From contig LUCM01008411.1 of the NCBI GenBank assembly GCA_008360955.1, forward strand, positions 62,001 to 126,000: DNA of 64,000 bases. The letters are read 5' to 3'. Positions within the stretch are counted from its first letter, which is position 1. Each line of letters starts with the position of its first letter. Shown one piece after another: positions 1-64,000 of the stretch. The stretch is from Fasciolopsis buskii (taxonomy: Eukaryota > Platyhelminthes > Trematoda > Plagiorchiida > Fasciolidae). The notes beneath the pieces are model-generated. The model saw nothing but the letters and a program-made list of their open reading frames with translations. It had not been told where the DNA came from and did not search any database. Made by a program: the position numbers and the translations under genes.

Positions 1-767
1 AGCGGATCCGAGAATCAAGGAACCAGTGCATCACCCAGTCTTTGTTTTCACACTGCTGTTGTCTGTCTGGATACGGCACCTGCGCAATGGTTCAGATATA
101 CTTGGATTATAGTCCCATCATATTCACTCGCGTTTAAAAACTGTCTAGTGAAGACATTCAGAAGCACTAGTTTTTCACGAAGTGTAGACACCTTTCACCT
201 GTCCTGCATCATCCGAATATTCAGCATTGACCGATCACTAGTATTGGTGCCCCTCTTGGCTCACATTCTGCTATCGTCTTCATTTAGGGAATATTGATTG
301 TCTACTTTCAGGCGTTCTTCGCTTCTGATTGAGAAAGTCAGTCTTTTGTGGGGTTTTCGCTGCCTGTAGACTGAGGAGGCGGGCGGTGCGACACCAAAAG
401 AGGGTTCGTTGCCTTTCCATAGGGGATTTATGAACAATGGGATATAAATCACACCTTTCTCATAGAGTTATGCCGTGTCCCTCTTAACTCGTCACAAATT
501 GAGTAGTTTAGCACTTCAAGCTGTTCTTTACCGTACGCCACGCTGCAATTCAAACTCATAGTTCTGTCTGGGCATTTTGCTCTTAGGGAAGTGAAACTCT
601 TCAGGTGTCGAGTGATGAGTTTTTTAATAGCTTGGCCTAGGTATTATTGTTACTCACATCATTTCTGCAATTCTGTCGAGTGCCCATCTACTGGACGTGT
701 AAAACTTGCACGATGTTTTATTGGTATTAGCTCGTCGTTTCTCCTCATTGTTCAACCGTCTTTTCAG
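1..767. other. Intron upstream of N1
   Basis: No exon recognised on the plus strand and no Cys/Trp pattern of an N exon. Earlier exons of the gene (signal peptide, upstream domains, other N alternatives) would lie left of the window. Confidence 0.5.
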
Positions 768-1203
768 CCACGCAAATAGAAGCGAATCCGGATTCGAATG
801 TCGATGAAGTCATGCAACGATCATGGAACACAACCCCTTTGGATTGCTCATTCGAGAACACGGATTCTAAGCTTTGTGAATGGAAGGAAGACCCGAGAGA
901 TACGGATGTTGTATGGACTAGGGAATTTTCAGTCCAAGATCATAGTCATGTGGTCTGTTTACATTTCCCGTCCGTAAGTCGTCGATACCACGCGCGAAAT
1001 CGTCTATCTGCCAAAAAACCGGAGTTTTCTGTCGGACGCTTATGGAGTAGTTCCATCACAACGGAAACGGATGCGATCTCGTCATCGCAGACTGTCCAGC
1101 CCGGTACACCGCAGTGTCTTCGGTTAAATTATCGTGTACAAAATGGGCACAATATAGCTACAAATGATGGTCTGAAGTTAGCACTTCTTAAACATTCTTC
1201 AGG
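768..1203 (+). CDS. Exon N1: N-terminal half of MAM-like domain, alternative 1
   Basis: Open from the acceptor (pyrimidine tract then ttttcag, 761-767) to the donor GG|gtgagg; 436 nt, entering with 2 nt and leaving with 2 nt. It encodes a MAM-like first half: DCSFENTDSKLCEW (Cys1 and Cys2 with following Trp), DPRDTDVVW, HVVCL (Cys3), an R-L-W-S segment and CLRLNYRV (Cys4 on a beta strand), ending LALLKHSSG. MAM domains are extracellular adhesion or dimerisation modules. The first 14 codons lie upstream of the first Met, so this is an internal exon. Splicing to N2 shifts the frame and meets a stop, while splicing to any A exon restores Gly and stays open. Domain call is from motif spacing by eye. 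Confidence 0.85.
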
Positions 1204-1469
1204 GTGAGGAAGTATCAACGGTTGATATAAACGTCATAAGGTTTATGAGCTTTCTTCTTTTCTAATCCTAATGCTTTCTCTTCACCCAAAATTCTACTTT
1301 CCCATAAAAAATTGCAAAACAAGTGAAAAGACAACAAGTTGATCTTTCTTAATCATGCAGCATAAGTCCTTCTTACTGTGGGGTAACAGTGAAAGTCATT
1401 CGATACAATTCTGGCAATTGTTTGGATTTATTTTCTACTGCTAATTGTGCTCTTTCCGTGATCCTTCAG

Positions 1470-1923
1470 CGTCGATCAAAACAGAACGGAAGTTGGTTGA
1501 TTCGTCGGATAGGTCAGCCGCTTCGTCATTACTGGATTGCAGCTTCAGTGGGTCCACGTGCCGTTGGGGGAATGATCATAACAACTGGCCTTTTAACTGG
1601 AATGTACGTTCGGGAAGCATCACCAAACGTCCAACAACTTTTCTGGCCACAACCGAACCGACTGAATTGCATGGAGCCGTTTGCCTTGACGTGCAAAGTC
1701 ACTCAGACCCAGCTCCACCAGGTTCCGACATCACGGCGCGACTGTTCGGTCCGTTAATCAATTTCTCTCAATCTCCTGCTTGTCTACGCATACACTATCA
1801 GATTGTGAACGGCACTGTATTAAATTCCAGCACTGAGTCCTTCCGTAGCACTTCGGAGAATCCACACAAAACAGCTGGAAGCCTCACAGCTCCGAGATTA
1901 GCTGTTTTACGCCGTCAGATGGG
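1470..1923 (+). CDS. Exon N2: N-terminal half of MAM-like domain, alternative 2
   Basis: 454 nt between gtgatccttcag and GG|gtgagc, with the same entry and exit phases as N1, only 266 bp downstream of it. Encodes LDCSFSGSTCRW, a W-rich NNWPFNW stretch, GAVCLDV, TARLFGP in place of the usual RLWS, PACLRIHYQI and the end LAVLRRQMG. It carries a Ser/Thr-rich insert after the Cys4 strand, longer than in N1, N3 and N4. The intron before it is too short to hide the missing second half of a domain after N1, which argues that N1 and N2 are alternatives, not successive domains. Confidence 0.84.
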
Positions 1924-3841
1924 GTGAGCCTAATAGGCCTGGAGATTATTGTTGTCCTACGGGGCACGCTTGCCTTAGTTCAAATGCTACGCGCTGCGGG
2001 TGTCGCTCTCCTTTCTGTCGAATGCTGAATAACCCTAGCTCTAACAATATGATCTTGGTGCTGCTATGTTTGCCTTTTCCTGTTCATGTTGATACCCTTC
2101 ATCACTATTCGTTACTCTCCACCTCTCGTATAACTCACGTAAGCTCCTGTCATCAGCTCTCTTTATCTAATATTGGTGGCGTTTCACGGAATATCGTCAG
2201 TTGTACACTTGGTCTGGGATTCTCATCTGGTGTCTTGTTCTTAGTCATGATTCCCGCTAAAATCTAACCCGTACTAATCCACGCGTTGCACTACGATAAA
2301 CGTCAGCTTCCTATGCACAGGTCGCTCGTCATGTACCGTTCGATGGCATCTCAGTTTACGCATTTTCCCAGTCGAGTCTGCTCCCTTATTTTCTTCGCTG
2401 GTGAGCTAAACTCCTCCTGGATCCCTGGTTCCTTGATCCTCCGACTGCGGAAGAATTGTGCATGCAATTCCGTTAAGTAGTTTCCAAACCCGTAGGTTTC
2501 TTGTGCATTTAGCAATTTATTTGCATGTTCGATTCCGATTTAAAGTAATTCTTTGATTTCAACCGTGCATAACTGAAGTCAGAAGCACAGAAGCGCAGAA
2601 CGTATCATCGTTCTCGTCCTCAGACTCGATTGCAGGGAACGAGGGGTGTCTTGAGACAATTTGGAATCACCTCGAAAAATTGATCTGTCTTTTTTTATCC
2701 GAGTTAGAACTCGTGGCAGCACGCAAATTACATCCAACCCTTCGATAGAAATATGCCTCTGCTTCATCAAATTCTTCATAGATTCGATCGATTCCGTTGC
2801 CAAATACGGAAGCTGCAACTTGTGAATAAACGGGAGGCACTGTTTCCATTCGCGCGATCGATTTTTGTTGAAAGCCAGTTCAAAGCCAAAATTCCGATGA
2901 GGGTTTCGAAACTAAACGAAATTGTCCTTTTGATTGCTAGAGTTTGCTCGTCTATCACACAGTAAGCCCTTTCTTCTACGGTTCGCATACTCCGTAATAT
3001 ACATTTTTGACAAAACTGTTTAATTCATCGGATTTCCCGAATGGAATGCGCCAGCCAGAAGTGATGGGCAAACATTGATGCCAAATGCATTTCATCCTTA
3101 TGTACCCGATAGCTACTGCTACCACCATCCACATCTCTGCTTTTCGACAATCAAGTCAGGTTCGCATAAGACGAGAGTGACATACTGTGATGTATCTCTT
3201 CTTGCTTGAACGGAACAAGGCATCGTCCCAAAGTTGAGAAAGACATTTTGAGGTTTTTGGTAAACGCGATGCAGTGGAAGAATACCAGGAATCGCATTAC
3301 AGATTCGGCATAGCATTTTGGCGTTTGTAATTCTCGAGGCGAAATATAACCGGCTCATTCAATAGTCACGGGTTACCATATCCACACGAACTCGAAAAAA
3401 AACGATGAAAGTTTGTTGTCAGTCGATACCAAAAGATGGTATTGTCCAACGTTTGGTATTTAGATAGACAGTAGCTTGTTCTTAGTATTTCTTTTATCTA
3501 AAGAATCCTCTTCTCGGCTGTTCTGTGATATTTCGGGCACCGTTCCTGTGGTTCGTTCCGTTTTCTCACCTATTTTCGCAATGAACTTCAGTGACTCCTC
3601 ACTTATCTCTTACGAATGATGGGACTGGGAATAGTTTGTTTTGTTTCATCTTCGTATGTTATCGCTTTAGTCCCTAATAGCACAGGAATGTTTGAATTCG
3701 GCGCCATCTAGGCTGTCCCAGTTTGTCGCTTACTCTCCATCTGGTCGATTTTTTGCTTCATGTCCGACTAGGCTTTCATTTCGACCACTTGTCACACTCG
3801 ACTAGACATGAACCGCGTAAATCTTCGTCACTTTTTTACAG
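1924..3841. other. Intron between N2 and N3
   Basis: 1.9 kb without a recognisable exon. Short overlapping open frames at 2579-2988 occur on both strands and share no motif with the gene; I treat them as chance. Confidence 0.5.
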
Positions 3842-4264
3842 TCTTGCTCGCGGATCGTGCCACAGCTCGTCGCTCACGTCTCCAGTCACGTGTCGCGGAC
3901 CCGGTGAATTGTACTTTTGAGGAACAGGCGTTTTGCGGTTGGAATGATGATCCACGAGATGTTCTTGTCTGGTGGGAAATAGAACCACCGTCCGCCGTAC
4001 TGCAAACACATGTGGCCTGTTTGTTAGCCAGCCCAGAGTTGGGGAATCCCCGTGCCTCAGGTAGTTCACATGTACTATCTGATATTTGATCTTTCCTTAA
4101 ACTTACTTTTAAGGCTTGAAGGTCACCAGAGGCTCCGCTCGCCTTTGGAGCGGACAAATTCACTCCATCGGACCAAAAGCACCCCGATGTCTAAAACTGG
4201 CCTATCAACTTTCGGCACCTAACGCTATTCCGATCACCCTCAGTCTGCTGCGACATTCGGCCGG
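3842..4264 (+). CDS. Exon pair N3a/N3b: N-terminal half of MAM-like domain, alternative 3
   Basis: Two exons, 3842-4060 and 4114-4264, separated by a 53-bp intron (TCAG|gtagtt to acttttaag). Reading through without splicing hits a TGA at 4087. Joined, they encode VNCTFEEQAFCGW, DDPRDVLVWW, HVACLL, SARLWSG, PRCLKLAYQL and LSLLRHSAG, the same order of landmarks as N1. The pair enters with 2 nt and leaves with GG|gtgaga, as the single-exon versions do. The extra intron lies just before the R-L-W motif and is a copy-specific gain, or the others have lost it. Confidence 0.84.
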
Positions 4265-4424
4265 GTGAGACTTAGAAAAATTAGTCCATTAGGTTAAAGG
4301 ATTAGCGCAACTATTCTCGTATTTTCTTGTTATCAATTAGGCTACCGGCATCATTTCTGCAATTGATAGAGTTTAACGATTCCCACCTTCCTTTCTCTGT
4401 TTGTCCTGTTTGCCTCTTTAAAAG

Positions 4425-4848
4425 GCCTTAATCCTCAAAATCTGTTAAAACGTGAAAGTTCACCAATGGATTGCACATTTGACAAGGGGGATATGTGTGG
4501 TTGGATGCCAGATCCGAGAGAAGGCGGCGCTCAGTGGATCGTCCTCCCTAGACCGCAGGGTTCAGTGACAATGGGGTTTGATCCCGGCTTTCTGTGCCTC
4601 TCACCTTTTTCTCACACTGGCGACTTGAGCTCTTTCGACGATGAATGGGCCGATGATCTGGCGGTCGATGAGGGTAATGCACAAAAGTCCTCCAAAAAGC
4701 TAAATGCTCGTCTTTGGAGTCCCACTGTTCGACAACGGTCCACGGGGACAGTTTATCGTTGTCTTGGCTTCGCTTATCGTATCGAAGGGGTTGATGATAC
4801 GCGCTCCATTGAAAAATTCCAATTGGCTTTGTTGCGTCATTCGTCTGG
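4425..4848 (+). CDS. Exon N4: N-terminal half of MAM-like domain, alternative 4
   Basis: 424 nt from ctctttaaaag to GG|gtaaga. Encodes MDCTFDKGDMCGWMPDP, GFLCLSPF, an acidic loop, ARLWSP, YRCLGFAYRI and LALLRHSSG. It lies only 160 bp after N3b; a direct N3-N4 splice would read GGG CCT TAA, an immediate stop. Last N-type exon recognised in the window; its exit phase matches the entry of every A exon downstream. Confidence 0.85.
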
Positions 4849-6748
4849 GTAAGATGTTGAACGGTTGTCACCACGAGTAAGTGGTTGGTTAGCGTCAGTC
4901 CCACAATCAATGAGACTTTGCAATCTTTACTAATTCCCTCTCAGTCTACGAGTCGGTGTCGGTCGACAATGCCAATGTGATGCATCATGCCCCTTCCTGT
5001 TGACTCCGTCTCCATCGTTGCTGCTCAGCTGACGAGTGAATTCGCCACTGCTCAAGATACCATATGCATATTCGTTTTAGGAACATGTCTTCACGATCGG
5101 TGTAAGTCATTTTTCGGAGGTCGATGTGAACGGATCTGTCCAAGTCTCGATACTTCTTGGCTGTGTCCTCTCATGTGACCTGCTACTTCGTTTGCCGACA
5201 CATCAATCTACCAACCAATCAATCTTAAACTCCTCTGCTGTCATCAACTCACTTCAATCCATTTGACCTCATTTTCTACACAGTTCTCCCCGTTTTTCGT
5301 ATTTCATTCGGTTAGAGGTGGTTCTGGCGTAGTAGGTGAGCTATGCCAGTATTGAGCAATAATGATCTAATTAATTCACTTTGCTTTAATCGGTTTTGCT
5401 CGTCTGCATTTCAGTTCATCTTCGTGATTGCTAATCCTGCTTTACTCAAATGTGAATTTTATCGTTGATTTATGCATTTTTTTATTTTATGTGTATCCAG
5501 TTATCGATAAAATTTATTTATTTATCTTCTGCTTTTGTCTTCCTCTTTCACTTCTACTTTATTTTCATTTTTCGTCGCTTCCAGTATCTTCGCTTTGTTG
5601 TCCGATTGCCGTTGTTGTGTTTGACGCGGCCATTCTGTCCAGTTTTTAGGTAGTCGTAGCTAGTCAGTGATCCGCGATTTGTAGAGTTCTAGTCATTAAC
5701 TCTCTAAGGCCATGTTTAGCTATTTTAGATATATTTTTGTCTTTTTTTCTTTTTAGCGCTTTGTCAACTTCTCGTTTCCGACTGCAATTGTTCTGCTTGC
5801 CGTGTCCGGTTGCTCACTTCCGAGTGCGTGCGTGCGTGCGTTCGTTCACTCACGGTAGAATAGTGATGACCTCAAGGTCATCATCACACGACTCGAAAAT
5901 GATTCCACTTGTCGACATCGTGAGGACTTTGTATTTAGTTGTGGAGTTGCGTATGAAGTAAATACATTGTAATAGTAATGGGTCCTTCCTTATCGATAAA
6001 GTAATCACAACGTGGGCTACGCTGTTGTCTCTCCTAAGAATGCATCAACCTGATGAACCATTGTACCCATGCTCAGTTGCTGAAAAATCAACTGATAATT
6101 GGCAGGTCTTTAGCCGCCATTCGTCGTTCACCTAGTCAGAAATACATTTAGGCAAGTCCTCGTTATACACCGAACAATTTCATGCCATTTGTAGGAGTTT
6201 ACATTCATTGGGATGAGTAGATAGACAGTAACTTGCACAGTCTTATCTCATCGATGGACATTGCAACGATAAGAACCTTGATATTGCTAACTAACAAGAT
6301 GATTGTTTACCCGGATCATGGAATTATACTGGCAAGTTTTCTATGCACATTCTACCTTAACTTATGTAAAACAGGCCATTTGAAATAATCCAGAATATGG
6401 AAACTAAGTTGCGAGACGCAAGAAACGATGAGGATATCCTCTTTCTGAACGGATGACAGTTACTGGACCACCCTGCCCCACTTGGGTTTTCTCTTTCATC
6501 ATTATATCCGGTCCCAAAGAACACCTTTCAGTTTTGTCATTCCAAAAAAATTATTTCTTTTTTCCCTTGGTCTGTTTCCGCTCTTCGACTCTCTGGGTGA
6601 GAGAATATGTAGCGAACACCGCAAAATGACTAATGATTTAAGTACCTTTTTCCCTGATCCCAGTCATGCTCGTCTTACAAATGGTTGTGACATGAAATAA
6701 CGGATTCGTTGACGAATCTCATCTGGTATCTGTGTTTCGCCCCCACAG
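4849..6748. other. Region between the N cluster and the first cassette
   Basis: At 4945, right after cctctcag, 29 codons are open in the phase that follows N4: LRVGVGRQCQCDASCPFLL with four cysteines, but no good donor follows in frame. It could be an eroded exon or chance. 5430-5830 is strongly T/C rich. A fossil B exon lies at 6051-6156. If a shared RNA docking element exists for the downstream array, this is the expected place by analogy with Dscam. Confidence 0.4.
6051..6156 (+). pseudogene. Decayed B exon upstream of cassette 1
   Basis: 106 nt, equal to 1 mod 3 like live B exons. Reads DEPLYPCSV, TDNWQVFSR, then TAG, then HLGK ending GGCAAG followed by tcctcg. L-W is L-Y, the acceptor AG and donor GT are both lost, and one stop is present. 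Best preserved fossil in the array. Confidence 0.5.
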
Positions 6749-7046
6749 CGCCTGTTCGCAGCAGGACAAGCAGGTCGATTTAGGCGTTATTTTCCAGTCT
6801 TTCAATTGGTAAGCTCCCTAGACCATGTTTGGTTTCGAAAGTCAATCTCACAGAGATGTCCCTAACATCTTCGATTTACCAGCCTAATGCTTTTCAATTC
6901 CTTGGTCGGACAGCAGAAATGAATTGCTTTGGAAGTCCGCCATGATGGAGCAACATGAACAATACAATGACTACGGAACGTCTGCCAGTTGGCAAATGAT
7001 ACATGTCCCACTTGTTGAGGCGCATTCTGGATCTAGGGATTACAAG
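6749..7046 (+). CDS. Cassette 1: second half of MAM-like domain (A + B exons)
   Basis: A exon 6749-6808 (gcccccacag to TG|gtaagc), 60 nt, with 17 residues between its two cysteines, the longest A seen. B exon 6914-7046 (cggacag to AAG|gttcgc), 133 nt: RNELLWKS, then ASWQMIHVPL and RDYK. This B is the longest in the array. A-B intron is 105 bp. First intact cassette after the N exons, 1.9 kb from N4. Confidence 0.85.
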
Positions 7047-8599
7047 GTTCGCAGACTTTCACGTACTCATTGTGAATCTATAGGTGTTGTATTTTAATGA
7101 GCCCTTCCATTTCCGATTGCTTTGGGAGTGTATTTTTGGAATGAAGTCTTTCAGTGCAGTTCATTCACCTCTACCGCCATCTTGTGGAACCGTGCTTCGT
7201 TTCATTCGGTTGTCCTCTCCCTTTTTCCTTTACTCACAAATCGGCAATAAACGGATAGCTCCTGTGTACTTCAGTCTATTGGTATCGGACGTGAAGCGGT
7301 AATTTGGTAAGCGAACTATGTAACCACGCAACTAGGTTGCCGATTGCTGCTTCACCCATCCCATATGCACTCCTCACAAGATCTGTCAGATCTTTTATGT
7401 CCAGGAATTTTGGTGACTTCAGTGGCTCTATGGGGTGTACTCGTACTACAAACCACCGGCAATGGTGTCATTTTCGCATACTTTTTCTCGCCGCAGTAGT
7501 TGCACATGTTCCCTAGAGCTTGAGAAGCACTATTAGCGAGACTGAATCCGTTCTCTCTCCCTCGCATCTCCCCTCTAACGCTTTTTGTCGTTGGTGTGAC
7601 TGACTTAGTGTATGTTTAGTCAAAATAACCCTTTTTGGAATTGGGCTTCAATGTACATATATATATATATATATAGTTTCAAAGGTTAACCACATCATTG
7701 AGTCGCTTTTTTACTCATTCTTGCGATCGACATTACCTTTTTATTAATAATCCAATAGTGCTCCTGATAATTGCTAAATTCTGCGTTAGCAAAGCTGCAG
7801 CTTTCTTCTTTAATAAAAGATGGCCCGATTTAGGTTGTACTGAGTTTCGGTTCCGCATCAACGTGAACGTTGACCTCAAGGCCGTTTGGGTGCGTTTATT
7901 TAAACTGTGATATTTTTTATGGAGAGCATGATGAAACACTAGCAAAAGCGATCTTTCATGGTACTTCAGTGTAGACGACAGACTGGTATCTTCGCATTAG
8001 ACTGCGTCCAATCCTTTGAAATAAATAAAATGATCATTTTAACGCTTCACAAGAACATTTCAACGCGAGCCTATTTTTGAGCCACAAAATTCACAAAATT
8101 TAAACACGGTGATGGTTTTTCTTCCTGATATCATTCAAATGTCTCCGAAATTCCCTCCAATTCAACAATTTTGTGCTGCAATTCGTGGTTCTTGTGTTGT
8201 CTCTATCCTACTTTGTTCCTGAAGCTGACGTAGGGATCTGAAGGCTTAGTCGGGAGGATAGCAGCACGAGACCATTTTCTCGCAAATCCTTAGGAGCCGA
8301 TGATTACCAAATCAGTTGACCCATCTTTTGATTGTTTTCAGTAGAGTTGATCGAGTCATTCAGCTCTTACTCCTCTAGTGCACTATAGTGTCGCATATGG
8401 AGATAAGTGTAAGGGTAATGGATATTGAATTGCCATATCCATAACGGAAATCAGTGGTCAATACAACTGTGGCGACATTGCATTGATCACGTCAATCATT
8501 AAGGTGAGCAATAATTAGCATGAAAAGATCTATTAATCCTGAAGAGCCAACTGTGACCAATTAATGTTCTTTGCGGAAAGTCGATATGGACGACTTGTT
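7047..8599. other. Intron after cassette 1
   Basis: Apart from the AT run at 7657 nothing was recognised. An open stretch 7140-7302 ending GTGAAGCG|gtaatt has no N-x-x-L-W or D-Y-K motif. Confidence 0.45.
7657..7675. repeat. (AT)n microsatellite
   Basis: Uninterrupted AT dinucleotides in the long intron after cassette 1. Confidence 0.9.
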
Positions 8600-9750
8600 T
8601 TCGACCAATAATGGAAGAAGTTTTGTCTTCCAGACCTAGTTGGTCTCGCTAGAATTAGTGTGAGCAGATTGGAGATGGGATTGACTGGTAGCAGAATAAC
8701 GATACGGGGCTATGGCTTTCTAGTGATTGACCCCACTCACCTCGTCACAATGCCATTAGCCGCATCTTACTAAATTTTGCAGCGAAAATGTTCGTCTGAC
8801 GAAAACTCGCCACGTCCTCGAGCTTTTCGCTGTTTGTCCTCGGCGGCTAATTTACTGAGCATGAGCCCACTTTATCCACAACTAACCACTTGTTTGTTGG
8901 CCGTTCTCCTATCCGCAACCTAAGCGTGTACCTGATGGCATACGCCTTTGCTCCTGCAGTAGATTGTATTCTACGCCATTTCCAACTGGCTAGTCCTTAA
9001 TGCGATATACACATAGATTGCACAGGTCCGAGTGTAGACCTAATGAAACAGGAGAACAATGCCTGAGAAAATGAAGAGAAAAATAAGCGTTTGTGTAGAG
9101 ATTACCACACGTCATCTCTTCCAGAGTCCTCGGGGATCTCATTGATTGCCTATCGTAATTCATGGCTTCTCCGTGAAATTTGTTCGGCCCGGCTCCCAAT
9201 ACCGCAACAGAGGGCCTGAGTTATGGATCCCCACCTCGAATTTCTTGGTGAAAGCTTTGATCTGCCAGTCAGCAGAGCGCAACACGGTGTCTGGAAGCTG
9301 TTGGGAGCCATTAACTGGTGGTCTAGTTTCGATCAGTTCAGAATAGGAGCCCAGCGCTCTCCGATAGTTGGAGCAGAATCGGTGACAGAAAAATTCAGTT
9401 CATAAACCTCCGCTCACGTACAGTGTCTCGGAGAGAGACGAGGTCTGTGATCTTACTGGAAGCGGAATGCACTCACCCCGTCATATTGCCACCATCAGAC
9501 TTTTATGAAGAGAAAGCTTTCAAATCCCAAACCCACCACTTCATATCGGCGCTACGTGTTCGCGACTGGTTATTCAATGAGCATGACCCCAATTTGTAAA
9601 TATCAGGACCAAATGATGTAAGGATAGTGTGACCCCACCTTATGCACGGCTAACCACCCATATAGTGACAGATCACTTATCCACGACCTGGGAATGCGCT
9701 GGTTAGCATACAGCTCTGTTTTTCGCATTTATTGAAAACTTTACCTTAAT
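8600..9750. repeat. Two diverged copies of an unclassified repeat
   Basis: Segments around 8690-8960 recur around 9450-9710 with the same order of landmarks: ctggtagcagaat / ctggaagcggaat; cacctcgtcacaatgcca / caccccgtcatattgcca; gagcatgagcccac / gagcatgaccccaa; ctaaccacttgt / ctaaccaccca; atggcatacgc / gttagcatacag. Spacing about 750 bp. I see no coding motif, so the class is open. Confidence 0.45.
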
Positions 9751-11033
9751 AGCAGGAACAAACCTGTTCGAGCAATCCTACTGAGCCATAAAGTCTGTTA
9801 TTCACTCTCCCACAACAACACGGTTTACTATCACATCACTTTCACAGTGGATAAGTGCAGTGTAGTCTGTAAGTTCGAGTGCTTAAATCGCATCAGGTTT
9901 CCGGTTCTTGAAACCAGCCAGTTGTCTGCCTCCACGTCAGTGATGATTACCTCGCAAGCTGTTTTCCGTTCATTCTGTGGTGTTCCACTTTCATGATATA
10001 ATAAAGGGCGCCTGTTGTACATATTGAAATTAGAAGGGAAGTAAATTTATCCACCCAAACATGTGAATTTCAGCTTTTATATCCTAACTGTCAATATAAA
10101 CCAGTATTATAGACACAGGATATCCGGGTATTGTAATAATAACCAGTTGAATAGACAGTCTTACGATTCTACCCTATCCCCGTGCTTTAAACAAACAGAC
10201 TAACAAAACAAACGAAACAGAATTGCGAATAGCGTGGAGTTTGAACTTTCAGCGACTGAAACACCCAACTGCAAAATTGGAGGATCTCTTGTGTTCATCC
10301 TCAATTTCCAAAGTCATTAACCTCGTATTTCCGTCTTTGTTATCTGCACCACATCCCTGTTTGCTTAAAAGCGAAGCTGCGGACAGAATACTCAGAAGTT
10401 AACTAAAAATTCACCCAAGGAAAAATGTAGATGAATGAAAGATTGGAATGCAAGGAAATTATTGGCAATGTCAATAAGGCATATCACCGAAGGCCGTCAA
10501 CTATTCCATGTACGAATCTAATGGATCTTGACATGCACGTCTGATTTTCCAGTCCGTTTGTTAAGGTTTCCAAACTTTCTTGACCTGTTGCGAAATGACC
10601 GTCGTAACTCACATACCGACGGCTGTCAACATGTATAGTTCATCTAGATCAGGTTAGCTTATTTAGACTCAGTATCAGCTCCAAAGGGTCAGAGTCCGGA
10701 TCTCAATATCCTACACCTGAGCTCGACGTAGCTCATTTAGTTTTCCAAATTCGGGCACAAGAATCATTTCCCTGTGTCGAGATTGATGAGCATCTGCAAG
10801 TAAGCTTCGCCAAGACAACGGTTGTCATCGTCATCATCGTTCAGCGTCAAGCAGCAAAGCAAGCCTCACTGACCGCCACCTGTTTCCCAGGTTTAGATTA
10901 TTCTTTAATGAGAGTGAATATCAAAGCAGAACAGGGAGTGGACCTACACAGGTGGGAAAACAAGAATGGTGCAGTAGCCAACATACAAAACACAGTTTAA
11001 CTGTACAAATGCAATTTTCCAATCATTCTGACT
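9751..11033. other. Cassette-free stretch, no gene seen
   Basis: Between the duplicated repeat and the RTE element; no exon, repeat or RNA motif recognised. Confidence 0.4.
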
Positions 11034-13030
11034 CTATAGGAAATGACAGCACGAACACCACTGTTCACGGTTCACTGCCATATGCTTCATTGTCTCCAGG
11101 CCGCTAATTGACGGATCTTTCGGACCTGGACCACGAAGACGAGAGGCATCTACTTGAGCTACGTTCGTTGTGCATTTTCCCATTCCACGTTTCCACGACA
11201 TTTGCCAACCTCCATATGATTTCTTCCACTCTGTGGGGGGAAAACAAAATAGGTCGTGTTACGGTAGACGAGTGTTCGCCATACGCAACACGTGACCGAA
11301 CGAACGTAGTCTACTAAGCTTCGTAAACTGAAATAAAGTGTTCTCAGAATTGGCAACTAATACCAGATTCCTAACCTCTGCATTGCTTACCCGATCACTA
11401 TCCAATCCTGCGATATTGCATAGAAAACGGCGATCGAAAACCTCCATTCGACAAACATCGACATACACACTCCATGAGACGCAGTACACACGACCTTTCA
11501 ACTACAGTGAAATGTCTGGCTGATGCCACAAGTGCCTTAGTGCAGCGTACGCCGCTAGAGCCTTGGATATACGCGTGCATACCTCCACTGCCGTGCTACC
11601 TTCGCTCGACACGCAGCTACCAAGGTGAATAGAACGGTTCACATTCATTATTTTTTTCCATCCAGAATCAAGTTCGGGATTACTGTCGTCCAGTCCTATA
11701 ACAGCACTTCACATTTTGAACCGAGCAACCGACCTCGACAGTCTGTCTAGTTGACATCTGGTCAACGGATTCGAACAAGTATGCGATGTCATCTGCGTGA
11801 TCTAGATCACACGGCTTCTCACCATTTCCCTGTTCGATTCCTACATCCCGGAGACCTAAAACATCTTCCATCACCTCGCCCGTGACGAAATTGAACAGGA
11901 ATGGGGAGATGGGACACCTTCGCTGAACGCCGCTAGTCGTTTCGAATGAACTTGACAGTTCACCATATACCCTCATACAACCACAGGTATGCAAGTACAA
12001 TGCTCGCAACAGGTTCAAGAACTTTTCTGAAATACCCTTCCGGTGGAGAGCACCAAATAGTGCTATCCAATTCACTGAATCGAACGCGCATTTTAAGTTC
12101 AGAAAGAGAACGATCTTAGGGCGGTGTGTATGGCGCGTTCCGAGTAACTGGCGAAGAATGAATATCTGATCGATGCATGCTCGACATGGTCGAAATCTGG
12201 CCTGCTTTTCGCGGATATTATTCTCGCGAATCGGTGTCAAACGGCGCAACAATATTGAAGCCGAAACTATCGGACGTACACTAATTCAGCGATGATTGCT
12301 GCAGTCATTCCGTGTGCCCTTCTTGAACATGAGTACAATCAATGACTCCTTCCACGATAACGAAATACCCTCTTCGTTCCAGGTGGTACGAAGCAAGGAA
12401 GTAAGTGTTTTTATCAGAGCTTTCCTCCATTTGTAAAGAGCTGGGGAGATTTCGTCGGGACCGGCATCTTTTCCCCTCCTCAGTTCAGATAGGGGGTTAA
12501 GAAACGCGTTTCAAGGATTCACAGCTGCGGACTTCGGTTAACGACACTAGCGTGCAGCCATCTAAACTGATCCTTGAAGTTCTCAGCCCAACGGTTCAGC
12601 TTTTGTTGTCTACTATGGATGAACTTTCCATTGCCATTGCATATGAATTCAGTGATCGAAGTTTGCCGGTCACCGGTGTCGCGTATAGGTCTAAGCACTC
12701 TTTGGCTACTACCCGAAGCAGCTGGTGACAAAGTAGATGACAATCATTTCTAAGCTCGCCGCTGTACCCAGTCGTGTTTTTGGGTCGGAAATTTAACTAC
12801 TGAACGACACGATCGCTTGGAGGAAAATGTATGAAATCTGCGGCGATATCGTTTCGGCTGCTGTTAAAATGTTTACGACCTAGATTCGGAGCTGATTGAT
12901 CACAGAGCTCCTTATTTTAAACGAATCTGTTCGCAAATCCTCTGAATTATGGCGATGGACGAAAACAATGAGCGATAAAGGAACATTGTTAAGTTTGCCA
13001 CTTATTATGGCTCTTCCATTCTCTAATTCT
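11034..13030 (-). mobile_element. RTE-clade LINE, 3' half with reverse transcriptase, decayed
   Basis: Minus-strand translation gives, in order, a linker (RWAENFKDQF near 12570), reverse transcriptase pieces (CAFDSVNWIALFGAL, SPFLFNFVTGEVMEDVLG, DHADDIAYLF with Y-A-D-D as H-A-D-D, 11680-12252), a distal segment (VSNAEVRNLVL, FGHVLRMANTRLP, about 11259-11400) and the C-terminal tail (QWCSCCHFL then stop at 11034). This order is that of RTE elements. Several frameshifts and stops make it inactive. The 5' endonuclease was not recognised; the right boundary is approximate. Confidence 0.85.
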
Positions 13031-15717
13031 AGGTAGTCATTTGTTCATCGGGGTCCATGGTTCGCCGGTGATTTGGATACTCTCCGTTTCCTCAAAACGA
13101 TGTGACGGTTTGCTTCGAAGAATCCACCCCGTACATCTTGCCAAAAGATTTAGTCTGCAAGGGTGTAGGACGGTCCAACTATCTCCCAGTTCGCTGGAGA
13201 CCGGTAACCGATTGCTCAGTTCATGCACCCCCAAAATGGCAACCAATACACCCCTTCGTTACATATATCGTTGAGCTTAGTGCTATGTATTTCTTACTTC
13301 ACCTGCAGTTGGTTTGGAATCTGGGTTTAGCTGTCTCCCCTAGATTGATTATCAGAGATCACTCAATGCGATGTAGAGCACCAGACATTCGCCTTCATCC
13401 TCCCCTTTTGGTTACAATACCGCCACGAAGGGTCAGTACGTAGGAATTCTTTAGTGGAGGCGCCCGGTCATTTGAGAACATTTTATGAAGCGCTCTGGAT
13501 ATGTAGCTAAAACGGAGCCTGAACCATCTACCGCCGATCGTGCTGAGGCATCTGCTGGCAGAGTTTCAGAAACCCAATCTTAGCTGCAAAACACCAGAAT
13601 TCAAAACAGTTAAAAAGTGGAGATGATCAGAAGATGTGAGTAATATCTTTTACTGTATTTCATCTTATCAGTGCAGTTTCGTCTCTCTCGGATCTTACCC
13701 GGAGGACCGAACATGTTCCACCTGATCTGATTCATTACCCAAGTTTCTGTTCGTCTTTGTTCCCTTCCAGTGATTTGTCTTGACAAAGGAGTACCTGAAA
13801 TGCGAACTTTGTTCGCCATGTTTTGGCCGGTTGCTGCGTCTTACCTACTGATTATATATAGATTGAAGACTTGGTACGAGCGAAAAACTGAACTTCCTCT
13901 TGATAGTTTTAACATCGCAAAACGTTTTTTTTTTGCGCTCAGTAATAGACCCGCATTCGCATTCGGTGCTAACGCTTATTCGCGTAGTAGTGGGCGATGC
14001 ATTTCGGTGGTGGACTGTGTGAATAACCCTGAGTAACGGTTGCTGCCATGTACATCCGCCTATAAAAGTGCAGATTGCTTGCGAGAAACCAAAGGTGGTC
14101 CTCCAAATGGTTTTCATATCACAATATGTGCTAGCGAATGTCGTAAAACCAAAAGTTCTTTATTGGACAACTGATCTATTCGATTTCCAACTCATAATCA
14201 GTGGCTCTCGACAGCTCTAGCAAGAATAACCAAGTCCAGATAGCACGGAAATTTATTTTGTAAGCGAAAACTTATCATATTTACAAGACGAATACACGTC
14301 CCAGTCTGTGGGACTGTCATTGATTGCACTCGTTCTTCGAGTCACTTGATTGGTCCGTTTCTTCTGGTAGTTTTCAATTCCATGTGGCCAGAAATCACTT
14401 TGCTATGAAAAAGATCATTCGCACTGATTGTTTCGTTTGGCACTGGTCTGCTTTGTCTTTTTCTAGGTCGCTTATTTATTGACAAAGATTACCATATCGT
14501 TCGTACGGTTTCACTCACTGCATTTTGGCCTTCCAATCATGACTCGACGTCCTGCAGCGGTTGGCAATCAGTGGAATAGCGTAGTCTTTTTCTAGCTATG
14601 TTGTTATCACGAAGCGCTCACAATTTGGTTCTTCTCGAATGCGCCATCTCATGGCTATCAAATCGCGATTTTCTTACCATGGGTTATCCTTTTTTGACCA
14701 AGTTCATGCTCTATTAATGCGAGAATAGCATTCCTTCGCACCTATCATGGTACCCTGATATGAGGGAAATTGCGTTTTATTTTTATTTCGTAACTGGCAA
14801 TATCCACGTGAGCACCGTAAACTTACTTTTTGGTCATTCATTTATGATCCTCTTCAAACTGCATCAATGTCAGTTTTCATTATTGTAGAACAAGCCGCTA
14901 CCTGTTTTCGCTGCTGTTTGCATTGCGTTTGCATGCAAAATGTGAAAACTGAAATATTTTCAACTGCACAAACCTGATCTCGGAATACATGGTCAGACTA
15001 TGCAGGTGTTCTAGCCACAGTAGCAAAAACGTGGTCACTGAGCCCCACCGGATCCTAATAAGACAAACCAAACCAGCTGTTTTTCAAGCTATTTGAATTA
15101 ACTCTATGTGTTCCTTCGTGTGTCCGTGTCACGTGATTTTTCGTCCATCGGACATCAACTATGAAAATAAGCAGCATTTCGTTCAGACAGGAAGAGTGAC
15201 TAAGTGGGAGCGCGTTTGCGAATGCCGGAAATTTTGTTGTTCCGTGATGAAACATGTTTTTAAAATGCCCCACTGATTATTGATGTAAATCATGCTGCGG
15301 ACATCTAGTCTGCTTGTTTTTTTGTGGCCCACGTCTTATTCCCAACAGCATGATCTCTGTATGAAATGCTAAACGTCTTGGAAGTTGTCTGGTGATCCAC
15401 CTCCCGTAACACGTGTAACACTAAGGACTGAGTGATGACCAGTGGTATATTTGTTTCTCTTCTGTTGTTAAATTCGCTAAAACTTATTTGACAGCATTCC
15501 TTAACTAAAAAGTTAATTGTTTTGCGGGAATACATTAGGGCTGTTGTATTGCTTGTACATATACGTTGCTCACGCGTATCCCTATCCTCGTCTTTGTCCT
15601 TCATCTTCCATCCTCCACCTGTCTGCGCCTGTTTTCTCCGCCACGTCGGAACATCGTCCTTTGCTGCACCGTTTTTGTTCATTCATATCTCCGCATCGCC
15701 ATCTATCCACCGGCCAG
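13031..15717. other. Cassette-free stretch upstream of cassette 2
   Basis: No intact A exon. Near 13770, after cccttccag, a segment reads ICLDKGVPEMRTLFAMFW, like an A exon, but it enters with 2 nt and its donor would be gc; listed only as a possible relic. Confidence 0.35.
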
Positions 15718-15829
15718 CACAAACGAACCAGTTTGGAGTACTGAACTGGAGGTCTCGAATCAGTGGAACTATGTGTTCATTCCGTTGACGTTTTCTTCCA
15801 ACGGTTCGCGGTCAACAGATGACTTCAAG
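15718..15829 (+). CDS. Cassette 2: B exon only
   Basis: 112 nt from ccaccggccag to AAG|gttcgc. Encodes TNEPVWSTE, NQWNYVFIPL and TDDFK, with the usual 1-nt entry and codon-boundary exit. I found no A exon in the preceding 1.3 kb. By phase an N exon could splice straight into it (GG+C gives Gly), so it could be used without A or with an upstream A. It may also be a leftover half cassette. Confidence 0.7.
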
Positions 15830-16440
15830 GTTCGCTAACGGGCTTCATACTAGCGGTTCTGCACTCTTTGATCTTCATCATCACATGAGATTTCTGCCAA
15901 GCACAGAAATCGGCTTGCTCTTGACTGATCACTGCTTCTGTTAACTAACGGCTTCTAGAACAGCCACAGCCGTCGTTGATGGCTCTAATTTGCCGCTTTA
16001 ACTTCTTGCTTAGGCTTCAGTTCACTTGGCACACATACGCATTTCTGTTGCTATTCCAGGTGTGCGGCCCCGTAGACCATCATTGAGTGATACTGACAAT
16101 AACAGTCCGCTTGAATAGGATTTGACTCACAATTTTGGGCGCATCGCATCTCATAACGAGTTAATCGCTTCGTTCGCAATCTTTTGATCCATAGGTGAAT
16201 TGTGATTTTCAGTTTTTTTGGTCCAGTTTTCACGTCGACGTGTAATGGAACCACAGCCGCACATGACATCACGCATTGTCCAACTCGCTTTGATTACATT
16301 GTCCATACTCTAACAGTTAGTCTTTCGCACATGCGTACACACGTGTACAACTCTGATCAGGTGATTACGCGGTTTCCAATCAGTCACTCTTTTTATGTGC
16401 TTACCTATTTAATTTTTTCATCTACTCAAATCGTGCCTAG

Positions 16441-16606
16441 TGATTGCAACAAGAAAATTAATCCGACCAGTGGACGTTATGTTATCTCTTGTGACGGCGC
16501 ACAACTATGGACTTCGCCATTCGAACCGAGCGCAATCAGGACTGTGCCGTGGCGTACAGTTACCATCGATTTGCCCGTCTCAGATGAGCAGGGCACAGCG
16601 TTTAAG
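16441..16606 (+). CDS. Cassette 3: fused A+B exon
   Basis: One 166-nt exon from tcgtgcctag to AAG|gtgatt. It reads DCNKKINPTSGRYVISC directly followed by DGAQLWTSP, then PWRTVTIDLP and GTAFK. The two cysteines and the L-W motif sit as in split cassettes, so A and B are parts of one module. The A/B intron is absent here. Entry 1 nt, exit on a codon boundary. The next cassette starts only 221 bp later. Confidence 0.88.
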
Positions 16607-16827
16607 GTGATTTCTTTTTGAGCACCTTGTTTCAGCCTATACAAAGTCTTACCGGAGCTTTGTTTTATTTTCTCCTGCTATCCTGTTCTTCTCTCTCTCT
16701 TTAAACTTTTCGTTCTCTCAATTAGTACTAAGCTGACATCTCTTTGTATGTACTTTTTGTATTGCCAAATCGATTGACTGTTGGTCGCTTTGGCTTGATT
16801 ATTTACAATTCCCAACTCCCCGCACAG

Positions 16828-16993
16828 CGCCTGTGTGAAACAGGCAGATGCTGGACAGGGTCTTTCCGCAGTGCTTTGTCACAATCGCGAGTTGTGGTCG
16901 TCACCGAACTCGGGATTGACTGCGAGTGCTCAGTGGAAAACTGCCCTTGTTCAATTGGAGTTCGGAGCTTCGGAAGCTGAGCTAGCTTACAAG
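16828..16993 (+). CDS. Cassette 4: fused A+B exon
   Basis: 166 nt from ccccgcacag to AAG|gtgtga, the same length as cassette 3. Encodes ACVKQADAGQGLSAVLC, HNRELWSSP, AQWKTALVQLEF and LAYK. D-Y-K has become A-Y-K, but the AAG|GT junction is kept. Splicing cassette 3 into it runs out of frame and ends at a TGA (16978-16980) inside this exon. Confidence 0.87.
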
Positions 16994-19900
16994 GTGTGAT
17001 TGGGTCCTGATGTTTGTGCTTTTGTATCCTCCCCATCACCGCAAGGTGGGCATCGTATTTATTGTTTGATGTTCCGTGTAATTTACCAACTGTTTATGCT
17101 GACAGTAGCTAACGTTGTGAATCAACTCCATTTCCCTGTCTATTGGTGTATCATTCACGACGTAGGGATGTCACCGGGCGAGTTCATGTGAGATAACCCA
17201 CCAACTTTTTCGATTTCAAAACCAAATCAAGACACTAGCGCACATCTTCATTTTGTACACTTCAGTTAGACCGATCCTTCATGCTAAAAGTAGTGTCCTT
17301 TTCCGATCAGTAGATGGCATTCATGTTAATCTTCCCTTTCTTTTTTGCCTATTCCAAACTATGTTCCCACCCACCGCTTTTCTCTTGAGATGTTGCACTG
17401 TTATATTTTTCCTTCCCGTGCGACTTGATACCTGACTTATTTGAAAATTAGTTTGTGATTGAAAAATAATATTTACGTGTTCCCGTATCACCACAGCGAG
17501 TCTCAGAATATCCTTCATGGATTTTTCACAACCCACACGTCGTTCCTAAGGGTTTTCCTTTACTGATGGATGAAAATTCACACGTTTTACAACCTTCCAA
17601 AATGACAGCAAAAGTATTTAACCATTAATTAAGCGGAAACGATCAAAACATAAATTACGCTGCGTTGAAAGGTTTCGCGTACTCCTCTCGATCTTTGTTG
17701 TTATTAGTATTTAAGTTACGAGATTGGAGTAACATCGGTGTACTCATTTTCCATTATCGTCAGCACCTTGTTTTTTTTTCATCGCTCAATTTATCGATCA
17801 GCTGATCGGTTTTCTACCTGTTGACCTGAGACAAATCCTTTCCGCTGTCCCCATAGTTAATCAAACTATAACACGGCAAAATTGACTTTTCCGGTCCAAA
17901 TCCACAGCCACTTTTCCAGGACAAAATGCTTGTTGCATTTGCATTCCACAATACTTGTTTCCATTTTCACCAGTTTCATTTGGACTCAATTTCCATTTAC
18001 TACTACTCAGTCAGTCAGTCTCACGAAGTTCTTTCTAAAATCATTCACACCACAATAGATTAGACTGTCGGTTGACGGGAAATCTCCTTCAAATTTTCTA
18101 TTATATTTGGATGGGACAACCAAGTGCTATCTTTTAATTTTATTACCTCTCCTTTTCACTAAGTTCTACTCTTACGCGCTTTGTTAACAGCGCATACCAT
18201 ATAATTAATGAGGCTCTCTCATCGTCCGAGAGTATCTCGAGACTTTGGGTCTCAAAAACGTATATTTTCAACAGGCCAAGCAATCTGCCAGTAAGTTTGA
18301 GCCCATACACATATATGACACAAAACCCGGCTTTCTTCTCACGAATGCATGGTCAAAGCTAGTGGCAGCGCCTGTTGAGTTTGACATACGCTAGGCTGAT
18401 GCAGTTACTGCGATAGCCTTTCGCCAAGATGAAACCAGCACCTTAATCATCCGCGGCTTTGAGGTTGACACGAAATTCTGAATCTTCAAAAGGCGTTCGG
18501 TCGATTTCTTTTTCTAATTCTTTGGTAAACTATTTGAAACGTGAAATTGTGTGCCGTTCTTATGTTGAAATTTTCCCGTAAGGGAACTTGTCCGTGTACG
18601 TCATTAATTTTTAGATGAAGTCATTCCGAGAATTCTTATATCAGGATCATATTAAAACACTTTACTTGAGTTTGGGGTGCTTCTGTTTACTTGGGATTAT
18701 CAAACCGTATAATGCATGGGTTGTTCCAGTCTTCTTTTGGTCACTCGGATACGGATAGGATAGGTGGTGCTAAGTTCCCTTGGAGCCAATACGCCTGATC
18801 CACGCTTGAATCAGCAAATGGTAATGTCCATGTCTTGACTTATTTAAAGTTCCTCTTTTTCGTATCACGAGCTACTTTCTACTGTATTCTTGATTGTTCA
18901 CATTGCATTCCGAACGGCATTGGTTGATGCTATCAAACGAGATTCATCCTAGCTCGTACACGAATTTTTTGGGGGAATGCGGATTGGCAAGTTGATCACA
19001 TCAGTTTTGGTCGTCAGCCGGTCTGACTTTAACCGTTTGGTGTTTCTTTTTCGAGATATGAATGCCACTGCTTTCGATTTTTCTGACTGTCATCTGTTTC
19101 TGCATCTATTTCGGCCCAGATATCATGCAAGCGAAATCATCGTTGGAGTCTGGCTGTGGTCTGGTGTTGTGTGCAAATCATGTCTGATGGTGTGCAGTCA
19201 GTATTTTAACACCCCGCCATTCTGTGCTCAATATGGTCATTAGGAAAAGCTGCTTTCCTGTTTGTTTATGAACGTCCCCTCTTGTACTCTGCAGACTTAC
19301 ACTTGGTTCTTCTACCTGTCGTCCACTGCGTGCACAAAGTCGCAGCGTAGTAGTAGTGGTTGATCGGTGGTTACCATTGTAAGCATGCACTTGACTATCA
19401 GCCGTGATCCACAGTCGTGATCTTCGAACTTGAGTCGTGCTGTATCGAATAGGGCTTCTATAGGCCATGCTGGGCGGTGTCATTGGCCCAGGAAGTTAGG
19501 CGTTGGTGCTGGTGGTTTGGTTTTTTAGACCGGCTTTGTATGAAGATAAAATGGTTGACGGTAGAGTTTCTTGCTATTACTCGTTTAAATTGGCCGTCCA
19601 GCCAGCTGACTTCGCAGTAAATGAATGAGTTTAAAAGGGTTACTCTTGTATCCGATCGTCATTCTCCGAATCAATTTTTCAGGGCTTATATATGCCAAGA
19701 AGCCGGTTGACTAGTAATGCTTATAGTGGGTTAGAATTGAAGTCATAGCGTATTGGCAGTGGTTATGCAGCTTTTCACGTAGACAGTGTGTATTTGAATC
19801 CTCCCACCACCACGACCTCTGTGTTTCTAAACCGTCAACTGGCCGCGACTGTCTTCCCAAAAATAATGTACTATTGTGCCAGTAATAAAGGGACATGGAA

Positions 19901-20210
19901 ATATTTTGGGAAGCCCTAGTGTCACCATGCGTTGAGTGTGTAATTTAATTGTCTCTTCATCAGGGACTAGTTGGCCGATGTGACCTCTCCGGGTGGGCAC
20001 AGCTGAGTGTCAGAAACAAAGGGACCGCATTGGGGTATCATGAGAATAAAATAAATTCAGTGGCGTATGCATCACGGGTTTACTTGTTATTACTGGAGAT
20101 CCGGGTTTATCTTCCGCACCTAGACCTCTACCTTACTCTTTTATCTCTAACTGTTAGGTATGTTACAATCGACTCATCCCATCTCTCGGTATTTCTGCAC
20201 GCTTTCATAG
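16994..20210. other. Intron after cassette 4
   Basis: 3.2 kb with no intact cassette. Contains the weak SINE-like sequence at 19735. Confidence 0.4.
19735..19830 (+). repeat. Possible tRNA-derived SINE fragment
   Basis: TAGCGTATTGGCAGTGG fits an A box and TTTGAATCCTCC about 40 nt later a weak B box. No cloverleaf fold. Weak. Confidence 0.25.
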
Positions 20211-20255
20211 GGCCTGTGGAAAGATCACATATCGTGGTGATCCGGCTGTTGTATG
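20211..20255 (+). CDS. A exon without an adjacent B (possible first half of cassette 5)
   Basis: 45 nt from cgctttcatag to TG|gtacgt, entry 1 nt, exit 2 nt. Encodes ACGKITYRGDPAVVC, close to the A exons of cassettes 9 and 10 (HITGDDAVLC), with 12 instead of 14 residues between cysteines. No B lies within the usual distance: the next acceptor (gttccag, 20301) opens into a stop. The next good B is at 21581, 1.3 kb away. Confidence 0.65.
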
Positions 20256-21580
20256 GTACGTGTTTGACCGTTTATTCTCACTAAATCACCAACTGTTCCA
20301 GTGATCTCGTCCATTTCCTGTCCTGTTTCCCCTGATTAGCTATTCTTATAGGAATTTGTTGCGCCCATTTCGGAACATAGTTATTAATTATCACATCTTA
20401 GAGCATTACGTTATTCGCATCCATATCGTTTCTCATTTCGCTTCGAAAACGGGTCAAAATTATTCGAAACTGCCTAAGAACTGTTTGAAAATATGCGAAA
20501 GATGCCACTTTTTCATGAGATCTGCCTGGCGCATATCTCCTCGCACATTTGGGAGCAAAACAAAGGTATACACGTTTCAGATCTACGAAAAAATTGGTCA
20601 CTAAGCCAGTCAGGCTGCAAATCCGAACTTGTTGGCGTAATTCCAAATAAGTTCGACAATTTTTGATTTATTTCGAAAAAGCGGAGTAGTCGCTCGGTTA
20701 ATCCCAGGTTCATTACGATTTCCGATTGGACTAAAGACAGCAGACGTCAAATGGAAACAGCTGGCCAAATATAGTTCACACTGCTACTACTGCTACTGCT
20801 ATCACTGTTATTCAGTTCTTCCGAGCAATTGTCAGGGAGCCTTTGTGGATCAACGATCAGTGAGCTTCAAAGCAGTCAGCCGAAAACTTCCATAAACTCA
20901 TTCTGTACTTCAGGAATACCGATGCAAATGTCGCAAAATTTCCTAGCTCACGAAGGTTAATCTCAGCATGTCAACCACAAAGCGCGCGGTTGTTACAGTG
21001 CTTTCAATTTCCCCTACTGACGTAATTACTAAGTTGTATTTTGCAGGCATCTATCAGCTTAACATTTTCCTACGTCCTAGATTGCTCTCATGAAGTGCTT
21101 GCCTGCGAGAATATTTAACCCCGTGCGATAACAATGGAAATGATCATTTTCTATCAACCCGAATTCCCCGGTCACATGAATCCAATGGAATCGGATCAGT
21201 TTCTACATGCGCGCACTACAGTATAAAGCGTTTATTCAAAACCCGGTCCGTGTGCAATTCAGCTGCACGTAGGATACAGGTAATCATTCATATCGTCATG
21301 CGATCATCTGACTCTAGCAGTTTGTCGACTGTACTCTTTAGCTTACCTCATTGGTACGACAGTCATATTCCACATGCGAGATTACACAGTAGCTCTCTTC
21401 TGCATCAGTCAGACTGATTCAGTGCTCGATTCCTAAACCGCAACTTCATATCGTCCCAAATAAACAACAGTACAAAAGTGTTACTTATTATCAGAACTTC
21501 TGATCCGTCTTTTAAGTCATACGTATATCTGTATTTGGGTTATGATGTCTGTTTTTTGTTATTGGTGAATTCTTTTACAG

Positions 21581-21686
21581 TGCAAACAAACAGTTATGGA
21601 GTTCCGACAATTATTCCACTTCGAATGTTTTTTGGACGACAGCCGTGATCGATTTGACTGCCCTGTTGGATGCTCAAGATTTTAAG
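21581..21686 (+). CDS. Cassette 5: B exon
   Basis: 106 nt from attcttttacag to AAG|gttcga. Encodes ANKQLWSSD, FWTTAVIDL and AQDFK, with standard phases. No adjacent A exon is visible; the nearest upstream is 20211-20255. Intact splice sites and an open frame suggest it is usable. Confidence 0.75.
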
Positions 21687-23413
21687 GTTCGAAAATAGAA
21701 TGGGGAAAGTTGTCTTTTTTGGATTAAAAGTCCTTTGTTTTTGTCCCACCACGGTGTCTCAGTTAATTCTGTCATTCTCAAATACTAATACCTCTCCAAG
21801 CGAGTCATCCTCGTGGTTTCATTCCCATTGCTCCACCACATTCATCATACTGTGTTCTGAGACACCCGTAATGTTTAGGAATTGTCTTAACTGTTAATCT
21901 CCAGTACTTTTGGATTGCTTTGTCGTTACGGTTGTTGTTGATGTTGTTCGTCACTCGTATCTTCTTCCGCTTTTTATTTGAAACCCAGTTATTGGAGTAT
22001 TAAAATATCCTTTTTTCTGCCAAATAACGATAAAATCGAATCAGTGGTACATCAAAGCAGTGAGACAAAACCGTCGGATTGGATTTCGTTCCCGCGGACT
22101 TAGACAGTACGGCAAACGTTCGTGTAAAAGTTGTTTTCTATTGCGTAGCGGTTTCTAAGTGTTTGCTTTCGATCCCCATCCACCACCTACTTCCTGCATG
22201 TTCTATGCTACATGACCAGTTGACACAAGCATTAGGTTTACTGATACTCGACCTCATTCTTTTTGTGCCTTGGACTGGTGTTTTTCTGTCATATATATAG
22301 CTGCATTTGCAAAACGTTGCTCTTTCGGGTAGTGCTCCTAGGGGTAGACGAAACCCAATGCACTCGGTTTCGAAGTTGGAGTATAAAAATAGATGATCGG
22401 AGCTTTTCTCTATTTTTTTGGCTTACTGCAGTGATTTGTATGGTTGTCCCTTAGCGGTTCAAGTCCTGATTTGTATCCCGTCTGCCTACATAATTGCACA
22501 CACACACACACATTCTACGCTCAGCTGGTAAAATGTGTCGATTTTCGAATCGTCAAAGTCGGTTGGATAGATTTGCCCCCTCGCCCAGCTATTCTTCGTC
22601 CATCTTCTTCTGCCTGCATGTGGTTACTGGATAAAACTAACCGAATTACCAATCTCCCCCGTTTCCGCTTCCGAAGAGAGCTAATCTTTGATACGAGAAG
22701 TGATCCAATGACCTCATCGTTTATTGTGGTTTTTCACCAAAAATCTTTATTTTTAAATCCTTTTGTTTTTTGACTGTCAACCACATTTTTGTCACAAGTT
22801 TATCTACAATTGTAGTGATCGTAATAGTAGCATGTTTGTTAGTCGCAAATAAAACTTTGGGAAATGGGTAGTTGTGGTGCATATTTCTTTCTCGGTGTTC
22901 TATGCGGATACGGTGGGATAGAATTGTTTTTGGTGTTTATTCAAGTTGAAAAGTTCACTTGCATTTTTTCGCATCCATAGGACACCGTCACGGTTTGGAA
23001 TCGAACCGGTAACTTACCGCTTACCGGAAGACTTCTGAAAACAACACAAGTTGATCAAGCCAAGCGATCGAGATTACTAGCTATACTAGTTGATTCGTTT
23101 TAAACTGTGATCGTGTAGTCAGTCAGTTCGTGGTAGGCAGCAATCGGTTAGACGGACAAGAGATCGTTGGTCATACTTCAGATGAAATACCACGAGAATC
23201 ACCAGGGGTTGTAAAAACGGGCGCTACGTGTGCCTTCCTAATGCGATCCATATTCTGATCGAAACGACCACATGCTGCACGTCGTGACTCTTTTGATTGA
23301 GGCATTCCTTGGATATTTTTTCTAGCTTCCAGAGATCGATTCTGAGTTATGGTGTTTAGCCTATTATGCTTTTTTGTCTCATCACTCACGTCTCCGTTAT
23401 TGTTCGCGCACAG
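21687..23413. other. Intron between cassettes 5 and 6
   Basis: Around 22040-22125 a possible B relic reads PSDW in one frame and FVPADLDSTANVRVK in the next, suggesting one frameshift; no clear splice sites. CA run at 22497. Confidence 0.35.
22497..22513. repeat. (CA)n microsatellite
   Basis: Short CA run in the intron between cassettes 5 and 6. Confidence 0.85.
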
Positions 23414-23626
23414 ATCATGTCAACAAATTCGACGTGAACAGACAGGAGATTTGGGCATGTTTTGGTAGGTCTGTCCCCTTTGCTCCATGCAACTTCCGTC
23501 GCACCGCATAGTTCCAACGCTCCTATATGGAAATCCTCTGATGTTACCAATACCGTTCCTAATGACAATTGGATATCGGCTTTTGTGGATTTATCCACAG
23601 ATCGCTCTGACCAAAGAGACTTCAAG
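23414..23626 (+). CDS. Cassette 6: A + B exons
   Basis: A 23414-23464 (cgcgcacag to TG|gtaggt), 51 nt: SCQQIRREQTGDLGMFC. B 23512-23626 (accgcatag to AAG|gtgatt), 115 nt: SNAPIWKSS, NDNWISAFVDL, QRDFK. The A-B intron is 47 bp. Confidence 0.87.
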
Positions 23627-25324
23627 GTGATTTTTCTGCTCTTCTCTACCGGATTCCTATCCATTGTATTCTTTGTCAGTTTTCGTTGATCTTATTTAGT
23701 TCCAGTTCAGATTGACCTCCAGGTACTAGTTGGTTCGAGTTTTCTCGCCCCAACTGATTTCCTTATACTGTTCAAAGTCATTTGTTTCACTATCCTATGT
23801 GGAGAAACAACTGCAAGTTTCCCCGTCGTACAGTGAGTGATCTCCGACTGCGGTTTAGCAGCCCCAACCTAGAATAAAGTGAACCCACACTTTGACTCAC
23901 TCATAGGCCCGGAAACGTCATATGTGTTACGTCAGTAGCTGCGTGCCTAATGAAGAAAAATGCGTTTTATCCTAACCTAGGCCGCGACTTCCAGGGGCTG
24001 TTAAAGGGCAGGCAGTGATCAGCAAACTACGGGAAAATCTGCAGTCTTCCCTACATCATCTACGAAAGCTTCTGGTGTGTTCAGGGCATGGGATCAACCG
24101 CTGCATTGACGCCAACTGTTGACCCAGTAAAACTGGACTTATTGTGATGGCACCTAAAATATATTGTTTGTAACCGCACATTTCACAGTCTGCTGCTGAA
24201 CCAAACGACTGGTTTGTCACTATTTTTCATCCGGTTATTGATGTTAGTTCGAACAGAAGACGACGTAGTTGCTCGTTTCATGGATGACATGTTTGGAGTT
24301 CGGTTAATCCATTCAACTCTGGGTTATGGATAGTCAAGTTTGGCTTGCATTCTTCCCAGTTGACGCAATCGTTCTAATAGGAAACGCATAGCAAACGTAC
24401 GGCGCTGTAAGCTGGAACGCGGCTCTTTGGAGTGCAACTCCTTAAAGTCATCTTCATGTCGTTGAGAGGGAAGCACTTCTGTTGATTTCCGTATCTGGTC
24501 AGTTACTAATGCACTATGTCCAAACAAAGTAGCGTTTAACCAACTCACATTAATCCGTCGAACCTCCCATTCTTTACCACTAACTTCCGTCAACTCTAGT
24601 AAGAAAGAAGACACAAAAATTCGTTTATTCAACCAGAGTAAATCGCTTTTATTGGTCTTCCCGTCAGCAGTCCGTGATCAGTTCGCTCGTTATTTCCGCC
24701 TGTCGTTATTAACTGGCCTTGTCTCGCACCTGTTCCTCTCATTGAATCGGTGCGACACCGCCGCAGTTGTGCTGGCCTGTGAGCAGGATAAGGGATGTGA
24801 CGATTCATTGTTCACCAGTCTTAAAGTCCATACTAGTAGAAACTGGCCAGTACTAGTCTGTTTGAAACTCGGAAATTTGTAAGATGATGTTCAGGCTTTG
24901 TCATTGCGGATTTGGTCCTTTCCGATAGACAAAGCTTTCTTGTTGCGTAATTTATTACTGAACATGTCCTGAGGAACCTCCTGAATCCACTTCCTAAGGT
25001 GATACATTGCACTTATCTGATTGTAAGTGAATCCCTTCCTTGACATTCTTTTGGAACAAAATAATCAAGAATTCGTGTCCTCGTGAACGATGTGGTTTGG
25101 AAATTCGATGTTACATTAGAGAAGGTAGCGTAATTTGTCAAGTTCTGGGACGTCGAACGCTGCATACATACACGCACAAAGCGCACACTCCACCCGCTGG
25201 GCTTTATTCCGATTTCGCTTTAAAACTATGGTCTTAAATTAGGTACAATCTTTTCGGATGTTTATATGTAGTTAATCCGTTCCGCTCTTGTTTTGTCGCC
25301 CCGCTTGCGTACACACACGGCCAG
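23627..25324. other. Intron between cassettes 6 and 7
   Basis: A minus-strand open frame of 102 codons (24324-24632) has no motif I know. On the plus strand 24740-24880 reads CDTAAVVLACEQDKGCDD and NWPVLVCLKL, faintly like a fused cassette, without splice sites. Confidence 0.35.
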
Positions 25325-25543
25325 GGATTGTCAGAGAACTCGCGAACAGGAGACTGGTAGCGTTGGGACGTATTGGTATGCAATTCGCCTAATTCCCGAC
25401 TACATCAGCTAATTTTTGTTTCACACAATAGCTCCAGTCAACCGATTTGGGAAAGTGATTTTCAGCCACAAAACAGCAAATGGCAAGAGGTCTTGGTATC
25501 CCTTAATAACTCATCACAACGCACATCTCTCGCCGATTACAAG
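25325..25543 (+). CDS. Cassette 7: A + B exons
   Basis: A 25325-25375 (acggccag to TG|gtatgc), 51 nt: DCQRTREQETGSVGTYC, resembling cassette 6. B 25432-25543 (cacacaatag to AAG|gtgcga), 112 nt: SSQPIWESD, SKWQEVLVSL, LADYK. Intron 56 bp. An A-B intron near the usual minimum suggests the pair is spliced as one unit. Confidence 0.88.
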
Positions 25544-27977
25544 GTGCGAATCAACATTTCGGGCAGTAACCTTCGTATTTTCCTATCCGAAGTAACTTAC
25601 GAAAATCCAGATCAACAAGTAGATAAATCTAGTTTCTTTCCAAATTATTTAATGCATTATACTCTACATATATGACCCCACGCATTTGAAATGTCACTTT
25701 TGCCACGTGTCTCACGCCTCCTCGCGCTTACATGGAAAATGGAAGTACATCGTGAGGTGAATGACTTGATGTGAATGTATCATATTAAAAGTAACAGACT
25801 CAAAATCTGGAGCCGCAAGTCACGTATGGCTTTGGTAAGTTGGATAAGGTTGTCATTGACGGATCTCTAGTCTTGTAGGTGGTAAACCATACGCATCTGT
25901 CAAGATGCGTTGCGTACACTTTTCTTTGCCCTATACCAGTGTACGCAGGAGGAAGAAAGTGGGTTAGGTTGGTTGGTTGGTTTAGTAGTTTCATCAGCTT
26001 CTAATTTCAGTACTTTATTGCTCTAACTCGTCGATTGATAGCCGAGGATTGGGTTGTGTGAACCGCAATTTGACACAGTGGACTTAAGTGCATGCGTTAT
26101 CCGGTATAATGATGTGGCGTTGCTTACGTTGCACGTTGAAATTCAACTCCACCCTATGCGAGGGCTGGATCAGTTCTGTTCCTTCCTCCTAAGATGAATA
26201 AAACCTTTTCAAAAGAAAATCATTTTAGCAACTCAACGGTAATGCATTTTTTTTCTCATGTTTTCCTATCAGTAGCTGGTCCTAGTGATTCCTTTGGGTG
26301 TTTTTTCTATCCTTTTCACAAATCCATCATCACTTTTACGTGCTACTCTCTGGGCGTTTATTTTTGACCTGAATTTTGACTTCTTCACCGTTTCAAATTC
26401 ACGTTTCTATTTCATTGCATCACGCCACAGCTGTGGTTATTACTGTGACTGTGGTTTCATCATCTCTCGATGGTATCTGTAGAAGCATGGTTGTTCACAC
26501 TTCATGTTACGCAACTTGCTTGAGCTAGGGTTACGCATCTGTGACCTACTGCATTAATCTAGGGACTCATATTTACCTGATTTCTGCCCACCCATTGTGA
26601 GGCTGCATTAGGTTGTTGTGTTCCCATTGCTTCTTTCAAACCAGGCTGCTGTCGATGTAACTTTTGCGACGTGAAGCAGTTGGGTAAGCCAGCAGAAGGC
26701 GAAGCAGCCTCGCGTCATATTTGGATTGTCACCAAAATCCATATTCGTTTTCACATAATCGCTATCCTCATCTTTTCAGTTTACATCACTATCACACAAC
26801 TTTCTGACCTGAAACGACCCCATTATGTGAAGACGGTGATTCTCAACGTACGTTTTTATCTATCATTTTCTACCATCACACAAATACCTCTCCGCACATA
26901 TGTTTCTCAGTCCCGTTCAGTCGTATCACCTCCACCTTTTTGTCTTCGTAACAAGCCGAGAGAGAAGGAAACCTCGCAGATTACACGTGTTTACCTGGCT
27001 CTCCTACCGCAGAGTGTGTCTATTGGTTGATTGGCACCAAAACCAATAACAGCGGATGTGTAATGAATTCGTTGTGTATCACAAAAAAGTGTTACACAAA
27101 TGCAGTAAACGCAATAAAGTTGGTCGCTGTCTGCTGATCCGTTTTTTTCTTCATTCACACGTGACGCTCTCATGTTTCTTCGGTTCACACAAGTATAGCA
27201 GATTCATTGAGATCTGGCACTCCTCTATTGTTACTCATGTACGCAACACTAATATTTGTCCCTCATGGTACAAATATTCCTTTGAGACCGAACGTCACAC
27301 ACACACACACACATCATTGACACGGAATCGCAACTAGCTCCTATTCATCGTTTGAACAATGTTAAGCTCCGTTTTATGCCTTCAGATGTAAAAAGCTGCC
27401 TAAGTACTAGAATAGTGTTGTATCAACCTTTATTACTACAGAACTAGTGCTGATTAGTATGGATGTGTTTCCTTGGTTACATTTTACGTGTTACTCCGAT
27501 TACGAGTAAACTGTCTTCATGTCCAAAGTATCGCATGTCCCATTTTCTTGAATCTGAGAGGTCAGTAAAATCATCCCTCCCGTACCCCCCTGGATGGAAC
27601 CCGCTGCATAGGCATAGGTTAATTTCCATGACGGAGAGCGAATGACGTTGATCAGGCCGTGATATGCTGGAAATACTTATACCAACTATCTTGTGCGTGT
27701 GTTTTGTTTTGCACTTACTAGTTGAAGTCCCCCCTAGACCCATCTACGGAATCGGACCACTTGAATGTGTTCTGGTCGTGCGTGCACTTATTCTATCCTC
27801 TTTGCTCCTCTCATTTTCTAAATATCTTTTCTCTTCTCCCTTTTCATTCCGATGAGTGATCTCATATCTTTGTAGCAGGAAATCCAATCCCTGATTGACA
27901 TGTTCTCTTTCTACCATTTCCTTATTTTCTATCCATCCCTCACGTGTATCAATTATCTAACTGGTGTCTGTTCGAAG
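25544..27977. other. Intron between cassettes 7 and 8
   Basis: 26.70-26.84 kb reads SRHIWIVTK and later VYITITQLSDL and PHYVK in one frame, a possible B relic lacking the second Trp. Otherwise no exon. CA run at 27296. Confidence 0.35.
27296..27313. repeat. (CA)n microsatellite
   Basis: Short CA run in the intron before cassette 8. Confidence 0.85.
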
Positions 27978-28574
27978 TTCGTGCGAATTGGGTACCCACC
28001 ATCGTACCGGAGGATTGGCCACTATTTGGTATGCAATGTCACACTGTCCTTCGTTATTCGCCTTTTCAGTTCGACTGCAGTTTGAACAATTCTAACCTGC
28101 ATCGCTGATTTCAACAACTGACTAGCCCAAAGTACCTATGTTTCAAATAATCCCATTTGAATAGTGTTTTACACATCCATACATTGTAATGCTTCAGCTG
28201 AAATAGGCACGGTTTCCATAAGTTTTCTAAGGAAAATTTTCTGGCTTACCAAGTCAGCAACAAACTATCCGAAACATAATGCCGATTAAAATGATCGTCT
28301 ACTTAGGTCACGCAGTAACCCATCGATGATCCATGTCGGAATCATCAAATACCCGAGAAAGTTATACTCATCATCGTAGAATAACATATCAGTACTTTTT
28401 GTCATCATCTCTTCTAATTCATTCATTGATCATGCTATCCCGTCTTCAATAAATCGCAGTGCGAATGATCCGATTTGGACTTCTCCACTCAAACCAAAGG
28501 CGACTACTGAATGGCATACGACATTTGTCAGTTTGTCCCACGACAAATCGGGCGCAGAGCCTAGAGACTATAAG
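27978..28574 (+). CDS. Cassette 8: A exon with a distant B exon
   Basis: A 27978-28028 (gttcgaag to TG|gtatgc), 51 nt: SCELGTHHRTGGLATIC; its pyrimidine tract is weak. The acceptor at the expected distance (ccttttcag, 28061-28069) leads into a dead B copy. An intact B follows at 28460-28574 (aaatcgcag to AAG|gtaatg), 115 nt: ANDPIWTSP, TEWHTTFVSL, PRDYK. The A would have to skip the dead copy across 431 bp, or the second B is an orphan from a lost neighbour. Confidence 0.72.
28070..28117 (+). pseudogene. Dead B exon inside cassette 8
   Basis: Acceptor ccttttcag is intact and lies 41 bp after the A exon, the normal spacing. The frame reads S-T-A-V, then TGA where the conserved Trp (TGG) of the L-W/I-W motif should be, then about 10 residues containing ADF before another TGA. 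Extent is approximate. Confidence 0.55.
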
Positions 28575-29025
28575 GTAATGCTAACACTGGTTACTCTCTT
28601 TGTCAGTGCAAGAGATTGATAGTCGGGGGTTTTTATGTTGACCTTCTCTTCCTTGAGGCGGTTTTCCTCATGCTGAGTTCTTTCGTTCTTGTTGTTATTG
28701 TTGAAAATCAACGTAATATTGGGTTAAGGCAGATTGGTACGTTTAGTCGCCGCAGACAAGCCAATGAGCTCATTTGGCTCGTTAACTCTCTTCCATGATT
28801 TAATATCCTCGGGGGAAGTATGCCTGTGATTTTACACGAGTATAGTTTCATCTCTTCTCTTCCGCGCCGCACACAACTCGTTATTCGCATCGTCGTTTAA
28901 CGGACGACATCTGTATCTTATGTTTTTTTCTCCCAACTTTCTGATTTCCAGGCCGGCTTATTCACCGTTGTTTGAACCGGACTTTTTTTCTGTACCACAA
29001 TCTTCACATTTTGCACTGTGTCTAG

Positions 29026-29221
29026 GGCATGTGAACGTACAAAGCATCACATTACCGGAGACGATGTTGTAACCTGGTAGGTTTGCCAATTATTTGCGTG
29101 TGTAGTTCATCGTCACCGATCACTTAGTTCAAGCCCAACCATTTGGCGTTCCAATTCGTCAGCAACTTTGGCGTGGCAAGTTGCGTTTGTGGAGCTCTTG
29201 TCCACCGTACCAGATTATAAG
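29026..29221 (+). CDS. Cassette 9: A + B exons
   Basis: A 29026-29076 (gtgtctag to TG|gtaggt), 51 nt: ACERTKHHITGDDVVTC. B 29128-29221 (atcacttag to AAG|gtgcgc), 94 nt: SSPTIWRSN, LAWQVAFVEL, VPDYK. Intron 51 bp. Nearly the same as cassette 10 about 1 kb downstream, so a recent tandem duplicate. Confidence 0.9.
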
Positions 29222-30054
29222 GTGCGCTCTCTTTCTTGCCCAATCTAATGAAGTTGCTTACCATTGGTGATTGGTCTAAGTTTCATGTGCAGTGTTTTGA
29301 TTGGACACATTTCCTAAGTGCCCGATATCTAGGTATCCATAACATCGAGTTCATCATTTAGCTTGTATTTCGGCTTATGCTCGTTGACCATTCCTAATCA
29401 GTGGACCGTCTCTAGTTAGACGAGTTAGAAGTCCGCTGGGCCCCTCAGCGCGACAATTGAACGCTCAAGACGATATGAATAAATACCGCAGTCGGTGACA
29501 TTCTTACACTTGGAATGTTTCTGCTTCTCCATAGTTCTTTTGTTTTATGATCTTATTCGGTTCTGTGAGGTAGCAACCAAGATGACAGCACGTTCATGTT
29601 AGGTTAATGCCTATTCAACCTGAACTAAACTGAATTGGTCGTTAATGTTCTCACCAAAATACCGGTTGATGTACTCTCTGGCCGGTACATCCAAGATCAA
29701 TATCTTCTTGGAATTTCGCTTACTTTGCCCTACTTTTTTTTTCAAAATTCACATCGACTTTTAGCTCACTCCAATTTTTCCATGACAGTCTTTCGCCTTG
29801 GCTAGGTTCTTATCCAAGACACTTTAGGATCGCATAGCTTGTATCTGCATCTCCGAGTTTCTGTTTGAGGTGAAGTGGTTAGCCTCTGCAGAGACGATTT
29901 GTTTCGTTTAACTCACGTTTCACACCGCACTCCTTTCAGCCCCTCTCATCCTAGTCTTCCTCCTTCCGTGAGTTACTTGACACCTTTGCTTCTTGTTTCT
30001 CTCCTTTTATGACTGTATTTCTTCAATTGTGGATTGTTTCCTCGTCCCATTCAG

Positions 30055-30247
30055 TGCATGTGAACGTACCAAACATCATATAACGGGTGACGATGCCGTA
30101 CTATGGTAGGTCTCTTAATCCATTGACCCTCATCGCCAGTCGTATCTCCTTAGTTCGAGTCCCACCATTTGGCGTTCAAATGACCCATTGACGACAACTT
30201 GGCGGAAAGCATTTGTGGAACTCCCTCCCACAAGCCATGATTATAAG
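30055..30247 (+). CDS. Cassette 10: A + B exons
   Basis: A 30055-30105 (ccattcag to TG|gtaggt), 51 nt: ACERTKHHITGDDAVLC, two residues different from cassette 9. B 30154-30247 (tctccttag to AAG|gtgcga), 94 nt: SSPTIWRSN, TTWRKAFVEL, SHDYK. Intron 48 bp. Differences from cassette 9 concentrate between the L-W motif and the end, the likely exposed part. Confidence 0.9.
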
Positions 30248-30444
30248 GTGCGATTATTTGAATATTGTTTGATTCATTTGCTGTGAATCGCTTATTTTAT
30301 CTCTAATCCGGTGTTACCGCTTCTCTAAATAGCAGACTGCGCCTTGGAGCGATTAGGATGATACTCATTATAACATTGTTTCCTCATAGACTGAGCTGTT
30401 CGGTTCTGAACAAAGGTTCCCTGTCGCCTGGTTCGCTTCTACGC

Positions 30445-30893
30445 CATGACATCTAGTTTTCCCCCCAGGGAAGGATGTACAACGTCAAAGTTCGTAGTAT
30501 TCTGCTTTACGGTTGCAATATTTGGCCTATCCGCATTGAGGATGTCTGGCGACTTTTTGTTTTCGATAATCGGGTGAGCAATGACGTGGTGCGTCATCAT
30601 GTCGAGTGCAAGCAGTCGTCCTCTGATTAGGATAATCACACTACTACTTCGGCGGCTTGGACACGTACTATGTATGCCTACTTTTTACACGCACTGGGCA
30701 AGGCTGGAAGGAGCGATACAGTGGTGCATAGAGGTACGAAGAAGTTAGCTTCGGTTTTGGCCTCGGTTGGTGCTTCCCGCCTTCTTGTTTGGGACCCAAG
30801 AGATAAAGATTGGTGTTGGTCGGAGACACTGAATGATATGACTCAGAATTGGAATCAGTAGCCGGAATGTTGTATGGCCTGTCTGTAGAACTC
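30445..30893 (+). mobile_element. RTE-clade LINE, 5'-truncated 3' end
   Basis: Plus strand reads MYNVKVRSILLYGCNIWPIR, EDVWRLFVFDNR, then DTVVHRGTKKLASVLASVGA, SRLLVWDPRDKDW and the tail NQ-stop-PECCMACL. These are the distal RTE segments (LLYGCETWPLR, RLPGWGPRD, CC near the stop). Truncated, with a stop before the tail. Inserted about 200 bp after cassette 10. Confidence 0.8.
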
Positions 30894-33238
30894 GTCCCCC
30901 TAAAAATGATCTGAAAACAACGAAGAAATCACAAAATATGTGCAATGAGAACACAAAAAACATTTGATTTGTTGTGGTCTATTATTTTTCCTCTCTTGTT
31001 TGTCTCCCCCCTTCTGTGGATCTCCACTTACATGTTGTGTTGGCATCATGCTTCTTTTAAAGCCGGCGTTGATCATGGTCGAAAGTTCTATTTATGCCGT
31101 GAATCTTGCAGACTAAGAACTTTATCCCACTCGTGCTAATCAAGATTCACGCACCTGATAAGAGGTCCATTTTATGGATTCATTTAAGTTAGCGTCATGG
31201 AAGCACTAAATTACATAAGTGGGATAATTCACATCATAGATGATGTAACTCTTTGACTTCTTGTCATGATCAAGCAACCATTATCTTTGGATTGCTTTTG
31301 CTTCATTCGAAGCGTTCATTATAAGACTCCATTATTGTGTGGTTGACGGAGTTCTAATGCTCTTATCCGGTCACTCGCGTGTACTGGGAAAGAGACACTG
31401 TCTCATGCTAGGCCAGACAAATTTGTAGGGAGGTACGTAATTTGAAATCACGCGTATCGGGAACTCGACTTAAAATAACAAAGAAATGGAGCAGCTGTGG
31501 CTGTCGATCGGGAATTGGACGTCAGTTGTTGAGTTTTGCGTTACTTTTCCCATTCAGCAGTTCATCTAACGAACAGTGTCAATGTTCTATCGGTCAGCTG
31601 CAACTGACCGATGTACGAGCTGTCATCCAAAGACGGTAATAGTTTACGAATGGATTGTGTAGTGCAGGATAATCATTGACTTTCCACGGTCTCTGTGGCT
31701 GAACTGTTTCGTAAAAGAAATTCCCCAGGACTTGCGTTGACTATAGTACGTCTTGTTGCAACTCGCTTTCACATTTTGGCCTAGTTTGGATGAAATTTTG
31801 TCCATTTATATACTATGTGCATTTTGCACAAGTCTGTGTACGGATAGTGCCATCGGCACGATAGTAAATGAAAAAAACAATAAAAGAGAAATTGTTGACA
31901 GTTCGGCGTACATACTAGCCCTTCTATTCTTCACTTCTACACCATCGGTTACCCATCGACATTCATAGTTCATTAGTGGCCCTGATATTACCCGAATATT
32001 ATGCAGGTCGAAGTAGACGAGTCTCAGTTCGACTCTGATTAGATGGTCTGACCCACAAGTTAGAACTATCCGAGGATCTTATTAACCCGAGATTATACCC
32101 AACGTCTGTTCCGTCTCCATATGCTACTGGCAAAAGTTTTCGCAAATTTCATGCACTACGGCTATGTTTGTTTGTGTGCGTGTGTTATTAGTCTTGATGC
32201 TTGTAGCTACGTGTTCGTCATCTCCATGTTTATTGTGGAATAAGTTTTCTTGTGGCTGTCCACATTCACAGACCAATCGGCATAGTACAACCAACAGTCC
32301 GAACACTTGTCGGGTTTGCATGACTTCTGTAAACCTCTCTTAATGTTTTCTCCCTCTCCCCTCCCTATTTCTCGGTCACACCATTTCTATCTGGATACAA
32401 ACGTAGCACCCTAGCCGTTCTGCATCAGGCCAGGACAGTTCCCAGTTATTCTGCGTTTGTATTTCATCATCGAAATGTGGGATGCTTTTTTCTTGATTGT
32501 CGATAAATATTTAGACTTTCATGCACAAGTTCAGTTCATCCTTTGACAGCACTCAAATAAGTCTACATAAAATACTACTAACCCACTAAGGGTTCCTAAA
32601 ACTACGATCTTTCTAAACGATTTGGGATTTTCTGAAGTGCAGTTGCGTATCATTTTGATCCTGCCACTGTCCTATTCATCGGACGTAGTGTAGGAGGTAA
32701 TCTGTCTTTTTTTGGGGGGGGGGAGGGGGTTGGGTCTGATATCTTATTCTTCTCTCCTAGACGACTTCCAGAAAGCCTTTTTCCCATTTTAATGGGTAAC
32801 TTTCTGGCAGTGTGATCTTACGGCTTGCTTATTTGCGGAAAACGTTCTTAAATGCCATGAGCTGTTTCCATAAATCCGCTTGTTGCCATATTTTCGACAT
32901 TCTCATGCTAGTCCCGAATGGGTTTTTAAATGCTTCTATATTTCTCGAAGTGTTTGATAGCAAATTAGTCTGATTATTTCACATTTTCTCAAAGATCGTA
33001 GCCTTGCTGTGATATCTCTGCAAACAGTAGCACCTCTATGCTCCCACGAATAAATGGCTATTCCCTAAGCTTATTCCCAACGATTGCTTCTAAAGCCGGC
33101 CTGTAACTCGAATCCTAGTTCATGCCTCAAAGTAAAATATCAACTAAGGAACGGCTCCTGTCTTACAATAAATCTAGTCACTCTTCTACACATTCTGTAG
33201 TCAAGTTGATACACAATTTCCATGTAGCATTGACCAAA
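30894..33238. other. Intron between cassettes 10 and 11
   Basis: At 31486-31570 EQLWLSIGNWTSVVEF looks like an eroded B exon (L-W, N-W, V-V) ending in a stop. Poly-G tract at 32713. Confidence 0.4.
32713..32731. repeat. Poly-G tract
   Basis: A run of about nine G, one A and five more G after a T run; possible G-quadruplex former on the plus strand or its transcript. Confidence 0.6.
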
Positions 33239-33345
33239 TGGAAAATCGGAACCTGACTCTTTCCTGAGAGAAACAAGGAATCTATTTTTTTATACCGTGG
33301 TTCTGTCCACGGTTTTGGCGGACTGTAACTGTCCTGTTTTGAATA
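33239..33345 (+). pseudogene. Decayed B exon
   Basis: One frame reads NRNLTLS, then a TGA, about 15 residues, then RFWRTVTVLF and another stop. The pattern N-x-x-L, serine, later W-R-T-V-x-V matches a B exon (compare PWRTVTIDL in cassette 3), but the first Trp is gone, two stops are present and no AAG|gt donor remains. It lies 290 bp upstream of cassette 11. Confidence 0.4.
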
Positions 33346-33635
33346 TTTTCAGTTTCCGGAAATTTACGACCGACCGCTTGTATGTTTTAGTACCAAATAC
33401 ATTGCCTCTTTATGCCTTACAAGATTGTTCTTTTACTGGTCTGTTGTCTCACTGAACGAACAATTAACCGTCCTTATTTTCCACATCACGTGAACCGAGC
33501 CGCATACACGGTGTCTTCTTTTGTTCTTTATTACATTCTCTTCTAAACTGTTTTATTGTTCTCGATCATACATTCTCGGCTTTTCCTGTTCGTTGTACAA
33601 CCCCTAAATCGGCCCGCTGTTTCCTTGTGTTCCAG

Positions 33636-33950
33636 GTCCTGTCGACCTGTCTTGGATCCGCAAACTAAATTGCCATCAGTTCTTTGGTAGGTATCCATAA
33701 TTCCTCACACCTGTTTCTCTCCCACACCATACTTGGTATGTAGGTCATAATCACCAAGTTGATACGAGCACTTGTCTCATCTTTCACTTTTTTTCTGTTT
33801 GGGATTGGTCCTCTTCGACCTAATCCCTAAAACTATTTCAGCTCCAATGAACCGCTTTGGATCAGTGTCCAATCAATTACTTCCGATCCAACAACCTCTT
33901 GGTCTCATGTCCTTGTTGAATTGGGGAATTACACTGCATCCGATTACAAG
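33636..33950 (+). CDS. Cassette 11: A + B exons
   Basis: A 33636-33686 (tgttccag to TG|gtaggt), 51 nt: SCRPVLDPQTKLPSVLC. B 33842-33950 (actatttcag to AAG|gtgtgc), 109 nt: SNEPLWISV, SWSHVLVELGNYT (a possible N-glycosylation sequon NYT), SDYK. The A-B intron is 155 bp, longer than usual. Confidence 0.87.
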
Positions 33951-36771
33951 GTGTGCTCTTTTTCTTCGTCCAAATGATTGTTCTTTTACTCAGTTTCCTC
34001 GGTTTTTTTTGTCCACCAAAATGTTGTTTTTCCCAGCAAACGTGTTCGATACGTGAGGTCATCTGAGCATTTATTTTCGTGCATAAATCCCGTCGTTTTT
34101 GGCCGACTCAAATATTCTCTTACAAGGTTATATTTGCTTACTTTAAAAAAATCTCATCCTAAACCTGCCTTGCCAAACGTTACCCGTGGTGGCCAAAACG
34201 ATAAATTACAAAATCTGCCGACAACGTCCAGTTATTAGCATTTTTGACATTCACAGCAAGAACAACTCAGGCACATGCGTTTCCTATCGCACTTTATGTC
34301 ATTCAGCAGGGGGGCCACATGAACTTGTGTCCGGACTGTGTAATAGAAATCACACTAACGTCACAAGTTGGTATGAAATGTTCATCTCATCCAGGAATTA
34401 TATCTTAGTGTGCAACCGTAAAAGTACTTCTCGCTTACCCCCTATTCTGCTCTTTTGCACGGTTTGGTGATGGCTGGATTGTACCTTTTTGTCGAGTTCA
34501 TATATTCAGTAGCACAATCACAAGTCCTAGGAAGTCATTGATCCACTTCGCATAACTTCTGTTCATTCTTTTTATCCTACCTAGTATTTCGCTTGATTCC
34601 CGTTCACTAATTTCACACTTGTTTTTTCCCGACGTGGTCAAGACGGTCGGTAAACGATCTATGTGTCTCCTAAACCCCAAGTGTTGTGGATCCGTGTTTG
34701 TGTAATTGGAGGCACATATTCAGTCGGAAATTATTGTCATCCTGCTTGTCATCGAGCGAAATACATATCATGATATTTAAGGACCAAACTACAATTTGTG
34801 GAACCTTTGTCGTTTGTTTTTTTTTAATTCCTTGTCATCCACGAGTTTGTGATCCTGCAAGTTCGATGTCGATGAGCAACACAAATCACACATTCGTTTG
34901 CCTGTCGGAAGTTTCAGTCCACACACGATTAGAAATCGGTTCTAAATTCAGAACTAGAAATGTGATTAATCTGTTTCTATGACCTCTGGTAGTCGACCAA
35001 CGGTAGCTTTTTCTACCGAGATCAATCAGCCCGCCTCTGACTTTTCTATTCTTCTTAGGGCGCGCCGATCACGGGGGCCCTGTCTGACGAATTCCCGGGG
35101 AACGACTAAACACTTAAAAATAAACCACGATTTATTGCCCACGATCCCGTAATTTATCCTAAACGCCATTAAGCAGTTGAATTCCGGTTTGAAAATCGCA
35201 TTGCACAATCTTTTCGTGCGTCTCCTTCATTGCTGTCTGTTGTCACTTATTTTACTCTCTTTTCTCTGTTATTCACTTTTTGTCATATTATAACTATCTG
35301 GTTGATAGCATCATGGATTTACTTTAAGAGTGTTTTTCAGTAATGTGTGAGTCAACAATAGTGTTCACTCTGGTAGCTTAGGGGCACCAAGTCCCGTGTT
35401 GTACCGTTTATCATTAGTTTCATTATTAATCACGGAATTAGACCAATGCTCATTCGTCACCTATTCTTCCGTGATTTAACAAGGGTTCTGCTCAATTCAT
35501 TGTGAGCGTTTCTGGACGATTACATCCATATCAATCCCAACTGAGAATTTATTGGGAATAGTATCGGATAATGTGCGTGAGTGTGCAAAATACTAGAATC
35601 ACCTCATTTAGAAAGGCCAGCACATCCCACATGTCGATTTATGTTGGTGAAGTCGTAAAGCGATGAAAGTATCCGGTAACGTTTATAGCCAGTCCATGAG
35701 GAATACGTGAAATTGTTTCACAGCGCCCGAGCTGGGACGTGAACCCAGGACGAACGACCATGAGTCAAACACCTTAGCCATTGCGCTACTGGGCATAGAT
35801 GAATTTGAATATAAAAAACTGATGACTTTATGCAGTTGTTTCGATAAACTCACGTCTGGTGATGTCATAATCACTAACCACGAGGGATTCTTCCTCTTCT
35901 TTGTTCGGAATCTCATTCGGTTAGCGATTTGTGCAAGCGCCACTTAATCCTGCTCATTCGACATAGTGTAGTGCTCACGTATGTCACGTAGTCGTACCTT
36001 TGCTCTACAGATTGATTATCTATCTGGCGTAAGGTTTTTCGTTGAATCGTTTGTAACCGATTTATTTTACGTGTTAGGCAGACTTAATGGTGTGTTTTCA
36101 ACGGGTCACACTAGTTTGTACTTCTCGAGTTCGCTCTTTCGTGTAAGTATTCGTCATAATCTAACGGCTCCACTAGTCGTGGTAACTTCCAGTCGTATTC
36201 GTCCGCCACCGACTGTCGTCTATAAGTTAATAGAACGGTAATTTATGGCAGTTCCTGTGCGCTGCACTTTCTTCATCCGCGTTACGCGTAATTTTGAACC
36301 GGTCAGCTTCGTTTAGCGGTCTAGGGCTCAGCGCTTTTTTTCGTCAATTGCGCTGAGAGTCGCATTAATTGTTTTGTCATGAATCAAAAAGTGTGATATT
36401 TATATTGAAGACTCTACCATTGATTTAGGTTTGCTGAAACTCAGCATCTAATGTCCCATTCTGTCATCGTTTGGCATAGATCTTCCTGATTCAGTCACAT
36501 ACAGCTAGACTAAAATAGTAAATTTGGGTACTCCTTTAGGCGGCTCGATCGATTTACGGATTGCAGCGACTTACAGGTTGTATGTACTACCGACTGTTGT
36601 TGACTTTAAACGAACAAATCGCGGCGCATTTGAGACATCATTTAGCAGTCACTAAATTTTTACTGTCAAAGAATTTTCCCACTCGAATGAAACTAAACTA
36701 ATCAATACGCTTTTCAGCTGTGCCGAACTCTGGATGGCCTTTTTCCCTAACCTTTGATCATAACTTTTCAG
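33951..36771. other. Intron between cassettes 11 and 12
   Basis: 34290-34410 reads CHSAGGPHELVSGLC then NRNHTNVTSWYEMFIS, a possible relic of a fused cassette without donor. The tRNA-like sequence is at 35722-35800. No intact exon. Confidence 0.4.
35722..35800 (-). repeat. tRNA-like sequence, possible SINE head
   Basis: On the minus strand an A-box-like TAGCGCAATGG and a B-box-like GGGTTCACGTCCC sit at tRNA spacing, and CTGGG/CCCAG forms a perfect 5-bp T stem with a 7-nt loop. The acceptor stem pairs only 4 of 7 (GCCC/GGGC) and I cannot fold a 5-bp anticodon stem. More likely a tRNA-derived SINE or tRNA pseudogene than a working tRNA. Confidence 0.45.
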
Positions 36772-37006
36772 TGCATGTCAACGGGAATCACACGATCCCA
36801 ATGCAAGTCGCGTTGGTATGTTCTGGTAGGTAAAAAATTCTCGCCGGGCTTCCATCGTTTCTTGAACACTATCGTATTTTCCTAGTTCGTCTGATGTTCT
36901 TTGGCGTAGCGCTTTCGTAGACCAGAGACCTTTGCATTCTCTGCCCTATTCTGCTGCTCTAGTCAGTCTGAACGCGGATTCCCCCAACACTGGAGGCGAT
37001 TTTAAG
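36772..37006 (+). CDS. Cassette 12: A + B exons, B lacking the second Trp
   Basis: A 36772-36825 (acttttcag to TG|gtaggt), 54 nt: ACQRESHDPNASRVGMFC, with 15 residues between cysteines. B 36886-37006 (ttcctag to AAG|gttagc), 121 nt: SSDVLWRSA, then PYSAALVSL where other copies have W, and GGDFK. Intron 60 bp. All junctions and the frame are intact, so the missing Trp is variation and not decay. Confidence 0.84.
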
Positions 37007-37516
37007 GTTAGCTTAATCTAAGTGCATTTTGTGTAACGTTTGTTCGTGGGTTGATAATATTTTATCCTCGCTAATGGCCATTTCGATTAAATAGTCGACT
37101 TTCTTGCAACATTTAATTCAGTCTATCAGTTGCATTAATCTCCCTCCTTTGTGAGCTAAAGAAGTAGTTTATGCTATCTGAAGGCTCCTTATTCGGATCT
37201 AGGCTGACTTTTATACCTAATTTCGACTGATCGACTATTTACAACAAACTTATTCAACGGGTTATGGTATTTCGTCGTACTGTTGCCCTCGTCTCATTAA
37301 ATCTACGAACCCGCTATACTGGTTTGCTCTGGGTCAATTCTAATTCACTTCTCCGCCTCTACACACACACCATCAAACTGAAGCGCAACATCACGTCGTC
37401 ACTCGTTTTGCTGTCCTTGTTCCTGTTCTTGTATCTTCGGTTTTAAACTTTTGATCTGCCAAGTTTTCGGATTTGAGTAAAATTATTTATCACACGCCTC
37501 CTACGACTTGTCCTAG

Positions 37517-37732
37517 ATCTTGTCGAAGTGACATCGATGTTAAAACCGGACAACCATCAATGATCTGGTAGGTGTTCTCGCTCATTGTATCCACAATTCT
37601 GCTTAACCCAGTACAAATGATCCGTTATGGAAAAGCGATAAAATGCCTGATCCTCATCAGACCGGAGCTGACCGCTGGACTACGATATTTGTTCCTTTGC
37701 CGGGAGACAAGCCCTTGATAAGTGATTTCAAG
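37517..37732 (+). CDS. Cassette 13: A + B exons
   Basis: A 37517-37567 (tgtcctag to TG|gtaggt), 51 nt: SCRSDIDVKTGQPSMIC. B 37612-37732 (taacccag to AAG|gtatcg), 121 nt: TNDPLWKSD, DRWTTIFVPL, LISDFK. Intron 44 bp. Only 511 bp after cassette 12. Confidence 0.88.
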
Positions 37733-37845
37733 GTATCGGTTTAATCGCCACTCGTACATCATTTCTCACGCTCATCTCGTATGTCATAAAAGTCATATTC
37801 ATTAAGTGTTCACCTCTGCTTGTTGGTACGGCAATTCGGTTTTAG

Positions 37846-37989
37846 CGTGCTTGGGCTGTTTCACCACTGGACTTTGAAAGTGCATCGCATAATATGCTCT
37901 GGAGGTGTAGTCTTTGGTAGACTCTCACTTCGGAAATTGGAATGGGTCAACTCTCCTTTGTCATCAAGCCGAAGGGAGAACAGATTAAG
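37846..37989 (+). pseudogene. Decayed fused A+B cassette
   Basis: Starts after an intact acceptor (cggttttag) and ends at ATTAAG|gtcgga. Inside, one frame reads SHNMLWRCSLW, matching HNRELWSS of cassette 4, then a TAG, then LSFVIKPKG and EQIK before the donor. Ser stands where the second A-part Cys is expected, and the first Cys is only in another frame. The total of 144 nt is shorter than the live fused exons (166 nt). Lies between live cassettes 13 and 14. Confidence 0.45.
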
Positions 37990-38235
37990 GTCGGACTAGG
38001 TAACGTAACTTTGTTTTACTTTGCTAGTTTCTTATAGCTGAATAATCTCTTTAGTTTTCCTGTCGTGCTTCCCATCGTTGCACAACTTCAGGTCTTATCG
38101 CAAGCTGCACTCTTTGTGACCTTTTCTTACAACTGTCTTTTCAGATTACCTTTCTTGTTTATGTTCTTGCAATTTCTAGTTCGATTCCCGTTAGTGCCCA
38201 TTATGCATCGAATATTCTCTATATCTCTCCCTCAG

Positions 38236-38438
38236 TTCTTGCAAAGAGGTATCACGGGGCTCTTCAGGAGGTTCTTCCATTCTCTGGTAGGCAGCTTTTG
38301 TGTTGTGTTTATTGACACTCATGCTTCAGCGATAATGACGGTTTGTGGACATCGAGTACGACGAGGGATCTCTCCGACGGTTGGCGTACTGTTTTAGTCG
38401 ACATAGCCACCAAGGCCACGGCATCATCAGATTACAAG
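38236..38438 (+). CDS. Cassette 14: A + B exons
   Basis: A 38236-38286 (ctccctcag to TG|gtaggc), 51 nt: SCKEVSRGSSGGSSILC. B 38330-38438 (tgcttcag to AAG|gtgatt), 109 nt: DNDGLWTSS, DGWRTVLVDI, SSDYK. Intron 43 bp. Founder-like member of a trio with cassettes 15 and 16, all with C-K-x-V-S-R-G in A and 109-nt B exons. Confidence 0.9.
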
Positions 38439-38871
38439 GTGATTTTTTTCTCTCAGTGCATCATTTGCGATTGTTTTGGACATTTATCCGTAATCTTGGA
38501 TGGGGAATTCGCTATCGCCCCCTACGTCTGACTTCATCGAAATGGCAGCTGTTGGCTCTTTCTTAATGCAATAGGCCCTTGATGCAATGGAATGTGCCTT
38601 TTTCATTCCACTAAAGGCTTATTTGATAGATTTGTCCGTTTTTTGAAAAGTCCTTCAAAGTAGAAGTGCTGCATACCTTACTAGAATCGGCTTATTTCAA
38701 GTAGGTTCCCTCTCCTCGGTTGTTTAGGTACGTCGTTTTGTAAGCCGCACCGCTTCCAGTCTGTTCCGTCCTTCAAACGTTTCACTCCAAATCCTTCTAT
38801 TCTTCTCTTCCATTGTTGACTTTACCCATGTTTTCTTCTGCTCATCGATTTGTTTCGACTCATTCTGACAG

Positions 38872-39073
38872 CACGTGCAAGCAAGTATCAAGAGGCCCCT
38901 CTGGAGGCACCTCGACTATCTGGTAGGTGTTTTGTGCTCGACGTTCCTAACTTATAAAACACAGTGATAATGATGGCCTGTGGACATCCGACATCACGAA
39001 GGACCAGTCAGTTAGTTGGCACACGGTTCTTATCGACCTGTCCATCGTGAATTCAGCATCGTCAGATTACAAG
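38872..39073 (+). CDS. Cassette 15: A + B exons
   Basis: A 38872-38922 (ctgacag to TG|gtaggt), 51 nt: TCKQVSRGPSGGTSTIC. B 38965-39073 (aaacacag to AAG|gtgatt), 109 nt: DNDGLWTSD, SWHTVLIDL, SSDYK. Intron 42 bp. 433 bp after cassette 14, and clearly its duplicate. Confidence 0.91.
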
Positions 39074-39531
39074 GTGATTTTCTTCAGTTAGTTATTTAAC
39101 ATCCTGATTTGGCATGAATTCCGTCTTGGTCCCTCGTCCTTCACTGACCGTTTAAAATACTTGAACGTCTTTTTCATTTGATTAACTAAACTTATTGAGA
39201 TAGTAACACAAGTGGTTTGTCTTTCAAAGCCTAAATTTTCGTTCATCCTCTCGTGGCAAATAAGCGTGATGATGCTCAGAAGAATAAGGCATAGGTAGCT
39301 TGGGGTTCAGATATCTGCTGGCCATTTGGTTCTCGGTTTTTTAGAGTAACAAAATACTCGGTAGTTTTCAAATTTTCAGATCAACTTTGCTGGTCGCTTG
39401 AGAATAGACCGGTAACATTCCTTCTTCCTCTCCGTATCTTCTTTACTTTCATTTCTCGGTCCTTCTGTTTTTGTTACATCGATCCTTTCAATAATAGTCT
39501 ACTAACTGATCAAATTGATTTATGCTCTTAG

Positions 39532-39734
39532 TTCATGCAAGCAAGTATCTCGTGGTCCAGCCACCAGAAGGACCTCAGTTTTATGGTATGCTCCCACGTG
39601 ATTATCTAACCACATGCATATCCAGTGACAACGAGGAATTGTGGACATTCGATCCCGCAGGTTCTCTCTCTACTAACTGGCGTACGGTATTCGTAGACTT
39701 GATTTCTGTGGACGGCGTGGCCTCTGATTACAAG
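39532..39734 (+). CDS. Cassette 16: A + B exons
   Basis: A 39532-39585 (gctcttag to TG|gtatgc), 54 nt: SCKQVSRGPATRRTSVLC. B 39626-39734 (atatccag to AAG|gtgatt), 109 nt: DNEELWTFD, NWRTVFVDL, ASDYK. Intron 40 bp, among the shortest here. Third member of the C-K-x-V-S-R-G trio. Confidence 0.91.
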
Positions 39735-40320
39735 GTGATTCTAAAACATTCCTATCCGGTCGATTTTTCTTATCCACCAGAGTTTTTCCTAAAACATCCG
39801 CTCTGAGTCCGGAGGCTTTAATCTAAGGTTTGCACATAAAGGTCATTCGAAGTCGCTATTCAGTCAGTGACTCGTCGTTATCTGCCTTCCGGATACTTCG
39901 TTTTGTCGGTACTCAGAATTGACAAGTTGTTATCCTCTTCTTTTTCATAGGACATTGTTAAATTTAATACAAGTAGATTTCGATGTTATAGAATTGATTG
40001 TGATGTTTGCAGTGAGAATACAAGAAATCTTCAGTGATTGGAAATTTCTGAATAATATTACTATCCGTTGATTTCTTTTAAACCACAAAGGCCATTGGTC
40101 GAAAAGTCATCTGGAGCAGCTGTTGTCGGTAGTCGTCTTCACTTATGTTCCTACGGCTTGCCTTGTCAACACAATAACTTTTCCCTCTATTTGTGCAAGC
40201 AGACTGGCTGTGTACAGCCAGGCCAAATCCAGTTTGAAGTATTATTGGGTTCTATTCCGTTTAGGGAAGTAGTAAGAGCGTATGAGGAATTGAGGCCATA
40301 TAACTCTCAGTGTCATTACA

Positions 40321-40374
40321 TTATATATACATATATATATATATATATACATATATATATGCATATATATATGC

Positions 40375-40428
<54 letters not shown>
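40321..40428. repeat. Long (AT)n tract with AC/GC interruptions
   Basis: About 108 bp of AT dinucleotides with periodic tacat and tgcat interruptions. Open frames across it on both strands are repeat translation (Y-I-Y-I), not genes. Follows cassette 16 by about 590 bp. Confidence 0.92.
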
Positions 40429-41346
40429 GTCATGTTCCATTGAATCATGGTTAGGGAGCGAAAAATGATCATTTTCATGGTCGTTAAGCTTCGCGTTTGG
40501 GTCGCAAACGCTTCATCATTAATCGAGGTGGCATCACCAGTGCGTAGGCACACTTAACTGTAGTCTCTGCTTAGGATTGTAATCCGTAAAATTTTATTCT
40601 CTTTGTTTCGCTTCTTATGTTACTTGAGCCACTTGCTCCTCACTAGGCTGTACATGTGATCCAGTTCTCTATTTTACTGGTCGAGGTGTTTGAAGGATTC
40701 TCGACTCCCAAAAGCTCCCTCGGTTTTTTCTCATTTCGTCTCGATACTTGTTCAGCCGGCTCTGAGTATACGTCTACTATGGTCTCTCATTATGATCCAC
40801 GCTTCTGGACGGTCAATCAGAGGTCTGTGGCTTACATCTCTTCATAAAATGTTTCTTCGTTAAAAGTTCATGTGCCGATCGAAGCTTGTTGGCTTGTTGA
40901 AGAACTTCCAACACTGTAGTCATTTTCCCGTACTTGTTAACTCCTCACCTCGGCGTCATCGGTTACTCATCAGGATCAATGGTTTGTCAATGAACGTGAT
41001 ACTGTTTGAACTCTCAAACAGAATCTTTCGCCCGGTAGGACGATTTGAAAGTTTCATGACCTATTATGATAGATGTCCCCGTTTTGAATGGTGAATTCTG
41101 TTGTGTGAACGAAGCTGCTTTAAGCTTTGCACAGCTTGGTTGGTTTACAAGAAAAACAGGCCATGTTCAATTTTCACGCCAAATGCATCTTTCTGCGACG
41201 AGGTGGTTGAAATGGAACAATTTTTTGTCTTCTCACCAATCGTTCCACTTCTCCTCATAGAAGCTCTACGTCCAATTTTCACAGATGCGTTCACCCTTTG
41301 ACATATTTAGTCGGCCTCGAGTCGTTATAGGTTATCCAAACGACAG

Positions 41347-41458
41347 TGAAAACGGTTGTTTTTCATCGTTGGCCCATGCCACTTCCCATGCTAGTCCGGA
41401 ATCCAATCAAAATTGGTCAGAATTATGTCCAAACTACTCGGAAATTCCAATCGAATAA
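41347..41458 (+). pseudogene. Decayed B exon
   Basis: Acceptor aaacgacag is intact and the frame enters with 1 nt: ENGCFSSLA, then SNQNWSELC, then a TAA after 36 codons. E-N-x-x-[L/W]-S-S and the later N-W fit a B exon such as cassette 23 (ENEPLW), but the first Trp is Phe and there is no D-Y-K or donor. Confidence 0.45.
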
Positions 41459-44400
41459 CTTATCCAGTTATCGTTCCCTTGGTGTGCGGGCCAATTTAAG
41501 TGGCCTGTGCGTGTGATGCCTCATCGCGCCAATTGTCTGCGCTTCATGCACCAACAGGACGGCAGACTGGCCAAAAGTTTTTGAAAACAGACATCTTTTC
41601 TATCCATTTCCGAATATTTTGCACAAAAGTCCAAATGGTTTTCTCACAGTTCCTAAATACCGAGAACGTGGTGCAGGTTCGAACAGTTTTCTCATTGTCT
41701 AACTGGAGCACAGCACAGCACATTCGTGTATGACAAGTACTCTTTGGCATTCTCTAAATTCATGTTATGTTTTGTGTGTGACTTGAATTCGTTTCAGCCG
41801 ATCGCCAGTAATCCTCGCCGAATACGTCGTGGCACCGGCAGGTTCCAGCATAAAAATGGATAACTGGAGTGATTGAAGATTTTCCATGGAAAATGCTACT
41901 GCATGTTTTCGTGTCACAACACGACCTCGATGCACGTGTGCGCATTTGGATAATGGAAGGCGTAGTGTATGTATCCAGCTCTGCTTTAGATCGATCGAGA
42001 AAAGCCCAACAAAATTTTGCATTTATAACTTTCGAGTACACACCCGTCCGAAACGGGAACAGTCGTAGTCGTCTTTAGAGAACCCATTCCAGTTGCATCG
42101 TGAAATCAGAAACTTGGAGGTCCACATGAATTCGAATACTTGGTGCTACTGATTGTTCCCTTGGCTGGATGCCCGACATATCACGCCTTGTCACCACCGA
42201 TTCTCACCGAAAGTAATCAACACCGGATCACATAATTGCGGGTGGTCACATTTTTATCACTTTGAAGACCAGAATGTTTAAATTCTACAGTGGCCAGTCA
42301 CTTTGACGATTGACGGTCCTTCACTGTCATCTGGCTTGTCACCGTGCCTAACCTGTAGTGACTGTGCGACCTTGTTTGGCTCAGTGCCCCTCCTGTGCTG
42401 CTTTCTTGATACGTTGATGCCGACAAAGATACACACTCCCTGATCGGCTTCGTGTTAATGTTCGTCAGTTGACTAATTTGTGAAATAGAATCAATCTCCC
42501 TACGCCAATTGTAGGCTTTACTTACTACAGCCTGCACGCGAATGAGCTGTGGCCATTTCGACAAAACAAGAATGATTAAAATAGTTCGATTCGCTCTTGC
42601 AAACTAAAAGGTTTCTCCCCTGTGTCTGACAGTTAGTGTGCATTCGAGTAGACCGGACGAATCACCAAGGGTGAAACTCCTTTAGCTTCCATCGAATCTC
42701 AATTTGGCATCTCATGGTGCTTTAACTTTTGCATAATTTGTTTGCGGTAAAATATGTTTGGTTCTTATCAAAGTCCATTATGGATTGTTGAATACACATT
42801 AAATCTATTTTGTTGGTGAAATATTTGAAAAAGATTGGCTGACGTTTGCGTGTGATATCAATCACGGATTTGATTCGTCTGAGCAATCCTAATATGGGCC
42901 ACGTCTTCAACCTTCAATGACTTTGAAGTTTTCCAAGGAACAATTATATGGTCACTAATACTTCGTCGCTTTTATACCATTTTATTCATTCATCTCCGCT
43001 TTATTCATCTCTCTCTACTCGTTAATCGAAACTGAAAATCTAGCAGTGTAATAGTTGGTCGTTTGTCATATACTCTTCTCCTTTCGTTGTGCGAGATTTG
43101 ACTAATCCCCCAGACAACTCACGTTAGCGTCTGCGTGTTTTCCAACATGTAATATTATCACTCATCGACTACTTTTTATCGGTTCTTCGACGGACGTTTT
43201 GTATCAGTGTGCTTTGTTGGAAGCTGAACATTCTTTGTCATGAGAACCGTCATAAGCTCTGGTGACTGTCATTTGACTGTTTTTCCAAAGCGTTTCTGCT
43301 TCCCGATGTGCCATACCCTGCCTGAGCTCCTGAAAGCCTAACGTCCAAAGTGATTATACCACTTTCGGTCGCGAAGTGAATGCGAAAAGATCTCTCGTGG
43401 TCCATCAAACGTAAACACGGATACAATGCATGAACGAAATCTGGCTTTGCTGTAGTTGCACTGGATCTTCGGTCTAGATCGAGTTATCACCCATCTAATC
43501 AGTAATACTGAGTTTCTTCGAACCACATGAACCAAACTTTCTTGTGTAGTTTACATTTGCTAGAAATTCCGTGCATTCTCACGTTTCGCACTCTAGGCAT
43601 CTCGATGATCAAGTCCCACAACTTTTCGATAGTCCACTATGTTCCCTATTAAATTCACAGTATTTTGGTCCCGCAAATCCAATTTTATTACTGAATATTC
43701 CTAAAAGTATTCAATTTTCTTCTTCAATCTTTGCACATTTTACCAGTCTTCGCACCGTAAAGCCGTTCCCCCTTCCAGTATTCCTATCCGTGGACAAAAC
43801 TTGCACGCGAAAGATTCTCTGGTTTCCGTTACTCTTTAATAGCAAGCGTCACTTCATGGTTAGACTTGAAAGTAGGCCTCTATTCGAAAAGTTTGACGGC
43901 TTGTTGTGCGATGCTTGTCTACACTAATCTGAGTTTTTCAACATCCTCCATTGGATGCTGTAGCGCCGTGTCAGACCGATTCAAACAAACAATATATCCG
44001 AGGTACTTAGCCTGTCTGGTCAGAAGAAATGTATTCTCGAGTTGCTCTCCCCATTCGTTGACACCGACTTAGGCCCGTTTCGCATCAGCGACTAGTCAAA
44101 TAGGAAATTACTATTTTTGGCTAATGTCCACAGACCACAGTGTATTATTGGCTGGCATTCAAATTTTGACACATCGATCGAGTCTCGACCAATCCCGAAT
44201 CGGACTTGCTTTCGGTTGAAGCAGTCCGCTCCCACAGATAATTGGCGTGTGTTTTTCAATCCGCATGATTTGTCATCTTGTCGTACTCGGTTCCCACGAT
44301 GTTTAGTAATAAGTTTCCACTCTTGCTTTGCCTCGTCGGGTCGTAAGCTCAGATTGGTAAGATTAGCATCATTTTCAAAGCTAATTTGTAGGAAGTATTG

Positions 44401-44500
44401 TTGAAAGTCGTTTGTTTCGTTCACCGTACCCTGACGATTGGTTTGGTGTTCAACTCCTGATGGCTCACTTCGAGTATCTGATGCCTCCTGTGGGATCTCT

Positions 44501-44533
44501 GTGTGTGTGTGTGTGTGTGTGCGTGTGTGCGCG
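44501..44533. repeat. (GT)n microsatellite
   Basis: GT run ending in gcgtgtgtgcgcg. Confidence 0.9.
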
Positions 44534-45179
44534 TTTGTCCTTCCCCATCACTGGCGTATCGCAACAATTCAGAAATCAGTGCTGATATTAACCGGGAGTC
44601 AAATCAGATAACGCAGTGTTCACACATCTTTTGCTAAATACGACATCCAATCTCCTTAACATTTGAATGGCAAAGTGGTTAAGTTGAAGCTTTAGCTGTA
44701 CCTGTGAGTGATGCTGTTTGACTAGCAGAAACGTGCTTGCCAAGTGACAGAAAGATGGAGGGTGAGCGTGCTGACGTCATGGATAACAAAAAACTTAATG
44801 AATCAGGACAAGTTGCCAAGAGATGACTAAAGTCCTCCCATACTATAGATAACTGTAACCGAAATCCAGGTGACGCTCAGCCTTGTGAATCATTGTTACG
44901 CGATCATAATCAAATCCTTTTCACTCTTATCGGTATTTGTTTTCCTGTTTTTGTGCTAGTCTGTGCACATCTTTTATGCCACTAAAACCATAACAAGAGA
45001 CGAAAACAATGAGAGAGAAAGAGAAAAGGAAAAGAAACGTCGGTGTAAAACTCACCGGAAATGTCAGCTCCTTTACACCATCGACTCTCTCTTAGGGTCG
45101 TTGTTCTACTCTGTCGGCCAGTCCAGAGTGGACCTGTTTATCTGATAGCGCGACCAGCAAGACAGCAACGTTTTCCCAG

Positions 45180-45330
45180 ACGGGCCGGTATCCGTTTGAG
45201 CGGTTCATGTACATTTTCTGGAAGACCTTGTCAAGTCAGTGGAACCTGACAAGAGGCAATGACCGTATATTTTGGCGAGCCGCACTCTCCACGTCAGTGC
45301 CACCAGCGACTTTGTTTTTTAGAGAACGCT
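45180..45330 (+). pseudogene. Decayed A/B cassette
   Basis: After acceptor gttttcccag a short open segment ends ERFMYIF then TG followed by gaagac, so the A donor gt has become ga. About 30 bp later NDRIFWRAALS resembles a B start (N-x-x-x-W-R-S), but no second Trp or DYK end follows. Boundaries are approximate. Confidence 0.35.
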
Positions 45331-45452
45331 TGCCAGGCAAAAATTCACCGCACCCTGGACTTTGCCGCTGCATAACCGCGGTTCCTTTTTCAGCCACCCT
45401 AAGCTGCTTTGTTGACGTCTAACCGCCGGACTGGTAGCCGTCCCCTTATCAG

Positions 45453-45593
45453 CAATCTGGAGGTGCTCTCGGTGGCTTATCTCTCTGCCTTAGGTCCCGG
45501 CTTCGACTCAAATCCTCGGGACTCCCGTTGGACTACTCCCTATAACCGGTTGAAACATGAAAGTAGATTTCCTGGGCCACAACGTACTTTAAC
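45453..45593 (+). pseudogene. Decayed B exon
   Basis: Acceptor cccttatcag, then a C and NLEVLSVAY, DSNPRDSRWTTPYNRL and ESRF. N-x-x-x-L, R-W-T-T (as DRWTT in cassette 13) and the length fit a B exon; the first Trp is Ser and no AAG|gt donor is kept. An A-like stump ending GACTG|gtagcc lies 20 bp upstream and contains an in-frame TAA. Confidence 0.4.
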
Positions 45594-47329
45594 GTTTGTG
45601 CTTAATAAATGCGATCTAAACACTAAATCGATGTGGTTTATGACACTCATCTCCTCTTGGCAGCGCACCTAGAGCTCCAGAATAACTCATCATTCGTTGT
45701 GTTTTACTTACTCTTCACCGTTAGAAATTTGAAGATTTTTGCTCAGTGATAACTCTGATCCATCTGATGAGGACAGAATAGAATCATGCAATGCGGATCC
45801 GTAATTCTCGGTTCATTCTGGGATTGTTAGCAATCCAAGTGTTAGAACTTATCTTTCTCATTGGGATTCATAATCTCGCGCCGATATTAACGTTAACTTT
45901 TAAATGAAAGTGATGAGCAGTGGCCAAATAATAATTTTATGTCAAGTAAGCGAATGCGATCAGCTCCATCGTAAGTGTCCCTGTGTGATTTCACAGCCTG
46001 AAAAGTTGGGGAGATATTGCACTCCTCATCATCATCAACTGGTGATCACAATCAGGGAAAAAGGTGGTTATTTCTTTCGCGGCTTGGGTTGTCACCCTAT
46101 CCCTTTGAATGAACCGTGATCCAAATGTACCACGCCGTCAGTTCGTATTACTTTCACTTGAGCACGTGATGTAGTCTGCTGTTTCACTTGAGGAAACGAT
46201 GGATGCCCGAATACACTTCTGTGCATGTACTTTTTTATGTTCCGATAGACCAAATAGCTTATTAGTTGGGCTCACGTGATACTCACAAAAGTGAAAGCCC
46301 TCGGCGAACATTTGTAGTTAGACCACTAGAGTAATCGAGGCATGAGATTATCAGTTGATTTAATTTTTCACCACGAACACCGGGAAGGTGGATCAATTGG
46401 TTTGTGAGTCCAAGTCATCATCAATGACAACTACGGGGCAATAGATCGTACAATAGTGATACTAAAAATCTCAGATATTGATTTGGTACTATTGGGTTTC
46501 ATTGATCCCTTTTAACACCTGCTGTTCGTTACCTACCACATCATCCAATCTTCATCCGGTGCATTGCTTCATCGAGTCCGCGAGCTTGGATTTCGACGAG
46601 TAAAGCAAACCTCTGAGCTTTTATTGGCTGGAAGTCGGAAGTTGATCATAGGCTAGGGAAGTAGAAGACTCTCTCGGGCAGGGAACGGGACCAAATGTCG
46701 CAAGTTACTATGTGGCTGCTAGCAGTGTGCGTAGATCGACAAGTGAATAGTGTTAGATCATCCAAAGATGACTAAGTTTGAGAATGGTCAGACTATTCCA
46801 TTCACACGAAAGCATTTCTATTTTTGCAATACTGATGATGGAACGCTTGGTTGGTTCTGGGAGAGGGCATATTTTGACCAGTAAACTATTCTGTTCTGAG
46901 GGGGGGGGTTGAACTGGCACTTAAATCGCATTTGGATCTTAGGGAATGTGCACGATTGGTAGGTCCACTTAAAAATTACATGGTGATTCATTTAAAGTTT
47001 GTTGTCGCTTAGGCAAGTCTAGTTTTCATGAAAAGAATTTATCATCTATCCGCGCTCTGAATGATTGAAATTAGATTCCAGTTCCAACCCTACAAATACG
47101 GGGATGACTAAACAAAATATTACCGAGTACGCATATCTGACGAACGACAATAACCACGAAAACCGATCGTGGACTTCCAAAAAAATGTGGTCCTCCTATT
47201 CATTTGCAAAACGTACTGCTGACAACAAATAGGTAAAGTAATTCTCAAAGCCCCGATGAGTGAGATCACGATCTTGGTTTCAGCCAGTCCCAGCCTTTTC
47301 ATTCGTGGATTGATCGATCAGAATGTTGT

Positions 47330-47462
47330 ATGTGGCACTGTTTTCATATGCACCAATCCACTAGGACCTTGTGTATTTCTGTGTCACTCCAAGTTTCAGG
47401 ATCACGGTTGCCAATTCGCATCCCTCTCCCAACCCCGTTGTAGTTGGCCCCAGTGTCTATAA
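47330..47462. repeat. Dispersed repeat copy 1
   Basis: The stretch ctgtgtcactccaagtttca and ggatcacggttgc matches, with about 30 percent differences, ctatgacacttcgaaattcg and ggatcatggttgc near 62915-62950. Same orientation. Class unknown. Confidence 0.35.
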
Positions 47463-47638
47463 GGCATGTCCTTTTCGCCACACTCATGGTTCAAGCGGTG
47501 ATCATCCAAGGCGGATTAGTTAATTAACTCATGACTGGCTTTTCCTTCATCTTCTTCTTTTTACCCTGTTGGACTTTTTCTTCTGTTTTTTTGTTATATT
47601 TCGACATAGAATAAATTCGTTTCTCCTCATTGGTTTAG

Positions 47639-47843
47639 AGCTTGTGTGGCCGCCGAACGTGGTTCCATAGACACGATCGCCGTGATTTGGTAAGCGTAAC
47701 TCTCGCCTCCGCGAAATCTAGATTTATCTGACAGTGAGAATCAACGTATTTGGAGTTCCACAGCCCACAATATGCATCCGAGTGAATCGGGTTGGTATAC
47801 AGCCATTGTGCGTCTAAATTCGAGTCACTCCGCCGACTACAAG
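47639..47843 (+). CDS. Cassette 17: A + B exons
   Basis: A 47639-47689 (ttggtttag to TG|gtaagc), 51 nt: ACVAAERGSIDTIAVIC. B 47735-47843 (tctgacag to AAG|gtgtgt), 109 nt: ENQRIWSST, GWYTAIVRLNSS (sequon NSS), SADYK. Intron 45 bp. First of a C-V-A-x-x-R subfamily with cassettes 18-20 and 22. Confidence 0.9.
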
Positions 47844-48182
47844 GTGTGTTGTATTCATTCTTTGTTGCCCTGTTTCCCAACCCACCATTATTATCCACTT
47901 ACAAGAGTTATTCCTTGGGGCGAGTATTACCACTGACTTTACTAGATAAATATTGACCATGTATGAGTAATCAAGAGGTCGTTGGGTGTACAAGTATTGC
48001 TTGTCAAATACTACCTCACGTTGTCTGGAATCTGTCCCATTTCTACTTCTTTCCCTTGTTCTTCTTTGAGTTATCTTATTCTCTGATTTGTTCTTCCCAC
48101 ACATTTTTTGGTATTTCGCTCAATTCAACCATGCACTGAATCGCATGAAATTAAATACGATTTTCTTCTCTTGTCCTGTCAG

Positions 48183-48394
48183 TGCTTGTATCGCTTCAAA
48201 GCGTGTATCCACGGATCGTATTGCAGTGCTTTGGTAACGTGCATCAATCGTACCTAATCATCCTCGTTCTTAGTGAAAATCAATTAATTTGGAGTTCGCC
48301 TTCTGAGCTCCCGACTGATGTGAAATCCACAACTTCCATTTGGCATCAGGTGTTAGTGCCGCTGAACACTGAAGACACAATGAGTGATTACAAG
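48183..48394 (+). CDS. Cassette 18: A + B exons
   Basis: A 48183-48233 (cctgtcag to TG|gtaacg), 51 nt: ACIASKRVSTDRIAVLC. B 48274-48394 (gttcttag to AAG|gtttgt), 121 nt: ENQLIWSSP, IWHQVLVPL, MSDYK. Intron 40 bp. The A peptide differs from cassette 19 by three residues. Confidence 0.91.
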
Positions 48395-48778
48395 GTTTGT
48401 ATATATAGATGCGTGTGGGCAGATTTAAAAAATGTGTGCGTGTGTGTGTGCATGTAGCGGTAAAACTTACAGATATGCACAGGCCTTGCTATTTCTTTTG
48501 TTCAACGGGCTAGAGGTTTTGTTAACACGTTTAGCTGGTGAAAATATTCTGCTGTTTTTTAGCAAGTTATCAAGTCTTGCGTGTGACCTGAAGGAATGGT
48601 TCGAACTAGTAAGCAAGAGAAAAATTCAGTCACCAACACACGTCATGCAATTAACTTCAACTTTAATTCTTCCTTTCGGTTCCCTTTTCCCGTTTGCCGC
48701 TTCTCTTTTTCCTTTCTCTCGGTCAAGCCATATCTCTTTTGCTATCAAGTTTTATAGATTTTTATTTCATTCACTCAG

Positions 48779-48991
48779 ATCTTGCGTCGCTTCGAAACGT
48801 GTTTCCACGGATCGTATCGCCGTGACATGGTAAGGTCCGACAACACTGATTAATTGTCTTCAACTATTAGTGAAAATCAGTTGATTTGGAACTCGCCTTC
48901 CGCATCTCTGGCGGATGTGAAACCTGTGACTGGCGTTTGGCAACAAGCATTAGTCTCTCTGAGTACGGATGATGGGACCAATGATTATAAG
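48779..48991 (+). CDS. Cassette 19: A + B exons
   Basis: A 48779-48829 (tcactcag to TG|gtaagg), 51 nt: SCVASKRVSTDRIAVTC. B 48871-48991 (aactattag to AAG|gttcgt), 121 nt: ENQLIWNSP, VWQQALVSL, TNDYK. Intron 41 bp. 385 bp after cassette 18. If cassette 18 were spliced into it, the A part would be read in the wrong frame and the B exon would begin with TGA. Confidence 0.91.
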
Positions 48992-49732
48992 GTTCGTATA
49001 ATCACATGTTTGTAACAGAAATTTCCTGTATGAACACTTCTATCTTTCCTTTATCTGGTGATCTGGGAGAAAGATGTGTCATTGTGAATAGCGTGTTACG
49101 CGCTTAGAGCTACAAGGCTTCATTCAGCATGCGTCATCAGCTTGCAATTTGAGAGGTTGAGTAAAAAAAGCTACTCACCTGTTACTCGTCGTCTCGTGTC
49201 ATACTTGTTAGAGTCATTTCTGACACATCTGACGTGCATATGGGTTAATGCACTCCTATGCATACCTGGTTTTATGCAAATGAGCCTAGTTTATGTCACG
49301 CGAGTTTCTTCACAAAAGCCCGAGATGGGGAAAGTTACGCGAACCTGAACGGCCTTGATTGCTATTGTTCTCTCTGTCACTGGTTTGATGCTGCATATTG
49401 CAATAGAACTTCCCCTAGTACCTTTGATTTGCTAATTAAACACTGGACTTGCTCGATCATTCACAATATTCATAGTGTGTCCCGTAGCTGCTTGAAGCAC
49501 CAGAACGTCTAGCCGTTGATATAAGTACTATCTCTTGGGACACGGCTTATTGCGATCGGACTTACCTTTAGAGATTAGGTGTATGCCGCTTCGTTCAACT
49601 TCATACTTCTTGTTTCTTTTTTCTTCCATTCTTGGCTGCAGTTCTTCTGTATTAGCAGTGTTTTACAGCCTTTTTCTGGTTTCCCCGTAAAAAAACATTA
49701 CCCCCCTTGCAACTTGTTTTCACCTCATGCAG

Positions 49733-49939
49733 TTCGTGTGTGGCCGTTCAACGCGGTTCGGTAAATGAATTCTCTCTAACCTGGTAGGATAACCATCATC
49801 ATCATCATCACCTATTAACTTATGATTACTTAGCGCAAATACACGTCTTTGGACCACAGACTGGGAACCGATTCTACAGCCAGAAAATGAATGGAGACAT
49901 ATAATGATCCCTCTGAACACTACCCAAGTGGATTACAAG
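49733..49939 (+). CDS. Cassette 20: A + B exons
   Basis: A 49733-49783 (ctcatgcag to TG|gtagga), 51 nt: SCVAVQRGSVNEFSLTC. B 49834-49939 (attacttag to AAG|gtataa), 106 nt: ANTRLWTTD, EWRHIMIPLNTTQ (sequon NTT), VDYK. Intron 50 bp. Confidence 0.9.
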
Positions 49940-50908
49940 GTATAAATCCAACGAAATTTTTTTCATTCTCCTAATCGGGATTCCTTTGCGGATTTCCTGT
50001 TGTTTCTCGATGCCCCGTTTAAATTGTTTTTTTTTTGTAGTTTACGCGCATATCCCGTTTTTAGTCCACCTCCTCATAGATCTACTTCCTACAGCCTCAC
50101 ACCGGAGCGAAATTTAAACTGGTGATAGCAGTAATCCTTTTTCAATCTCTTCCATTCCCAATCCTGGAATGCAAGATGATCCAGACACAGTAATCGAAAA
50201 TCACCTGCTTGATTGCTGATGCCATCCATGATTTTCGCGATATGCAGACAACAGTGTCATTTCCACGAAGTCGGATTAGTCGTCCTATGCGATTCATAAG
50301 TGCGCTTGTTTCGCGTGGAAGATATACGAACATTGTCAATACTTAAGTGTCGTTATCCCGTCAGCACGATTTCAGTTACAAAGAGGTTAACCGAAGGAAT
50401 TCGGGATCCAGAGCTTGATCCTCGGTGCAAGTACTATATTCGATAAAGTCACGTTGGCTGAAATGTTTCGTACGCATACCCATAGATGAACTTCCTCGAT
50501 ATGCAAGATGTCCGGTAGTAATTGGAAGGGCGGTCATGGTGGTTAGTCTTTGGAATGACAAAAGAACGAAAATCCTAACTCGTGGGCTGGGGCCGACTGA
50601 AGGAGTTAAACTCTCGGTCCAGGGTCAAGAAGATCCTGTGACAGCTGATCGACTATTCCCAAACACGGAATAATGTATATATATTTCTCACCAGAATCGA
50701 ATCTGTAGCGTCAGGAGTATGCATGGAATCTCTTCATCGAAGAGTCCACAGAAGAACCGCAACTGTAATTCGTTGATAATTCTTTGTCAGTTGGGCTGAG
50801 CCAACCTTAGGAACGAGGGCAGAATGCCCCAGAATATGCATATGTATATAAAGAAGCAGCAAGTAGTATCTGGATGCGAGAGCAAAATGTGCCCGGAAGC
50901 ACACAACC

Positions 50909-50968
<60 letters not shown>

Positions 50969-51779
50969 GATAGCAGGTTAGAGAATGATGTTCTCTCTCG
51001 TTACTCAGTTTCAACAGGATGGCTCTGATGTGTTCGCTGAGCTGGGCAATTTGATTTGGAGGATAGCGGATCCATATAATTCTAGCATAACTTCTGAATG
51101 AACTGAAAAATTGTGTACTATCTCGTGCTATCTGTTTACTTTTGGTTAAAATGGGGTAGATGAAGAATCAGTTCAGCTTCATCCTATCGATGCCCAGCTC
51201 CATTGCATCCTGCTTTCATTCGGGTGGTTTGTTTTCATTTCGCATTGCTGTTACCGGAACTAAGCCCAATGCTGCCAATTCCAACAACTCAGTTTATTCC
51301 TTTCAGAGCAAAAAGTGTCCGTAAGACCCATCTCCGTTATGTGTTACACACACGCGAGGATCAATAATTAACTGCTAGATACGTACTTGATGCCAGCATG
51401 ATAAAAGATGAACTTGAAGTAACCGCTCACAGCAATCAATGGTAATAATGTCGGAGCAAAAGGTAAGATATCAAGGCTAGCTCGTAAATGTTAGGTGGTG
51501 TATCGCGATTCAATATCTTCTATCTGTCGGTTGTGCTGAGCCTATCGATAACTTCCGCTGTTCTGCATTACTGCCGGTTCTGGTTAGATCGAGTGGAAGT
51601 GACGAAAGCAAATGAAGTTCTTGGGATCAGCGGCACACGAAGAATCCATGATTCAGATTAATGCTAAGGATTTTTCAATCTACGGAACATCGTGACATAT
51701 TTGGCCTTCACTGCATTGTTCTCTTGGTTTCTCTTTTTTTCGTATAAAGTGAAATACTCGATAATGGGCAGATCCCATG
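49940..51779. other. Intron after cassette 20
   Basis: Only the TA tract at 50913 is recognisable. Confidence 0.4.
50913..50967. repeat. (TA)n microsatellite
   Basis: About 55 bp of pure TA dinucleotides between cassettes 20 and 21. Confidence 0.92.
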
Positions 51780-52960
51780 GTCAAATGACACACGGTAATG
51801 TAAATGTAAATGTAAGAGAACGTTGACGTAAAAGTCAGTTTATTAATCCTGCCTTTGAAAAGAGAAAGATTATAAGTGGACGGGAATACACAAAGTAGAA
51901 AAGTATCCTAGTATTTGGATTTCCGCGGGAAAAATGAAGATTAAAAGAAAAAACACGAAACCTAGTAAAATAAACTTAATAAGGGTGACCAGTTGCCTGT
52001 GTTCGCGAAGAGCGAGAATAGGTTGCAAAAAGGGGAATTGTAATTGCCAGCTCTGAATGACAAAATCCAAAATAATATCATTATAAAAGGGATATCGAAG
52101 CGACTGTCGAAGGTGACCTAGTGACTGCAAAGATGTCAAGGAAACGTCGTCGACCTGCCAGTTAGATAACCTTCCGTTGTACCCGATCAATTAAGAAGCG
52201 TAAAGTAAATGCAGTCCCACGTCACAATGACCGCAGTACTCAAATACGGGATGCACTTATGCTATATACAATAGAGGGAAGTGAGTCGGAATAGTGAAAA
52301 GCCTGGCCGATAATAGGATGCCAACTTTATATGCTGCCCAAGATGGCGGTTGAGATATGAAGGAGAACTAGCATAATGAAGAACTAATGGATATCCCGAG
52401 AAAAGAAATAGTTTGTGGAACTCAAAATGTTGGGAGAATTAATGACACTTTAAGGAAACATTTTGGAAGCATTAAATGTAACAGGACTGTTGGAGTCCAA
52501 GGAAGAGATGCATTCCAGATCGGAGTTTGGAGATACTCCGGGGCCACAACGGTCGCGATCGACGTTGGTGTTTGCATTGGCATGGAGTGCGGTAAGAAAG
52601 ATATCATTGAAGAGTGACGTCATGGGTAAAATAATGGATTGGGCCTGAGGTAGTGGACAGGTCAATAATATATAGGAGAAACAGGGTGGGCTCAAGTACT
52701 GCACCCTGGGAAACTCAGCATTTTTCAGAAAATAGTTGGGACAGGGCCCCATCAACTCGGACGGAAATGGTTCGTCTATTGAGAAACCTAGTGTACACGA
52801 AACTAGATCCTGGGAGAATCCGCATGTAGAAAATTCCGTCATAATACCTTCATGCTAAACTCGGTCGAAAACTGTACAGACTTCTAGCGAAACTGGATGT
52901 ATTTCTCCGTGGTTGTCGAGTGTGAAACGAGAACAAGTAAGTCACCGATTGATCGACGAG
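51780..52960 (-). mobile_element. CR1-like LINE reverse transcriptase remnant
   Basis: Minus strand shows, with stops and frame changes, VFDRV-stop-HEGIMTEFSTCGF, RFLNRRTISVRVDGALSQ, VSQGAVLEPTLFLLYIIDLS (52660-52720), YFTHDVTL where F-A-D-D is expected (about 52610-52636) and, nearer the left end, SSRTQATGHPY. That is the motif order of non-LTR elements of the CR1/jockey group. At the left (3') end, acatttacatttacatta on the minus strand (about 51797-51814) is a short tandem tail as such elements carry. Confidence 0.7.
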
Positions 52961-53515
52961 ATCAGAATCCAGAGTGACGGCTTTTACTGAGAATTACGTT
53001 AAAACTAGTCAAAACGTTCTCGATTGGATCATTCAAATCTCGCTCATAGGTTTGGAACGTGATCCTTCTTGCATGGGCATATTAGCACGTCCACACAGGA
53101 AGGTGCCTTGGTCGTTTGTGCAGTGAATTTGATGTACGGCCATAAACTTACAAGTGTTTTCAAAATAAATACGTGTTCCTCTCTTATTTTGGTAATTGAG
53201 AAATAAGATGAAAGTTAATATGATCTTTCCTGTGATATGACTGACAGGATAGACCGGTGTTTCGATGCTGGGAATGTTGTCTTAGTTCGTCGGGGCCGAA
53301 TAGTGGAGGTGATGTGACACTCAGGAGTAAATCAATCGGTAATGGACAAAAACTGTGTGAATAAAGCCATTCTATGTTGACAGTCTGGCGTTATTCGTTT
53401 GTAGCAGATCCAGTATTGACGTTATTCAGTTCACCTGAGCTCCAGATCAGTGAACGAATCGCTGTCCTTGCCCATCCAAAATTTTGTTTTGGGCATATCG
53501 GTGTGCCATGCAACT

Positions 53516-53516
<1 letters not shown>

Positions 53517-53552
<36 letters not shown>
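53517..53552. repeat. (CT)n tract upstream of cassette 21
   Basis: About 36 bp of pure CT ending 128 bp before the A exon of cassette 21. A long pyrimidine tract here could bind splicing factors of the PTB type; that role is inference. Confidence 0.9.
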
Positions 53553-53555
<3 letters not shown>

Positions 53556-53679
53556 TTCCCTCTTTATCTACCCATTTGTATTCTTCTTTCCTCTTGGGGC
53601 TTGTGTTCTTGTAAAACGTTCGCAATTTAGGCTGTTTTCTAAGCTTTTTTTTCCTTCCCGTCTACGCGTAAAAATGCAG

Positions 53680-53903
53680 ATCCTGCAAATCCAGTTCACA
53701 AGTCTCCGAAAACGATGAATTTGCCGTAGTTTGGTAGGTATTCCATTTGTTTCTTGACTCTCACGACTTCTGACAATCTAAGCAAAAACAAACGTTTGTG
53801 GACATCGGCGCTATCTAGTTCTTTGACCACTGAGAAGTCATCGCAGAGTGATTGGCAAGTGGGGCTGATTGACCTGGACACATCGACTACATCAGATTAT
53901 AAG
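53680..53903 (+). CDS. Cassette 21: A + B exons
   Basis: A 53680-53733 (aaaatgcag to TG|gtaggt), 54 nt: SCKSSSQVSENDEFAVVC. B 53783-53903 (acaatctaag to AAG|gttcgt), 121 nt: KNKRLWTSA, SDWQVGLIDL, TTSDYK. Intron 49 bp. Stands 3.7 kb from cassette 20, across a CR1-like insertion. Confidence 0.89.
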
Positions 53904-55731
53904 GTTCGTTCTGATTTCCTGGGGTCCATTGTGCGCAACGACGTTCACAATTTATTTGTGTTATTGCACCACCCAGCTCTAAATCATTGTTTCTTTTGAT
54001 TAATTCGCATTTCGAGACTGATCACTTTTATACTTAGTGTACCCATCACAAAGTTCGATCGTGTAAACTCTTCACAAGCTCTCGTGTTACAATTATGTTG
54101 AATTTTGATAACCGTATTCCCATACCCGTACAGCGTTTATTGGTACACTGTCCGTGAGTTCAGAAGCGTGAATAAACCTGCGAATGATTGCTAATTTGAG
54201 TAAAAGTCCACTGTCCGATGATTCGGATCCCACATCGTTCTCACGAGAGAAAACCACGTTTTCCATAAAGTATCGGTGGAAATCAATGATTCCTTAGATT
54301 TATATTGTTACTGTCTTTTGCCGCAGTGGTTTAATTTCAAATCTTGTTCCCAACGAAGTTTTTACAGTATTTTTCGTCATTTAAGAACCAAACATCACAA
54401 TGAGTCAACTCTGATTGCTACTAAAGAACCCTGAACTGCGTGAAATATTGCAGTTTCCCTCGTCAATGATCCCATCTGGACAATTTAGAAACTTTATATT
54501 TTGTCTTCTCTTCATCCCATTTTCCTGATCCACATTTCCAGGGCAACCGCAAATGCTAATTGACTGAGTAGAAAGTCACGCCCTGAACCAACTGCTTTTT
54601 GCGACACTGCACGCATGCCAGCACAAGGAAGAGTGCTGAAAATCAGTCACCTGCCATGTCCTTTTTCCATGAATAGCCGTTGACCAGAAAACAAATTCTC
54701 GTATTTGTAGAAACCTATTTGGGTATGCTTCTACTGAGTTCAAAATCCACCGTCTGCCACTATCAAATACAATTGCGGCCGTTAGCTTTGTGGTTCCCCT
54801 CTGGGATCGTAGTTCAGCCAACGATCAAATGCTCTGTATGTGCGAATACATCGAGATCGATTTCTGTCCCCGAAATTCTTCCCTATTGTCGTCATTCAAA
54901 TCTCTCAAATAATCTCTCTTTTTTTGACACGTCGGTCAGCCAATGCAGGTCAAACCCTAGCGATCACATATACGTTGGCGTGAACTAGTCTCGTATGAAA
55001 TGCTCGTTTGTGAGCTCACAATGACGGTTTCGTTTTTTTGGATCACATCCAAGAAATGTTCATGTTGATATATTTTCTTCCCGGAGCGTTCTAGTCACTA
55101 AATCACAGCAACATGCAGGTTTTCTGCATGCTCTAATATTATGGGAAAGTCCGAAGTCTCTTTTGATAATAAATCAAAAATGTGTTTCAGTTAGTCCTAA
55201 GGTAGGCGAGTAGATACTGGAACTTTTGCGATCTCCGTTAACTTTAGTGGTTTTCAAGCCACATCCGAATTGTCCAGCTTTGTTTCTCAGCTTCGGAATT
55301 TACATAACCAGATCACTCTCGGCGTGACGCCAACCCGCTCGTGCTGGTTGATCAGTTAACATTAACCTGTCTTCCCTTATGACGGTCGCTGTTTAGTTGA
55401 TACTGGCTTTCCATGGTTCATTCGGTTTCATAATTTTCTGTTATCCGCTGTCTTATCGCGTATCAGCTTCATGCAAAGTTTGGTTTCCGATGACTGCATG
55501 GTTCCAATCGGATTCCACTAAGCCTGAAATACATACTCTTAGAAATATCATTTCGATATCGTCATAGGCAACTCAGCGAGGTCGTCTGCAGCTCTTCTTC
55601 GATGGTATTTTCCTATCTTTCTGGTTCTTGTGATTCTTCAGTCTTCGTCCTGTTCAGTATTGGTCAACCAAACTGTTTCGCAAACAGTCTGATTTTGAAT
55701 CATTCTAAACTTTCATCTTTATTGTACCTAG
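53904..55731. other. Intron between cassettes 21 and 22
   Basis: No exon, repeat or RNA gene recognised in 1.8 kb. Confidence 0.4.
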
Positions 55732-55930
55732 CTCGTGTGTATCCATTCAACGAGGTTTCGATGGTATCACATCGACCACATGGTAGGTTTCTATGGCCGC
55801 TGTTTTCGGTCTCAAACTGACCCATTTTAAATTTGACAGTGATAACAAAGACTTGTTTCGAACGTCCGAAATCAGTTCGAATTGGCAAACAAAACTGGTT
55901 GACTTGTCCGAAACTTCATCTGACTACAAG
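55732..55930 (+). CDS. Cassette 22: A + B exons, L-W changed to L-F
   Basis: A 55732-55782 (tgtacctag to TG|gtaggt), 51 nt: SCVSIQRGFDGITSTTC. B 55840-55930 (atttgacag to AAG|gtatgt), 91 nt, the shortest B: DNKDLFRTS, NWQTKLVDL, SSDYK. The first conserved Trp is Phe, but frame and splice sites are intact. Intron 57 bp. Confidence 0.86.
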
Positions 55931-56588
55931 GTATGTAGTTCGTAATGCCACCTACATTCACGTTTAATTCTTTTACTACACCCTATTTGGATGTGTACGA
56001 TAGTAACCGTTAGTGTAAGCTCTCGTGCACCGGCACATGGTTGCAACATGATAATCACTGGCATGTGGTTTTGGTGTATGCTTTGCTCTTCCGATTCAAT
56101 AGCGGATAATCGGAGTGCTTACTTTTGTAAAATACAAGTTATCAAATTTTCATTTTCATATCCGATAGCCTTAACTGACCGTATATGCCCAAAATGAGGT
56201 CCGAAAAATTGTAAACTATTTTTTTTCCAACGAGTCTGTTTTGTTGGATTAACTCCTTGGTCCACTACTTCGACAACCATGTGCATAGTAGTTGTTGTCC
56301 GACATCCACCGGAATGTTCAACCACGTTACTTGTTCGTTAATGCCACGCGAGCTGTGCCGAGGTGGTCATTGTGTGGCAAGCAAGTATTGCATATCCACT
56401 CCTCATCTGGTGAACAATAACGAGTTTCTCTGTGATCGGCATATGACATTCTCGTCTCAAATAGCTGGTTAATTGTATAGCACACTAGTTCCACCGGTCC
56501 TACTTTATCATCAGAGACGTTCATCGACATCTTACGTATAATGAGCACTTTTGGGTTCTAAACCGTGTCTACCACTACTTGCTGATAG

Positions 56589-56691
56589 CGATAATGACGG
56601 TACAGTTTGCCGGAACAACCAAAAACAGATTTGGAACTGTTCCCAATCAAACGGTGAACCAGTTGTCCGACTTTTGTGGATAGTTGAGTGA
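56589..56691 (+). pseudogene. Decayed B exon
   Basis: After an acceptor-like ctgatag the frame reads DNDGTVCRNN, QIWNCS, GEPVVRLLW and then TGA at codon 34. DNDG is the start of cassettes 14 and 15, but L-W is lost and there is no D-Y-K donor. A possible A exon (56358-56412, ending ATCTG|gtgaac, with 17 residues between cysteines as in cassette 1) lies 177 bp upstream. A second sequence sharing the gttTGCCGG core is near 57043-57105. Confidence 0.4.
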
Positions 56692-57571
56692 ATTTTCGAA
56701 TTCGCGAAACAAAGTGGCCGTGTTTCCTCCAGCCAAACCCCTCCCCCTCATCTTCAGGCGCGTCAAATAATAGTCATTTAGTGACCAGAAAAATAAGCTG
56801 TTTGTGCGAAACTGCAATCGATTGTTCGATCACGATCCAGTCCCGGTCGTAGTTTTCTGGCTGCGTAGACTGATTTATTTGAAGCGTAGAATCTACTCCC
56901 CTCACGCTGTTTCGTTTTTTCCTCACCCCTTTATTTTCCTCACCCGAAGTTCCGAGACCAGAAATTAAACATTTGATTGTATAACAAATCTTTCCTTGTT
57001 GCAGGCCATCCAAATAGCCAATTATTTTTAGCCTTTAACGATGACGATGGTGGTGATGATGGTGTAGTTTGCCGGCCGAATACAATTGATATTCGAGGAT
57101 TCAAAGTTCCTGCCGTTGGAAAACGCATATCATGATATCTTTTTGTTTTGTTTTTGTTCTCCTGGGTTGACCTCGACCAGGTCGTTTTTTATCCGCCATA
57201 AACATTCAGTCGAGCGTTGGAAACTGAAAATTGAACACCATGCAGCTGTTGTGATCTGTTTCGAATCCTCAACCACCACAAAGTTGTAATGTGAATCAAG
57301 TGGGGATCATCTAATCCAAATATCCTGGTGACGATTGTGTTCGGATTGCGATACAGCAGTTTGGGTTCGAGTTGTAATGTCTGCATGTATGTGTGTGTAT
57401 GCCCAGTCTTCAAACTTTTTTCAAGGAATAAGACAGTTGTATGGTGCTTCGTTGAATGTTGAAATCAAAGCCAATTTCTGTCCCAGTCAGGGTTGTATTG
57501 GTCAAACATTATCCATTGTGACACACCTTAGAACATGGGCACATATTCTGTAGGCACAATAACTCTGTCAT

Positions 57572-58690
57572 CCTTAATCTGAGAAGGACGTTCGACTCAG
57601 TCGATCATGCAGTTCTCTGGCGATGCTTTTCATTGAAAGCTGTGCCAGAGAGATTCATCTCACTTTACTAAATTCCTACATGCGAGTATCCGAAGCTGGT
57701 GTCGTGATTACAGCCATCTTTCACCCGAATTTCCCGCAAGAGGTGATGTTCGTCACGACTGCCTACTTTCACCCTTTCTTTTTAAATTTGCTATCGAGAT
57801 AATCATGGAAATAGTCCTGTACTCTGGTCAGAATGATGGCATTGATATTTGCTCAGACACAGACCCGTGTGACTCTTAATATGCAGACGACGTCGTTCTT
57901 TTGAGTGAGGAACTGAGTAATTTGCAAGTCTTTCTTGACCGACAGAGCGATAATTCAGGTATGTTTAGCATGTCTTTATTCTCCTTCGAGGTGTGAAATC
58001 CTGTCGCAGGATTGGATTTGTTTGAGGCCAAAATTCGTCCTTGTAAGGAGCAACTGAATTAGGTGGATAGATTTGCTTATTTAGGTAGTTGTATCTCACC
58101 TGGTGGTCACATGTCGGGTGGAATGTCTTCACACATACAGAAAGCTTGATTGTCATACACTAATTTGAGGCATCTGTGGCGTTGGCATGATGTCCGTTGT
58201 TGGTCAGAAGTCTATTGTACGCAGCGGTAGTGAGATTGGTATTGCTCTACGGCTCCGAAACATGGCCGTTGAAGGCAAATTTGCGAAGACTTTTGGTGTT
58301 TGAATAGCGTTGTCTTCGTAGTATTGGTAGAATATGGTGGGAGAATTTTTTTGAGTAACGCAGAAGTTATGCATAATGTACTGGGTCCTAGAGTCCATTC
58401 TTTAAAACAGACACTTACTCGGAATAGGTTGAGGTTCTTGGAACTTCTCATGCACTTGCTCATAAGATGACTGTCTCGTTATACGCTGCTGTCCGAGGCA
58501 AGTGATGCTTGGAAGATGGTTCAGGGTGGCCAGTGGATTACGTGATAAGATGTAAAACCCCTAACCACGGGTTTGACTCGTTTAAATGAATTTAGTCTAC
58601 CAGTTCGTGGTCCACGAGATCCTGCAAATCAATAGTTTGAGATGATAGGTGATATGGCTCAGTGCTGTAGTCCGTGGTGTTCTTGCATCG
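57572..58690 (+). mobile_element. RTE-clade LINE, decayed reverse transcriptase and tail
   Basis: Plus strand: LNLRRTFDSVDHAVLWR (the F-D-S-V motif), a later LICRRR segment in the region of Y-A-D-D, TNLRHLWRWHDV, VLLYGSETWPLKANLRRLL, CLRSIGRIWWENF, and near the end LPVRGPRDPANQ and DMAQCC. The order matches RTE elements; stops are frequent. It is a different copy from the one at 11-13 kb and is read in the same direction as the array. Confidence 0.75.
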
Positions 58691-59785
58691 CTTCTACATA
58701 GTTCTTCACCAATTTCCTAGCCATTGATCTTTCTCGTTCTTCTTTAAGTAGTTGATGGTGACCAAAATCGGGGCACTAAAGCCAAGTTGATGGTTTCAAC
58801 GATTTTGAATATTTGTGTGTTTTGTAGCTCAGGTTGAGAGTTTACGGAGTGTTGTAATGACCGAGCTTGGCTTTTCGATCGCAAATTAAGCCAACAGGCA
58901 CGTTGTACTGTCTGCTAAAACCACGAGAATCAAATGGAGCTGGATACAGTACCAAATATTCGATGTATTCAAATCACGAAAACCCATTGTAAAGTATCTG
59001 AGTTTTCCACAGAATTCAGCCTTAAGTTCAGAATCATGATGGTAGAGGCTATCTGATGAAGTTTGAAGGTGACGTTTTTCAAGTCAGGAATAAATGGAAT
59101 GGTTAATATCGATTCACTGAAATCAGAAACAAGTTCGAAGTTCCCAAGGTCACAGCGGTAAATTTGGCGAACTTTTCCAATTCTTTGTCATCTCAGTGAG
59201 CATTCTTCAAGGTCATTATTAAAATCAGCCACATCGTCAATGTAGTGTTCCAAATAGATCTCGGTGTTGGTTTTACTGTGTTACTAATGATGCTGACTGA
59301 TGCGCTTGTTCAGCTCCGGTTTACGCTGGTTCTTCTGCTCCTATACGATGGAGTCGGCCAATCAACCGTTTGGGGGGTCACTGTCTTAGTACATGCTACA
59401 CTGAATTAATAACGCTGCTGGTTCAAGGTTGTATCCAGAGTAACTTTTCAATGTTTATTTACTCCGGAAGTCAAGGTCCACTTTTTGAGGCGGAAATGAT
59501 ATACATGCAACTGAACAGAGGGATCATTGCCCTACGCACTGCTGGTGGTGAAAGATTTGTGATCTAAGCTTCAAGCTCGGCGATCACAAAGCTTTATGCC
59601 CCTCCCCAACTGTCGTTTTTGCATAATGTGGAACCTCATAGTATCTCCGATTAGCTAGTCGCTCTTATTCCCAGTTTTCTTACGTACCTTTCCTTTATTG
59701 TCAAAGCGAGTCCCTAATCCCCTACCCATCTCCATTCTTCAGTGAAGTTCCCCAAGGATCAGTAACTGGCTCTATTGTACCTGTC

Positions 59786-59805
59786 ATATATATATATATA
59801 TATAT
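59786..59805. repeat. (AT)n microsatellite
   Basis: Short AT run in the cassette-free stretch before cassette 23. Confidence 0.88.
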
Positions 59806-61199
59806 GCGATCTTGTAATGTCCACTTTAGCGATCGTAAAACTTTGTCAAAAGTTATTTGTTGTAGAAACACCGGTATAATAAAGTACACAATGAAACCTA
59901 AACCACTAAAACTTAATTTTATTGGTTGATTTACACTTTAGTGTTTAGAAGCCCAGGCGTTCAATAATTTAGATGGCTGTTATCGTGGTATCTGAGTTCG
60001 CACTCGCTGTCTAACGATAGTTTTCAGTTACTGGCTGTCCGAGTGATCTAGTACTTTTGATTTAGTATTCAAAGGAGTTGTGGATTCTCATGAACAGCCG
60101 TGACAACAATGTCGCTCTGTTTAGGATGCTGTTCCCACAAACTGAGTGTGAAGCGCTCCCGCACGATCGGATAGACCTGAAGCTGAAACTTGTTCTCGCG
60201 CAGTAACAGTGATGTGAAACGTATAAGTCTTCTTATTTGGTAGTTTATATCTTACTAAATGGTTGTATATCTCACCAACTTTCCCCCGCTCCTAAATTGT
60301 TTGATTCCTATGCTTATTAGGATCACACCTATTTATCCTATAAGAACCGTGCTTCAATAATTTGTAGTAAAGAAGTTAAATAGCGTACAAAATAATACTT
60401 CGTAATTTCACAACTGGAGACTATGATAAACTACGACTATTCGTAGCGTACTGCTTATCAGTTGGTTGGCGAATATTACAAATATATAATGAGCGTTTTT
60501 TGAGGCGCTTTACAAACGGGGAATTTCGAAGTTCTGCATCGGCAAAATTGTGCTTCTAAACTGACCCCGCAGGTTTTCAGGTGAATTCGTCACTTTGATG
60601 ACTATCGACGAGAAGTTGCCTCGCCGACATTCTTTTTCCGATTTTTCGTCTAATGAGCATGTGTTTTCATCTCGGGTGGTTGGACTTGCTATTCTCTGCA
60701 AGTATTGTCTTCTCTTCCGGAAATTTCGTTCATCGTCCACTGCTGAACTAGGATCCGTGATCTCGTACTTGTCCTGCTGAATTCATGTTCCCAAACTGCC
60801 ATCGACTTTTGGTGTTTCAGCAAAGAAGCGCATAGATATACCTATATCCTACATTCAATCAGGCTGTTGGATGTTGTTCCTTCTGAGTTAATCGTTTTCA
60901 TCAGTAGTGATACTCGCAGCCGAACGTGTAGCAAGCTGAATGTGAACGACTCCACCTACGCAACACATTTTGTCTGAATACCAGCGCCAAACCGTGCCAG
61001 GTGGTAACCATCCGACGACGCGACAAAACCGAATTACTCACCTGCATGAGACACAGAGCAGCTTGTTTAGACCACATGACAAGAAATTCGAAGTTTGCTT
61101 CCGAACTTATATAACAGGCTCTACACGAGTCTCGCACTTTAGTTATGAGATCATTTTTCCGACCTGTGGCTATTGAGTGATTTGTCCTCATCTGTGCAG

Positions 61200-61610
61200 A
61201 AGGCCTGATCAGATACTATTAGGTTAATATATCTGTGGCGTCGGTGTGATATCCGATTACCTACCAAAAAGTCGAATGCACATTGTAACAGTTAGATAGC
61301 CTCCTGAAACAACGGCAATGCGACGGGAGGTATGCAAAAACTTTCAATGTTTAAGTGCTAGCGCCTTTGCAGTACTACAGGAATATGGTGGAGGAATTTT
61401 ATCAACTATCCGCGAGCTTGATCATAGGAAATCGGCTCTCGAGTTTTATCTCCGCACTGAATTCGAGAAGATCAAGGTGTTTGGTTCATGTGACACGCAT
61501 ACCCACAGGAAAAGTCTTTCGGTGTACTGTGTCATCCGAGTTTGGGTGACGGATCAAGACGGGAAAATATATGTAAATCTTACCGAGTAGGACGAGTTAG
61601 ACTTCAGTGT
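61200..61610 (+). mobile_element. RTE-clade LINE fragment
   Basis: Pieces in several frames: YLWRRCDIRLPT (61231 on), REVCKNFQCLS, a G-I-W-W-R stretch, HVTRIPTGKVF (about 61490-61520). They match the region between the reverse transcriptase and the 3' end of RTE copies. Strongly eroded. Confidence 0.5.
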
Positions 61611-62879
61611 TGGGATCCTCTTGTAGGATAATCGGGTGCAATAAGTGCTGCAGGTATTGTTGTTTTTGCATTCATGATCCTATCTATTCTGTGTAGTTCT
61701 CCAAACCATTACTTCAGCTTCTGTTATTCTTTATTTGTCTTTTATTTCACTTTTAGGTGATCTTTAATGCGAGGTGACATATAATACCGGAATAGATCCT
61801 TGTTAAAGTATAAGTTGTCTAAAAGGAAGCTGAGATTGCACCCACCCCCTACACACGCACACACATTTGATCATCTGTATTGCTAAGGTGTTTATTTGCC
61901 GCAACCTATCGTTAAGACTGGTCATTCGAAATAAATGGCTTTATGGTCCAGTCATCCTTTCACTGGAATTCAGCAACTGCTCTACTGTTTTCGTTCTCAG
62001 ATTTTCGATCCATGCTTTCTTAATCAACTTACGAATTAACCACCAAGTTATTGATCAATTTGCTGAGCATTATAATTTCCATGAACTCTAAGACACGCTC
62101 AACAGCCCCCGGGGGCACCTCCTCCGCCACTGCCGAGCCAACTTCGTCCTATACAGAACTCTTATTGTCTTTTTCACTTATTATTTTTTTAATCCCCATG
62201 CTGAGTATTTAATGATTCTTGGCTGTTTTAGGGCTCACTTGTATTCCAGTGAGGATTGGGACAGTGGTTTTAAGTGAAATGATAGTTAGTCCACCTTGTA
62301 TTTAACTAACGAACTAACTATCACTTAGCCCCGAATACTAACCTTATTTTTTATTGCATACACCGTGCACGAGTGTAGTGAAAAGAGCACGCTGGATAGG
62401 CGCTAAGGCCTACCACACGAGAGAGAACGGCAACCACGACCCCGAAGCATGGAGTGGCATAAAACCACGTAAGGTCTCAGTAGATTGGGTAACGAGCCGG
62501 GCGACAGCGAGTTGCCGTCCACCACCAAACTGACCGGCGGGTCTTTACTCCATTGCATCGTGTTATGGGACTAGTAAAATGGGAGTATTAGGTCATATTT
62601 TTCGTCTTTTTCATATTCTCTTGGGCCCTAGTATAAGTGTACCAGACGCCGGGAACTTGTCATCTGCGTGTGCGACCTTCGTTAACCTCGAATTTCCTCA
62701 CAGTTAGGCCAGCTGATACACTCTACATTGCTAAATCCACCGGGGCCACTCTTGTGCGTGTTTGTTCCCCCGTACGTTGACCAACATTTCTTCCCAGTTG
62801 CTTTGAACACTGTGGGGTAATCGTCTTTCTATGTGGTTATTCCACTGAGATGTTTGTATTCATCCTGTATATATTTAAT

Positions 62880-63000
62880 TGTCTATCTGAGTTTTTGAGA
62901 TCCTATGTAGTTCTATGACACTTCGAAATTCGGGATCATGGTTGCTGATCCCCTTACTGCTGTAGACTATGAAGTGCACCTCCCACTGAGCCCATGTTTC
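62880..63000. repeat. Dispersed repeat copy 2
   Basis: Partner of the repeat at 47330-47462. The preceding 62.1-62.8 kb, locally GC-richer than its surroundings, may belong to the same element. Confidence 0.35.
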
Positions 63001-63146
63001 ATATTTTTGATTAAAAAACACGGATTTGTTGAGAATCTTCTGACTACTATTGCACTTTTACATTGAATGCAACTGACTTTGCTAACCTAGCCAGTTGTTA
63101 TTCCTAAAATCGTCTCAACAGACGTTTCTCTTATAAACACATTTGC

Positions 63147-63167
63147 CACACACACACACACACACAC
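63147..63167. repeat. (CA)n microsatellite
   Basis: CA run just upstream of a possible decayed A exon that ends ACAATTTG|gtaggt near 63202. Confidence 0.9.
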
Positions 63168-63730
63168 TTTCCCTTGCCCTAAAAAAAGACTCAGCATCCA
63201 CAATTTGGTAGGTGCGTCCTGTGTTTTGGTTTGACTAATGAAACTGTAAATCAATTACAGTTTTTGATCGCGGCTCAATCTCGTGAACATTCACGACCCG
63301 TTCGGGTTAGTTAGATCAGGAATACATGGAAAGGGAAGAAGAACAGAGTGTGGATTGCATTAAACAGTGGACACTAATTTCGGTCCGTTTGTCCCGTGTA
63401 TACAAGAACAAGCATAAAGATTGATTCTACACAATCATATGGTTGTGGACAACAAACCACCATCCTCATTCCAATGGTTGTGCCTAGTTGAGAAGCAAAT
63501 GCGTAACGCTTAAAATCAATCCATTCTGTGAATGTGATTATTCTTGTGCTGATGACATTTCTAAAGGGGAACGGGATGTATGAAAGATCTGTTTGTTGTT
63601 TGTTGACTTTCTTCGATACATTTTGGCTATTCTTTCCTGAATCTTACTCTCTTCCACGTTTGTCTGCTTCATGCGTATTTGTTGATCTGTGTAACACTTT
63701 AACTTCCTCAGACTGCCGTTTCAATTGTAG

Positions 63731-63963
63731 ATCTTGTAAACAATCGGAAGACCCTAGAACGCACAAAATCGGTCTCTTCTGGTGCGTTTCTAACCGTTCG
63801 GTTCTTCAATGAACTGATTAATAACTAATCTTTGGATTGTTGTTCTTATAGTGAAAACGAACCGCTTTGGCGATCCGTAGACTATGTGCGTTCATTTCAT
63901 GCAATTCCCGTCCCATGGAGTCCTGTGACTGTTGATCTGCCCGCCAGTGGTAATGATTTCAAG
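63731..63963 (+). CDS. Cassette 23: A + B exons at the window end
   Basis: A 63731-63781 (caattgtag to TG|gtgcgt), 51 nt: SCKQSEDPRTHKIGLFC. B 63852-63963 (cttatag to AAG|gtactt), 112 nt: ENEPLWRSV, PWSPVTVDL, GNDFK. Intron 70 bp. Fully intact 37 bp before the window ends, so the array or the constant exon it joins continues beyond. Confidence 0.88.
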
Positions 63964-64000
63964 GTACTTACTGTAGTTGCTTGCGGATGCACTTTCTGAA

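Follow-up and report, generated by a model that had tools for sequence, protein, structure and literature searches.

How many different proteins can a single flatworm gene specify, and by what means, when the exons for one of its extracellular domains are present in many tandem versions? This question is raised by a locus on contig LUCM01008411.1 of the giant intestinal fluke, Fasciolopsis buskii, from which a stretch of 64,000 nucleotides (the window, whose numbering is used throughout) was analyzed. An initial annotation had recognized in the window four versions of the first half of a MAM domain (N exons) and 23 versions of its second half, and had proposed that one of each is selected in the manner of Dscam. 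The count of exons was borne out, every one of them being on the plus strand, and selection of a single N together with a single second-half cassette is supported by the anatomy of the locus, its reading frames and the annotated proteins of its relatives. We put at about 0.87 the probability of the reading to which the sequence leads us, namely that of a single gene of ~102 kb, in which 14 N exons and 24 second-half cassettes are located between a shared signal exon and shared 3' exons and one of each is likely to be spliced.

The predicted gene opens, 22.7 kb upstream of the window, with a signal-peptide exon (-22686 to -22641), the shared 5' exon, which is followed by the N exons, the cassettes, a constant exon and the exons that encode the membrane helix and the tail. 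The N and B exons are grouped in clusters and do not alternate. Ten of the N exons (1-10) are situated upstream of the window; the four inside it are N11 (768-1203), N12 (1470-1923), N13, which a 53-nt intron divides into two pieces (3842-4060 and 4114-4264), and N14 (4425-4848). A relic resembling N (33117-33158, E 6.6) was dropped because its surroundings are not N-like.

The second-half variant is a cassette of two exons, A and B, rather than a single exon, the two being fused in only 2 of the 24 cases. Of the 23 cassettes inside the window, 21 have separate A and B exons. Cassette 1 has its A exon at 6749-6808 and its B exon at 6914-7046. The A exon of cassette 2 (7259-7306) is 8.4 kb from the nearest free B (15718-15829), with which it is presumed to pair. 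Cassettes 3 (16441-16606) and 4 (16828-16993) are the fused ones. The A and B exons of cassettes 5 to 11 are, respectively, at 20211-20255 and 21581-21686 (5), 23414-23464 and 23512-23626 (6), 25325-25375 and 25432-25543 (7), 27978-28028 and 28460-28574 (8), 29026-29076 and 29128-29221 (9), 30055-30105 and 30154-30247 (10), and 33636-33686 and 33842-33950 (11). Those of cassettes 12 to 17 are at 36772-36825 and 36886-37006 (12), 37517-37567 and 37612-37732 (13), 38236-38286 and 38330-38438 (14), 38872-38922 and 38965-39073 (15), 39532-39585 and 39626-39734 (16), and 47639-47689 and 47735-47843 (17). The series is completed within the window by 48183-48233 and 48274-48394 (18), 48779-48829 and 48871-48991 (19), 49733-49783 and 49834-49939 (20), 53680-53733 and 53783-53903 (21), 55732-55782 and 55840-55930 (22), and 63731-63781 and 63852-63963 (23, the last). 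The intron between A and B measures 40-70 nt in 17 of the 22 separate cassettes, and the spacing between cassettes is intergenic-like, with reverse transcriptase-like insertions.

The array had been expected to continue past the window. This was correct upstream, where the other ten N exons are found, but downstream there is merely one cassette (24; A at 65496-65546, B at 65612-65723) before the constant exon; a continuation farther downstream was rejected, since the B exon of cassette 24 is the only one across 160 kb past the window. The single constant exon (67106-67193, 88 nt) completes the MAM domain, and the shared 3' exons extend from the membrane exon, which begins at 72618, to the last tail exon, which ends at about 79523. 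The product would be a single-pass membrane protein with its MAM domain outside.

What imposes the choice of one version from each set? The length classes offer a first indication: all 14 N exons are 1 mod 3, all 22 A exons 0 mod 3 and all 24 B or fused exons 1 mod 3, counts that are partly by construction, the homologous frame having guided the search for N and B ends. The classes reported earlier for A and B exons stand, although the window contains 21 separate A exons and not 20. The B exons were put to a fairer test over 264 kb with a pattern requiring a [LIVM][WF] codon preceded at exactly 13 nt by an AG, and AAG, AAA or CAG followed by GT at the end. There were 27 matches on the plus strand (23 within the 22 separate B exons and four elsewhere) versus four on the minus strand, which serves as the control because the pattern was derived from the exons themselves. 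Tandem homologous exons of similar length, same phase and conserved splice sites, such as those found here, are the hallmarks of mutually exclusive exon clusters set out in a passage of PMC3228551.

The phases are 1 at the exit of the signal exon, 1 at the entry and 2 at the exit of N, and 0 at the exit of B, so that the exits first described for N and B are upheld. When a single N is joined to a single cassette the frame is open in all 336 combinations (14 x 24), a figure for the whole gene that supersedes the 92 initially counted. When two cassettes are modelled a stop is encountered in 3864 of 3864 cases, and when two N exons are modelled in 2184 of 2184. Since the frame truncates every double-N or double-B product, the model leaves one N plus one B as the sole productive combination, just as had been argued from the window. 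Such exclusivity is enforced for N and B but not for A: the frame stays open when any A is joined to any B (462 of 462), when A is skipped (308 of 308) and in 150 of 231 instances of two A exons in a row, and thus does not exclude extra A exons.

The assignment of the domain comes from profile searches. The gathering cut-off of the Pfam MAM family (PF00629) was passed by 9 of 12 conceptual isoforms (9 of 10 in one set, 0 of 2 in another) and by 8 of 10 relatives; an N segment alone, at 25.2 bits, is below this cut-off of 26.4. Neuropilin was a weak match among PDB profiles (E 0.017), and a direct PDB search with one isoform gave no match. A whole-genome Pfam MAM search was uninformative, as it gave no signal either at the locus or in 14 control genomes. 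Pfam scans of the isoforms and relatives detected neither immunoglobulin (Ig) nor fibronectin III families, and hence the gene is not a Dscam; nor did they detect phosphatase, CUB or protease domains. AlphaFold, run on an alignment of 26 relatives, reached a mean pLDDT of only 46, and its model was not used.

Relatives of the gene are present in flukes, tapeworms and monogeneans (51 proteins fetched, all annotated models), those of tapeworms and monogeneans having the same constant part. Among these 51, all 20 models that possess an N together with the constant exon contain one N, one A and one B. These were counted by eye, the N segments by reading the sequences, because a regular expression for N starts misses most of them. 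Among the annotated proteins of Schistosoma mattheei, 15 cluster representatives from one chromosome have a common tail, and in the 13 where N is visible, 7 N ends and 13 N-cassette pairs can be told apart. Eight of its annotated proteins open with an identical signal peptide that is followed by six different N segments, and a single N is joined to six different cassettes. Three Dicrocoelium proteins likewise share a signal peptide before different N segments. Individual N exons have their own counterparts in relatives, with, for example, a best score of 251 compared with 95 for the next. The A and B exons of relatives' cassettes independently choose the same F. buskii cassette in 7 of 19 cases and disagree in 12; in 2000 permutations the mean agreement was 0.8 and the maximum 4. 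This comparison indicates that the A-B pairing within cassettes is kept among relatives.

Some of the same models could be read differently, as chains of exons that yield proteins with several successive MAM halves. At least two N exons are joined in 8 of the 51 (P0001, P0002, P0032, P0040, P0046, P0049, P0050 and P0051), and 7 of the 51 contain two or more segments that are B or B-like, either with the constant exon (P0023, P0036, P0042, P0043 and P0044) or without it (P0046 and P0049). However, none of the eight chained-N models gets to the constant exon, and the chain in P0001, which is F. buskii's own FBUS_01814, exits N6 via a non-consensus donor and bypasses the normal one. With regular splice sites every double N and every double cassette runs into a stop, and the clustering of the N and B exons is also at odds with chaining, which we judge to be very improbable. 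The Paragonimus chained models have the N order N12, N11-like, N13, N14 and are thus only partly colinear with F. buskii. It is harder still to credit that most cassettes are dead duplicates and that one or a few isoforms are made. Their intergenic-like spacing and the insertions within it would be compatible with decay, but all 14 N exons and 24 cassettes are without stops, splice dinucleotides are present at all 22 A exons and all 24 B or fused exons, dN/dS is 0.13-0.39 in the 8 of 14 related cassette pairs for which it could be computed, and 12 different cassettes are represented among the annotated S. mattheei proteins.

Equivalent diversity might also be generated by trans-splicing, or by a promoter at each N, instead of by cis choice from one pre-mRNA. 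Flatworms use spliced-leader trans-splicing, and the ATG of the signal exon comes immediately after a TTTTTTCAG acceptor. In other genes trans-splicing was suspected for grouped exons that are chosen as units, according to part of PMC3228551. Against this, the variable parts all have one orientation and are bracketed by shared 5' and 3' exons, and the signal peptide that precedes different N segments in eight S. mattheei and three Dicrocoelium proteins does not fit a promoter per N; we regard both routes as improbable. A last alternative concerns purpose rather than mechanism, since the diversity could serve, at the interface with the host, for defence or antigenic variation instead of recognition within the worm. 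In favour of this, the parasites live long, prediction places the protein at a cell surface, and the youngest pair, N3-N4, differs by six nonsynonymous changes and one synonymous change. Nonetheless, other fluke families have counterparts of individual N exons and of individual cassettes, the computable cassette pairs have dN/dS values below 0.4, and part of a review (PMC4413821) relates that no classical antigenic variation was found in helminths. We consider this role unlikely, if less so than the other alternatives.

If one N and one cassette are indeed chosen from a single pre-mRNA, the signal exon would be joined to one N exon, and this N to one A exon, which would be joined across a mostly short intron to the B of its own cassette. 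The B would then be joined to the constant exon, from which the MAM domain gains its final strand and cysteine, and the membrane helix and tail would follow. As many as 336 receptors could result, differing in their outer faces and alike in their membrane and cytoplasmic part. Such one-of-each splicing would also explain why automated annotation has split the locus into several wrong models. A docking site in the RNA was sought in the DNA of this single species by ungapped complementarity between two candidate introns and the stretches before A or after B exons, and was not found: the top z reached 5.0 with 12 shuffles, but with 30 shuffles the values of 3.45 and 3.46 were no better than the 1.95-5.1 of 14 background regions. 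The most likely job of the receptors would be cell-cell recognition inside the worm, in preference to a changing coat shown to the host, a view favoured by the conservation of single cassettes across fluke families. On a bolder reading, which we rate as less likely than not, parasitic flatworms may have independently evolved a combinatorial identity code, in which one MAM receptor gene with two variable halves gives each cell one of hundreds of self-recognizing outer faces, with a role in the nerve cells of flukes and tapeworms like that of Dscam1 in insect neurons. Since Schistosoma mansoni, a species kept in the laboratory and open to long-read and single-cell methods, carries the gene (P0015), the matter can be put directly to the test.

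A literature search found no description of such a gene, and its nearest parallels are to be found in other phyla. The Dscam1 gene of insects and crustaceans has variable clusters of exons 4, 6 and 9. Like it, the fluke gene has shared 5' and 3' exons that flank clusters of tandem homologous exons, each of these exons encoding a portion of a single extracellular domain, and its splicing would likewise take one exon per cluster, in combination, to form a single-pass membrane protein. It differs from Dscam1 in its flatworm host, in employing a MAM domain and not Ig domains, in having its two adjacent variable sets within one and the same domain, in the two-exon cassettes of the second set, in offering 336 combinations where Dscam1 offers tens of thousands, and in that no docking-selector RNA was found. 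In chelicerate sDscam and the clustered protocadherins there is a promoter for each variable unit, and sDscam has multi-exon units. The fluke gene similarly joins tandem variable units to a shared membrane and tail part and, like sDscam, has units of more than one exon, but in its relatives a common signal-peptide exon precedes the different N segments. Receptor tyrosine phosphatase mu, the neuropilins and the meprins also have a MAM domain outside a single membrane helix; the phosphatase, CUB and protease domains of these proteins were not found by Pfam in the fluke protein, and we know of no arrays of their MAM exons. Schistosome micro-exon genes and polymorphic mucins are, like the fluke gene, cases of parasite proteins varied via exons, but in these small symmetric exons are skipped or repeats vary, whereas the fluke's alternative half-domain exons are exclusive by frame. 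To our knowledge, arthropod Dscam genes are the only ones in which hypervariable surface proteins arise through exclusive exon choice, protocadherins relying on promoter choice. If spliced as proposed, the fluke gene would be a third solution, in another phylum and with another domain, conserved among flukes, and would demonstrate a repeated origin of combinatorial surface codes.

In the digenean fluke Fasciolopsis buskii (family Fasciolidae), the array of alternative exons extends beyond both ends of the window, which covers bases 62001-126000 of a 395,812-base contig in a 703-Mb assembly (negative coordinates lie upstream); the initial annotation had already stated that it continues past the window. 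A self-comparison of the open frames of the window revealed 15 related B-type and three related N stretches, all on the forward strand, and from these a profile of each class was built. The N profile detected 14 exons for the first part of the predicted MAM domain (N1 to N14, from about -12.9 to +4.85 kb, E 1e-5 or better); weaker matches (E 0.4 or worse, on both strands) were left out of this count. The second part is encoded by cassettes of an A and a B exon. The B exons, located by their profile and by a pattern derived from the exons themselves (an AG 13 nt before an [LIVM][WF] codon and an AAG/AAA/CAG|GT end), span 6914 to 65723; the A exons were located by a second codon for cysteine and a terminal TG|GT. 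Of the 24 cassettes, 22 consist of a separate A and a separate B exon and two of a single fused A-B exon; 23 cassettes lie within the window, the very number of second-half versions previously read there on one strand. The splice dinucleotides are GT and AG throughout (22/22 A exons, 24/24 B or fused exons), and over 264 kb the B pattern has 27 matches on the forward strand, 23 of them within the 22 separate B exons, versus four on the reverse strand. The 92 N/B combinations announced initially hold for those visible in the window, but the whole array of 14 N exons and 24 cassettes offers 336. Mean pairwise identity is 33% among cassettes and 36% among N exons. Also within the array are two mutually similar open stretches, 11683-12285 (reverse strand, between the A exon at 7259 and the B exon at 15718) and 57637-57876 (forward strand), which presumably resemble a retroelement reverse transcriptase, and its introns contain TA-type simple repeat runs (40294-40465 and 50800-50978).

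The array is framed by shared exons. The 46-nt signal-peptide exon (-22686 to -22641) encodes MRFVLVLLLSILCVH, exits in phase 1 and is 70% identical to the beginning of a protein from Fasciola hepatica (E 0.004). As its ATG immediately follows TTTTTTCAG, a spliced leader or an untranslated exon might be joined to this exon. Upstream of N9 (-1113 to -996) the reading frame stays open into a stretch that resembles a signal peptide and contains an ATG, which may be an alternative start. At the 3' side, the 88-nt constant exon (67106-67193) is entered in phase 0 and left in phase 1, and encodes LILEGTIPAGYPDARICVDNITSYTEPCS with one further base; its 29 residues are identical in the aligned relatives of S. 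mansoni, Dicrocoelium, Calicophoron and Paragonimus. Directly after it comes the membrane exon, which starts at 72618 with a membrane helix. The exons at about 73.2-78.2 kb, in the 3' part of the gene, were partly resolved; the last tail exon, whose end lies near 79523, terminates in LSLAERYGLPVAEI and contains PPPGYDEAIGL and PALPPRR, candidate WW- and SH3-binding motifs.

An N exon alone scored 25.2 bits against the Pfam MAM profile, slightly below the cut-off of 26.4. With one N exon, one A+B cassette and the constant exon joined in silico, nine of ten conceptual isoforms exceeded the cut-off (33.7-44.8 bits), five of these nine with an uninterrupted end-to-end match; the tenth, with N9, reached 25.5 bits, and two further composites also fell below (there was no MAM line for N6 with cassette 14, and N9 combined with cassette 13 scored 16.8 bits). 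Eight of ten related proteins were above the cut-off, and a profile of 26 relatives weakly matched neuropilin MAM chains (E 0.017 and 0.02). Since the joined exons match the MAM profile, the variable segments are predicted to build one domain, of which N is putatively the first part, A a cysteine-bearing loop and B the LW...DYK part; its last strand and cysteine would come from the constant exon. The codon at the A/B junction, formed by the TG of A and the base that opens B, is cysteine in the isoforms written out.

The exit phases of N and B and the lengths of A agree with those reported initially. N enters in phase 1 and exits in phase 2, the A exons are 0 mod 3, and B enters in phase 2 and exits on a codon boundary (phase 0). 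All 336 single combinations are open through the constant exon, and models without N (24/24) or without a cassette (14/14) fail. Two successive cassettes (276 ordered pairs with each of 14 N) reach a stop before the end of the constant exon in 3864/3864 models and two successive N within the second N in 2184/2184, but these stops are a consequence of the phases and not independent evidence, because most frame-shifted stretches of this length are expected to hold stops. The frame leaves A unconstrained: mismatched A/B pairs are open in 462/462 cases, models with A skipped in 308/308 and those with two A in 150/231. As 17 of the 22 A-B introns measure 40-70 nt, versus 212-7904 nt between adjacent cassettes, A and B of one cassette would probably be spliced together first. 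One promoter would yield one pre-mRNA, from which one N and one cassette would be chosen, other splice products being lost through early stops. RNA docking sites were searched for in two candidate introns, and none rose above background.

Three protein searches returned 51 different related proteins (P0001-P0051), and the 50 with a source name all belong to flukes, tapeworms or monogeneans; as such searches catch only proteins sharing short exact words, free-living flatworms may also have relatives. On one chromosome of Schistosoma mattheei, 15 cluster representatives (annotated models) have a common tail and 12 different cassettes; the N part, present in 13 of them, has seven distinct ends and combines with the cassettes in 13 distinct ways. 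Eight models of this species begin with MKIVCSILFLFALSVK followed by six different N, and one N (ending in IPKLSLLRRQMG) is combined with six cassettes. Three Dicrocoelium proteins have MWLPLGILLSLFYVN in common, each then with a different N, and one S. spindalis cluster has 24 member sequences. Both N and the constant exon are present in 20 of the 51 models, and all 20, read by eye, contain a single N, a single A and a single B. In a pattern count among 38 proteins, 34 had the constant exon, 30 of these with one B and four with several (P0036, P0042, P0043, P0044); by eye, a second, truncated B was seen in P0023, which has the constant exon, and P0046 and P0049, which lack it, have two B-like parts each. 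Chained N exons occur in eight models, none of which extends to the constant exon. The public F. buskii model FBUS_01814 (P0001; -6231 to -2254), to which a conceptual isoform is 100% identical over 61% of the query, links N6 to N7 via a non-consensus donor. It exits the first N 13 nt early (C|GTCGAC in place of GG|GTAATG), as a predictor would have to in order to stay in frame across chained N, and the join looks like an annotation error.

Twelve single-N models of relatives were scored against the F. buskii N exons. Best and next scores were well separated for N13 (223 or 228 versus 134 or 128), N10 (251 versus 95; 232 versus 100), N9 (215 versus 130) and N12 (204 versus 109; 183 versus 111); the other models barely distinguish N1/N5, N2/N3/N4 or N9/N10. 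When the A and B parts of 19 cassettes from relatives were matched separately to those of F. buskii, both parts chose the same counterpart in seven cases (permutation mean 0.8, maximum 4 in 2000 permutations), and by joint A+B score clear partners include cassettes 1, 2, 7, 8, 11, 20 and 22. For the 14 pairs of F. buskii cassettes with more than 45% identity, dN/dS was computable in eight (0.13-0.39) but not in the other six. N pairs gave 0.37 and 0.38, and the youngest, N3-N4, 1.68 from one synonymous and six nonsynonymous changes. N2, N3 and N4 (-11773, -9511 and -8337) form a near-identical trio, a young tandem duplication.

We infer that the gene could encode a receptor that presents hundreds of outer faces on one shared membrane and tail part. 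Because single faces have been kept over long times, an internal recognition code would fit better than a rapidly changing coat. According to a review, classical antigenic variation has not been found in helminths (PMC4413821). A full-text search of open-licence papers yielded no description of such an exon array, and one may exist elsewhere. Pfam scans of the isoforms and relatives revealed no Ig or fibronectin domain, and the absence of these rules out the gene as a Dscam. The fluke MAM gene would nonetheless work like Dscam without being one: the domains differ, whereas the mode of working would be alike.
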